Positions 1 to 64,000 of a stretch of DNA of 64,000 nt are shown piece after piece. Both the position numbers and the translations under genes were made by a program. The notes under the pieces are model-generated. The model was not told where the DNA came from. It ran no database searches and was given only the letters and a program-made list of their open reading frames with translations. Position 1 is the stretch's first letter, and the number at the start of each line of letters is the position of its first letter. This stretch comes from Centroberyx gerrardi (Eukaryota > Chordata > Actinopteri > Beryciformes > Berycidae), in NCBI RefSeq assembly GCF_048128805.1, contig NC_136001.1, positions 7,426,501 to 7,490,500 on the forward strand, in the 5' to 3' direction.

Positions 1-441
1 TGTCAAGCTATTGTGATGTTTTTCAAATGGTGGAGATCTCAGTTTCAGAATGCTGTGCTGGGAGTGTGGATGAGGGAAGTGCCTCAGGACTGATAATAAC
101 ATGGATTTCAAAATACAAATTATCCTGCAACAGGAGAAAAGACAAATCTCAGAAAAAAAAAAAAAACACACTAGAGTAAGATAGGATCATGTAGCCATAA
201 CCAGCATGTTTGCTGCCACACATGGACAATGCACACCTCAGGTAAAGACCAACCTGGTGATATACATCATCAGTCAAGTCAGAATATACATTATCGGTCA
301 AGTCAGAATATGATAAGGAAATATGAATGAGTTGATGAAAATGTATTTCACTATCATAGCATTGCAGCACTTCATTCAACTCTATTGTGACATTCCTCTG
401 TGGCTATATGACTGTAGTGAAAGTTCACAGGTGGTACTTAC

Positions 442-521
442 CTTAGTTAATGCAGTCAGACCAGGATGCCAACGTGACATAACAGAGAGTGGCTCCAGAA
501 AATCTATCAGATACTTTTATA
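442..521 (-). promoter_or_regulatory. TATA promoter and noncoding first exon of an off-window receptor gene
   Basis: On the minus strand TATAAAAG (514-521) is followed after about 25-30 bp by a short leader ending in a consensus donor, AAG|GTAAGTACC (last exon base 442). The block recurs unchanged in all eight units, always at the same place upstream of a receptor gene. Transcription runs leftward, so this copy serves a gene beyond position 1. The start site (about 489) is inferred from TATA spacing only. Confidence 0.65.
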
Positions 522-609
522 TGTGCTGGGGTTGGCAAACATCTAAGGATACAGGGGTGTGTGTATACATGTGTAGGTGTAGGTGTGAATGCATACAGGT
601 GGGTAGTAG

Positions 610-610
<1 letters not shown>

Positions 611-642
<32 letters not shown>
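611..642. repeat. (TG)16 microsatellite
   Basis: Pure TG run beside the hAT-like element. Both strands give long but meaningless Cys-Val or His-Thr readings here. Confidence 0.95.
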
Positions 643-646
<4 letters not shown>

Positions 647-675
647 CGTGCATGGATGTATGGTTGTGTACACAT

Positions 676-1451
676 TAGGGCTGTCAAAATTGGCCAAAAA
701 TGACGTTCCATTATTCCTTCTAAAAAAACACATAGGTTCGAACCATTCGAATATCTATTTTGGCGCATTATGTCCATAAGAGGGCAAACCAATACAACGA
801 GAGACATAACTACTTGTATAGGTATATTTATTTCAACATAAACATGTCTTTTAAAAGATCTACATACCTACACATTACAAAATAAACAAATAAAATAATG
901 TCCTATACCGTAAAACTTCATTTAAAGACCTCTCTCTCTCTCACTGAGGACGCGCTGTCTCTCGGAGCAAGATCAAATGAATGATTCGTAATTGATATGT
1001 TATTCGATAGCCTAATTTTTATACAGGTTAGGTAATATTCATACTGGTTTAAATAAACAATTTGATACAACTTTATCTCGAGGTTACACAATTTTGCCGT
1101 CTGACCAAAATCCGAAGTATTTCCAAACAGGGCTTTTTAGATTGCTCGGAGGGGGTTGTGAACTCTCTGCCATCATTACCACACGGTTGTTGTTGAATTA
1201 TTCGCTCGTTTCAGCTTGACCTATATTTCATTTTCAATCAATGAAAGTGACGTTGTGTGACTTCTGTCCATCATGCAGTGCATTCAGTGCAGCGGCCCAG
1301 GCCCACGCGAGAACTCGCGAGGCGGACAGCCGCGGTAGTGCTGCTTTTTTTTTTTTTTTCACAATCGAATATTAATTTTCATAATCGAATGTCTGTTTTT
1401 TTTTACAATTCGATTATATAATCGAATTTAGAATATTCGTTGACAGCCCTA
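676..1451. mobile_element. hAT-like MITE, 776-bp form
   Basis: Starts TAGGGCTGTCAA and ends TTGACAGCCCTA, a perfect 12-bp terminal inverted repeat. It is flanked by gtacacat (668-675) and gtacgcat (1452-1459), an 8-bp target duplication with one mismatch. An 8-bp duplication with TAGGG-type ends is characteristic of the hAT superfamily. No transposase frame is present, so it is non-autonomous. The interior is AT-rich with repeated ATTCGAAT/ATCGAAT motifs near both ends, a (CT)n tract near 930 and poly(T) runs near 1345 and 1396. Confidence 0.85.
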
Positions 1452-2115
1452 GTACGCATGCACATGGGTCCGTGTGTGTGTGCTCACACTATCTGCCTTA
1501 TTGACTCTGACTCTCCAGCCATAGCATAGAGCTGTAGTTTGAGTTGAAAATGATATTTAACTTTGATACGATGTTCATATCTTTCATCACACTTACATAT
1601 GTGGACATGAACAACCATGGAAATCACAGGAGGTAGATGATATAGTCATTTTCTGTCTATTGTTTCCAATAATTGCAACCAGGCAAAATTATACAATTTC
1701 TCACTGAGAACATAAACACAAACTTCATTTGTATTTGTATAACCACGGCAGACAGCAGTATTTACAGCTGCAGCTGGAGATTCAAGGCCAGAGCGCAGCA
1801 ACTACTCCTACTGCATTCTGCCTTGGATTTAGCTGGTTTTTTTGTTACTGCAAATTTGACATGCAGTTTTGTCTCAAACTAAACATAAATGAGCCAAAAC
1901 AGTTTGTTACAAGATAAAACAGAGGCTGGTGAACAAAGTCGGTTTCCAGTCTTAATTCAATTTTGACCAAACTTGTAGTTTCTACATTTTGCCTTTGCAC
2001 GTCAGTATTGCGTAAACATTTAATGAAACCTGATGCAAAGATTTCATCAGTATTCATGTATGTGACATGTAGCTGCTATGAAGCTCTTATTTACTCCATA
2101 TGATTGTGTTACACG

Positions 2116-2174
2116 TTTACATTTTAGACATTTAGCTGACACTAATCCAGAGCACCTTACAATGAGTGCAGCAG
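2116..2174. repeat. SINE-like teleost interspersed fragment
   Basis: Contains 'acatttagctgacactaatc' followed by 'cagagcaccttacaa', a form of a short conserved segment spread through many teleost genomes. The family name is not assigned. It lies in the predicted 3' UTR of gene 1. A minus-strand AATAAA (2185-2190) lies next to it and is the best poly(A) signal for the gene. Confidence 0.55.
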
Positions 2175-2529
2175 TAGAATGAGCTTTATTTATAGTTGAA
2201 AGCAAAGAATAACTCTATTTATAGAACCAAAGTCCTGACTGGAGTGCTTAGATCATAGCACCACTGGGGAGCCAAGAGGGATAACAATCATCGGCCCGGA
2301 CTATGGCCTGGAGGCATGGCGATGTAGCTCCCTTAGCAGCCTTGGGTTGTCAATGACATGAGCAGCAGAGCGAGTGGAGAGAGTGCTGGAGAAGGGCGAC
2401 ATGGGCTAATTTGGGGAAAGTGAATGCAAGGTGGGCTTAGGATGCTCAGGAAAGCCTTCCAGAGTTCATGAAGTGTCACCTTTTTCTTTTTAAATAAAGA
2501 CCTCCTAATTACAGTCTGTGGATGGGTGA

Positions 2530-5500
2530 TTACTGTATGCTCACTTTACACAACAGATACCTTTTCAGGTACCTCCTGAAAGTCTTGTCCCGTAGGCCAT
2601 AGATGATTGGACTAATGGATCGTGGCAGGATGTGTATAATAATATAGCAAGCAAAGAGGGAGTCCGCATAATGTTCAGGGAACCAGTACAGCAGAGCTTT
2701 TTTTAACAGGGGGCCTGCATAGGTAGCCATACACAACAGCAGCTGAAATCCATGGAGGAGGATAGTTTTCTGGGCCTTCTTAGCATCGGTGCTTGCCTCC
2801 TTGGCAGTGAACAGGATCCTGAAGTAAGTGTAGAAGATAATGAGCCAAACTATGACTAGGAACACTATATAGGTGATATCCCTCTTCTTGATAATGGTGG
2901 GATTCCTGAAGACGGTTTCCCTGAGACAGAAGACTCGGGTATGAAAAAACTCCAGGGGTTCTGTGGCCAGGGCGATGAAGAGGTCGGGGAGGACAGACAA
3001 CATGCTCGTCGCCCAGATCAGACCAATCAGCATGTGTGTTCTTTTGACTGTACAGATCTGCGCATGGCGGAGGGGGACGCAGATGGCAATGTAGCACTCT
3101 ACCGCCATGCAGGCCAGGTTCAGAGGGGTGTTTTCGGTGGTGAAAAGAGCAAGCAGGATGGCACAGCAGCAGAGGGAGACATTTATTGTGTAGAGGGTGT
3201 AGCTGAGGAGGAATAGCATGATAGTGAGCATCAGCTGGATCATATCGTTGACCACCAGGTGAATGAAAAGGATGTAGCGAGGATTCATGTAGAAGATCTG
3301 GTTGGCGGGAATGAAGAGGAGAGGGGTATGGGGAGATGGAAGGAGAGGAGGATGGAGGGGAAAATTGAGAGAGGAGAGTGGGGAGGAAAGAAAATAGTTG
3401 AGTGGAGCAGAGTTCAGTAGAAGAGGGGCAAGGGCAAGACTAGAGAAAACAGCACATGGGAAGTGGGGAAAGGTGTAGAGAAAAGGGGAGTTTCTCCAAA
3501 GAATCATCATTACAGAACATTGATGCTTTTTTTGGAAACCAAAATCTCTATGTTTTTGTACTGGATTTACATATTTCTAAGAGCACACATTGTAGTATCG
3601 TAATTAAGTTTTCTCATTCTGACATAAATGGCAATTACTTGAGTCATTGCTGCAGTGTTTACAATGAACACATTAGCAAACATTGTACAGATTCAAAATA
3701 TAGTGCATTTAATATTGACTTGACTAGTGCAGTGCCCGTTCAAAACGTGCCTGTCCGGAACGGGCCGATTGCTGCTTGCTGCTTTCTCGAGAACTGCTCG
3801 TGCCCGTAGTGCTGCTTTCTCGAGAATCGCGTGTGCCCGTACCGCTTGAGCCCCGCTGCCGCACAGAGCGCTGTCCGCTTGTTTATTCAAAGTTTAGTAA
3901 TATTGAACGTGTCGCGTGTCCAAATTGCACCAAATCCGACACTGCACGTCCTTGGGTCCCCAGTCCCCAGACTTCACCAGTGAGACTAAACTGCGCTTGA
4001 ACCGTAGAAGCAGTTTACGGCCTTCCATTGGTTGATTCTGCTGCCAATCAAACGTGTCTGCGCTCCTATTGGCTAGTTTTACTGCCTCCGCCTCTGTTAT
4101 TTTCTCCTGTGTGTGCTCGTTCTTCTCTCTCGGGCATGAGCGGGGCGCGTGCCTTTGTCCCGCTCAGCCAGTCAGAGCCCTGAAGCCCCCCCCCCGCTGC
4201 ACTCAGACACAGAGCTGAGAGGCTCGCTGTTCGCTTGTTTAGTCGGTTTATTAATATTGAACGTGTCACGTGTCCAAATTGCACCAAATCCGACACTGCA
4301 CGTCCTTGGGTCCCCAGCAATACACTCGCCAAGTGTGAAGTTGATCGGACGAACGGTTCTCGAGATATGCGAAGGACACACACACACTCACTCACAGACA
4401 GAGATTCCTCGAATTAGTAGATAGATGTTTACAATAACTTTATCCTTGTGCCGCTCCTTTATCAAGAGCTGACAATCACCCGCAGAAGCATTTATAGATG
4501 GACAATGCTTTTTCCACCACTAGACCTAGGATTGGACTTGTAATACCTGAAAGGTGTGCTGCTAATTCTGGTGAATCAAACATTAGCTAGACACAGCACT
4601 CTTCTTCTTTCTGCCTGTAGTTTTACAGTGACTGTCCACTGACAACACCCACACTCCTTGCCAACGCTGTGCTCGTAAATTTTGGACGCTTCATGGGTGT
4701 GGAAATCGATGTAGGCAAATTTGATGGTATAGGACTTATCCTAGATAAATGCTCAACTGAACACAAACACTATTTTTTTTTCAGATTTTTTTTTTTTGTA
4801 TTATTATTTATTTCTAATTCCTAAATTATTTTTTTTCAAAAAAGTTAATATGGGTCATGGATGTTATTGTAGGCCTAACTCCTTGTTTTTCTATGTTGAG
4901 AATTGTCAGGTAATGATCATTTACATCCTGGTCCTCCTGCTAATAAATAAAATAAAGTGAATTTTAATTTGTGAAAAGATGCATCATACAAAATTGGATG
5001 TGTAGGAACAGTAATAATTATTTTTCCGCCATGCTCTGTCTGGTGGGACAGGTGGAACATCAAGGAGGATACTTCATGAACAGACATGAATCAAACTGAC
5101 ACCTGCTGTTCTACTTATTAATGCTTGCTTCAGACGTGTAAAATTTGCATGAAATAGACTTTAGTTCATCTTTTGGCACCGCCCTGTCAATGTTGAGCTT
5201 GGAATTTTTTGACGCTCACCTTCCCACAATTTTCCACATAATCTCTACGCCTGCAAATTTGGCCGTTCAGTGGACACTCACTGTTAATCCAGCAGCAGAG
5301 GTGGTGGTGATATAAATATTAATTTCTGCCATATCTCCTCATTAAATTGATCATAAGTGGTTGGTTGACAGTGAAGGAATGTCAAACCTGATGTTTGCGG
5401 AAGGTGTGAATGAGACTGGCATTGATGTAGTTGATGGAGATGCCGAGAGCCACAACAACCACATTTTTGGTCACAGCTGTGGCGAAGGAGTCTCGATATT

Positions 5501-5537
5501 GTATAACCACTGTTACATTGGCAGATGACACGTTCAT
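2530..5537 (-). CDS. Odorant receptor 131-2-like, gene 1 (type alpha), two coding exons
   Basis: Seven-helix odorant receptor expected in the sensory-neuron membrane; the ligand is unknown. Coding exons are 5388-5537 (50 codons) and 2530-3297 (255 codons plus stop), giving 305 aa. The donor is CAG|GTTTGA. The acceptor ends CCAACCAG after a long pyrimidine tract, and the join KHQ-IFYMNPRYILF restores the family sequence. Exon 1 starts at MNVSSANVT, with two N-glycosylation sequons (N2, N7), then TM1 at about 25-46. Exon 2 has NPRYILFIHLVVNDM (TM2), Cys93, MAVECYIAIC at 114-123 (the DRY position reads ECY), Cys174, TM5 at about 191-213, LLHGFQLLLCM (TM6) and SPIIYGLRDKTFRRYL (TM7 and tail). A reading frame open upstream of exon 2, to 3510, is translated intron. 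Exon 1 continues to 5560 as 5' UTR, with acceptor TTTTGTTAG. Its promoter is at 6987-7066. Confidence 0.88.
3553..4770. repeat. Intron cassette A (copy 1), GC-rich composite repeat
   Basis: Sequence of units 1, 3, 4 and 5 that replaces cassette B between the same flanks ('aaatctctatg' on the left, 'tttttttcagatt' on the right). About 3722-4420 is a GC-rich interspersed repeat running from 'ctagtgcagtgcccg' to 'cctcgaattagtag'. It holds two direct copies of a module with 'ccaaattgcaccaaatccga' (near 3919 and 4273), about 354 bp apart, and a poly(C) run near 4187. I cannot classify it. The remainder is AT-rich without a recognisable gene. Confidence 0.75.
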
Positions 5538-6179
5538 CTCTTGGAAGCTGAAGTTGAAGTCTAACAAAAGAGAGACAACGTAATATTCATCAACTATCAT
5601 AAGAAACATTAACCCAAATATGCAACTTGTATGCAACATTATAGAGTTGCTATAAGTAATGTCATCATTTATTTACCATTGATCATATATTTATCATTGA
5701 CTGGTTGAATACCATATTATATAACAGTAGTTACAATAATTATACAACAAATGCAATAATTCTATACAATAATACACAACATAATCACACTTAGTAAACT
5801 GAGGAAGAACTCTTGGCTGGGTGGCATTGCACATTGTGGAAAAATCTCATGCGAATTTTAGATAACGTACAATAAACACTTTAGGAATAACTTCAGTTAC
5901 ATTATCAGGTTCATCATAGGCCTTTAGAGTGAGTCTTAGACATATACCATTAACAATTTGATCATGATAATTTCCACGCATGGTTATTTTTCAATAGTCT
6001 TTGCTATTTGCACCACAATCGTTGGCTTCATTACAGCTTTGTTGAAAGTTGCATTTTTAAAACTACTGGGCACTTTTCGACATTGTGGAACCGCTGGATG
6101 AATTCAATTTTGTTAGAGAGCCTTCCGTCCTCCTTACCAGGCCCACTCAATGATAAGAGCACAAGAAAGTAGTACTCAC

Positions 6180-6204
6180 CTCAGGCAGAAGATCAGGGCA
6201 TCAA
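6180..6204 (-). other. Candidate internal noncoding 5' UTR exon of gene 1
   Basis: On the minus strand a 25-bp segment lies between a T-rich acceptor (ATCTTTCAAG) and a strong donor (CTGAG|GTGAGTACT). It is conserved in all seven units at 14014-14038, 20552-20576, 27107-27131, 33645-33669, 41415-41439 and 49112-49136. It contains ATG followed one codon later by TGA, so it cannot extend the receptor. The donor is convincing. The acceptor is weaker, and splicing here is inference. Confidence 0.4.
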
Positions 6205-6986
6205 CTTGAAAGATAAAAATCAATATAATATTTTGAAAATACAATTAAAATAACCACAGTAGTGGAAAGAACAACATGAACGGCCCTTTTTTAATCATCA
6301 TTATTTTCAGTGTGGTTCCAATTTCCACTTCATTCAGTTCATTGTTTTGACACTTTGTCTTGAAACTGTGAAGGTGAGGCTGAGTAAGAATTCCAAAACG
6401 ATATCCATTTTGGGAAGGAAGTTCATCATTGATTATAGATGATCAGTCTGTAAAACTAGTATTATTTTCAACCAAGGACTTACAAGAAGTTACCTAAGAT
6501 CCTTTAAAAAGCATCATAATTATTTTCAACTTTTTGCTTTCAATTGTCAAGCTATTGTGATGTTTTTCAAATGGTGGAGATCTCAGTTTCAGAATGCTGT
6601 GCTGGGAGTGTGGATGAGGGAAGTGCCTCAGGACTGATAATAACATGGATTTCAAAATACAAATTATCCTGCAACAGGAGAAAAGACAAATCTCAGAAAA
6701 AAAAAAAAAAACACACTAGAGTAAGATAGGATCATGTAGCCATAACCAGCATGTTTGCTGCCACACATGGACAATGCACACCTCAGGTAAAGACCAACCT
6801 GGTGATATACATCATCAGTCAAGTCAGACTATACATTATCGGTCAAGTCAGAATATGATAAGGAAATATGAATGAGTTGATGAAAATGTATTTCACTATC
6901 ATAGCATTGCAGCACTTCATTCAACTCTATTGTGACATTCCTCTGTGGCTATATGACTGTAGTGAAAGTTCACAGGTGGTACTTAC

Positions 6987-7066
6987 CTTAGTTAATGCAG
7001 TCAGACCAGGATGCCAACGTGACATAACAGAGAGTGGCTCCAGAAAATCTATCAGATACTTTTATA
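6987..7066 (-). promoter_or_regulatory. TATA promoter and noncoding first exon of gene 1
   Basis: TATAAAAG is at 7059-7066 and the first-exon donor follows base 6987. It lies about 1.4 kb upstream of the coding start of gene 1, across the arbitrary unit border. Confidence 0.65.
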
Positions 7067-7154
7067 TGTGCTGGGGTTGGCAAACATCTAAGGATACAGG
7101 GGTGTGTGTATACATGTGTAGGTGTAGGTGTGAATGCATGCAGGTGGGTAGTAG

Positions 7155-7155
<1 letters not shown>

Positions 7156-7211
<56 letters not shown>
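7156..7211. repeat. (TG)28 microsatellite
   Basis: Uninterrupted TG run upstream of the promoter of gene 1. Confidence 0.95.
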
Positions 7212-7215
<4 letters not shown>

Positions 7216-7244
7216 CCTGCATGAATGTATGGTTGTGTACACAT

Positions 7245-8077
7245 TAGGGCTGTCAAAATTGGCCAAAAATGACGTTCCATTATTCCTTCTAAAAAAACAC
7301 ATAGGTTCGAACCATTCGAATATCTATTTTTGCGCATTATGTCCATAAGAGGGCAAACCAATACAATGAGAGACATAACTACTTGTATAGGTATATTTAT
7401 TTCAACATAAACATGTCTTTTAAAAGATCTACATACCTACACATTACAAAATAAACAAATAAAATAATGTCCTATACCGTAAAACTTCATTTAAAGACCG
7501 TAGACCTCTCTCTCTCTCTCTCTCTCTCTCGCTCTCTCTCTCCCTCTGCGCCGTGGTTGGTGCTAGAGTGAGAACTGAGAACGCGCTGTCTCTCGGAGCA
7601 AGATCAAATGAATGATTCGTAATTGATATGTTATTCGATAGCCTAATTTTTATACAGGTTAGGTAATATTCATACTGGTTTAAATAAACAATTTGATACA
7701 ACTTTATCTCAAGGTTCCACAATTTTGCCGTCTGAGCAAAATCCGAAGTATTTCCAAACAGGGCTTTTTAGATTGCTCGGAGGGGGTTGTGAACTCTCTG
7801 CCATCATTACCACACGGTTGTTGTTGAATTATTCGCTCGTTTCAGCTTGACCTATATTTCATTTTCAATCAATGAAAGTGACGTTGTGTGACTTCTGTCC
7901 ATCATGCAGTGCATTCAGTGCAGCGGCCCAGGCCCACGCGAGAACTCGCGAGGCGGACAGCCGCGGTAGTTCTGCTTTTTTTTTTTTTTCACAATCGAAT
8001 ATTAATTTTCATAATCGAATGTCTGGTTTTTTTTTACGATTATATAATCGCATTTAGAATATTCGTTGACAGCCCTA
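7245..8077. mobile_element. hAT-like MITE, 833-bp form
   Basis: Same 12-bp ends and gtacacat/gtacgcat duplication as in unit 1. This copy is longest because of an expanded (CT)n block (7505-7550) followed by 'gcgccgtggttggtgctaga', which the 776-bp form lacks. Confidence 0.85.
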
Positions 8078-8744
8078 GTACGCATGCACATGGGTCCGTG
8101 TGTGTGTGCTCACACTATCTGCCTTATTGACTCTGACTCTCCAGCCATAGCATAGAGCTGTAGTTTGAGTTGAAAATGATATTTAACTTTGATACGATGT
8201 TCATATCTTTCATCACACTTACATATGTGGACATGAACAACCATGGAAATCACAGGAGGTAGATGATCTATAGTCATTTTCTGTCTATCGTTTCCAATAA
8301 TTGCAACCAGGCAAAATTATACAATTTCTTACTGAGAACATAAACACAAACTTCATTTGTATTTGTATTACCACGGCAGACAGCAGTATTTACAACTGCA
8401 GCTGGAGATTCAAGGCCAGAGCGCAGCAACTACTCCTACTGCATTCTGCCTTGGATTTAGCTGGGTTTTTTTGTTACTGCAAATTTGACATGCAGTTTTG
8501 TCTCAAACTAAACATAAATGAGCCAAAACAGTTTGTTACAAGATAAAACAGAGGCTGGTGAACAAAGTCGGTTTCCAGTCTTAATTCAATTTTGACCAAA
8601 CTTATAGTTACTACATTTTGCCTTTGCACGTCAGTATTGCGTAAACATTTAATGAAACCTGATGCAAATATTTCATCAGTATTCATGTATGTGACATGTA
8701 GCTGCTATGAAGCTCTTATTTACTCCATATGATTGTGTTACACA

Positions 8745-8803
8745 TTTACATTTTAGACATTTAGCTGACACTAATCCAGAGCACCTTACAATGAGTGCAG
8801 CAG
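8745..8803. repeat. SINE-like teleost interspersed fragment
   Basis: Copy in the 3' UTR of gene 2, with 'acatttaca' in place of 'acgtttaca' at its left edge. Confidence 0.55.
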
Positions 8804-9158
8804 TAGAATGAGCTTTATTTATAGTTGAAAGCAAAGAATAACTCAATTTATAGAACCAAAGTCCTGACTGGAGTGCTTAGATCATAGCACCACTGGGGAG
8901 CCAAGAGGGATAACAATCATCGGCCCGGACTATGGCCTGGAGGCATGGCGATGTAGCTCCCTTAGCAGCCTTGGGTTGTCAATGACATGAGCAGCAGAGC
9001 GAGTGGAGAGAGTGCTGGAGAAGGGCGACATGGGCTAATTTGGGGAAAGTGAATGCAAGGTGGGCTTAGGATGCTCAGGAAAGCCTTCCAGAGTTCATGA
9101 AGTGTCACCTTTTTTAAAAAAAATAAAGACCTCCTAATTACAGTCTGTGGATGGGTGA

Positions 9159-12100
9159 TTACTGTATTCTCACTTTACACAACAGATACGTTTTCAGGTA
9201 CCTCCTGAAAGTCTTGTCCCGTAGGCCATAGATGATTGGACTAATGGATCGTGGCAGGATGTGTATAATAATATAGCAAGCAAAGAGGGAGTCCGCATAA
9301 TGTTCAGGGAACCAGTACAGCAGAGCTTTTTTTAACACGGGGAGGGCATAGGTAGCCATACACAACAGCAGCTGAAATCCATGGAGGAGGATAGTTTTCC
9401 GGGCCTTCTTAGCATCGGTGCTTGCCTCCTTGGCAGTGAACAGGATCCTGAAGTAAGTGTAGAAGATAATAAGCCAAACTATGACTAGGAACACTATATA
9501 GGTGATATCCCTCTTCTTGATAACGGTGGGATTCCTGAAGACGGTTTCCCTGAGACAGAAGACTCGGGTATGAAAAAACTCCAGGGGTTCTGTGGCCAGG
9601 GCGACAAAGAGGTCGGGGAGGACAGACAACATGCTCGTCGCCCAGATCAGACCAATCAGCATGTGTGTTCTTTTGACTGTACAGATCTGCGCATGGCGGA
9701 GGGGGACGCAGACGGCAATGTAGCACTCTACCGCCATGCAGGCCAGGTTCAGAGGGGTGTTTTCGGTGGTGAAAAAAGCAAGCAGGATGGCACAGCAGCA
9801 GAGGGAGACATTTATTGTGTAGACTGTGTAGGTGAGGAGGAATAGCATGATAGTGAGCATCAGCTGGATCATATCGTTGACCACCAGGTGAATGAAAAGG
9901 ATGTAGCGAGGATTCATGTAGAAGATCTGGTTGGCGGGAATGAAGAGGAGAGGGGTATGGGGAGATGGAAGGAGAGGAGGATGGAGGGGAAAATTGAGAG
10001 AGGAGAGTGGGGAGGAAAGAAAATAGTTGAGTGGAGCAGAGTTCAGTAGAAGAGGGGCAAGGGCAAGACTAGAGAAAACAGCACATGGGAAGTGGGGAAA
10101 GGTGTAGAGAAAAGGGGAGTTTCTCCAAAGAATCATCATTACAGAACATTGATGCTTTTTTTGGAAACCAAAATCTCTATGGAGCTTTAGCGAAGGTTCA
10201 GTCTGGAAGACTATCTTTTGCATGCTTAGGCTGTAGTTTTACTTCTCATACCATCCTGCCATTCACATCTCTCACGCATGCTCACTCATTATTTCCTTGC
10301 TGTCATTTCCTGGGTCCGTCAATTGAGATATCAGCTGTTCACATCAGCTGGTCACATCTATCCAATAGCACAGCGACACACCTCCATTGTTAGCCTATCA
10401 TCTTGCTGCTGTCTTTTTAAATATGTTTCTCTCTCTCCACTTTAGTCCGTTCATGCTGCTGTTCTGCGCTCATTTGTCATCGTGCAGGTCGTGTATGGCG
10501 AGTTTACGTTTTGTATTGCTGCTAATTCTCGGCCTGTCATCTTATTTCATGATGTCAGACTCAGAAACGGAACTGTTCGATGCTGAATTAATTGAATCGG
10601 CTTCTACCTCATCGGCAGCTTGGCGCAATGCTCGGATTGCTGCTCGTCAAGGAGAGTCAGGTTCAGAAATTCTGGAGATGTTAAAAGCTCAAGGCATTAC
10701 TCCGGCTCCGGGTCTGGAGCTCTCGCAGCTCCATGACCTGGCTAACGAAGTGGTTTGTGAAACACCAGTCCGGGATGAGCCCCCTGCAACCTCTGGCCTT
10801 TCAACAGCTCCTGGTCGCAAACACACAAAGAAAACTCATCATGTAGCTCCTCAAGCCAACCGCAAGAATGTCTCTGCCAGCCTGGCTCATCCCGATCAAC
10901 CAAATGCTGCCTTTCATCCATCACATAATACCTTCACATCAACTCTACAGTCTCAGTGGTAAATTCTATTCAGGCAATTGATGCTCACCTCCAGTCTCTG
11001 GAGAACACCCAAGCCTCATCATCTTCCTCTGCAATGCTTACTGCCTCTCAGATCCCGCTGATTCATGCACCAGCTCCTGCACCTGCACCTCAGCCATTCA
11101 TTCCCACCGCAAGTGCCCCATACGTGCCACAGCATTCTCTGGCCTCTGCTGTCTCTGCTTCGATGTTAGGTATTTAAGAGTCTTTGCCCAGAAGCCAGCC
11201 CAACGCCCATAGCAGTTCCCCCTCTAGAAGCATTAGCCCTCTATTAAACCAGCTTTCCCTGCAGTCATATTTAGAATCTGCCAGGTTTTATATGAGAAAG
11301 GGTCTAGCTGCCTCTACCCTGAAATCCTATGATTTTGCTTGGAAAACCTTTGCCTTGTTCTGCGTTTCTCTGAATTTGCCACTAAAACCTGTTACAATCA
11401 GTGCTGTTTGCGCATTTATTTGTCATTGCATGGATGTGCGTCATTTTAAGCCTCAGTATATAAGAGGTCTGGTCGCTGGTATCCAGTTTAATGCTAGATG
11501 TTCTGATCCATCCATCCATCCAGCCTATTTTCCAATCCGGCCATTAAACTGTTACTTAAAGGCATTTCAAAAGTTTCCCCCTCTAGCATTGATAATAGAC
11601 TCCCTATTGCTCTTTCCATCTTGCATAAAATGCTTTCAGTCTTGAGACATGGTTATTTTTCTCCCTATGTCGACTCTCTCTTGGATTGTTCTTTTTTATT
11701 CGCTTTTTATGGGTTTTTAAGGAGTGGTGAATTTACCACTTCTTCAAATTCATTTGATCCAGGTAAAGACGTTACCTTTTCGGATTTATCTTTCCACCCA
11801 GAATTCTTTAGTCTTTTCCTTAAACACTCTAAAGCTGGAGGTGCTTGCGCTGTAATCATTGCTCACATTGATTATTTAATTCTGTCCTTTTAAATCAATG
11901 TGTACATTTTTTAAAAACAGGCCTCTCTCCGACCCTTGTGCCCCTCTTTTTCTGACCCCAGATAACAATCCCATGTCCAAATCTTGGTTTAGCTATCATT
12001 TAGAGCAGATTCTTCTGATATGTAACATACCCCCAAAGCTTTATTCAGGTCATTCATTTAGAATAGGTGCTGCAACCTCCGCAGCCATGCAAGGTCTATC

Positions 12101-13364
12101 AGCAGCTTTCCTTCAACAACTGGGCCGTTGGTCATCCTCTGCCTATGCCTCCTACGTGCGTCCTGATGGCACTGCAATCATTAAAGCTCAAAGATCTCTA
12201 AAGCCTTAAAGGGTAACTTCTGTATTTTTCAACCTGGACCCTATTTTCCCATCTTTTTGTGTCTAAGTGACTAAAGGGGACAACAATTTTTGAAATTGGT
12301 CCAGTATTGAGCGAGATCGCTTCAGCCGGCAGCCGCAAAACGAGCTGCAATGTAATCCGACGGGGTAAATCGCACCGTCAATGTACGTCCACTAAAAGTG
12401 TTTGTTTTTGCCACTGACAGGCTCAGATTGTTATTATAAGTGTCTGACAACATTATGGAAAGGACCCTACAGAGAAATGAAACGTTTTTCTTTACCTTTC
12501 GCTTGATCCGGTCTGTCTGTAACCAAGTCTCGCTCAAGTCTCGCGAGAGTTGAGTTGTTGCAGGAAGTTACACACAGACCGGATCAAGCGAAAGGTAAAG
12601 ACATTTTTTTTTCAGATTTTTTTTTTGTATTATTTATTTCCAATTCCTAAATTTTTTTTTTTCAAAAAAGGTAATATAGGTCATGGATGTTATTGTAGGC
12701 CTAACTCCTTGTTTTTCTATGTTGAGAATTGTCAGGTAATGATCATTTACATCCTGGTCCTCCTGCTAATAAATAAAATAAAGTGAATTTTAATTTGTGA
12801 AAAGATGCATCATACAAAATTGGATGTGTAGGAACAGTAATAATATTTTTTTCCTCCATGCTCTGTCTGGTGGGACAGGTGGAACATCAAGGGGGATACT
12901 TCATGAACAGATATGAATCAAACTGACACCTGCTGTTCTACTTATTAATGCTTGCTTCAGACGCGTAAAATTTGCATGAAATAGACTTTAGTTCATCTTT
13001 TGGCACCGCCCTGTCAATGTTGAGCTTGGAATTTTTTGACACTCACCTTCCCACAATTTTCCACATAATCTCTACGCCTGCAAATTTGGCTGTTCAGTGG
13101 ACACTCACTGTTAATCCAGCAGCAGAGGTGGTGGTGATATAAATATTAATTTCTGCCATATCTCTTCATTAAATTGATCATAAGTGGTTGGTTGACAGTG
13201 AAGGAATGTCAAACCTGATGTTTGCGGAAGGTGTGAATGAGACTGGCATTGATGTAGTTGATGGAGATGCCGAGAGCCACAACAACCACATTTTTGGTCA
13301 CAGCTGCGTTGAAGGAGTCTCGATATTGTATAACCACTGTTACATTGGCAGATGACACGTTCAT
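9159..13364 (-). CDS. Odorant receptor 131-2-like, gene 2 (type beta), two coding exons
   Basis: Exons 13215-13364 and 9159-9926, 305 aa, same splice sites as gene 1. Compared with gene 1 the mature frame reads F-N-A-A instead of F-A-T-A at residues 18-21, T82, V85, F101, V122, V158, V185, R226, L245, V247, T296 and R303. The 5' UTR part of exon 1 is about 5 bp shorter (exon to 13382) without touching the frame. A long out-of-frame reading that starts farther upstream at 13461 is not the gene. The intron is 3.3 kb because of cassette B. Candidate leader exon 14014-14038; promoter at 14821-14900. Confidence 0.87.
10495..12209 (+). mobile_element. Tyrosine-recombinase element fossil (Crypton-like or DIRS/Ngaro-related), copy 1
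   Basis: The plus strand shows a Ser/Thr/Pro-rich leader region with MSDSETELFDAELIE, followed by a tyrosine-recombinase region. Family landmarks visible are FLRSGEF, GHSFRIGAAT and LGRWSSSAYASYV, the R...HxxR...W/H...Y layout of the recombinase core. No reverse transcriptase or RNase H sequence is seen, which favours a Crypton or an RT-less derivative of a YR retrotransposon; I cannot decide between them. The copy is broken, with a handful of breaks, and is treated as a fossil. It entered before the B units were multiplied, because all three copies share the same ends. Confidence 0.7.
12209..12602. repeat. MITE-like tail with 27-bp inverted repeat (copy 1)
   Basis: Starts beside TTAA with 'agggtaacttctg'; near the right end 'caggaagttacac' is its approximate inverse. 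Arms 12490-12516 and 12574-12600 are perfect 27-bp inverted repeats with a 57-bp loop holding TCTCGCGAGA. The sequence resembles a repeat I know to be common in fish genomes, but I cannot name the family. Confidence 0.6.
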
Positions 13365-14820
13365 CTCTTGGAAGCTGACAGTCTAACAAAAGAGAGACAA
13401 CGTAATATTCATCAACTATCATAAGAAACATTAACCCAAATATGCAACTTGTATGCAACATTATAGAGTTGCTATAAGTAATGTCATCATTTATTTACCA
13501 TTGATCATATATTTATCATTGACTGGTTGAATACCATATTATATAACAGTAGTTACAATAATTATACAACAAATGCAATAATTCTATACAAAAATACACA
13601 ACATAATCACACTTAGTAAACTGAGGAAGAACTCTTGGCTGGGTGGCATTGCACATTGTGGAAAAATGTGTGGAAAAATCTCATGCAAATTTTAGATAAC
13701 GTACAATAAACACTTTAGGAATAACTTCAGTTACATTATCAGGTTCATCATAGGCCTTTAGAGTGAGTCTTAGACATATACCATTAACAATTTGATCATG
13801 ATAATTTCCACGCATGGTTATTTTTCAATAGTCTTTGCTATTTGCACCACAATCGTTGGCTTCATTACAGCTTTGTTGAAAGTTGCATTTTTAAAACTAC
13901 TGGGCACTTTTCGACATTGTGGAACCGCTGGATGAATTCAATTTTGTTAGAGAGCCTTCCGTCCTCCTTACCAGGCCCACTCAATGACAAGAGCACAAGA
14001 AAGTAGTACTCACCTCAGGCAGAAGATCAGGGCATCAACTTGAAAGATAAAAATCAATATAATATTTTGAAAATACAATTAAAATAACCACAGTAGTGGA
14101 AAGAACAACATGAACGGCCCTTTTTTAATCATCATTATTTTCAGTGTGGTTCCAATTTCCACTTCATTCAGTTCATTGTTTTGACACTTTGTCTTGAAAC
14201 TGTGAAGGTGAGGCTGAGTAAGAATTCCAAAACGATATCCATTTTGGGAAGGAAGTTCATCATTGATTATAGATGATCAGTCTGTAAAACTAGTATTATT
14301 TTCAACCAAGGACTTACAAGAAGTTACCTAAGATCCTTTAAAAAGCATCATAATTATTTTCAACTTTTTGCTTTCAATTGTCAAGCTATTGTGATGTTTT
14401 TCAAATGGTGGAGATCTCAGTTTCAGAATGCTGTGCTGGGAGTGTGGATGAGGGAAGTGCCTCAGGACTGATAATAACATGGATTTCAAAATACAAATTA
14501 TCCTGCAACAGGAGAAAAGACAAATCTCAGAAAAAAAAAAAAAAACACACTAGAGTAAGATAGGATCATGTAGCCATAACCAGCATGTTTGCTGCCACAC
14601 ATGGACAATGCACACCTCAGGTAAAGACCAACCTGGTGATATACATCATCAGTCAAGTCAGAATATACATTATCGGTCAAGTCAGAATATGATAAGGAAA
14701 TATGAATGAGTTGATGAAAATGTATTTCACTATCATAGCATTGCAGCACTTCATTCAACTCTATTGTGACATTCCTCTGTGGCTATATGACTGTAGTGAA
14801 AGTTCACAGGTGGTACTTAC

Positions 14821-14900
14821 CTTAGTTAATGCAGTCAGACCAGGATGCCAACGTGACATAACAGAGAGTGGCTCCAGAAAATCTATCAGATACTTTTATA
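14821..14900 (-). promoter_or_regulatory. TATA promoter and noncoding first exon of gene 2
   Basis: TATAAAAG is at 14893-14900 and the donor follows base 14821. Confidence 0.65.
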
Positions 14901-14988
14901 TGTGCTGGGGTTGGCAAACATCTAAGGATACAGGGGTGTGTGTATACATGTGTAGGTGTAGGTGTGAATGCATGCAGGTGGGTAGTAG

Positions 14989-14989
<1 letters not shown>

Positions 14990-15057
<68 letters not shown>
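14990..15057. repeat. (TG)34 microsatellite
   Basis: Pure 68-bp TG run, the joint longest in the window, with the same repeat number as in unit 5. Confidence 0.95.
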
Positions 15058-15061
<4 letters not shown>

Positions 15062-15090
15062 CCTGCATGGATGTATGGTTGTGTACACAT

Positions 15091-15810
15091 TAGGGCTGTC
15101 AAAATTGGCCAAAAATGACGTTCCATTATTCCTTCTAAAAAAACACATAGGTTCGAACCATTCGAATATCTATTTTTGCGCATTATGTCCATAAGAGGGC
15201 AAACCAATACAATGAGAGACATAACTACTTGTATAGGTATATACAAGTCTCTCTCTCTCTCTCGCTCTCTCTCTCTGCGCCGTGGTTGGTGCTAGAGTGA
15301 GAACTGAGAACGCGCTGTCTCTCGGAGCAAGATCAAATGAATGATTCGTAATTGATATGTTATTCGATAGCCTAATTTTTATACAGGTTAGGTAATATTC
15401 ATACTGGTTTAAATAAACAATTTGATACAACTTTATCTCGAGGTTCCACAATTTTGCCGTCTGACCAAAATCCGAAGTATTTCCAAACAGGGCTTTTTAG
15501 ATTGCTCGGAGGGGGTTGTGAACTCTCTGCCATCATTACCACACGGTTGTTGTTGAATTATTCGCTCGTTTCAGCTTGACCTATATTTCATTTTCAATCA
15601 ATGAAAGTGACGTTGTGTGACTTCTGTCCATCATGCAGTGCATTCAGTGCAGCGGCCCAGGCCCACGCAAGAACTCGCGAGGCGGACAGCCGCGGTAGTG
15701 CTGCTTTTTTTTTTTTTTCACAATCGAATATTAATTTTCATAATCGAATGTCTGTTTTTTTTTACAATTCGATTATATAATCGAATTTAGAATATTCGTT
15801 GACAGCCCTA
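15091..15810. mobile_element. hAT-like MITE, 720-bp form
   Basis: Same ends and target duplication. The AT-rich stretch present in the 776-bp form after 'ataggtatat' is missing, and a (CT)n block follows directly. Confidence 0.85.
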
Positions 15811-16477
15811 GTACGCATGCACATGGGTCCGTGTGTGTGTGCTCACACTATCTGCCTTATTGACTCTGACTCTCCAGCCATAGCATAGAGCTGTAGTTTG
15901 AGTTGAAAATGATATTTAACTTTGATACGATGTTCATATCTTTCATCACACTTACATATGTGGACATGAACAACCATGGAAATCACAGGAGGTAGATGAT
16001 CTATAGTCATTTTCTGTCTATTGTTTCCAATAATTGCAACCAGGCAAAATTATACAATTTCTTACTGAGAACATAAACACAAACTTAATTTGTATTTGTA
16101 TTACCACGGCAGACCGCAGTATTTACAGCTGCAGCTGGAGATTCAAGGCCAGAGCGCAGCAACTACTCCTACTGCATTCTGCCTTGGATTTAGCTGGGTT
16201 TTTTTGTTACTGCAAATTTGACATGCAGTTTTGTCTCAAACTAAACATAAATGAGCCAAAACAGTTTGTTACAAGATAAAACAGAGGCTGGTGAACAAAG
16301 TCGGTTTCCAGTCTTAATTCAATTTTGACCAAACTTGTAGTTACTACATTTTGCCTTTGCACGTCAGTATTGCGTAAACATTTAATGAAACCTGATGCAA
16401 AGATTTCATCAGTATTCATGTATGTGACATGTAGCTGCTATGAAGCTCTTATTTACTCCATATGATTGTGTTACACG

Positions 16478-16536
16478 TTTACATTTTAGACATTTAGCTG
16501 ACACTAATCCAGAGCACCTTACAATGAGTGCAGCAG
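16478..16536. repeat. SINE-like teleost interspersed fragment
   Basis: Copy in the 3' UTR of gene 3, followed by the minus-strand AATAAA. Confidence 0.55.
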
Positions 16537-16891
16537 TAGAATGAGCTTTATTTATAGTTGAAAGCATAGAATAACTCAATTTATAGAACCAAAGTCCTGA
16601 CTGGAGTGCTTAGATCATAGCACCACTGGGGAGCCAAGAGGGATAACAATCATCGGCCCGGACTATGGCCTGGAGGCATGGCGATGTAGCTCCCTTAGCA
16701 GCCTTGGGTTGTCAATGACATGAGCAGCAGAGCGAGTGGAGAGAGTGCTGGAGAAGGGCGACATGGGCTAATTTGGGGAAAGTGAATGCAAGGTGGGCTT
16801 AGGATGCTCAGGAAAGCCTTCCAGAGTTCATGAAGTGTCACCTTTTTTTTTTTAAATAAAGACCTCCTAATTGCAGTCTGTGGATGGGTGA

Positions 16892-19800
16892 TTACTGTAT
16901 TCTCACTTTACACAACAGATACGTTTTCAGGTACCTCCTGAAAGTCTTGTCCCGTAGGCCATAGATGATTGGACTAATGGATCGTGGCAGGATGTGTATA
17001 ATAATATAGCAAGCAAAGAGGGAGTCCGCATAATGTTCAGGGAACCAGTACAGCAGAGCTTTTTTTAACACGGGGAGGGCATAGGTAGCCATACACAACA
17101 GCAGCTGAAATCCATGAAGGAGGATAGTTTTCTGGGCCTTCTTAGCATCGGTGCTTGCCTCCTTGGCAGTGAACAGGATCCTGAAGTAAGTGTAGAAGAT
17201 AATGAGCCAAACTATGACTAGGAACACTATATAGGTGATATCCCTCTTCTTGATAATGGTGGGATTCCTGAAGACGGTTTCCCTGAGACAGAAGACTCGG
17301 GTATGAAAAAACTCCAGGGGTTCTGTGGCCAGGGCGACGAAGAGGTCGGGGAGGACAGACAACATGCTCGTCGCCCAGATCAGACCAATCAGCATGTGTG
17401 TTCTTTTGACTGTACAGATCTGCGCATGGCGGAGGGGGACGCAGATGGCAATGTAGCACTCTACCGCCATGCAGGCCAGGTTCAGAGGGGTGTTTTCGGT
17501 GGTGAAAAGAGCAAGCAGGATGGCACAGCAGCAGAGGGAGACATTTATTGTGTAGAGGGTGTAGCTGAGGAGGAATAGCATGATAGTGAGCATCAGCTGG
17601 ATCATATCGTTGACCACCAGGTGAATGAAAAGGATGTAGCGAGGATTCATGTAGAAGATCTGGTTGGCGGGAATGAAGAGGAGAGGGGTATGGGGAGATG
17701 GAAGGAGAGGAGGATGGAGGGGAAAATTGAGAGAGGAGAGTGGGGAGGAAAGAAAATAGTTGAGTGGAGCAGAGTTCAGTAGAAGAGGGGCAAGGGCAAG
17801 ACTAGAGAAAACAGCACATGGGAAGTGGGGAAAGGTGTAGAGAAAAGGGGAGTTTCTCCAAAGAATCATCATTACAGAACATTGATGCTTTTTTTGGAAA
17901 CCAAAATCTCTATGTTTTTGTACTGGATTTACATATTTCTAAGAGCACACATTGTAGTATCGTAATTAAGTTTTCTCATTCTGACATAAATGGCAATTAC
18001 TTGAGTCATTGCTGCAGTGTTTACAATGAACACATTAGCAAACATTGTACAGATTCAAAATATAGTGCATTTAATATTGACTTGACTAGTGCAGTGCCCG
18101 TTCAAAACGTGCCTGTCCGGAACGGGCCGATTGCTGCTTGCTGCTTTCTCGAGAACTGCTCGTGCCCGTAGTGCTGCTTTCTCGAGAATCGCGTGTGCCC
18201 GTACCGCTTGAGCCCCGCTGCCGCACAGAGCGCTGTCCGCTTGTTTATTCAAAGTTTAGTAATATTGAACGTGTCGCGTGTCCAAATTGCACCAAATCCG
18301 ACACTGCACGTCCTTGGGTCCCCAGTCCCCAGACTTCACCAGTGAGACTAAACTGCGCTTGAACCGTAGAAGCAGTTTACGGCCTTCCATTGGTTGATTC
18401 TGCTGCCAATCAAACGTGTCTGCGCTCCTATTGGCTAGTTTTACTGCCTCCGCCTCTGTTATTTTCTCCTGTGTGTGCTCGTTCTTCTCTCTCGGGCATG
18501 AGCGGGGCGCGTGCCTTTGTCCCGCTCAGCCAGTCAGAGCCCTGAAGCCCCCCCCCCCGCTGCACTCAGACACAGAGCTGAGAGGCTCGCTGTTCGCTTG
18601 TTTAGTCGGTTTATTAATATTGAACGTGTCACGTGTCCAAATTGCACCAAATCCGACACTGCACATCCTTGGGTCCCCAGCAATACACTCGCCAAGTGTG
18701 AAGTCGATCGGACGAACGGTTCTCGAGATATGCGAAGGACACACACACATACACACACACTCACTCACAGACAGAGATTCCTCGAATTAGATAGATGTTT
18801 ACCATAACTTTATCCTTGTGCCGCTCCTTTATCAAGAGCTGGCAATCACCCGCAGAAGCATTTATAGATGGACAATGCTTTTTCACCACTAGACCTAGGA
18901 TTGGACTTTTAATACCTGAAAGGTGTGCTGCTAATTCTGGTGAATCAAACATTAGCTAGACACAGCACTCTTCTTCTTTCTGCCTGTAGTTTTACAGTGA
19001 CTGTCCACTGAAAACACCCACACTCCTTGCCAACGCTGTGCTCGTAAATTTTGGACGCTTCATGGGTGTGGAAATAATCGGTGTAGGAAAATTTGATGGT
19101 ATAGGACTTATCCTAGATAAATGCTCAACTGAACACAAACACTATTTTTTTTTTCAGATTTTTTTATTTTTTATTATTATTTATTTCCAATTCCTACATT
19201 TTTTTTTTCAAAAAAGGTAATATGGGTCATGGATGTTATTGTAGGCCTAACTCCTTGTTTTTCTATGTTGAGAATTGTCAGGTAATGGTCATTTACATCC
19301 TGGTCCTCCTGCTAATAAATAAAATAAAGTGAATTTTAATTTGTGAAAAGATGCATCATACAAAATTGGATGTGTAGGAACAGTAATAATTATTTTTCCT
19401 CCATGCTCTGTCTGGTGGGACAGGTGGAACATCAAGGGGGATACTTCATGAACAGACATGAATCAAACTGACACCTGCTGTTCTACTTATTAATGCTTGC
19501 TTCAGACGTGTAAAATTTGCATGAAATAGACTTTAGTTCATCTTTTGGCACCGCCCTGTCAATGTTGAGCTTGGAATTTTTTGACGCTCACCTTCCCACA
19601 ATTTTCCACATAATCTCTACGCCTGCAAATTTGGCCGTTCAGTGGACACTCACTGTTAATCCAGCAGCAGAGGTGGTGGTGATATAAATATTAATTTCTG
19701 CCATATCTCCTCATTAAATTGATCATAAGTGGTTGGTTGACAGTGAAGGAATGTCAAACCTGATGTTTGCGGAAGGTGTGAATGAGACTGGCATTGATGT

Positions 19801-19909
19801 AGTTGATGGAGATGCCGAGAGCCACAACAACCACATTTTTGGTCACAGCTGTGGCGAAGGAGTCTCGATATTGTATAACCACTGTTACATTGGCAGATGA
19901 CACGTTCAT
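16892..19909 (-). CDS. Odorant receptor 131-2-like, gene 3 (type gamma), two coding exons
   Basis: Exons 19760-19909 and 16892-17659, 305 aa. It is intermediate between alpha and beta: TM3 and loop residues as in alpha (S82, L85, L101, I122, I185, Q226), but V158, L245, V247, T296 and R303 as in beta. Exon 1 is the alpha form (F-A-T-A). The switch from alpha-like to beta-like residues along exon 2 suggests gene conversion. Leader exon candidate 20552-20576; promoter 21358-21437. Confidence 0.88.
17915..19142. repeat. Intron cassette A (copy 2)
   Basis: As in unit 1, with a longer CA run near 18740-18761, 'aattagatagatg' instead of 'aattagtagatag' at the repeat end, and small substitutions shared with unit 5. 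Confidence 0.75.
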
Positions 19910-21357
19910 CTCTTGGAAGCTGAAGTTGAAGTCTAACAAAAGAGAGACAACGTAATATTCATCAACTATCATAAGAAACATTAACCCAAATATGCAACTT
20001 GTATGCAACATTATAGAGTTGCTATAAGTAATGTCATCATTTATTTACCATTGATCATATATTTATCATTGACTGGTTGAATACCATATTATATAACAGT
20101 AGTTACAATAATTATACAACAAATGCAATAATTCTATACAATAATACACAACATAATCACACTTAGTAAACTGAGGAAGAACTCTTGGCTGGGTGGCATT
20201 GCACATTGTGGAAAAATCTCATGCGAATTTTAGATAACGTACAATAAACACTTTAGGAATAACTTCAGTTACATTATCAGGTTCATCATAGGCCTTTAGA
20301 GTGAGTCTTAGACATATACCATTAACAATTTGATCATGATAATTTCCACGCATGGTTATTTTTCAATAGTCTTTGCTATTTGCACCACAATCGTTGGCTT
20401 CATTACAGCTTTGTTGAAAGTTGCATTTTTAAAACTACTGGGCACTTTTCGACATTGTGGAACCGCTGGATGAATTCAATTTTGTTAGAGAGCCTTCCGT
20501 CCTCCTTACCAGGCCCACTCAATGATAAGAGCACAAGAAAGTAGTACTCACCTCAGGCAGAAGATCAGGGCATCAACTTGAAAGATAAAAATCAATATAA
20601 TATTTTGAAAATACAGTTAAAATAACCACAGTAGTGGAAAGAACAACATGAACGGCCCTTTTTTAATCATCATTATTTTCAGTGTGGTTCCAATTTCCAC
20701 TTCATTCAGTTCATTGTTTTGACACTTTGTCTTGAAACTGTGAAGGTGAGGCTGAGTAAGAATTCCAAAACGATATCCATTTTGGGAAGGAAGTTCATCA
20801 TTGATTATAGATGATCAGTCTGTAAAACTAGTATTATTTTCAACCAAGGACTTACAAGAAGTTACCTAAGATCCTTTAAAAAGCATCATAATTATTTTCA
20901 ACTTTTTGCTTTCAATTGTCAAGCTATTGTGATGTTTTTCAAATGGTGGAGATCTCAGTTTCAGAATGCTGTGCTGGGAGTGTGGATGAGGGAAGTGCCT
21001 CAGGACTGATAATAACATGGATTTCAAAATACAAATTATCCTGCAACAGGAGAAAAGACAAATCTCAGAAAAAAAAAAAAAACACACTAGAGTAAGATAG
21101 GATCATGTAGCCATAACCAGCATGTTTGCTGCCACACATGGACAATGCACACCTCAGGTAAAGACCAACCTGGTGATATACATCATCAGTCAAGTCAGAA
21201 TATACATTATCGGTCAAGTCAGAATATGATAAGGAAATATGAATGAGTTGATGAAAATGTATTTCACTATCATAGCATTGCAGCACTTCATTCAACTCTA
21301 TTGTGACATTCCTCTGTGGCTATATGACTGTAGTGAAAGTTCACAGGTGGTACTTAC

Positions 21358-21437
21358 CTTAGTTAATGCAGTCAGACCAGGATGCCAACGTGACATAACA
21401 GAGAGTGGCTCCAGAAAATCTATCAGATACTTTTATA
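21358..21437 (-). promoter_or_regulatory. TATA promoter and noncoding first exon of gene 3
   Basis: TATAAAAG is at 21430-21437 and the donor follows base 21358. Confidence 0.65.
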
Positions 21438-21525
21438 TGTGCTGGGGTTGGCAAACATCTAAGGATACAGGGGTGTGTGTATACATGTGTAGGTGTAGGT
21501 GTGAATGCATACAGGTGGGTAGTAG

Positions 21526-21526
<1 letters not shown>

Positions 21527-21556
<30 letters not shown>
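21527..21556. repeat. (TG)15 microsatellite
   Basis: Pure TG run with the same repeat number as in unit 6. Confidence 0.95.
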
Positions 21557-21560
<4 letters not shown>

Positions 21561-21589
21561 CGTGCATGGATGTATGGTTGTGTACACAT

Positions 21590-22365
21590 TAGGGCTGTCA
21601 AAATTGGCCAAAAATGACGTTCCATTATTCCTTCTAAAAAAACACATAGGTTCGAACCATTCGAATATCTATTTTGGCGCATTATGTCCATAAGAGGGCA
21701 AACCAATACAACGAGAGACATAACTACTTGTATAGGTATATTTATTTCAACATAAACATGTCTTTTAAAAGATCTACATACCTACACATTACAAAATAAA
21801 CAAATAAAATAATGTCCTATACCGTAAAACTTCATTTAAAGACCTCTCTCTCTCTCACTGAGGACGCGCTGTCTCTCGGAGCAAGATCAAATGAATGATT
21901 CGTAATTGATATGTTATTCGATAGCCTAATTTTTATACAGGTTAGGTAATATTCATACTGGTTTAAATAAACAATTTGATACAACTTTATCTCGAGGTTA
22001 CACAATTTTGCCGTCTGACCAAAATCCGAAGTATTTCCAAACAGGGCTTTTTAGATTGCTCGGAGGGGGTTGTGAACTCTCTGCCATCATTACCACACGG
22101 TTGTTGTTGAATTATTCGCTCGTTTCAGCTTGACCTATATTTCATTTTCAATCAATGAAAGTGACGTTGTGTGACTTCTGTCCATCATGCAGTGCATTCA
22201 GTGCAGCGGCCCAGGCCCACGCGAGAACTCGCGAGGCGGACAGCCGCGGTAGTGCTGCTTTTTTTTTTTTTTTCACAATCGAATATTAATTTTCATAATC
22301 GAATGTCTGTTTTTTTTTACAATTCGATTATATAATCGAATTTAGAATATTCGTTGACAGCCCTA
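21590..22365. mobile_element. hAT-like MITE, 776-bp form
   Basis: Same length and sequence class as unit 1, including the rare variants 'tttggcgcatt' and 'acaacgagag'. Confidence 0.85.
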
Positions 22366-23029
22366 GTACGCATGCACATGGGTCCGTGTGTGTGTGCTCA
22401 CACTATCTGCCTTATTGACTCTGACTCTCCAGCCATAGCATAGAGCTGTAGTTTGAGTTGAAAATGATATTTAACTTTGATACGATGTTCATATCTTTCA
22501 TCACACTTACATATGTGGACATGAACAACCATGGAAATCACAGGAGGTAGATGATATAGTCATTTTCTGTCTATTGTTTCCAATAATTGCAACCAGGCAA
22601 AATTATACAATTTCTCACTGAGAACATAAACACAAACTTCATTTGTATTTGTATAACCACGGCAGACAGCAGTATTTACAGCTGCAGCTGGAGATTCAAG
22701 GCCAGAGCGCAGCAACTACTCCTACTGCATTCTGCCTTGGATTTAGCTGGTTTTTTTGTTACTGCAAATTTGACATGCAGTTTTGTCTCAAACTAAACAT
22801 AAATGAGCCAAAACAGTTTGTTACAAGATAAAACAGAGGCTGGTGAACAAAGTCGGTTTCCAGTCTTAATTCAATTTTGACCAAACTTGTAGTTTCTACA
22901 TTTTGCCTTTGCACGTCAGTATTGCGTAAACATTTAATGAAACCTGATGCAAAGATTTCATCAGTATTCATGTATGTGACATGTAGCTGCTATGAAGCTC
23001 TTATTTACTCCATATGATTGTGTTACACG

Positions 23030-23088
23030 TTTACATTTTAGACATTTAGCTGACACTAATCCAGAGCACCTTACAATGAGTGCAGCAG
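23030..23088. repeat. SINE-like teleost interspersed fragment
   Basis: Copy in the 3' UTR of gene 4. Confidence 0.55.
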
Positions 23089-23443
23089 TAGAATGAGCTT
23101 TATTTATAGTTGAAAGCAAAGAATAACTCTATTTATAGAACCAAAGTCCTGACTGGAGTGCTTAGATCATAGCACCACTGGGGAGCCAAGAGGGATAACA
23201 ATCATCGGCCCGGACTATGGCCTGGAGGCATGGCGATGTAGCTCCCTTAGCAGCCTTGGGTTGTCAATGACATGAGCAGCAGAGCGAGTGGAGAGAGTGC
23301 TGGAGAAGGGCGACATGGGCTAATTTGGGGAAAGTGAATGCAAGGTGGGCTTAGGATGCTCAGGAAAGCCTTCCAGAGTTCATGAAGTGTCACCTTTTTC
23401 TTTTTAAATAAAGACCTCCTAATTACAGTCTGTGGATGGGTGA

Positions 23444-26400
23444 TTACTGTATGCTCACTTTACACAACAGATACCTTTTCAGGTACCTCCTGAAAGTCTT
23501 GTCCCGTAGGCCATAGATGATTGGACTAATGGATCGTGGCAGGATGTGTATAATAATATAGCAAGCAAAGAGGGAGTCCGCATAATGTTCAGGGAACCAG
23601 TACAGCAGAGCTTTTTTTAACAGGGGGCCTGCATAGGTAGCCATACACAACAGCAGCTGAAATCCATGGAGGAGGATAGTTTTCTGGGCCTTCTTAGCAT
23701 CGGTGCTTGCCTCCTTGGCAGTGAACAGGATCCTGAAGTAAGTGTAGAAGATAATGAGCCAAACTATGACTAGGAACACTATATAGGTGATATCCCTCTT
23801 CTTGATAATGGTGGGATTCCTGAAGACGGTTTCCCTGAGACAGAAGACTCGGGTATGAAAAAACTCCAGGGGTTCTGTGGCCAGGGCGATGAAGAGGTCG
23901 GGGAGGACAGACAACATGCTCGTCGCCCAGATCAGACCAATCAGCATGTGTGTTCTTTTGACTGTACAGATCTGCGCATGGCGGAGGGGGACGCAGATGG
24001 CAATGTAGCACTCTACCGCCATGCAGGCCAGGTTCAGAGGGGTGTTTTCGGTGGTGAAAAGAGCAAGCAGGATGGCACAGCAGCAGAGGGAGACATTTAT
24101 TGTGTAGAGGGTGTAGCTGAGGAGGAATAGCATGATAGTGAGCATCAGCTGGATCATATCGTTGACCACCAGGTGAATGAAAAGGATGTAGCGAGGATTC
24201 ATGTAGAAGATCTGGTTGGCGGGAATGAAGAGGAGAGGGGTATGGGGAGATGGAAGGAGAGGAGGATGGAGGGGAAAATTGAGAGAGGAGAGTGGGGAGG
24301 AAAGAAAATAGTTGAGTGGAGCAGAGTTCAGTAGAAGAGGGGCAAGGGCAAGACTAGAGAAAACAGCACATGGGAAGTGGGGAAAGGTGTAGAGAAAAGG
24401 GGAGTTTCTCCAAAGAATCATCATTACAGAACATTGATGCTTTTTTTGGAAACCAAAATCTCTATGTTTTTGTACTGGATTTACATATTTCTAAGAGCAC
24501 ACATTGTAGTATCGTAATTAAGTTTTCTCATTCTGACATAAATGGCAATTACTTGAGTCATTGCTGCAGTGTTTACAATGAACACATTAGCAAACATTGT
24601 ACAGATTCAAAATATAGTGCATTTAATATTGACTTGACTAGTGCAGTGCCCGTTCAAAACGTGCCTGTCCGGAACGGGCCGATTGCTGCTTGCTGCTTTC
24701 TCGAGAACTGCTCGTGCCCGTAGTGCTGCTTTCTCGAGAATCGCGTGTGCCCGTACCGCTTGAGCCCCGCTGCCGCACAGAGCGCTGTCCGCTTGTTTAT
24801 TCAAAGTTTAGTAATATTGAACGTGTCGCGTGTCCAAATTGCACCAAATCCGACACTGCACGTCCTTGGGTCCCCAGTCCCCAGACTTCACCAGTGAGAC
24901 TAAACTGCGCTTGAACCGTAGAAGCAGTTTACGGCCTTCCATTGGTTGATTCTGCTGCCAATCAAACGTGTCTGCGCTCCTATTGGCTAGTTTTACTGCC
25001 TCCGCCTCTGTTATTTTCTCCTGTGTGTGCTCGTTCTTCTCTCTCGGGCATGAGCGGGGCGCGTGCCTTTGTCCCGCTCAGCCAGTCAGAGCCCTGAAGC
25101 CCCCCCCCCCGCTGCACTCAGACACAGAGCTGAGAGGCTCGCTGTTCGCTTGTTTAGTCGGTTTATTAATATTGAACGTGTCACGTGTCCAAATTGCACC
25201 AAATCCGACACTGCACATCCTTGGGTCCCCAGCAATACACTCGCCAAGTGTGAAGTTGATCGGACGAACGGTTCTCGAGATATGCGAAGGACACACACAC
25301 ACTCACTCACAGACAGAGATTCCTCGAATTAGTAGATAGATGTTTACAATAACTTTATCCTTGTGCCGCTCCTTTATCAAGAGCTGACAATCACCCGCAG
25401 AAGCATTTATAGATGGACAATGCTTTTTCCACCACTAGACCTAGGATTGGACTTGTAATACCTGAAAGGTGTGCTGCTAATTCTGGTGAATCAAACATTA
25501 GCTAGACACAGCACTCTTCTTCTTTCTGCCTGTAGTTTTACAGTGACTGTCCACTGACAACACCCACACTCCTTGCCAACGCTGTGCTCGTAAATTTTGG
25601 ACGCTTCATGGGTGTGGAAATCGATGTAGGCAAATTTGATGGTATAGGACTTATCCTAGAAAAATGCTCAACTGAACACAAACACTATTTTTTTTTCAGA
25701 TTTTTTTTTTTTGTATTATTATTTATTTCTAATTCCTAAATTATTTTTTTTCAAAAAAGTTAATATGGGTCATGGATGTTATTGTAGGCCTAACTCCTTG
25801 TTTTTCTATGTTGAGAATTGTCAGGTAATGATCATTTACATCCTGGTCCTCCTGCTAATAAATAAAATAAAGTGAATTTTAATTTGTGAAAAGATGCATC
25901 ATACAAAATTGGATGTGTAGGAACAGTAATAATTATTTTTCCGCCATGCTCTGTCTGGTGGGACAGGTGGAACATCAAGGAGGATACTTCATGAACAGAC
26001 ATGAATCAAACTGACACCTGCTGTTCTACTTATTAATGCTTGCTTCAGACGTGTAAAATTTGCATGAAATAGACTTTAGTTCATCTTTTGGCACCGCCCT
26101 GTCAATGTTGAGCTTGGAATTTTTTGACGCTCACCTTCCCACAATTTTCCACATAATCTCTACGCCTGCAAATTTGGCCGTTCAGTGGACACTCACTGTT
26201 AATCCAGCAGCAGAGGTGGTGGTGATATAAATATTAATTTCTGCCATATCTCCTCATTAAATTGATCATAAGTGGTTGGTTGACAGTGAAGGAATGTCAA
26301 ACCTGATGTTTGCGGAAGGTGTGAATGAGACTGGCATTGATGTAGTTGATGGAGATGCCGAGAGCCACAACAACCACATTTTTGGTCACAGCTGTGGCGA

Positions 26401-26452
26401 AGGAGTCTCGATATTGTATAACCACTGTTACATTGGCAGATGACACGTTCAT
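23444..26452 (-). CDS. Odorant receptor 131-2-like, gene 4 (type alpha), two coding exons
   Basis: Exons 26303-26452 and 23444-24211. The 305-aa product reads the same as gene 1. Leader exon candidate 27107-27131; promoter 27914-27993, which differs in its upstream (TG)n length from that of gene 1. Confidence 0.88.
24467..25685. repeat. Intron cassette A (copy 3)
   Basis: Closest to the unit 1 copy, sharing 'aattagtagatag' and the short CA run. It has a longer poly(C) tract near 25100 and 'ctagaaaaatg' where unit 1 has 'ctagataaatg'. Confidence 0.75.
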
Positions 26453-27913
26453 CTCTTGGAAGCTGAAGTTGAAGTCTAACAAAAGAGAGACAACGTAATA
26501 TTCATCAACTATCATAAGAAACATTAACCCAAATATGCAACTTGTATGCAACATTATAGAGTTGCTATAAGTAATGTCATCATTTATTTACCATTGATCA
26601 TATATTTATCATTGACTGGTTGAATACCATATTATATAACAGTAGTTACAATAATTATACAACAAATGCAATGATTCTATACAATAATACACAACATAAT
26701 CACACTTAGTAAACTGAGGAAGAACTCTTGGCTGGGTGGCATTGCACATTGTGGAAAAATGTGTGGAAAAATCTCATGCGAATTTTAGATAACGTACAAT
26801 AAACACTTTAGGAATAACTTCAGTTACATTATCAGGTTCATCATAGGCCTTTAGAGTGAGTCTTAGACATATACCATTAACAATTTGATCATGATAATTT
26901 CCACGCATGGTTATTTTTCAATAGTCTTTGCTATTTGCACCACAATCGTTGGCTTCATTACAGCTTTGTTGAAAGTTGCATTTTTAAAACTACTGGGCAC
27001 TTTTCGACATTGTGGAACCGCTGGATGAATTCAATTTTGTTAGAGAGCCTTCCGTCCTCCTTACCAGGCCCACTCAATGATAAGAGCACAAGAAAGTAGT
27101 ACTCACCTCAGGCAGAAGATCAGGGCATCAACTTGAAAGATAAAAATCAATATAATATTTTGAAAATACAATTAAAATAACCACAGTAGTGGAAAGAACA
27201 ACATGAACGGCCCTTTTTTAATCATCATTATTTTCAGTGTGGTTCCAATTTCCACTTCATTCAGTTCATTGTTTTGACACTTTGTCTTGAAACTGTGAAG
27301 GTGAGGCTGAGTAAGAATTCCAAAACGATATCCATTTTGGGAAGGAAGTTCATCATTGATTATAGATGATCAGTCTGTAAAACTAGTATTATTTTCAACC
27401 AAGGACTTACAAGAAGTTACCTAAGATCCTTTAAAAAGCATCATAATTATTTTCAACTTTTTGCTTTCAATTGTCAAGCTATTGTGATGTTTTTCAAATG
27501 GTGGAGATCTCAGTTTCAGAATGCTGTGCTGGGAGTGTGGATGAGGGAAGTGCCTCAGGACTGATAATAACATGGATTTCAAAATACAAATTATCCTGCA
27601 ACAGGAGAAAAGACAAATCTCAGAAAAAAAAAAAAAAACACACTAGAGTAAGATAGGATCATGTAGCCATAACCAGCATGTTTGCTGCCACACATGGACA
27701 ATGCACACCTCAGGTAAAGACCAACCTGGTGATATACATCATCAGTCAAGTCAGAATATACATTATCGGTCAAGTCAGAATATGATAAGGAAATATGAAT
27801 GAGTTGATGAAAATGTATTTCACTATCATAGCATTGCAGCACTTCATTCAACTCTATTGTGACATTCCTCTGTGGCTATATGACTGTAGTGAAAGTTCAC
27901 AGGTGGTACTTAC

Positions 27914-27993
27914 CTTAGTTAATGCAGTCAGACCAGGATGCCAACGTGACATAACAGAGAGTGGCTCCAGAAAATCTATCAGATACTTTTATA
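27914..27993 (-). promoter_or_regulatory. TATA promoter and noncoding first exon of gene 4
   Basis: TATAAAAG is at 27986-27993 and the donor follows base 27914. Confidence 0.65.
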
Positions 27994-28081
27994 TGTGCTG
28001 GGGTTGGCAAACATCTAAGGATACAGGGGTGTGTGTATACATGTGTAGGTGTAGGTGTGAATGCATGCAGGTGGGTAGTAG

Positions 28082-28082
<1 letters not shown>

Positions 28083-28150
<68 letters not shown>
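28083..28150. repeat. (TG)34 microsatellite
   Basis: Pure 68-bp TG run, equal in length to that of unit 3. Confidence 0.95.
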
Positions 28151-28154
<4 letters not shown>

Positions 28155-28183
28155 CCTGCATGGATGTATGGTTGTGTACACAT

Positions 28184-28903
28184 TAGGGCTGTCAAAATTG
28201 GCCAAAAATGACGTTCCATTATTCCTTCTAAAAAAACACATAGGTTCGAACCATTCGAATATCTATTTTTGCGCATTATGTCCATAAGAGGGCAAACCAA
28301 TACAATGAGAGACATAACTACTTGTATAGGTATATACAAGTCTCTCTCTCTCTCTCGCTCTCTCTCTCTGCGCCGTGGTTGGTGCTAGAGTGAGAACTGA
28401 GAACGCGCTGTCTCTCGGAGCAAGATCAAATGAATGATTCGTAATTGATATGTTATTCGATAGCCTAATTTTTATACAGGTTAGGTAATATTCATACTGG
28501 TTTAAATAAACAATTTGATACAACTTTATCTCGAGGTTCCACAATTTTGCCGTCTGACCAAAATCCGAAGTATTTCCAAACAGGGCTTTTTAGATTGCTC
28601 GGAGGGGGTTGTGAACTCTCTGCCATCATTACCACACGGTTGTTGTTGAATTATTCGCTCGTTTCAGCTTGACCTATATTTCATTTTCAATCAATGAAAG
28701 TGACGTTGTGTGACTTCTGTCCATCATGCAGTGCATTCAGTGCAGCGGCCCAGGCCCACGCAAGAACTCGCGAGGCGGACAGCCGCGGTAGTGCTGCTTT
28801 TTTTTTTTTTTCACAATCGAATATTAATTTTCATAATCGAATGTCTGTTTTTTTTTACAATTCGATTATATAATCGAATTTAGAATATTCGTTGACAGCC
28901 CTA
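28184..28903. mobile_element. hAT-like MITE, 720-bp form
   Basis: Same form as unit 3. Confidence 0.85.
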
Positions 28904-29570
28904 GTACGCATGCACATGGGTCCGTGTGTGTGTGCTCACACTATCTGCCTTATTGACTCTGACTCTCCAGCCATAGCATAGAGCTGTAGTTTGAGTTGAA
29001 AATGATATTTAACTTTGATACGATGTTCATATCTTTCATCACACTTACATATGTGGACATGAACAACCATGGAAATCACAGGAGGTAGATGATCTATAGT
29101 CATTTTCTGTCTATTGTTTCCAATAATTGCAACCAGGCAAAATTATACAATTTCTTACTGAGAACATAAACACAAACTTAATTTGTATTTGTATTACCAC
29201 GGCAGACCGCAGTATTTACAGCTGCAGCTGGAGATTCAAGGCCAGAGCGCAGCAACTACTCCTACTGCATTCTGCCTTGGATTTAGCTGGGTTTTTTTGT
29301 TACTGCAAATTTGACATGCAGTTTTGTCTCAAACTAAACATAAATGAGCCAAAACAGTTTGTTACAAGATAAAACAGAGGCTGGTGAACAAAGTCGGTTT
29401 CCAGTCTTAATTCAATTTTGACCAAACTTGTAGTTACTACATTTTGCCTTTGCACGTCAGTATTGCGTAAACATTTAATGAAACCTGATGCAAAGATTTC
29501 ATCAGTATTCATGTATGTGACATGTAGCTGCTATGAAGCTCTTATTTACTCCATATGATTGTGTTACACG

Positions 29571-29629
29571 TTTACATTTTAGACATTTAGCTGACACTAA
29601 TCCAGAGCACCTTACAATGAGTGCAGCAG
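29571..29629. repeat. SINE-like teleost interspersed fragment
   Basis: Copy in the 3' UTR of gene 5. Confidence 0.55.
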
Positions 29630-29984
29630 TAGAATGAGCTTTATTTATAGTTGAAAGCATAGAATAACTCAATTTATAGAACCAAAGTCCTGACTGGAGT
29701 GCTTAGATCATAGCACCACTGGGGAGCCAAGAGGGATAACAATCATCGGCCCGGACTATGGCCTGGAGGCATGGCGATGTAGCTCCCTTAGCAGCCTTGG
29801 GTTGTCAATGACATGAGCAGCAGAGCGAGTGGAGAGAGTGCTGGAGAAGGGCGACATGGGCTAATTTGGGGAAAGTGAATGCAAGGTGGGCTTAGGATGC
29901 TCAGGAAAGCCTTCCAGAGTTCATGAAGTGTCACCTTTTTTTTTTTAAATAAAGACCTCCTAATTGCAGTCTGTGGATGGGTGA

Positions 29985-32900
29985 TTACTGTATTCTCACT
30001 TTACACAACAGATACGTTTTCAGGTACCTCCTGAAAGTCTTGTCCCGTAGGCCATAGATGATTGGACTAATGGATCGTGGCAGGATGTGTATAATAATAT
30101 AGCAAGCAAAGAGGGAGTCCGCATAATGTTCAGGGAACCAGTACAGCAGAGCTTTTTTTAACACGGGGAGGGCATAGGTAGCCATACACAACAGCAGCTG
30201 AAATCCATGAAGGAGGATAGTTTTCTGGGCCTTCTTAGCATCGGTGCTTGCCTCCTTGGCAGTGAACAGGATCCTGAAGTAAGTGTAGAAGATAATGAGC
30301 CAAACTATGACTAGGAACACTATATAGGTGATATCCCTCTTCTTGATAATGGTGGGATTCCTGAAGACGGTTTCCCTGAGACAGAAGACTCGGGTATGAA
30401 AAAACTCCAGGGGTTCTGTGGCCAGGGCGACGAAGAGGTCGGGGAGGACAGACAACATGCTCGTCGCCCAGATCAGACCAATCAGCATGTGTGTTCTTTT
30501 GACTGTACAGATCTGCGCATGGCGGAGGGGGACGCAGATGGCAATGTAGCACTCTACCGCCATGCAGGCCAGGTTCAGAGGGGTGTTTTCGGTGGTGAAA
30601 AGAGCAAGCAGGATGGCACAGCAGCAGAGGGAGACATTTATTGTGTAGAGGGTGTAGCTGAGGAGGAATAGCATGATAGTGAGCATCAGCTGGATCATAT
30701 CGTTGACCACCAGGTGAATGAAAAGGATGTAGCGAGGATTCATGTAGAAGATCTGGTTGGCGGGAATGAAGAGGAGAGGGGTATGGGGAGATGGAAGGAG
30801 AGGAGGATGGAGGGGAAAATTGAGAGAGGAGAGTGGGGAGGAAAGAAAATAGTTGAGTGGAGCAGAGTTCAGTAGAAGAGGGGCAAGGGCAAGACTAGAG
30901 AAAACAGCACATGGGAAGTGGGGAAAGGTGTAGAGAAAAGGGGAGTTTCTCCAAAGAATCATCATTACAGAACATTGATGCTTTTTTTGGAAACCAAAAT
31001 CTCTATGTTTTTGTACTGGATTTACATATTTCTAAGAGCACACATTGTAGTATCGTAATTAAGTTTTCTCATTCTGACATAAATGGCAATTACTTGAGTC
31101 ATTGCTGCAGTGTTTACAATGAACACATTAGCAAACATTGTACAGATTCAAAATATAGTGCATTTAATATTGACTTGACTAGTGCAGTGCCCGTTCAAAA
31201 CGTGCCTGTCCGGAACGGGCCGATTGCTGCTTGCTGCTTTCTCGAGAACTGCTCGTGCCCGTAGTGCTGCTTTCTCGAGAATCGCGTGTGCCCGTACCGC
31301 TTGAGCCCCGCTGCCGCACAGAGCGCTGTCCGCTTGTTTATTCAAAGTTTAGTAATATTGAACGTGTCGCGTGTCCAAATTGCACCAAATCCGACACTGC
31401 ACGTCCTTGGGTCCCCAGTCCCCAGACTTCACCAGTGAGACTAAACTGCGCTTGAACCGTAGAAGCAGTTTACGGCCTTCCATTGGTTGATTCTGCTGCC
31501 AATCAAACGTGTCTGCGCTCCTATTGGCTAGTTTTACTGCCTCCGCCTCTGTTATTTTCTCCTGTGTGTGCTCGTTCTTCTCTCTCGGGCATGAGCGGGG
31601 CGCGTGCCTTTGTCCCGCTCAGCCAGTCAGAGCCCTGAAGCCCCCCCCCCCGCTGCACTCAGACACAGAGCTGAGAGGCTCGCTGTTCGCTTGTTTAGTC
31701 GGTTTATTAATATTGAACGTGTCACGTGTCCAAATTGCACCAAATCCGACACTGCACATCCTTGGGTCCCCAGCAATACACTCGCCAAGTGTGAAGTCGA
31801 TCGGACGAACGGTTCTCGAGATATGCGAAGGACACACACACATACACACACACTCACTCACAGACAGAGATTCCTCGAATTAGATAGATGTTTACCATAA
31901 CTTTATCCTTGTGCCGCTCCTTTATCAAGAGCTGGCAATCACCCGCAGAAGCATTTATAGATGGACAATGCTTTTTCACCACTAGACCTAGGATTGGACT
32001 TTTAATACCTGAAAGGTGTGCTGCTAATTCTGGTGAATCAAACATTAGCTAGACACAGCACTCTTCTTCTTTCTGCCTGTAGTTTTACAGTGACTGTCCA
32101 CTGACAACACCCACACTCCTTGCCAACGCTGTGCTCGTAAATTTTGGACGCTTCATGGGTGTGGAAATAATCGGTGTAGGAAAATTTGATGGTATAGGAC
32201 TTATCCTAGATAAATGCTCAACTGAACACAAACACTATTTTTTTTTTCAGATTTTTTTATTTTTTATTATTATTTATTTCCAATTCCTACATTTTTTTTT
32301 TCAAGAAAGGTAATATGGGTCATGGATGTTATTGTAGGCCTAACTCCTTGTTTTTCTATGTTGAGAATTGTCAGGTAATGGTCATTTACATCCTGGTCCT
32401 CCTGCTAATAAATAAAATAAAGTGAATTTTAATTTGTGAAAAGATGCATCATACAAAATTGGATGTGTAGGAACAGTAATAATTATTTTTCCTCCATGCT
32501 CTGTCTGGTGGGACAGGTGGAACATCAAGGGGGATACTTCATGAACAGACATGAATCAAACTGACACCTGCTGTTCTACTTATTAATGCTTGCTTCAGAC
32601 GTGTAAAATTTGCATGAAATAGACTTTAGTTCATCTTTTGGCACCGCCCTGTCAATGTTGAGCTTGGAATTTTTTGACGCTCACCTTCCCACAATTTTCC
32701 ACATAATCTCTACGCCTGCAAATTTGGCCGTTCAGTGGACACTCACTGTTAATCCAGCAGCAGAGGTGGTGGTGATATAAATATTAATTTCTGCCATATC
32801 TCCTCATTAAATTGATCATAAGTGGTTGGTTGACAGTGAAGGAATGTCAAACCTGATGTTTGCGGAAGGTGTGAATGAGACTGGCATTGATGTAGTTGAT

Positions 32901-33002
32901 GGAGATGCCGAGAGCCACAACAACCACATTTTTGGTCACAGCTGTGGCGAAGGAGTCTCGATATTGTATAACCACTGTTACATTGGCAGATGACACGTTC
33001 AT
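29985..33002 (-). CDS. Odorant receptor 131-2-like, gene 5 (type gamma), two coding exons
   Basis: Exons 32853-33002 and 29985-30752. The product reads the same as gene 3. Leader exon candidate 33645-33669; promoter 34451-34530. Confidence 0.88.
31008..32235. repeat. Intron cassette A (copy 4)
   Basis: Matches the unit 3 copy, including the longer CA run and 'aattagatagatg'. Confidence 0.75.
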
Positions 33003-34450
33003 CTCTTGGAAGCTGAAGTTGAAGTCTAACAAAAGAGAGACAACGTAATATTCATCAACTATCATAAGAAACATTAACCCAAATATGCAACTTGTATGCA
33101 ACATTATAGAGTTGCTATAAGTAATGTCATCATTTATTTACCATTGATCATATATTTATCATTGACTGGTTGAATACCATATTATATAACAGTAGTTACA
33201 ATAATTATACAACAAATGCAATAATTCTATACAATAATACACAACATAATCACACTTAGTAAACTGAGGAAGAACTCTTGGCTGGGTGGCATTGCACATT
33301 GTGGAAAAATCTCATGCGAATTTTAGATAACGTACAATAAACACTTTAGGAATAACTTCAGTTACATTATCAGGTTCATCATAGGCCTTTAGAGTGAGTC
33401 TTAGACATATACCATTAACAATTTGATCATGATAATTTCCACGCATGGTTATTTTTCAATAGTCTTTGCTATTTGCACCACAATCGTTGGCTTCATTACA
33501 GCTTTGTTGAAAGTTGCATTTTTAAAACTACTGGGCACTTTTCGACATTGTGGAACCGCTGGATGAATTCAATTTTGTTAGAGAGCCTTCCGTCCTCCTT
33601 ACCAGGCCCACTCAATGACAAGAGCACAAGAAAGTAGTACTCACCTCAGGCAGAAGATCAGGGCATCAACTTGAAAGATAAAAATCAATATAATATTTTG
33701 AAAATACAGTTAAAATAACCACAGTAGTGGAAAGAACAACATGAACGGCCCTTTTTTAATCATCATTATTTTCAGTGTGGTTCCAATTTCCACTTCATTC
33801 AGTTCATTGTTTTGACACTTTGTCTTGAAACTGTGAAGGTGAGGCTGAGTAAGAATTCCAAAACGATATCCATTTTGGGAAGGAAGTTCATCATTGATTA
33901 TAGATGATCAGTCTGTAAAACTAGTATTATTTTCAACCAAGGACTTACAAGAAGTTACCTAAGATCCTTTAAAAAGCATCATAATTATTTTCAACTTTTT
34001 GCTTTCAATTGTCAAGCTATTGTGATGTTTTTCAAATGGTGGAGATCTCAGTTTCAGAATGCTGTGCTGGGAGTGTGGATGAGGGAAGTGCCTCAGGACT
34101 GATAATAACATGGATTTCAAAATACAAATTATCCTGCAACAGGAGAAAAGACAAATCTCAGAAAAAAAAAAAAAACACACTAGAGTAAGATAGGATCATG
34201 TAGCCATAACCAGCATGTTTGCTGCCACACATGGACAATGCACACCTCAGGTAAAGACCAACCTGGTGATATACATCATCAGTCAAGTCAGAATATACAT
34301 TATCGGTCAAGTCAGAATATGATAAGGAAATATGAATGAGTTGATGAAAATGTATTTCACTATCATAGCATTGCAGCACTTCATTCAACTCTATTGTGAC
34401 ATTCCTCTGTGGCTATATGACTGTAGTGAAAGTTCACAGGTGGTACTTAC

Positions 34451-34530
34451 CTTAGTTAATGCAGTCAGACCAGGATGCCAACGTGACATAACAGAGAGTG
34501 GCTCCAGAAAATCTATCAGATACTTTTATA
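34451..34530 (-). promoter_or_regulatory. TATA promoter and noncoding first exon of gene 5
   Basis: TATAAAAG is at 34523-34530 and the donor follows base 34451. Confidence 0.65.
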
Positions 34531-34618
34531 TGTGCTGGGGTTGGCAAACATCTAAGGATACAGGGGTGTGTGTATACATGTGTAGGTGTAGGTGTGAATG
34601 CATACAGGTGGGTAGTAG

Positions 34619-34619
<1 letters not shown>

Positions 34620-34649
<30 letters not shown>
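34620..34649. repeat. (TG)15 microsatellite
   Basis: Pure TG run, same length as in unit 4. Confidence 0.95.
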
Positions 34650-34653
<4 letters not shown>

Positions 34654-34682
34654 CGTGCATGGATGTATGGTTGTGTACACAT

Positions 34683-35457
34683 TAGGGCTGTCAAAATTGG
34701 CCAAAAATGACGTTCCATTATTCCTTCTAAAAAAACACATAGGTTCGAACCATTCGAATATCTATTTTTGCGCATTATGTCCATAAGAGGGCAAACCAAT
34801 ACAATGAGAGACATAACTACTTGTATAGGTATATTTATTTCAACATAAACATGTCTTTTAAAAGATCTACATACCTACACATTACAAAATAAACAAATAA
34901 AATAATGTCCTATACCGTAAAACTTCATTTAAAGACCTCTCTCTCTCTCACTGAGGACGCGCTGTCTCTCGGAGCGAGATCAAATGAATGATTCGTAATT
35001 GATATGTTATTCGATAGCCTAATTTTTATACAGGTTAGGTAATATTCATACTGGTTTAAATAAACAATTTGATACAACTTTATCTCGAGGTTCCACAATT
35101 TTGCCGTCTGACCAAAATCCGAAGTATTTCCAAACAGGGCTTTTTAGATTGCTCGGAGGGGGTTGTGAACTCTCTGCCATCATTACCACACGGTTGTTGT
35201 TGAATTATTCGCTCGTTTCAGCTTGACCTATATTTCATTTTCAATCAATGAAAGTGACGTTGTGTGACTTCTGTCCATCATGCAGTGCATTCAGTGCAGC
35301 GGCCCAGGCCCACGCAAGAACTCGCGAGGCGGACAGCCGCGGTAGTGCTGCTTTTTTTTTTTTTTCACAATCGAATATTAATTTTCATAATCGAATGTCT
35401 GTTTTTTTTTACAATTCGATTATATAATCGAATTTAGAATATTCGTTGACAGCCCTA
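34683..35457. mobile_element. hAT-like MITE, 775-bp form
   Basis: Near the 776-bp form of units 1 and 4 but with 'tttttgcgcatt' and 'acaatgagag' as in units 2, 3, 5, 7 and 8. A sequence switch inside the element is likely. Confidence 0.85.
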
Positions 35458-36123
35458 GTACGCATGCACATGGGTCCGTGTGTGTGTGCTCACACTATCT
35501 GCCTTATTGACTCTGACTCTCCAGCCATAGCATAGAGCTGTAGTTTGAGTTGAAAATGATATTTAACTTTGATACGATGTTCATATCTTTCATCACACTT
35601 ACATATGTGGACATGAACAACCATGGAAATCACAGGAGGTAGATGATCTATAGTCATTTTCTGTCTATCGTTTCCAATAATTGCAACCAGGCAAAATTAT
35701 ACAATTTCTTACTGAGAACATAAACACAAACTTCATTTGTATTTGTATAACCACGGCAGACCGCAGTATTTACAGCTGCAGCTGGAGATTCAAGGCCAGA
35801 GCGCAGCAACTACTCCTACTGCATTCTGCCTTGGATTTAGCTGTTTTTTTTGTTACTGCAAATTTGACATGCAGTTTTGTCTCAAACTAAACATAAATGA
35901 GCCAAAACAGTTTGTTACAAGATAAAACAGAGGCTGGTGAACAAAGTCGGTTTCCAGTCTTAATTCAATTTTGACCAAACTTATAGTTACTACATTTTGC
36001 CTTTGCACGTCAGTATTGCGTAAACATTTAATGAAACCTGATGCAAATATTTCATCAGTATTCATGTATGTGACATGTAGCTGCTATGAAGCTCTTATTT
36101 ACTCCATATGATTGTGTTACACG

Positions 36124-36182
36124 TTTACATTTTAGACATTTAGCTGACACTAATCCAGAGCACCTTACAATGAGTGCAGCAG
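36124..36182. repeat. SINE-like teleost interspersed fragment
   Basis: Copy in the 3' UTR of gene 6. Confidence 0.55.
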
Positions 36183-36537
36183 TAGAATGAGCTTTATTTA
36201 TAGTTGAAAGCAAAGAATAACTCAATTTATAGAACCAAAGTCCTGACTGGAGTGCTTAGATCATAGCACCACTGGGGAGCCAAGAGGGATAACAATCATC
36301 GGCCTGGACTATGGCCTGGAGGCATGGCGATGTAGCTCCCTTAGCAGCCTTGGGTTGTCAATGACATGAGCAGCAGAGCGAGTGGAGAGAGTGCTGGAGA
36401 AGGGCGACATGGGCTAATTTGGGGAAAGTGAATGCAAGGTGGGCTTAGGATGCTCAGGAAAGCCTTCCAGAGTTCATGAAGTGTCACCTTTTTTAAAAAA
36501 AATAAAGACCTCCTAATTACAGTCTGTGGATGGGTGA

Positions 36538-39500
36538 TTACTGTATTCTCACTTTACACAACAGATACGTTTTCAGGTACCTCCTGAAAGTCTTGTCCCG
36601 TAGGCCATAGATAATTGGACTAATGGATCGTGGCAGGATGTGTATAATAATATAGCAAGCAAAGAGGGAGTCCGCATAATGTTCAGGGAACCAGTACAGC
36701 AGAGCTTTTTTTAACACGGGGAGGGCATAGGTAGCCATACACAACAGCAGCTGAAACCCATGGAGGAGGATAGTTTTCCGGGCCTTCTTAGCATCGGTGC
36801 TTGCCTCCTTGGCAGTGAACAGGATCCTGAAGTAAGTGTAGAAGATAATAAGCCAAACTATGACTAGGAACACTATATAGGTGATATCCCTCTTCTTGAT
36901 AACGGTGGGATTCCTGAAGACGGTTTCCCTGAGACAGAAGACTCGGGTATGAAAAAACTCCAGGGGTTCTGTGGCCAGGGCGACAAAGAGGTCGGGGAGG
37001 ACAGACAACATGCTCGTCGCCCAGATCAGACCAATCAGCATGTGTGTTCTTTTGACTGTACAGATCTGCGCATGGCGGAGGGGGACGCAGACGGCAATGT
37101 AGCACTCTACCGCCATGCAGGCCAGGTTCAGAGGGGTGTTTTCGGTGGTGAAAAAAGCAAGCAGGATGGCACAGCAGCAGAGGGAGACATTTATTGTGTA
37201 GACTGTGTAGGTGAGGAGGAATAGCATGATAGTGAGCATCAGCTGGATCATATCGTTGACCACCAGGTGAATGAAAAGGATGTAGCGAGGATTCATGTAG
37301 AAGATCTGGTTGGCGGGAATGAAGAGGAGAGGGGTATGGGGAGATGGAAGGAGAGGAGGATGGAGGGGAAAATTGAGAGAGGAGAGTGGGGAGGAAAGAC
37401 AATAGTTGAGTGGAGCAGAGTTCAGTAGAAGAGGGGCAAGGGCAAGACTAGAGAAAACAGCAAATGGGAAGTGGGGAAAGGTGTAGAGAAAAGGGGAGTT
37501 TCTCCAAAGAATCATCATTACAGAACATTGATGCTTTTTTTGGAAACCAAAATCTCTATGGAGCTTTAGCGAAGGTTCAGTTTGGAAGACTATCTTTTGC
37601 ATGCTTAGGCTGTAGTTTTACTTCTCATACCATCCTGCCATTCACATCTCTCACGCATGCTCACTCATTATTTCCTTGCTGTCATTTCCTGGGTCCGTCA
37701 ATTGAGATATCAGCTGTTCACATCAGCTGGTCACATCTATCCAATAGCACAGCGACACACCTCCATTGTTAGCCTATCATCTTGCTGCTGTCTTTTTAAA
37801 TATGTTTCTCTCTCTCCACTTTAGTCAGTTCATGCTGCTGTTATGCGCACGCCATTCATGCTGCTGTTATGCGCTCATTTGTAATTGTGCAGGTCGTGTA
37901 TGGCGAGTTTACGTTTTGTATTGCTGCTAATTCTCGGCCTGTCATCTTATTTCATGATGTCAGACTCAGAAACGGAACTGTTCGATGCTGAATTAATTGA
38001 ATCGGCTTCTACCTCATCGGCAGCTTGGCGCAGTGCTCGGATTGCTGCTCGTCAAGGAGAGTCAGGTTCAGAAATTCTGGAGATGTTAAAAGCTCAAGGC
38101 ATTACTCCGGCTCCGGGTCTGGAGCTCTCGCAGCTCCATGACCTGGCTAACGAAGTGGTTTGTGAAACACCAGTCCGGGATGAGCCCCCTGCAACCTCTG
38201 GCCTTTCAACAGCTCCTGGTCGCAATCACACAAAGAAAACTCATCATCTAGCTCCTCAAGCCAACCGCAAGAATGTCTCTGCCAGCCTGGCTCATCCCGA
38301 TCAACCAAATGCTGCCTTTCATCCATCACATAATACCTTCACATCAACTCTACAGTCTCAGTGGTAAATTCTATTCAGGCAATTGATGCTCACCTCCAGT
38401 CTCTGGAGAACACCCAAGCCTCATCATCTTCCTCTGCAATGCTTACTGCCTCTCAAATCCCGCTGATTCATGCACCAGCTCCTGCACCTGCACCTCATCC
38501 ATTCATTCCCACCGCAAGTGCCCCATACGTGCCACAGCATTCTCTGGCCTCTGCTGTCTCTGCTTCGATGTTAGGTATTTAAGAGTCTTTGCCCAGAAGC
38601 CAGCCCAACGCCCATAGCAGTTCCCCCTCTAGAAGCATTAGCCCTCTATTAAACCAGCTTTCCCTGCAGTCATATTTAGAATCTGCCAGGTTTTATATGA
38701 GAAAGGGTCTAGCTGCCTCTACCCTGAAATCCTATGATTTTGCTTGGAAAACCTTTGCCTTGTTCTGCGTTTCTCTGAATTTGCCACTAAAACCTGTTAC
38801 AATCAGTGCTGTTTGCGCATTTATTTGTCATTGCATGGATGTGCGTCATTTTAAGCCTCAGTATATAAGAGGTCTGGTCGCTGGTATCCAGTTTAATGCT
38901 AGATGTTCTGATCCATCCATCCATCCAGCCTATTTTCCAATCCGGCCATTAAACTGTTACTTAAAGGCATTTCAAAAGTTTCCCCCTCTAGCATTGATAA
39001 TAGACTCCCTATTGCTCTTTCCATCTTGCATAAAATGCTTTCAGTCTTGAGACATGGTTATTTTTCTTCCTATGTCGACTCTCTCTTGGATTGTTCTTTT
39101 TTATTCGCTTTTTATGGGTTTTTAAGGAGTGGTGAATTTACCACTTCAAATTCATTTGATCCAGGTAAAGACGTTACCTTTTCGGATTTATCTTTCCACC
39201 CAGAATTCTTTAGTCTTTTCCTTAAACACTCTAAAGCTGGAGGTGCTTGCGCTGTAATCATTGCTCGCATTGATTCTCAATTCTGTCCTTTTAAATCAAT
39301 GTGTACATTTTTTAAAAACAGGCCTCTCTCCGACCCTTGTGCCCCTCTTTTTCTGACCCCAGATAACAATCCCATGTCCAAATCTTGGTTTAGCTATCAT
39401 TTAGAGCAGATTCTTCTGAGATGTAACATACCCCCAAAGCTTTATTCAGGTCATTCATTTAGAATAGGTGCTGCAACCTCCGCAGCCATGCAAGGTCTAT

Positions 39501-40765
39501 CAGCAGCTTTCCTTCAACAACTGGGCCGTTGGTCATCCTCTGCCTATGCCTCCTACGTGCGTCCTGATGGCACTGCAATCATTAAAGCTCAAAGATCTCT
39601 AAAGCCTTAAAGGGTAACTTCTGTATTTTTCAACCTGGACCCTATTTTCCCATCTTTTTGTGCCTAAGTGACTAAAGGGGACAACAATTTTTGAAATTGG
39701 TCCAGTATTGAGCGAGATCGCTTCAGCCGGCAGCCGCAAAACGAGCTGCAATGTAATCCGACGGGGCAAATCGCACCGTCAATGTACGTCCACTAAAAGT
39801 GTTTGTTTTTGCCACTGACAGGCTCAGATTGTTATTATAAGTGTCTGACAACATTATGGAAAGGACCCTACAGAGAAATGAAACGTTTTTCTTTACCTTT
39901 CGCTTGATCCGGTCTGTCTGTAACCAAGTCTCTCTCAAGTCTCGCGAGAGTTGAGTTGTTGCAGGAAGTTACACACAGACCGGATCAAGCGAAAGGTAAA
40001 GACATTTTTTTTTCAGATTTTTTTTTTGTATTATTTATTTCCAATTCCTAAATTTTTTTTTTTCAAAAAAGGTAATATAGGTCATGGATGTTATTGTAGG
40101 CCTAACTCCTTGTTTTTCTATGTTGAGAATTGTCAGGTAATGATCATTTACATCCTGGTCCTCCTGCTAATAAATAAAATAAAGTGAATTTTAATTTGTG
40201 AAAAGATGCATCATACAAAATTGGATGTGTAGGAACAGTAATAATATTTTTTTCCTCCATGCTCTGTCTGGTGGGACAGGTGGAACATCAAGGGGGATAC
40301 TTCATGAACAGACATGAATCAAACTGACACCTGCTGTTCTACTTATTAATGCTTGCTTCAGACGCGTAAAATTTGCATGAAATAGACTTTAGTTCATCTT
40401 TTGGCACCGCCCTGTCAATGTTGAGCTTGGAATTTTTTGACACTCACCTTCCCACAATTTTCCACATAATCTCTACGCCTGCAAATTTGGCTGTTCAGTG
40501 GACACTCACTGTTAATCCAGCAGCAGAGGTGGTGGTGATATAAATATTAATTTCTGCCATATCTCTTCATTAAATTGATCATAAGTGGTTGGTTGACAGT
40601 GAAGGAATGTCAAACCTGATGTTTGCGGAAGGTGTGAATGAGACTGGCATTGATGTAGTTGATGGAGATGCCGAGAGCTACAACAACCACATTTTTGGTC
40701 ACAGCTGCGTTGAAGGAGTCTCGATATTGTATAACCACTGTTACATTGGCAGATGACACGTTCAT
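36538..40765 (-). CDS. Odorant receptor 131-2-like, gene 6 (type beta), two coding exons
   Basis: Exons 40616-40765 and 36538-37305. The product reads the same as gene 2, including F-N-A-A in exon 1 and the shortened 5' UTR (exon to 40783). Leader exon candidate 41415-41439; promoter 42222-42301. A 204-codon reading that overlaps exon 2 out of frame (36788-37402) is a shadow. Confidence 0.87.
37900..39610 (+). mobile_element. Tyrosine-recombinase element fossil, copy 2
   Basis: Same parts and orientation as copy 1, with GHSFRIGAAT and LGRWSSSAYASYV near the right end. Broken, with a handful of breaks. It shares its insertion context with copies 1 and 3, so the copies arose by unit duplication and not by separate insertions. 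Confidence 0.7.
39610..40003. repeat. MITE-like tail with 27-bp inverted repeat (copy 2)
   Basis: Perfect arms at 39891-39917 and 39975-40001; loop of 57 bp as in copy 1. Confidence 0.6.
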
Positions 40766-42221
40766 CTCTTGGAAGCTGACAGTCTAACAAAAGAGAGACA
40801 ACGTAATATTCATCAACTATCATAAGAAACATTAACCCAAATATGCAACTTGTATGCAACATTATAGAGTTGCTATAAGTAATGTCATCATTTATTTACC
40901 ATTGATCATATATTTATCATTGACTGGTTGAATACCATATTATATAACAGTAGTTACAATAATTATACAACAAATGCAATAATTCTATACAAAAATACAC
41001 AACATAATCACACTTAGTAAACTGAGGAAGAACTCTTGGCTGGGTGGCATTGCACATTGTGGAAAAATGTGTGGAAAAATCTCATGCGAATTTTAGATAA
41101 CGTACAATAAACACTTTAGGAATAACTTCAGTTACATTATCAGGTTCATCATAGGCCTTTAGAGTGAGTCTTAGACATATACCATTAACAATTTGATCAT
41201 GATAATTTCCACGCATGGTTATTTTTCAATAGTCTTTGCTATTTGCACAACAATCGTTGGCTTCATCACAGCTTTGTTGAAAGTTGCATTTTTAAAACTA
41301 CTGGGCACTTTTCGACATTGTGGAACCGCTGGATGAATTCAATTTTGTTAGAGAGCCTTCCGTCCTCCTTACCAGGCCCACTCAATGACAAGAGCACAAG
41401 AAAGTAGTACTCACCTCAGGCAGAAGATCAGGGCATCAACTTGAAAGATAAAAATCAATATAATATTTTGAAAATACAATTAAAATAACCACAGTAGTGG
41501 AAAGAACAACATGAACGGCCCTTTTTTAATCATCATTATTTTCAGTGTGGTTCCAATTTCCACTTCATTCAGTTCATTGTTTTGACACTTTGTCTTGAAA
41601 CTGTGAAGGTGAGGCTGAGTAAGAATTCCAAAACGATATCCATTTTGGGAAGGAAGTTCATCATTGATTATAGATGATCAGTCTGTAAAACTAGTATTAT
41701 TTTCAACCAAGGACTTACAAGAAGTTACCTAAGATCCTTTAAAAAGCATCATAATTATTTTCAACTTTTTGCTTTCAATTGTCAAGCTATTGTGATGTTT
41801 TTCAAATGGTGGAGATCTCAGTTTCAGAATGCTGTGCTGGGAGTGTGGATGAGGGAAGTGCCTCAGGACTGATAATAACATGGATTTCAAAATACAAATT
41901 ATCCTGCAACAGGAGAAAAGACAAATCTCAGAAAAAAAAAAAAAAACACACTAGAGTAAGATAGGATCATGTAGCCATAACCAGCATGTTTGCTGCCACA
42001 CATGGACAATGCACACCTCAGGTAAAGACCAACCTGGTGATATACATCATCAGTCAAGTCAGACTATACATTATCGGTCAAGTCAGAATATGATAAGGAA
42101 ATATGAATGAGTTGATGAAAATGTATTTCACTATCATAGCATTGCAGCACTTCATTCAACTCTATTGTGACATTCCTCTGTGGCTATATGACTGTAGTGA
42201 AAGTTCACAGGTGGTACTTAC

Positions 42222-42301
42222 CTTAGTTAATGCAGTCAGACCAGGATGCCAACGTGACATAACAGAGAGTGGCTCCAGAAAATCTATCAGATACTTTTAT
42301 A
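42222..42301 (-). promoter_or_regulatory. TATA promoter and noncoding first exon of gene 6
   Basis: TATAAAAG is at 42294-42301 and the donor follows base 42222. Confidence 0.65.
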
Positions 42302-42389
42302 TGTGCTGGGGTTGGCAAACATCTAAGGATACAGGGGTGTGTGTATACATGTGTAGGTGTAGGTGTGAATGCATGCAGGTGGGTAGTAG

Positions 42390-42390
<1 letters not shown>

Positions 42391-42426
<36 letters not shown>
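42391..42426. repeat. (TG)18 microsatellite
   Basis: Pure TG run; the usual 'gcgtgc' after it is reduced to 'cctgc'. Confidence 0.95.
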
Positions 42427-42427
<1 letters not shown>

Positions 42428-42455
42428 CTGCATGGATGTATGGTTGTGTACACAT

Positions 42456-43175
42456 TAGGGCTGTCAAAATTGGCCAAAAATGACGTTCCATTATTCCTTC
42501 TAAAAAAACACATAGGTTCGAACCATTCGAATATCTATTTTTGCGCATTATGTCCATAAGAGGGCAAACCAATACAATGAGAGACATAACTACTTGTATA
42601 GGTATATACAAGTCTCTCTCTCTCTCTCGCTCTCTCCCTCTGCGCCGTGGTTGGTGCTAGAGTGAGAACTGAGAACGCGCTGTCTCTCGGAGCAAGATCA
42701 AATGAATGATTCGTAATTGATATGTTATTCGATAGCCTAATTTTTATACAGGTTAGGTAATATTCATACTGGTTTAAATAAACAATTTGATACAACTTTA
42801 TCTCGAGGTTCCACAATTTTGCCGTCTGACCAAAATCCGAAGTATTTCCAAACAGGGCTTTTTAGATTGCTCGGAGGGGGTTGTGAACTCTCTGCCATCA
42901 TTACCACACGGTTGTTGTTGAATTATTCGCTCGTTTCAGCTTGACCTATATTTCATTTTCAATCAATGAAAGTGACGTTGTGTGACTTCTGTCCATCATG
43001 CAGTGCATTCAGTGCAGCGGCCCAGGCCCACGCAAGAACTCGCGAGGCGGACAGCCGCGGTAGTGCTGCTTTTTTTTTTTTTTCACAATCGAATATTAAT
43101 TTTCATAATCGAATGTCTGTTTTTTTTTACAATTCGATTATATAATCGAATTTAGAATATTCGTTGACAGCCCTA
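42456..43175. mobile_element. hAT-like MITE, 720-bp form
   Basis: Same ends and internal gap as in units 3 and 5. Confidence 0.85.
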
Positions 43176-43842
43176 GTACGCATGCACATGGGTCCGTGTG
43201 TGTGTGCTCACACTATCTGCCTTATTGACTCTGACTCTCCAGCCATAGCATAGAGCTGTAGTTTGAGTTGAAAATGATATTTAACTTTGATACGATGTTC
43301 ATATCTTTCATCACACTTACATATGTGGACATGAACAACCATGGAAATCACAGGAGGTAGATGATCTATAGTCATTTTCTGTCTATTGTTTCCAATAATT
43401 GCAACCAGGCAAAATTATACAATTTCTTACTGAGAACATAAACACAAACTTCATTTGTATTTGTATTACCACGGCAGACCGCAGTATTTACAGCTGCAGC
43501 TGGAGATTCAAGGCCAGAGCGCAGCAACTACTCCTACTGCATTCTGCCTTGGATTTAGCTGGGTTTTTTTGTTACTGCAAATTTGACATGCAGTTTTGTC
43601 TCAAACTAAACATAAATGAGCCAAAACAGTTTGTTACAAGATAAAACAGAGGCTGGTGAACAAAGTCGGTTTCCAGTCTTAATTCAATTTTGACCAAACT
43701 TGTAGTTACTACATTTTGCCTTTGCACGTCAGTATTGCGTAAACATTTAATGAAACCTGATGCAAAGATTTCATCAGTATTCATGTATGTGACATGTAGC
43801 TGCTATGAAGCTCTTATTTACTCCATATGATTGTGTTACACG

Positions 43843-43901
43843 TTTACATTTTAGACATTTAGCTGACACTAATCCAGAGCACCTTACAATGAGTGCAGCA
43901 G
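43843..43901. repeat. SINE-like teleost interspersed fragment
   Basis: Copy in the 3' UTR of gene 7. Confidence 0.55.
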
Positions 43902-44256
43902 TAGAATGAGCTTTATTTATAGTTGAAAGCATAGAATAACTCAATTTATAGAACCAAAGTCCTGACTGGAGTGCTTAGAACATAGCACCACTGGGGAGCC
44001 AAGAGGGATAACAATCATCGGCCTGGACTATGGCCTGGAGGCATGGCGATGTAGCTCCCTTAGCAGCCTTGGGTTGTCAATGACATGAGCAGCAGAGCGA
44101 GTGGAGAGAGTGCTGGAGAAGGGCGACATGGGCTAATTTGGGGAAAGTGAATGCAAGGTGGGCTTAGGATGCTCAGGAAAGCCTTCCAGAGTTCATGAAG
44201 TGTCACCTTTTTTAAAAAAAATAAAGACCTCCTAATTACAGTCTGTGGATGGGTGA

Positions 44257-47200
44257 TTACTGTATGCTCACTTTACACAACAGATACCTTTTCAGGTACC
44301 TCCTGAAAGTCTTGTCCCGTAGGCCATAGATGATTGGACTAATGGATCGTGGCAGGATGCTTATAATAATATAGCAAGCAAAGAGGGAGTCCGCATAATG
44401 TTCAGGGAACCAGTACAGCAGAGCTTTTTTTAACAGGGGGTCTGCATAGATAGCCATACACAACAGCAGCTGAAATCCATGGAGGAGGATAGTCTTCCGG
44501 GCCTTCTTAGCATCGGTGCTTGCCTCCTTGGCAGTGAACAGGATCCTGAAGTAAGTGTAGAAGATAATGAGCCAAACTATGACTAGGAACACTATATAGG
44601 TGATATCCCTCTTCTTGATAATGGTGGGATTCCTGAAGACGGTTTCCCTGAGACAGAAGACTCGGGTATGAAAAAACTCCAGGGGTTCTGTGGCCAGGGC
44701 GATGAAGAGGTCGGGGAGGACAGACAACATGCTCGTCGCCCAGATCAGACCAATCAGCATGTGTGTTCTTTTGACTGTACAGATCTGCGCATGGCGGAGG
44801 GGGACGCAGATGGCAATGTAGCACTCTACCGCCATGCAGGCCAGGTTCAGAGGGGTGTTTTCGGTGGTGAAAAGAGCAAGCAGGATGGCACAGCAGCAGA
44901 GGGAGACATTTATTGTGTAGAGGGTGTAGCTGAGGAGGAATAGCATGATAGTGAGCATCAGCTGGATCATATCGTTGACCACCAGGTGAATGAAAAGGAT
45001 GTAGCGAGGATTCATGTAGAAGATCTGGTTGGCGGGAATGAAGAGGAGAGGGGTATGGGGAGATGGAAGGAGAGGAGGATGGAGGGGAAAATTGAGAGAG
45101 GAGAGTGGGGAGGAAAGAAAATAGTTGAGTGGAGCAGAGTTCAGTAGAAGAGGGGCAAGGGCAAGACTAGAGAAAACAGCACATGGGAAGTGGGGAAAGG
45201 TGTAGAGAAAAGGGGAGTTTCTCCAAAGAATCATCATTACAGAACATTGATGCTTTTTTTGGAAACCAAAATCTCTATGGAGCTTTAGCGAAGGTTCAGT
45301 CTGGAAGACTATCTTTTGCATGCTTAGGCTGTAGTTTTACTTCTCATACCATCCTGCCATTCACATCTCTCACGCATGCTCACTCATTATTTCCTTGCTG
45401 TCATTTCCTGGGTCCGTCAATTGAGATATCAGCTGTTCACATCAGCTGGTCACATCTATCCAATAGCACAGCGACACACCTCCATTGTTAGCCTATCATC
45501 TTGCTGCTGTCTTTTTAAATATGTTTCTCTCTCTCCACTTTAGTCCGTTCATGCTGCTGTTCTGCGCTCATTTGTCATCGTGCAGGTCGTGTATGGCGAG
45601 TTTACGTTTTGTATTGCTGCTAATTCTCAGCCAGTCATCTTATTTCATGATGTCAGACTCAGAAACGGAACTGTTTGATGCTGAATTAATTGAATCGGCT
45701 TCTACCTCATCGGCAGCTTGGCGCAGTGCTCGGATTGCTGCTCGTCAATGAGAGTCAGGTTCAGAAATTCTGGAGATGTTAAAAGCTCAAGGCATTACTC
45801 CTGCTCCGGGTCTGGAGCTCTCGCAGCTCCATGACCTGGCTAACGAAGTGGTTTGTGAAACACCAGTCCGGGATGAGCCCCCTGCAACCTCTGGCCCTTC
45901 AACAGCTCCTGGTCGCAAACGCACAAAGAAAACTCATCATCTAGCTCCTCAAGCCAAGCGCAAGAATGTCTCTGCCAGCTCGGCTCATCCCGATCAACCA
46001 AATGCTGCCTTTCATCCATCAGATAATGCCTTCACATCAACTCTACAGTCTCAGTGGTAAATTCTATTCAGGCAATTGATGCTCACCTCCAGTCTCTGGA
46101 GAACACCCAAGCCTCATCATCTTCCTCTGCAATGCTTACTGCCTCTCAGATCCCGCTGATTCATGCACCAGCTCCTGCACCTGCACCTCATCCATTCATT
46201 CCCACCGCAAGTGCCCCATACGTGCCACAGCATTCTCTGGCCTCTGCTGTCTCTGCTTCGATGTTAGGTATTTAAGAGTCTTTGCCCAGAAGCCAGCCCA
46301 ACGCCCATAGCAGTTCCCCCTCTAGAAGCATTAGCCCTCTATTAAACCAGCTTTCCCTGCAGTCATATTTAGAATCTGCCAGGTTTTATATGAGAAAGGG
46401 TCTAGCTGCCTCTACCCTGAAATCCTATGATTTTGCTTGGAAAACCTTTGCCTTGTTCTGCGTTTCTCTGAATTTGCCACTAAAACCTGTTACAATCAGT
46501 GCTGTTTGCGCATTTATTTGTCATTGCATGGATGTGCGTCATTTTAAGCCTCAGTATATAAGAGGTCTGGTCGCTGGTATCCAGTTTAATGCTAGATGTT
46601 CTGATCCATCCATCCATCCAGCCTATTTTCCAATCCGGCCATTAAACTGTTACTTAAAGGCATTTCAAAAGTTTCCCCCTCTAGCATTGATAATAGACTC
46701 CCTATTGCTCTTTCCATCTTGCATAAAATGCTTTCAGTCTTGAGACATGGTTATTTTTCTCCCTATGTCGACTCTCTCTTGGATTGTTCTTTTTTATTCG
46801 CTTTTTATGGGTTTTTAAGGAGTGGTGAATTTACCACTTCTTCAAATTCATTTGATCCAGGTAAAGACGTTACCTTTTCGGATTTATCTTTCCACCCAGA
46901 ATTCTTTAGTCTTTTCCTTAAACACTCTAAAGCTGGAGGTGCTTGCGCTGTAATCATTGCTCACATTGATTCTCAATTCTGTCCTTTTAAATCAATGTGT
47001 ACATTTTTTAAAAACAGGCCTCTCTCCGACCCTTGTGCCCCTCTTTTTCTGACCCCAGATAACAATCCCATGTCCAAATCTTGGTTTAGCTATCATTTAG
47101 AGCAGATTCTTCTGATATGTAACATACCCCCAAAGCTTTATTCAGGTCATTCATTTAGAATAGGTGCTGCAACCTCCGCAGCCATGCAAGGTCTATCAGC

Positions 47201-48457
47201 AGCTTTCCTTCAACAACTGGGCCGTTGGTCATCCTCTGCCTATGCCTCCTACGTGCGTCCTGATGGCACTGCAATCATTAAAGCTCAAAGATCTCTAAAG
47301 CCTTAAAGGGTAACTTCTGTATTTTTCAACCTGGACCCTATTTTCCCATCTTTTTGTGTCTAAGTGACTAAAGGGGACAACAATTTTTGAAATTGGTCCA
47401 GTATTGAGCGAGATCGCTTCAGCCGGCAGCCGCAAAACGAGCTGCAATGTAATCCGACGGGGTAAATCGCACCGTCAATGTACGTCCACTAAAAGTGTTT
47501 GTTTTTGCCACTGACAGGCTCAGATTGTTATTATAAGTGTCTGACAACATTATGGAAAGGACCCTACAGAGAAATGAAACGTTTTTCTTTACCTTTCGCT
47601 TGATCCGGTCTGTCTGTAACCAAGTCTCGCGAGAGTTGAGTTGTTGCAGGAAGTTACACACAGACCGGATCAAGCGAAAGGTAAAGACATTTTTTTTTTC
47701 AGATTTTTTTTTTTTTGTATTATTATTTATTTCTAATTCCTAAATTATTTTTTTTCAAAAAAGTTAATATGGGTCATGGATGTTATTGTAGGCCTAACTC
47801 CTTGTTTTTCTATGTTGAGAATTGTCAGGTAATGATCATTTACATCCTGGTCCTCCTGCTAATAAATAAAATAAAGTGAATTTTAATTTGTGAAAAGATG
47901 CATCATACAAAATTGGATGTGTAGGAACAGTAATAATTATTTTTTCCTCCATGCTCTGTCTGGTGGGACAGGTGGAACATCAAGGGGGATACTTCATGAA
48001 CAGACATGAATCAAACTGACACCTGCTGTTCTACTTATTAATGCTTGCTTCAGACGCGTAAAATTTGCATGAAATAGACTTTAGTTCATCTTTTGGCACC
48101 GCCCTGTCAATGTTGAGCTTGGAATTTTTTGACGCTCACCTTCCCACAATTTTCCACATAATCTCTACGCCTGCAAATTTGGCTGTTCAGTGGACACTCA
48201 CTGTTAATCCAGCAGCAGAGGTGGTGGTGATATAAATATTAATTTCTGCCATATCTCCTCATTAAATTGATCATAAGTGGTTGGTTGACAGTGAAGGAAT
48301 GTCAAACCTGATGTTTGCGGAAGGTGTGAATGAGACTGGCATTGATGTAGTTGATGGAGATGCCGAGAGCCACAACAACCACATTTTTGGTCACAGCTGT
48401 GGCGAAGGAGTCTCGATATTGTATAACCACTGTTACATTGGCAGATGACACGTTCAT
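44257..48457 (-). CDS. Odorant receptor 131-2-like, gene 7 (type delta), two coding exons
   Basis: Exons 48308-48457 and 44257-45024, 305 aa. Mostly alpha-like (I158, R296, S303) but with R226 as in beta and private changes I242, D245 and S272 in TM6 and TM7. Exon 1 has the alpha form with the longer 5' UTR part (to 48480), although the intron carries cassette B. Leader exon candidate 49112-49136; promoter 49919-49998, the last promoter in the array. Confidence 0.88.
45593..47306 (+). mobile_element. Tyrosine-recombinase element fossil, copy 3
   Basis: Same parts and orientation as the other two copies. Broken, with a handful of breaks, not all shared with copies 1 and 2, so the copies have drifted separately since duplication. 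Confidence 0.7.
47306..47688. repeat. MITE-like tail with 27-bp inverted repeat (copy 3)
   Basis: Perfect arms 47587-47613 and 47660-47686, with a shorter loop (46 bp) than in copies 1 and 2. Confidence 0.6.
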
Positions 48458-49918
48458 CTCTTGGAAGCTGAAGTTGAAGTCTAACAAAAGAGAGACAACG
48501 TAATATTCATCAACTATCATAAGAAACATTAACCCAAATATGCAACTTGTATGCAACATTATAGAGTTGCTATAAGTAATGTCATCATTTATTTACCATT
48601 GATCATATATTTATTATTGACTGGTTGAATACCATATTATATAACAGTAGTTACAATAATTATACAACAAATGCAATAATTCTATACAAAAATACACAAC
48701 ATAATCACACTTAGTAAACTGAGAAAGAACTCTTGGCTGGGTGGCATTGCACATTGTGGAAAAATGTGTGGAAAAATCTCATGCGAATTTTAGATAACGT
48801 ACAATAAACACTTTAGGAATAACTTCAGTTACATTATCAGGTTCATCATAGGCCTTTAGAGTGAGTCTTAGACATATACCATTAACAATTTGATCATGAT
48901 AATTTCCACGCATGGTTATTTTTCAATAGTCTTTGCTATTTGCACAACAATCGTTGGCTTCATTACAGCTTTGTTGAAAGTTGCATTTTTAAAACTACTG
49001 GGCACTTTTCGACATTGTGGAACCGCTGGATGAATTCAATTTTGTTAGAGAGCCTTCCGTCCTCCTTACCAGGCCCACTCAATGACAAGAGCACAAGAAA
49101 GTAGTACTCACCTCAGGCAGAAGATCAGGGCATCAACTTGAAAGATAAAAATCAATATAATATTTTGAAAATACAATTAAAATAACCACAGTAGTGGAAA
49201 GAACAACATGAACGGCCCTTTTTTAATCATCATTATTTTCAGTGTGGTTCCAATTTCCACTTCATTCAGTTCATTGTTTTGACACTTTGTCTTGAAACTG
49301 TGAAGGTGAGGCTGAGTAAGAATTCCAAAACGATATCCATTTTGGGAAGGAAGTTCATCATTGATTATAGATGATCAGTCTGTAAAACTAGTATTATTTT
49401 CAACCAAGGATTTACAAGAAGTTACCTAAGATCCTTTAAAAAGCATCATAATTATTTTCAACTTTTTGCTTTCAATTGTCAAGCTATTGTGATGCTTTTC
49501 AAATGGTGGAGATCTCAGTTTCAGAATGCTGTGCTGGGAGTGTGGATGAGGGAAGTGCCTCAGGACTGATAATAACATGGATTTCAAAATACAAATTATC
49601 CTGCAACAGGAGAAAAGACAAATCTCAGAAAAAAAAAAAAAAACACACTAGAGTAAGATAGGATCATGTAGCCATAACCAGCATGTTTGCTGCCACACAT
49701 GGACAATGCACACCTCAGGTAAAGACCAACCTGGTGATATACATCATCAGTCAAGTCAGAATATACATTATCGGTCAAGTCAGAATATGATAAGGAAATA
49801 TGAATGAGTTGATGAAAATGTATTTCACTATCATAGCATTGCAGCACTTCATTCAACTCTATTGTGACATTCCTCTGTGGCTATATGACTGTAGTGAAAG
49901 TTCACAGGTGGTACTTAC

Positions 49919-49998
49919 CTTAGTTAATGCAGTCAGACCAGGATGCCAACGTGACATAACAGAGAGTGGCTCCAGAAAATCTATCAGATACTTTTATA
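49919..49998 (-). promoter_or_regulatory. TATA promoter and noncoding first exon of gene 7
   Basis: TATAAAAG is at 49991-49998 and the donor follows base 49919. Confidence 0.65.
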
Positions 49999-50087
49999 TG
50001 TGCTGGGGTTGGCAAACATCTAAGGATACAGGGGTGTGTGTATACATGTGTAGGTGTAGGTGTGAATGCATGCAGGTGGGTAGTAGA

Positions 50088-50107
50088 TGTGTGTGTGTGT
50101 GTGTGTG
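50088..50107. repeat. (TG)10 microsatellite
   Basis: Shortest TG run of the series. Confidence 0.9.
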
Positions 50108-50140
50108 CGTGCGTGCATGGATGTATGGTTGTGTACACAT

Positions 50141-50972
50141 TAGGGCTGTCAAAATTGGCCAAAAATGACGTTCCATTATTCCTTCTAAAAAAACACATAG
50201 GTTCGAACCATTCGAATATCTATTTTTGCGCATTATGTCCATAAGAGGGCAAACCAATACAATGAGAGACATAACTACTTGTATAGGTATATTTATTTCA
50301 ACATAAACATGTCTTTTAAAAGATCTACATACCTACACATTACAAAATAAACAAATAAAATAATGTCCTATACCGTAAAACTTCATTTAAAGACCGTAGA
50401 CCTCTCTCTCTCTCTCTCTCTCTCTCGCTCTCTCTCTCCCTCTGCGCCGTGGTTGGTGCTAGAGTGAGAACTGAGAACGCGCTGTCTCTCGGAGCAAGAT
50501 CAAATGCATGATTCGTAATTGATATGTTATTCGATAGCCTAATTTTTATACAGGTTAGGTAATATTCATACTGGTTTAAATAAACAATTTGATACAACTT
50601 TATCTCGAGGTTCCACAATTTTGCCGTCTGACCAAAATCCGAAGTATTTCCAAACAGGGCTTTTTAGATTGCTCGGAGGGGGTTGTGAACTCTCTGCCAT
50701 CATTACCACACGGTTGTTATTATTCGCTCGTTTCAGCTTGACCTATATTTCATTTTCAATCAATGAAAGTGACGTTGTGTGACTTCTGTCCATCATGCAG
50801 TGCATTCAGTGCAGCGGCCCAGGCCCACGCAAGAACTCGCGAGGCGGACAGCCGCGGTAGTGCTGCTTTTTTTTTTTTTTCACAATCGAATATTAATTTT
50901 CATAATCGAATGTCTGTTTTTTTTTACAATTCGATTATATAATCGAATTTAGAATATTCGTTGACAGCCCTA
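50141..50972. mobile_element. hAT-like MITE, 832-bp form
   Basis: Same long (CT)n-bearing class as unit 2, with 'aaatgcatgattc' replacing 'aaatgaatgattc'. Confidence 0.85.
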
Positions 50973-51261
50973 GTACGCATGCACATGGGTCCGTGTGTGT
51001 GTGCTCACACTATCTGCCTTATTGACTCTGACTCTCCAGCCATAGCATAGAGCTGTAGTTTGAGTTGAAAATGATATTTAACTTTGATACGATGTTCATA
51101 TCTTTCATCACACTTACATATGTGGACATGAACAACCATGGAAATCACAGGAGGTAGATGATCTATAGTCATTTTCTGTCTATTGTTTCCAATAATTGCA
51201 ACCAGGCAAAATTATACAATTTCTTACTGAGAACATAAACACAAACTTCATTTGTATTTGT

Positions 51262-51705
51262 GCTAGTAGTGTGACTTGTGTGAATGTGTGTTAATTAATA
51301 CAATTAGAAAAAATGAAATTGCTCTACTAAAATGAAATATTGTTGGACCCTAAACGCCAAACACGTCAGGCTGGTAAATGACCCCTTATGTTACATAATC
51401 AATCTACTCACTATGAATTCACTTACTTTCCCAGTGGACCTTTTCCAAAACTCATATTCGACTCCAGCACCACCTCACAAATAACCTTTTGTATGGCTTT
51501 TCCTCTAAAGGCTAACTACATAAAATCGTCTTTCAGTTGGTCTCAGTACCCAAGTGGGGATTATGAAATGCATTGCTAAAATTAACTTCCATACTAATGC
51601 TCCAGGTAAGCTTTTTTGGCCTGGTCTGCATGTTTTTTTTAGCCAAAGCTAACATGAATATCGGTTAGAACTTATGTGTACCTTAAGATGGACATTATGT
51701 ACTTA

Positions 51706-51738
<33 letters not shown>

Positions 51739-52289
51739 GGCAATGCTATCTGTGGTGGAGAGAGCCAAGTAGGCAGAAGGTCAGACCCCATGCCAGAAGG
51801 GAAAAGAGCAGAGGAGGGGATGGAATAGAAGAGGTCAGGAAACTCAGGATGGCAGGGAAGGAGAGGTAGAGGAGAACGGCATGGATGGCAGGGGATGAGA
51901 GAAGAGAAACTTAATGACAGACAAATAGGCAGGAGGCCGAACCTAATACCTGTCTGCCACAGGAGAGGTTTCAGGACATAAACACACATCTTGTTTTACT
52001 TAAAACTAATAAATTGCCATAGATCAAATTCAGGAATTGCGACTGTTCTCAGGATTCAGGGGATCAGATTTGATTTATATTGTTTTGAAGCTCTACCGCA
52101 TGGAAAATGGACATTTGCATCTATTGTTTTAATTAAGTCTTTCTCTTCCAGGAGAGCCTTATGCATACATTCTTAGTATGGGCCCCATTATAATTGAACA
52201 CAAGTATGTACTATCTAAGCACTGCCAAAATAAAGTGAAATGCTTGAGTGAAATGGATTTCAAAGTATATTGAAGGAAAGTGGAGGAAT
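51262..52289. other. Unique flank right of the array, no gene seen
   Basis: No coding sequence, RNA gene or named repeat recognised. It contains a (TG)n run at 51709-51737 and an A/G-rich stretch at about 51760-51910. Confidence 0.6.
51709..51737. repeat. (TG)n microsatellite
   Basis: Pure TG run outside the array. Confidence 0.9.
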
Positions 52290-53570
52290 TTGCATGGTTT
52301 AAGTCCGGTTCTGCCTTAAACTGGTTTTCTTCATATTTATCTAACAGATCTTTCAGTGTCTCTATTAGCGACTCATCTTCTTCCTCTGCCCCCATGTCCT
52401 GTGGTGTCCCCCAAGGTTCCATACTTGGTCCAATCCTCTTCTCCATCTATTTGCTTCCGCTAGGCCACATTATTCAAAGACACAACATTTCTTTTCACTG
52501 TTATGCGGATGATACACAGATCTACCTCCCCCTAGAGCCTAATAACTACACCAAACTAACTGACCTCAATAACTGTCTTCAAGACATCAAATCCTGGATG
52601 GCTGCAAACTTTCTTCAGCTCAATGAGAATAAAACTGAAGTTATCTTATTTGGACCACAGCATTTGACCAACATTATTTCTCCTCATCTGGAGTCATATT
52701 CGATTCAGGATTGAAGTTTGACAAACAAATCAATCAGGCAGTAAAATTAAGCTTTATGCAGTTCCGCATCATCTCCAAACTCAGATCAATTCTCTGTACT
52801 GCTGACCTGGAGAAAGTCATCCATGCCTTCATATCATCCCGCCTTGATTATTGCAACTCGTTATATTTTGGTATCACTCAGTCTTGTTTATCCCGTCTCC
52901 AACTAGTTCAAAATGCAGCAGCAAGAGTTTTGACAAGGTCAAAAAAGAGGGAGCACATTACTCCCATTCTTGCCTCCCTACACTGGCTGCCTGTTAGCTA
53001 CAGAATTGATTTTAAAATCCTGATGTTTGTTTACAAGGTGTTAAATGGTTTCGCCCCCTCTTACATTACAGAACTCCTGTCCCCATATCACACTGTCAGA
53101 GTACTGAGATCGTCTGACCAAAGACTTCTGTCTGTCCCGAGATCCAGGACTAAGTGTTATGGGAACAGGGCCTTCTCTATCGCTGCCCCAAAACTCCCAC
53201 CAACTCCTCCCACCATCCGATTCTCCCCCACTATTGAGATCTTCAAGAGTCATCTTAAAACATACTTCTACTCACTAGCTTTTAACTGTGCCTAACTTAA
53301 CTTAACTAGCTCAGGTATTTCTCCTGGAGTCTCTGTAGGTCTGTGTTGTCACTTTGGGCTCTGTGTGACCATGTGCCTTTACTATTATTATTATTATTAT
53401 TATCATTATTATTTATCATCACTCTGATCTTTTCTCCTCTTCTATTGTGTTTGTTTCCTTCTTTTGTTTTGTTTTCCTCTGTGTGTGTTGTAAAGCACTT
53501 TGGATCAACTGTGTTGTGTGTAAAGTGCTATATAAATAAAGTTGAGTTGAGTTGAGTTGAGTTAAGTCTA
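52290..53570 (+). mobile_element. 5'-truncated LINE, L2/CR1 group
   Basis: The plus strand encodes the C-terminal part of a non-LTR reverse transcriptase. Landmarks are [26 protein letters not shown] (the YADD catalytic box), [20 protein letters not shown], then HWLPVSYRIDFKILMFVYKV and the usual C-terminal SDQRLLSVPRSRTKCYGNRAFS. The frame shifts near 52700, and a short segment that normally precedes [15 protein letters not shown] seems deleted, so it is dead. The 3' end 'gtgctatataaataaa' followed by (GTTGA)n to about 53566 is the tail style of this LINE group. Confidence 0.85.
53383..53413. repeat. (ATT)n microsatellite
   Basis: About ten ATT units within the LINE 3' UTR. Confidence 0.85.
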
Positions 53571-53579
53571 CTCAGCCCT

Positions 53580-53768
53580 TTAGAGGTTGAGGTAAACACC
53601 AACAATCACAAAAGCTGTCCGAGTGATCACTTTCTTCCCATGGTGAAGTATTTCTATCCTGATGGGAATGGTCTCTCCCTGCTTGATAATACTTCCTTCT
53701 AAAGGGCAAGAGCGATCACTGAATAATTTAATGAGCAATGAAATGATATAGATCATATTCAAGACCAC
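53580..53768 (-). other. Short unrecognised reading frame, possible exon relic
   Basis: A 62-codon minus-strand reading with SDRSCPLEGSIIKQGETI and ending TAFVIVGVYLNL. The pattern looks more protein-like than the neighbouring random frames, but I recognise no family. It lies between the LINE tail and a transposon remnant. It may be a stranded exon or chance. Confidence 0.2.
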
Positions 53769-54783
53769 CTCCCGCGGCTCCTTAAAAAGTCTTCAAAGGT
53801 CTTAAAATAAAATCAGGGAAATTAAGGTCATAAATTGTCTTAAATTTACCGTAAATTTGCTGTATGTATTAAATTTGCAGATGGTGCGTTTAAGGCTGAT
53901 GGGAAAATTGTCACGCACAGTGGCCTACCGTAAAAAGTCTAATAGCGTATATTTGTTTGATTAACTTGAGAGACTCCGCCATCTTTTCATCATCTTTTTT
54001 GTCATCATTTCAATGTAAGTAAGGCTGTGTTCGAAATCGCATACTAACGTACTATTCATACTAAGTATGAAGTCAAATTGAGTATGTAGTGCGGTCCAAA
54101 GCTCCTGTGCTAGCGGTGTAAACACCAACACTCCCCCGGTGCTCCAAGCTCCCAGTCCGGGCAGAGTCAGCTAATAGGACCGCTAGCTGCACGGCTAACT
54201 GAGCTAACCAGCTAACGGCAGCTACAGTTAGCAGCAGTTAGCGGTTACTTTAGCAACAAGTAAAGCTATCTGTCCATCAGGAAACTTCGTAAATCACCGA
54301 GAGTTGAGGCAGAGCAGCCGTCATTATTATCACAATTAAGTTATCAATGGGTCTTGTTTTGATGGATGTTTTTGATCTCTCTCTCTCTCTGTCTCTCTCT
54401 CTCTCTCTGTCTCTCTCTGCTATATAAGCACAACCATTGTTATTATTATTATTGTTATTATTATTATTGTTGTTATTTGTTGTTACTTTTTGGCATGGGA
54501 CAGGCTGTTGTGAGGACTTTTATTATTAAGCTTATTAATATGCTTGAACTGTTCTCTGATTGGTTAATGGTGTGAATGGAAAAGTTTGAATTGACAGTAT
54601 TCTCAGCACTGAACAAAAGAAAGGAAAAGTTAAGTTTTGTTTTCCAAAGTAGGATTCAATAAATTGTCTCTATCAAAGAAATTGTTTCGACATTTTTTGG
54701 GTCTTAAATTATATTTGTTGAGGTCTTAAAAAGGTCTTAAAAAGCATTGAATTTGACTTTAAAAATGGTGCAAGAACCCTGTA
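53767..54783. mobile_element. DNA-transposon remnant with 'ggtcttaaaa' ends
   Basis: Left part 'cccgcggctccttaaaaagt' and right part with repeated 'aggtcttaaaaa' ending 'gcaagaaccctgt' resemble a common fish non-autonomous element with CCCGCGG/CTTAAAA ends. The termini here are eroded and no clean target duplication is seen. A second repeat starting 'tgtgttcgaaatcgcatact' (about 54026-54110) seems nested in it, followed by a GC-richer stretch with 'agctaacggcagctac'. Confidence 0.45.
54376..54419. repeat. (CT)n microsatellite
   Basis: Interrupted CT run, followed by an ATT/TTG-rich stretch at 54437-54485. Confidence 0.85.
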
Positions 54784-55713
54784 GATCCTAATCCAGTAGA
54801 AGGCTTGAATGGGTAATGCTGTGTTCCCACTACTTTGAATGACTAAAACAAAAAAAAAAATAATTTCTTGTGAAAGAATGGTGTCGGATCCCTCAAATAT
54901 ACAGTAGTTCCAGAAACAACATAAAAATTATTTTGAGGTATTATTTGATAGGCCAATGCTCTGCTGTGTGTATTAAAAATGCCAATATAAGCCAATATAT
55001 TTTAAAAGCTTATATTTCATGGCTAGTTCAAAACAGCATATTAAAAACAACTCCAACACATTTCGGCAATGCCACACGTTCTTCATGCAGTTTGGTGTGC
55101 TACTCCCTGATCAAAGCCACAGCATGGCTGAAACACATGATTTGTTTTTAATATGTTCTTTTGACCTAGTCATAAAATAAAGGCTTTTGAATGTTTTTTG
55201 CTTGAGTCCATTTGATTGATGCCTTGGAACGTCTTCCTTTTTCACTAAGCAGCAACTCCTTCAACAAAAGCCTCCACACACTAAAACCCAATAGAAGCAC
55301 TCTCTATCCTCTCTTCTTTGAGCTCTGTTGTGTATGAGAAAATGTGCAATACTTTACTTTATCCCTATTTGGAAATTCTCTTTTCACTTGCCCACATCCA
55401 CAGGGAGGTCAGAGGTCAGGCTCAGCTGCAGAACTGCAGCCCTAGAGCTGGTAGAGATTCCGTGTCTTGCTCAAGGACACTTCAGATTCTTGCTGACTCC
55501 CATTGAGTTACGCAGGCCCAGTGGCCTCAAGGCCTTACAATCATATTTAGTTTTACACTACACATGTAGAAATTCCAGTTAAAGTATTTGTAAACCTTGA
55601 ACATGATGTGGAAAAGTGCTCAAATTTTCACCAGCTCCAGAGGTTGAGCTGCATGTGATCCAACCAAGCGTTCAAAACGAATTTTCAAGTAAATCCTGAA
55701 GTGTAGCAGCAGT
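54784..55713. other. Intergenic, nothing recognised
   Basis: AT-rich with short chance reading frames only. Confidence 0.5.
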
Positions 55714-56573
55714 TCCTCTAACGTCCGCTAGAGGCTCAAAAAAGACACCAAACCATCCAACTCCATGCAAGTCAATGGACCACAACCCAACTTCTTACTA
55801 GAAATAAAAAGTCTGTATTTTTTTTGACAAGAGGTTATGGCCTCAGTAACTAATTTCACTTCTTCTAATGTGTGTCCTTTGGTGATTTTCAAAATAATTG
55901 TGTAATTAACGCAGGGCTCCAGAGTGCGACCATTTGGTTGCATTTTGCCGCCATTTTTCATGCAAGTGCGAATATAACTGGTCACACCAGTGTGAGTGGA
56001 AAAATGTGCCAGATAACTAATAACCATTGTGATCTTCCTTTCTTTGGGAGAATCCTAAAGTGCATTCAAATACTCTTTTGTTCGTGAACATTTGCAAAAT
56101 CGTTTCTGTTTGGAATGTGCTCACGGTAAACACAAGCTACGGTAGTTGCGATTTGACCCGTTACTATAGTAACCCAGACTCGTTCAGACCCAAGGCGGGT
56201 CGCGTACGTACTCACCCTCATGTCAGTCAAAACACCGGTAAAGTTAGTTCATATATAAGACACAGCAAGTTTCCTAGCGCAGCTCCATGGTAGGCTTCAA
56301 AACAACACAGGTTGCTGGATACCATTTCTTTAGAGTTCCAAAAACGGCAAATGAAACGGCTATACAGTTTCTCCAAACAGATTAATCCAAGCCTTCTGCA
56401 GACAAATTATTGCAAAGTGAGTCCAAAAGTCTAATATTTACGTCATTATCTCCAAGATTTGCCGAACTTGTTCTGCACCTTGCCGACAAAACCCATTTTT
56501 TAGGCTTCAACACGGCCCTATGCCAATGGGTGACGTCACAGTCACTACGTCCATCTCTTTTTTACAGTCTTTG
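55714..56573. repeat. Interspersed repeat remnant (fish MITE-like)
   Basis: Begins near 'tctaacgtccgctagaggct' and ends 'tgacgtcacagtcactacgt' plus 'ccatctcttttttacagtct', phrases I associate with a widespread teleost repeat. The two ends may come from two related elements. Boundaries and family are uncertain. Confidence 0.4.
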
Positions 56574-58145
56574 GATCCAACACTATAAATTTTGTTGTGT
56601 ATTAGGACAGTGTACTTTTTGTGTTTTCACTCTTTTTTCCCTCCTTCATTCATGATGTCTGTCTCAAGGCCTCTTTCTACTTGAGTTTATTCATATGGCA
56701 GTGATTCTTACAAGTACTTACGACTATACAAGTGCAGCACTGTAAATAATGCGAGTACAATTTGTAAAATGATCATACAGTGGTGGGGGTGGAAACCAAG
56801 TGCATATGTCGGCCCCAGAATTACAAATTTGTAAAAAAACAAAATGAACAAAACCTGTTTTTCTCCTTTTTCATAAGAATCTCTCTGTGGTCTTGGCCCC
56901 CAGGAATAGTTGACACGTATGGGAGAAAGGGGAAAACTACACTGAAACTAAACTGAAAGAGTATTTTTTCTCCTCCCCCATCTCTTCCCATCCTAATCCC
57001 TTCAGCAGCCTCATTCATGGGGTCACAGGTAGGTTGCTCTGTTCCTGGCCTTCTGCCACAATATATGGACAATCTGATCCAAAACTAATGGCTCAATTGG
57101 CTGAAAATTTGAGCCTCTTCAGTTCACCGTTCTGTGACCAAACATTTGTGAAGTTGAACATTCTGTTCTCAGTGAGGGACGGGGTTCATCCAGGCAGGGG
57201 TCTCTCTCGCTGAAACTAATGATAAAATGTTTTATTTTGCCAAATACCTTCCATATAAGTCCAAAGGGACCTACACATCAACAGGCCACATCAAAACAAA
57301 AACATTAATCAGTGAAAATGTTGAGTTTGTGTGATTTACTTTGCTGAGATATGCAGACTTTTCTTTTGAGAGAAACCTTTTCCCTGGCTAAGTGCTGAAG
57401 AGGTTAGGTCATGCAACTCAATATCTTCCACAGCTTAGAACGACTGGGTCCTGTAATACTAGAAGGAAAATAGAGATTATGCATCTGTGACAGCTCTTTC
57501 GCATACCTTTTTCTTTTCTCTTTTCTCTGTTTAAATCTCTCTTTCTCCATGACATTACATCACTCAAAGTACTGTGTTCTTTGACTTGTTTCGTTTTTTT
57601 TAATCAAGGGAGGAGAATTGGCTGCTTCTTCTCTTTAACTCAACACAATATTGCACTTGCTCAAGTAAACTTCAGTTGGACTTTGTTGCTCAAAACTAAA
57701 ACCACCACTTTCTTTCGTGGTTTGACCTCTAAGGGAAAGACAGCATGCTACTTCTATCTACTGGGGCTGTTGCACCCTTTACAGCAAGGACTTGAGGGAC
57801 AACCTGACATTTCCCATAATCCTCAGAGTGTATCCAGGAAGTGAAGTATGCAGGATGACACAGGAGGAGCAACCATCCCATCAGCCCTCATTAGGCTCTA
57901 GCAGTAAAGGTCACACACACTGGGGTAGCTCGTTGCAATGCATGCATGCAGTGCACACATGCATGTGCGCGCGCACACAGCATCAAAGGGATTTATTAGA
58001 TATGTCTTCTGAGAGAGGATCTTAAAGTTTCTCATCATTAAGAGTGATTAGCTAGAACCAGTTTACTCTGGCTGGGATATTAAGGTTAATCACACCTATT
58101 ACTCTAAATGGGTGTGCATTGGAAAATTTTAAACGAGTTACATAA
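56574..58145. other. Intergenic, nothing recognised
   Basis: No convincing exon or repeat on either strand. Short alternating purine-pyrimidine runs occur around 57940-57980 ('tgcatgcatgcag', 'gtgcgcgcgcacac'). Confidence 0.5.
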
Positions 58146-60950
58146 CAGTCTCTGGAGAAAAAGTGTTGAAGTTCATTGACATTAAGAAGGTCTGTGTATG
58201 AAAACAGTAATTATTCTCTGTGGAGATGCTCTTTGAACACATCAATTAGTAATCCACAGAGAGAAGCTTTGTTCCTTTGATAGTTATGGTCACTTGTCAG
58301 GCTTGTTTGCTCTTTTCTTTATCTAAACTTTCAATATACCCATTGAGAAGAAACTTTTGTCATCAGAGCAGTTGGCTAAATTATGCTTGTGTTGTTGAAA
58401 ATGTCTCTAGAAGTTGTTGCATCATTTCATTTCGGACACTTGTTATACTCACTTCATCAATAAGCCACAAGTAAAAGTTTGCGTCTGAAACATTTATCTG
58501 TAATTGTCTTCTATGTCTTTTTAGCATTTAAACTTGTCATCGCAGTGCTTCTCAAACTTATACTTGTGTTGTTGAAGGCATTTCTGTATAAGCTTTTCTA
58601 TCATTTCAAAGAATGTCATCATTTTTTGGGAACACTATTGGTTTACTTGGATGTGTATTTTGAAATAAACAAGAAGCCAGCTGGAACAAACTTTTCCATT
58701 CTCTTGTGTCACAGTCCATGGAGAAAAAGTGTTGAAGTTCATTGTCAGTAATGAAGCTCTGTGTTTGAAAGCAATAACTAATCCCTACGGAGCTGCTCTT
58801 TACACACAGTAATTGGTAATCCACAAGGAAGTTTGCCTTGTTGCTATGATAACGTTATGCTCACTTGGGACTCTTTTCTTTCCATAAACTTTTACTTTTT
58901 ACCCAGGCGAAGACAAAACTAAGACAAAACTTTTGTCATTGTCTAAGTTATACCAGTGTTGACAACTTGTTTTATCATCGCAGATGTCATTTAAACACAC
59001 TTCTCAATAATCCACAAGGAAAGCTGTGTGTCTTTGATGGGTGTGTGTGTAATTGTCCTGCTTTTCCTTTTATGAACTTTTTTCCTTTCCACCTGCTTTC
59101 CAACCCTAACCCTAACCCAAAACATTGGCCCCCACACTTCTCAAACTTATAGCTGTGTTGTTAAAGACATAATTTTCTCTGTGTAAATTCCCCCTCGTTT
59201 AATAAAAGTAATCCATTTTTTTCAAAACTATTTCTACCTGTATGTAGATTTTAAAATAAACAAGAAGTTACTGAGACAAACTTCTCCATCCTCTTGCGTC
59301 ACAGTCTGTGGAGAAAAAGTGTTGGGATTTATTGTCATTATGAAGCTCTGTGTTTGAAAACGATAACTAATCTCTGTGGAGCTGCTCTTTGAACACATGG
59401 ATCAATATTCCACAAGGACAGGAGTTTGTTCCTCTGACTGGCAGACAGGCTTACACCCACTTGTCATGGGATGTCTGCTGTTTTCTTCCCATAAACTTTT
59501 AGGCCCTACTTTTTATCCACTGAGAAAAAAAACTTTTGTCATTAGAACAGTTGTCTGAGTTATACCAGTGTTGTTGAAAAGTTCTCCATAACCTATTAAA
59601 TCATCTAAGAAGTCCTTTAAACACGCTTGATCTACACAGAGGTTTGTGTCATGATAGGGTTATTTGTAATTGTCTTAGTATTTTCCCTCCATTACTGTTA
59701 AATGAGACTTTTGCCATCACAGCACCTGTGTGAATTTCCCATCATTTCAAATAAACGTATATTAGTTAAAACTTGCTATAAGTGTTTTTTTGGGGTTTTT
59801 TTTTTTTTTTTTTTTAAAGCTAGGATGAACTTCTCCATTCTCTTCCATCACAGTCGATGGAGAATACATGTTGAAGTTTATTGTCATTAAAAAGGTCTGT
59901 GTTTGAAAACATGTATTATTCTCTATGGAGCCGCTCTTTGAACACATTGCCCCTGATTTACCAAATCCTTTCATGGGTGCAAAAACTTTTAGCATGTGCA
60001 CAACCACTGACATAGCCACTGACTGGTCAAGCAAATTGTCTTGCACCCATCACAAGTCTTAGTGCTGACTTGCATTGAACATTGCAAAGGTTTGTGTACC
60101 TACTAGGATTTAGTAAATCTGGGCCAATGATTGGTAATCCACAAGAAAATGAGCTTTGTTTCTTTGAAAGAGTTATGCTCACTTGTCAGGCTTGCTCTTT
60201 TTTCCCAATTAACTTTTATTATCCCATTGAGAAGAAACTTGTCATCAGAGCAGTTGTCTAAGTTAATTAAGTTATTTCTCTAGAACTTGTTGCATCCTTT
60301 CAGACTCTTTAAATTCACTTCATCAATAAGCCACAAGTAAAGCAGCCTTGGGTCTTTGATATATTTCACTGTAATTGTCTTCTATCATCTGGTCTTTTTA
60401 ATGTTAAAAGATTCACTTTAAAGAACACCATCATCATTTTCAACTAAATCATTGGTATACCTGGATGTGTATTAGAAAATAAAGAACCAGCCATTAGAAC
60501 AAACTTCTCCATTCTCCTGCATCACAGTCCATGGAGAAAAGTTAATTGTCTGTTGCTATTGTCAGTTGGTTTGTATTTGGAAATGATAAACAAGGTGGCC
60601 TTAGAGTCAACTGCTCTTTCCTCTTGCATCACAGTCTATAGAGAAAACGTTTTAAAGTTCATTCTCATTATGAGGCTTTGTTTTTGACAAACATGAATTA
60701 AGCACTATGGAGATGCTCTTTAAATGCACTTAATGAGTAATCCACAAGGAAATAAATGTTCCATTTGATAGGTTATTCTTGTAATAGGCTTGTTTACTCT
60801 TGTCTACTCTTGTCTGTCTAGGAACTTTTTTTACCTGACGAGAAGAAACTTTTGTCATCAGAGCAGTTGTCAAAGTTACACCTGTGTTGTTGAATGCTTC
60901 TCATTGTTATAATTACATCATTTGGAGTCTGGAAATGTATGGAAAATTCA
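58146..60950. repeat. Degenerate tandem repeat, unit about 0.55-0.6 kb, about five copies
   Basis: A landmark of the form 'cagtc.atggagaaaaagtg' recurs at 58146, 58712, 59302, 59851, 60525 and, in a shortened step, 60632. It is regularly preceded by 'cttctccattctctt' and followed by 'gaagttcattgtcatta', 'tctgtgtttgaaaac', 'ctctttgaacacat', 'taatccacaa' and 'aaacttttgtcatcagagca'. Steps are 566, 590, 549, 674 and 107 bp. Copies are clearly diverged and carry different insertions, such as a poly(T) tract near 59795. No coding frame is conserved across copies. Confidence 0.75.
59104..59118. repeat. Short telomere-like (CCCTAA)n
   Basis: Two and a half CCCTAA units inside the degenerate tandem array. 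Too short to imply a telomere fusion. Confidence 0.5.
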
Positions 60951-63031
60951 TTTGACTATTTCTAGGCCTTGAAAAAGTTGTATTTTACGCAAATAAGCCT
61001 GGCGCTTGTAACATGTTTGGGCCTAACGAACATCAATATTTGATCGTTAACTTGAGTGCAAATCGTCCAAGATTTTTTTTGAAAATGTGCATCCCTATTA
61101 CAAAGTTTCCCAACAAACGCATCACACAGACATGAAAAGTTCACTCTTTATTGCCTTCTGTGCTGCGATACAGAGAGTCCTCAGAACAATACAAAAAAAA
61201 GGTAAGGTTATTAGAAAATATACAAAAAAGTACAGGCAACCAAATATAAAGGGGTATAAATCTGCGGTGGCCTTTTCCATACAAAACTAAAACAGCGAGA
61301 CAGCTCATCATAGTTTCGGCGGTCATGTTATTTTACATACAATGCCCTGTGATAGCTTCTCACCTGCTGTCACTGTAATGTGACACGATGTATGACAGAC
61401 TGGACAGGCGACGCCAATGACTTGACACACAGATGGGGAGGAATGAGGATGGCTTGTTAACACAAATTGTGACATGCATACCCGTTATTTTAAGTTGATA
61501 TTAAAGAGGGTCAAATAATATTTTTCTCCCTTGCTATTCCACCCATTAACATATTGATGGGTATTGCTATAGGCAGTGCATTCTGCAACTGGGATGGGCA
61601 TGGATAATGTGAACCACTGTAGGCAATGTTTCACATGTATCAGCAGAGTAACCAACAAGCATCTAAAGGCACTGTAGACTTAAATCTGCACAGTGCAGAG
61701 AGATGAACACATTTGTTTTAAAAGTAAGACCATATTTACTATGGGTAAAATACTGTGTACTGAGCATGGATCTTTGTGTTTATAGAAAACAAAACAACGG
61801 CCTTCACATTTTCCTCCATTGACAGCAGAGTCGACCACAGCTGCAGTGGGCAGTGATACTTTAAAACTTCCCTTTTTTCGTCTATACAATGGTTCTGCAA
61901 ATAAGGCGGTGGCCTAAATCAGTATCACATTCAGCTGTACTCACTACTGCACAGCCAGCACTACGACCAAATGTGTCTCTAAGGCCTAATGATTTATCTT
62001 GTTTAATTCCACTAAAGCTCTTTTCTACATCTAGCACAACAGTAACTGTGTTTGGGACACCGTGGTTGTTTTACATTATTTTTATTAATTTTTTTGCTGA
62101 GATGAATTTCAGAAACCTAGTCACGTTCAGAAACCTGTATAGCAGGTTTGAGGTTTTATGTCTGACGTTGCTGTGGAAATAGCACAGGCCTTATTTAAAT
62201 CCTGTACTGGAGAGTCCTTGGTCAGCAGGCACTCTCCAGCAAGCTAAAGCAAATGTTCAACACTAGGAAAAGCATTTCAGAGATAATAGTTTGTTCCAAG
62301 TCTGGTTCAGATCTAATCTACAGTACTTGATATTCACTTTAGTACAACTGTGACTCATAAAGTAACCAATATCTATAATTGTTACAGTATCTCACTGGCT
62401 GCACACTAAAACATTTTTGACTTAAAAACAAATGCAATGCTTTTGTTTTGAAATGACCCTGGCCAATTCCATATTGGGAGTGGTAATAACACTTCATTTT
62501 TCCTCTCCTCTCCTCTCCTCTCCTCTCCTCTCCTCTCCTCTCCTTGTTTTTCTCTGCTATAACTACCGCTGGTATAAAATCTGCTATAAATACATCATAT
62601 TTAACAAACCATACAAAACAGATCAAGTATAAATAGGGCACTATAAGACAAACAGACAAACGGCTTGTGACTATGAAACAACACTGTGGGAGGAGAGATA
62701 CTGCTCATATTTTCACTGTATAATGTTTTGTGCTTATATCTACAGTACATTGATTACACTTTACATTTTACAGACACAGCCAACAGGCCCAGAATCCCCT
62801 TTGTGCGTGTGACTGCACAGATGAAGCGCTATAACATATGTTATACGTAATGTAAATAACATATGTTAAATTTATTGATGATATACTGTATCCATTATTC
62901 TGTTCATTAACAGGTGCATGTACATACAGATATGCACATGTACTCAAGTTCCCAGATATGAGGTTGCATAATTGATGTCCTGGGAATCCTGTTTCTTTGG
63001 GTCTGGAAATGTAATATCCATCTAGGGCTGA
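60951..63031. other. Intergenic or possible long 3' UTR, nothing coding recognised
   Basis: AT-rich. A minus-strand AATAAA near 61150 could end a leftward transcript, but no splice-supported gene is seen. Confidence 0.35.
62501..62544. repeat. (TCCTC)n microsatellite
   Basis: About nine pentamers, pure. Confidence 0.9.
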
Positions 63032-63288
63032 TTCCCCAAAGCGTTTGTAGATATTTTTCTTCCTATAACAACTATCTTGCACAAGACAGAAATTATTGGA
63101 GAAATTAATGTTGTTTTTTTTTTGCTTTTTGCTTTTTTTTTTTAAGAAACAGAAAACTTGCCAATTAGATAATTTACAACTCTAGGAAAAATATGAAGTT
63201 ATGCCAGCAACTTTTAGATAAAGAGTTAAAATATTGTACTCAGAGTGAAGCGAAACAGACCTACTGAAGGCTACAAACGCTTTGGGAA
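63032..63288. mobile_element. MITE-like element with long inverted ends
   Basis: 'ttccccaaagcgtttgtag' (63032-63050) and 'ctacaaacgctttgggaa' (63271-63288) are near-perfect inverted repeats 220 bp apart, enclosing AT-rich noncoding DNA. The TTCCCAAA...GTAG end type is frequent among fish MITEs. No clear target duplication was identified. Confidence 0.55.
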
Positions 63289-63348
63289 ACGAGTCTTTGG
63301 TTTGTCCTATGATTGGTAGGATTTCTGATTTCTCCTTTTATAGATCTA

Positions 63349-63462
63349 GCCAGGATGTGCCCTCCTCCTCCTCCTCCTCCTCCTCATCCACTACTTCTTC
63401 TTGTGTGACTTCCTGTTCGGTCACCGTGACAACCACATCACTTCCTGGAGAGCAGCTGGTTC
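63349..63462 (-). other. Candidate terminal exon with acidic tail
   Basis: On the minus strand one frame reads DVVVTVTEQEVTQEEVVD, then eight Glu, then GTSWLDL and a stop. A second frame over the left neighbour reads MTARLEDLENQLLSRK and stops at 63438. The stretch upstream (about 63490-63560) has no AG on the minus strand, as expected before an acceptor. The Glu run is the (CTC)n microsatellite at 63361-63385, so a chance frame is equally possible. No family recognised. Confidence 0.2.
63361..63385. repeat. (CTC)n microsatellite
   Basis: About eight CTC units. Confidence 0.9.
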
Positions 63463-63499
63463 TCCAGGTCCTCCAGACGAGCCGTCATCCCGGACAGTG

Positions 63500-64000
63500 G
63501 AAAGTTGATTAAGGAATAATACATATGCATAAAGAAATACAGGTGTTTATGTTTGTTTGCACATACATTTTCGAGTAGTAAAATGTCAGATAATTTGATT
63601 AGGGCAATTTGTACATCCAAAATGTTTGTTTTAAACCTCATAGTCAGTGTGTCTGTAAAGCATCTTGGCCTTAAATCCAAAGCAAGCAACTTACCAAGTC
63701 AGTAAGTCTCAAGTCAGTAAGTCAGTAAGTCTCTTTATTTGAACACAGCTACATGGATAGATAGAGAATGTGACACTATCCATGCATTTAAGGTGCAAGC
63801 AGCATGAGAGCCCATTCATTTCCTACAACCAGAGAAATGTTGGCCATCGTTAATCATTTGGTTCCTCAACTGTAGGCTGCAGCTGAACTTTTGGACGACA
63901 TTGCATATTGGCAACCCATTACACACCAGCGTGGCTGTGTGTCCCGCCTATTGCAATTTGTTAGCTCGAACCGGCCATCGGGCAGCAGCATGATGATGAT
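63500..64000. other. Right edge, nothing recognised
   Basis: Contains a short 'agtcagtaagtc' tandem (63696-63733); otherwise unremarkable. Confidence 0.5.

Follow-up and report, generated by a model that had tools for sequence, protein, structure and literature searches.

How a run of nearly identical receptor genes came to stand head to tail, and what kind of receptor they encode, are the questions raised by a 64,000-nucleotide stretch of the Centroberyx gerrardi genome (C5:7426501-7490500; hereafter the window). A first-pass annotation had described the locus as seven genes, by implication single-exon ones, and a truncated eighth unit. The array genes belong to a family which we provisionally call odorant receptor 131-2-like, a name that none of the searches returned. 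We examined the window together with its host genome (779 Mb in 278 contigs).

Extent and founding of the array

Self-BLAST of the window showed head-to-tail repeats across positions 1-51261, with 96.8-99.6% identity in 38 self-matches longer than 800 bp among the matches listed, and seven open receptor frames (326 or 354 aa) were found on the minus strand, confirming a tandem array of near-identical receptor genes. The copy number of seven had to be revised. When exon 2 (described below) was used as a query against the host genome, 92 matches were obtained; the 11 with 96-100% identity all lay on one strand at C5:7403729-7471527, four of these being upstream, outside the window. The full array spans C5:7402935-7477761 (74,827 bp), with units (U1 to U11) of 6,097-7,797 bp. 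Since its left edge falls at unit position 1739 and its right edge at unit position 1738, the array holds exactly 11 units; the window contains the seven genes of U5 to U11 and the tail of U4 (Table 1). The truncated eighth unit came from the register first chosen, with unit lengths of 6,544, 7,834, 6,538, 6,555, 6,538, 7,770 and 7,697 bp and a 1,785-bp remainder. That remainder corresponds to the closing stretch of U11, seen out of register, and the last unit is complete in the register of the founding junction (window 1738/1739). No tRNA was found in the sequence by ARAGORN with the bacterial code, and no relative was found among viral contigs (four pattern matches, none confirmed).

All 10 internal junctions join one and the same pair of sequences, whose surroundings vary by substitutions only. 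The left flank of the array ends in ...caggac and the right flank starts with gctagt; at the breakpoint no base is common to both flanks and there is no filler, and no likeness between the two flanks was detected at E 0.01. Founding by recombination between flanking repeats was rejected, since the flanks have no mutual similarity. Because all 10 internal junctions carry one join without breakpoint homology, we infer a single founding duplication, and one duplication by end joining would be the simplest reading of these junctions.

Table 1. Positions in the window of the units, junctions, exons and intron blocks of the array.
Feature	Position	Strand	Remark
U4 end (gene upstream of window)	1..1738		founding-junction register; U4 = C5:7421685-7428238
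U5	1739..8366		protein type alpha
U6	8367..16099		type beta, long intron
U7	16100..22652		type gamma
U8	22653..29192		type alpha
U9	29193..35746		type gamma
U10	35747..43464		type beta, long intron
U11	43465..51261		type delta, long intron; right edge = array right edge
Founding duplication junction	1738..1739		...TTTGT/AT(T/A)ACC; same join at 10/10 internal array junctions
Junction copy	8366/8367
Junction copy	16099/16100
Junction copy	22652/22653
Junction copy	29192/29193
Junction copy	35746/35747
Junction copy	43464/43465
Gene 1 (U5) exon 1	5388..5537	-	N-terminus and TM1; ends CAG/GTTTGA
Gene 1 (U5) exon 2	2530..3297	-	TM2 to stop; after ...CAG/ATC
Gene 2 (U6) exon 1	13215..13364	-
Gene 2 (U6) exon 2	9159..9926	-
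Gene 3 (U7) exon 1	19760..19909	-
Gene 3 (U7) exon 2	16892..17659	-
Gene 4 (U8) exon 1	26303..26452	-
Gene 4 (U8) exon 2	23444..24211	-
Gene 5 (U9) exon 1	32853..33002	-
Gene 5 (U9) exon 2	29985..30752	-
Gene 6 (U10) exon 1	40616..40765	-
Gene 6 (U10) exon 2	36538..37305	-
Gene 7 (U11) exon 1	48308..48457	-
Gene 7 (U11) exon 2	44257..45024	-
Short intron block, gene 1	3553..4772		1,220 bp; middle = dispersed repeat
Short intron block	17915-19144
Short intron block	24467-25687
Short intron block	31008-32237
Long intron block, gene 2	10182..12603		2,422 bp; tyrosine-recombinase reading frame
Long intron block	37561-40004
Long intron block	45280-47689

Two coding exons and the receptor family

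The long open frames begin in a pyrimidine-rich tract ending in CAG, their upstream part differs between unit classes, and their Pfam 7tm_1 match begins past TM1. An exon encoding TM1 and ending in CAG/GTTTGA sits 1.7-3.3 kb upstream in all 11 copies. Splicing would remove a phase-0 intron of 1.67-3.31 kb after codon 50, joining exon 1 (N-terminus and TM1) to exon 2 (TM2 to the C-terminus), with a predicted product of 305 aa. The exon pair with GT..AG ends is present in 11/11 array copies and in 9/9 older paralogues, dN was lower than dS for exon 1 in each of four comparisons, and the spliced protein can be aligned to intronless relatives across TM1. The splice donor GTTTGA is weak, which counts against the gene model. 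Splicing shifted the 7tm_1 score from 52.3 to 53.3 bits and the start of the match from profile position 17 to 6, and it lowered the score for 7tm_4 (Olfactory receptor) from 28.4 to 26.3 bits (cut-off 27); the Pfam backing for the spliced model is mild, and its strong support is comparative. That the genes are instead single-exon genes with the long frame's own N-terminus, as first annotated, is scarcely credible: the long frames do stay open upstream (326-354 aa in total) and score slightly higher against 7tm_4, but this N-terminal stretch runs through the pyrimidine-rich tract to CAG, lacks TM1, varies between unit classes and is best read as intron read-through, as each unit has upstream a TM1 exon that is common to the older paralogues and whose dN lies below dS. 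A TM1 frameshift common to all copies was also considered and was dropped, the TM1 exon having been found upstream.

The spliced protein gave a rhodopsin-class match to Pfam 7tm_1 (cut-off 30.5, residues 43-283), and three of the long frames scored 28.4, 27.7 and 26.1 bits against 7tm_4. The best PDB matches were non-olfactory receptors, with OR52c lower in rank, and no NCBIfam family was returned for the spliced protein. The family assignment was upheld to this extent: the genes encode a rhodopsin-class receptor, and olfactory-receptor-like relatives of it are present elsewhere in this genome.

Nine older paralogues were reconstructed upstream, beside the array (C5:7305241-7400345), and within this genome the 11 array copies form one clade apart from them. 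In the most distant of the nine, P1, exon 1 has no clear start codon. We fetched 10 relatives from C11 and C6, out of the many genome matches to exon 2, and in all 10 TM1 and TM2 lie in one open frame. Because these relatives are intronless, the intron was probably gained in the C5 lineage, loss elsewhere being the alternative.

As listed in Table 1, four of the seven introns in the window contain a 1.22-1.23 kb block and the other three an unrelated block of 2.41-2.44 kb at the same site; a third form of this block, 0.80 kb long, occurs in two units upstream of the window, U1 and U3. The central part of the short block was found in at least 24 places elsewhere (at least 540 bases at 83-95% identity) among 40 scored of 743 candidates. 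The tyrosine-recombinase frame of the long block had 79 matches in the host genome, and its match to Pfam Phage_integrase was weak (20.4 and 17.4 bits, cut-off 27.1). The homogeneity over whole units reported at first does not extend to the intron centre, where the blocks are unrelated.

Probable exchange between units

Over 6.55 kb, the non-adjacent units U2 and U4 differ by only 2 substitutions and 1 indel; U7 and U9 differ by 10 substitutions and 2 indels, and U5 and U8 by 21 substitutions and 5 indels. Counted in the first-pass register, 3 substitutions separate units 1 and 4 (0/3,550, 2 in the block and 1/1,772), and 3 likewise separate units 3 and 5. Since whole-unit alignment inflated the differences between short- and long-intron units by pairing unrelated blocks, homologous segments were then aligned separately. 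In the 11-unit alignment, columns 6 bases or fewer from a gap were dropped, and 96 of the 4,998 clean columns were variable, among which a run of five columns of the 3' flank has one common pattern and may count as one event.

The variable sites do not follow one genealogy: 548 of 1,891 informative site pairs were incompatible with a single tree, and at least 14 recombination intervals were required across the array. In a neighbour incompatibility test, performed with a custom script using 5 neighbouring informative sites and 5,000 shuffles, compatibility was higher between neighbouring sites than after shuffling (p=0.0002). The gamma type is a mosaic, with alpha-like states on the left and beta-like states on the right. 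On the two-unit diagonal (offset 12.65 kb), a 12.3-kb run contained 2 differing clean sites, which is what a single duplication of two units would produce. Of the 34 private variants, 17 fall in the end units U1 and U11 and none in U2, U3, U4 or U7, a distribution that is expected if inner units exchange more than outer ones. The mosaic variants and the 12.3-kb run point to later unequal exchange or conversion, and duplication and conversion each fit the pattern of similarity. Overall, the array has one common junction, copies closer to one another than to their relatives, mosaic variants and almost no divergence between units that are not adjacent, as in a tandem array homogenised by unequal exchange, and these results support the original proposal of recent amplification with ongoing homogenisation.

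Coding sequences and selection

Comparison of the coding sequences showed that U2, U4, U7 and U9 are identical, as are U3, U5 and U8, that three synonymous changes separate U6 from U10, and that U1 and U11 are each unique. The full array therefore has six distinct coding sequences and five protein types, which differ from the alpha type at up to 13 of 305 residues. The four types counted earlier in the window held for the spliced genes (1=4, alpha; 2=6, beta; 3=5, gamma; 7 alone, delta).

For the 11 copies dN/dS was 0.77, indistinguishable from 1 (2 delta lnL 0.42), so that no purifying selection was detected within the array, a point against its copies being working receptors. Pairwise NG86 ratios in the window, from a segment comparison in which left columns 600-1075 and the first 39 right columns were also dropped, were 0.69-1.53 where nonsynonymous changes exist and 0 for the two beta copies. 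The older paralogues (n=9) gave a dN/dS of 0.245 (2 delta lnL ~227 against 1). Too little time has passed since the array arose for selection to leave a clear signal. Selection for copy number or receptor diversity, rather than neutral exchange, might be proposed as the force behind the expansion, since many variable coding sites in the window are nonsynonymous and NG86 reaches 1.53; we consider this unlikely, as the ratio over the array cannot be told from 1 and the changes are few in total.

ECY in place of the (D/E)RY motif

The motif that closes TM3 reads ECY in all 11 copies and in 8 of the 9 older intact paralogues, with Cys for the Arg of (D/E)RY, and the same Cys is found at this position in one broken paralogue (C5:7339215). 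The Arg is kept, as ERY, in P1, the most diverged paralogue, and in all 10 fetched intronless relatives. A set of six older ECY paralogues plus U3 gave a dN/dS of 0.30 (n=7; 2 delta lnL ~169 against 1), and U3 compared with four older ECY paralogues gave dN ~0.2 and dS 0.88-1.0. Because the older paralogues have ECY under purifying selection, the motif predates the array and is not the product of decay. Decay had been a candidate cause and was dropped, the older paralogues having the same Cys. This distribution places the change before the origin of the array and after that of the intron, and working-looking genes have kept it.

It is nevertheless conceivable, if improbable, that the array is non-functional and consists of copies of a gene that had lost its activity beforehand, as the Cys might suggest: the Arg is replaced in every copy and dN/dS is not below 1 within the array. 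Against this, the 11 coding sequences are all open without a single indel, while 20 indel events were counted outside the coding sequence of the window units (in aligned segments; several in microsatellites), and the Cys is shared with older paralogues that are constrained as given above. Returning to the functional reading, we tentatively suggest that the array may lie within a long-lived fish receptor lineage which swapped the Arg of (D/E)RY for Cys, possibly with altered G-protein coupling or another route. No published report of ECY was found in one open-access library, where most hits were seen at listing level, which is weak evidence of absence.

Reliability of the assembly

A smaller array could have been inflated by mis-joins of haplotypes or repeats in the assembly. 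The small distance between certain units, of which U2 and U4 are the extreme, is in line with this, as is an unplaced 39.9-kb contig that carries a separate receptor repeat and matches part of C11 at 99.2% identity; near-identical receptor arrays are therefore hard for this assembly. However, the array contains no N, both of its edges fall at the same unit position, the units are distinct in variants, indels, intron class and length, and private variants distinguish 7 of the 11, so that we judge such inflation quite unlikely.

Discussion

We think it very probable that one two-exon odorant-receptor gene, which stood at one end of an older cluster of receptor genes, underwent a single tandem duplication and expanded to eleven units. 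The first duplication would have occurred by end joining without homology; through unequal homologous exchange together with gene conversion among the units, the repeat would then have grown and stayed uniform. Every unit contains a complete gene, and the copies, if expressed, would most likely serve as near-interchangeable odorant receptors.

An intronless coding region is the rule for mammalian odorant receptors in the available text of PMC3308321; the array genes, unlike these, have two coding exons, and exceptions in fish have been published. In the available text of PMC10093537, 28 receptor genes (20%) of another fish have several exons. In the parts of Azzouzi et al. 2014 (PMC4122780) at hand, cichlid family W comprises 24 spliced receptor genes, all with two coding exons, and many rows of its Table 7 place a phase-0 intron at codon 50; the site is in the first internal loop, and the codon before it is often CAG. 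The array likewise has two coding exons and a phase-0 intron after codon 50 in 11/11 copies, with CAT.CAG at the exon end (CAC.CAG or CAT.CAG in the older paralogues), the comparison being with the published intron description rather than by sequence alignment. An intron in this position is therefore no novelty, cichlid family W having one too. One subgroup in that study has D to E in the DRY motif, and 'ECY' does not occur in its main text. With zebrafish OR131-2 (PMC2993934) the array genes share the family name used here, as putative members.

Teleost receptor clusters with genes in the same orientation, contiguous subfamilies and growth by tandem duplication are described in the available portions of PMC1325023, PMC10093537 and PMC6409572. 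The present array resembles these ordinary clusters in all three respects and, judged against those portions, is unlike them in that unit and flanks are kept at base level and a single junction is legible in each unit. No paper on tandem arrays of odorant receptor 131-2 was found in one open-access library. The array is an ordinary but unusually fresh example of the known growth of receptor clusters, and it offers a clean case for such growth, being so young that its sequence still displays the founding junction, the duplication of two units and the mosaic exchanges. It is also an example of how spliced fish receptors are misread when annotation relies on single frames.

The most interesting part of the finding is the ECY lineage, which raises the question of whether an odorant receptor can be functional without the Arg usually held to be important for G-protein coupling. 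If the tentative reading of this lineage is true, it would represent a natural departure from the canonical receptor switch, with one such receptor now under amplification.

Receptor copies outside the array

Two of the nine older intact paralogues upstream of the array, P6 and P8 (C5:7369436 and C5:7385227), have identical coding sequences and lie 15.8 kb apart with one further copy in between, and broken receptor genes of the same cluster were found at C5:7330307-7330743 and C5:7339215-7343408. Elsewhere in the host genome, contig C101 (39,894 bp) holds a separate receptor tandem repeat, in which copies at 17203, 22691 and 28179 are spaced 5,488 bp apart and are 99.1-99.5% identical; this contig is 99.2% identical to part of C11:1598000-1607999.

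Right flank and long intron blocks

A reverse-transcriptase fragment lies about 1 kb past the right edge of the array, and several diverged repeats (75-85% identity) were observed farther along this flank, at about 58138-60894 of the window.

Reading frames and coding fragments in the window
Feature	Window position	Location	Evidence
Reverse-transcriptase fragment	52274-52711	Right flank	Pfam RVT_1, 64.2 bits
Tyrosine-recombinase reading frame	39035-39610	Long intron block	
Tyrosine-recombinase reading frame	46728-47306	Long intron block	
Tyrosine-recombinase reading frame, broken form	11507-12209	Long intron block	

An imperfect inverted repeat (~113 bp, 81%) occupies the right end of one long intron block, at window 12489-12601. 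When the host genome was searched, the tyrosine-recombinase frame of the long block yielded 79 matches, five of which, on C1, C2, C10, C11 and C22, had identical scores, suggesting a mobile element with recent activity.
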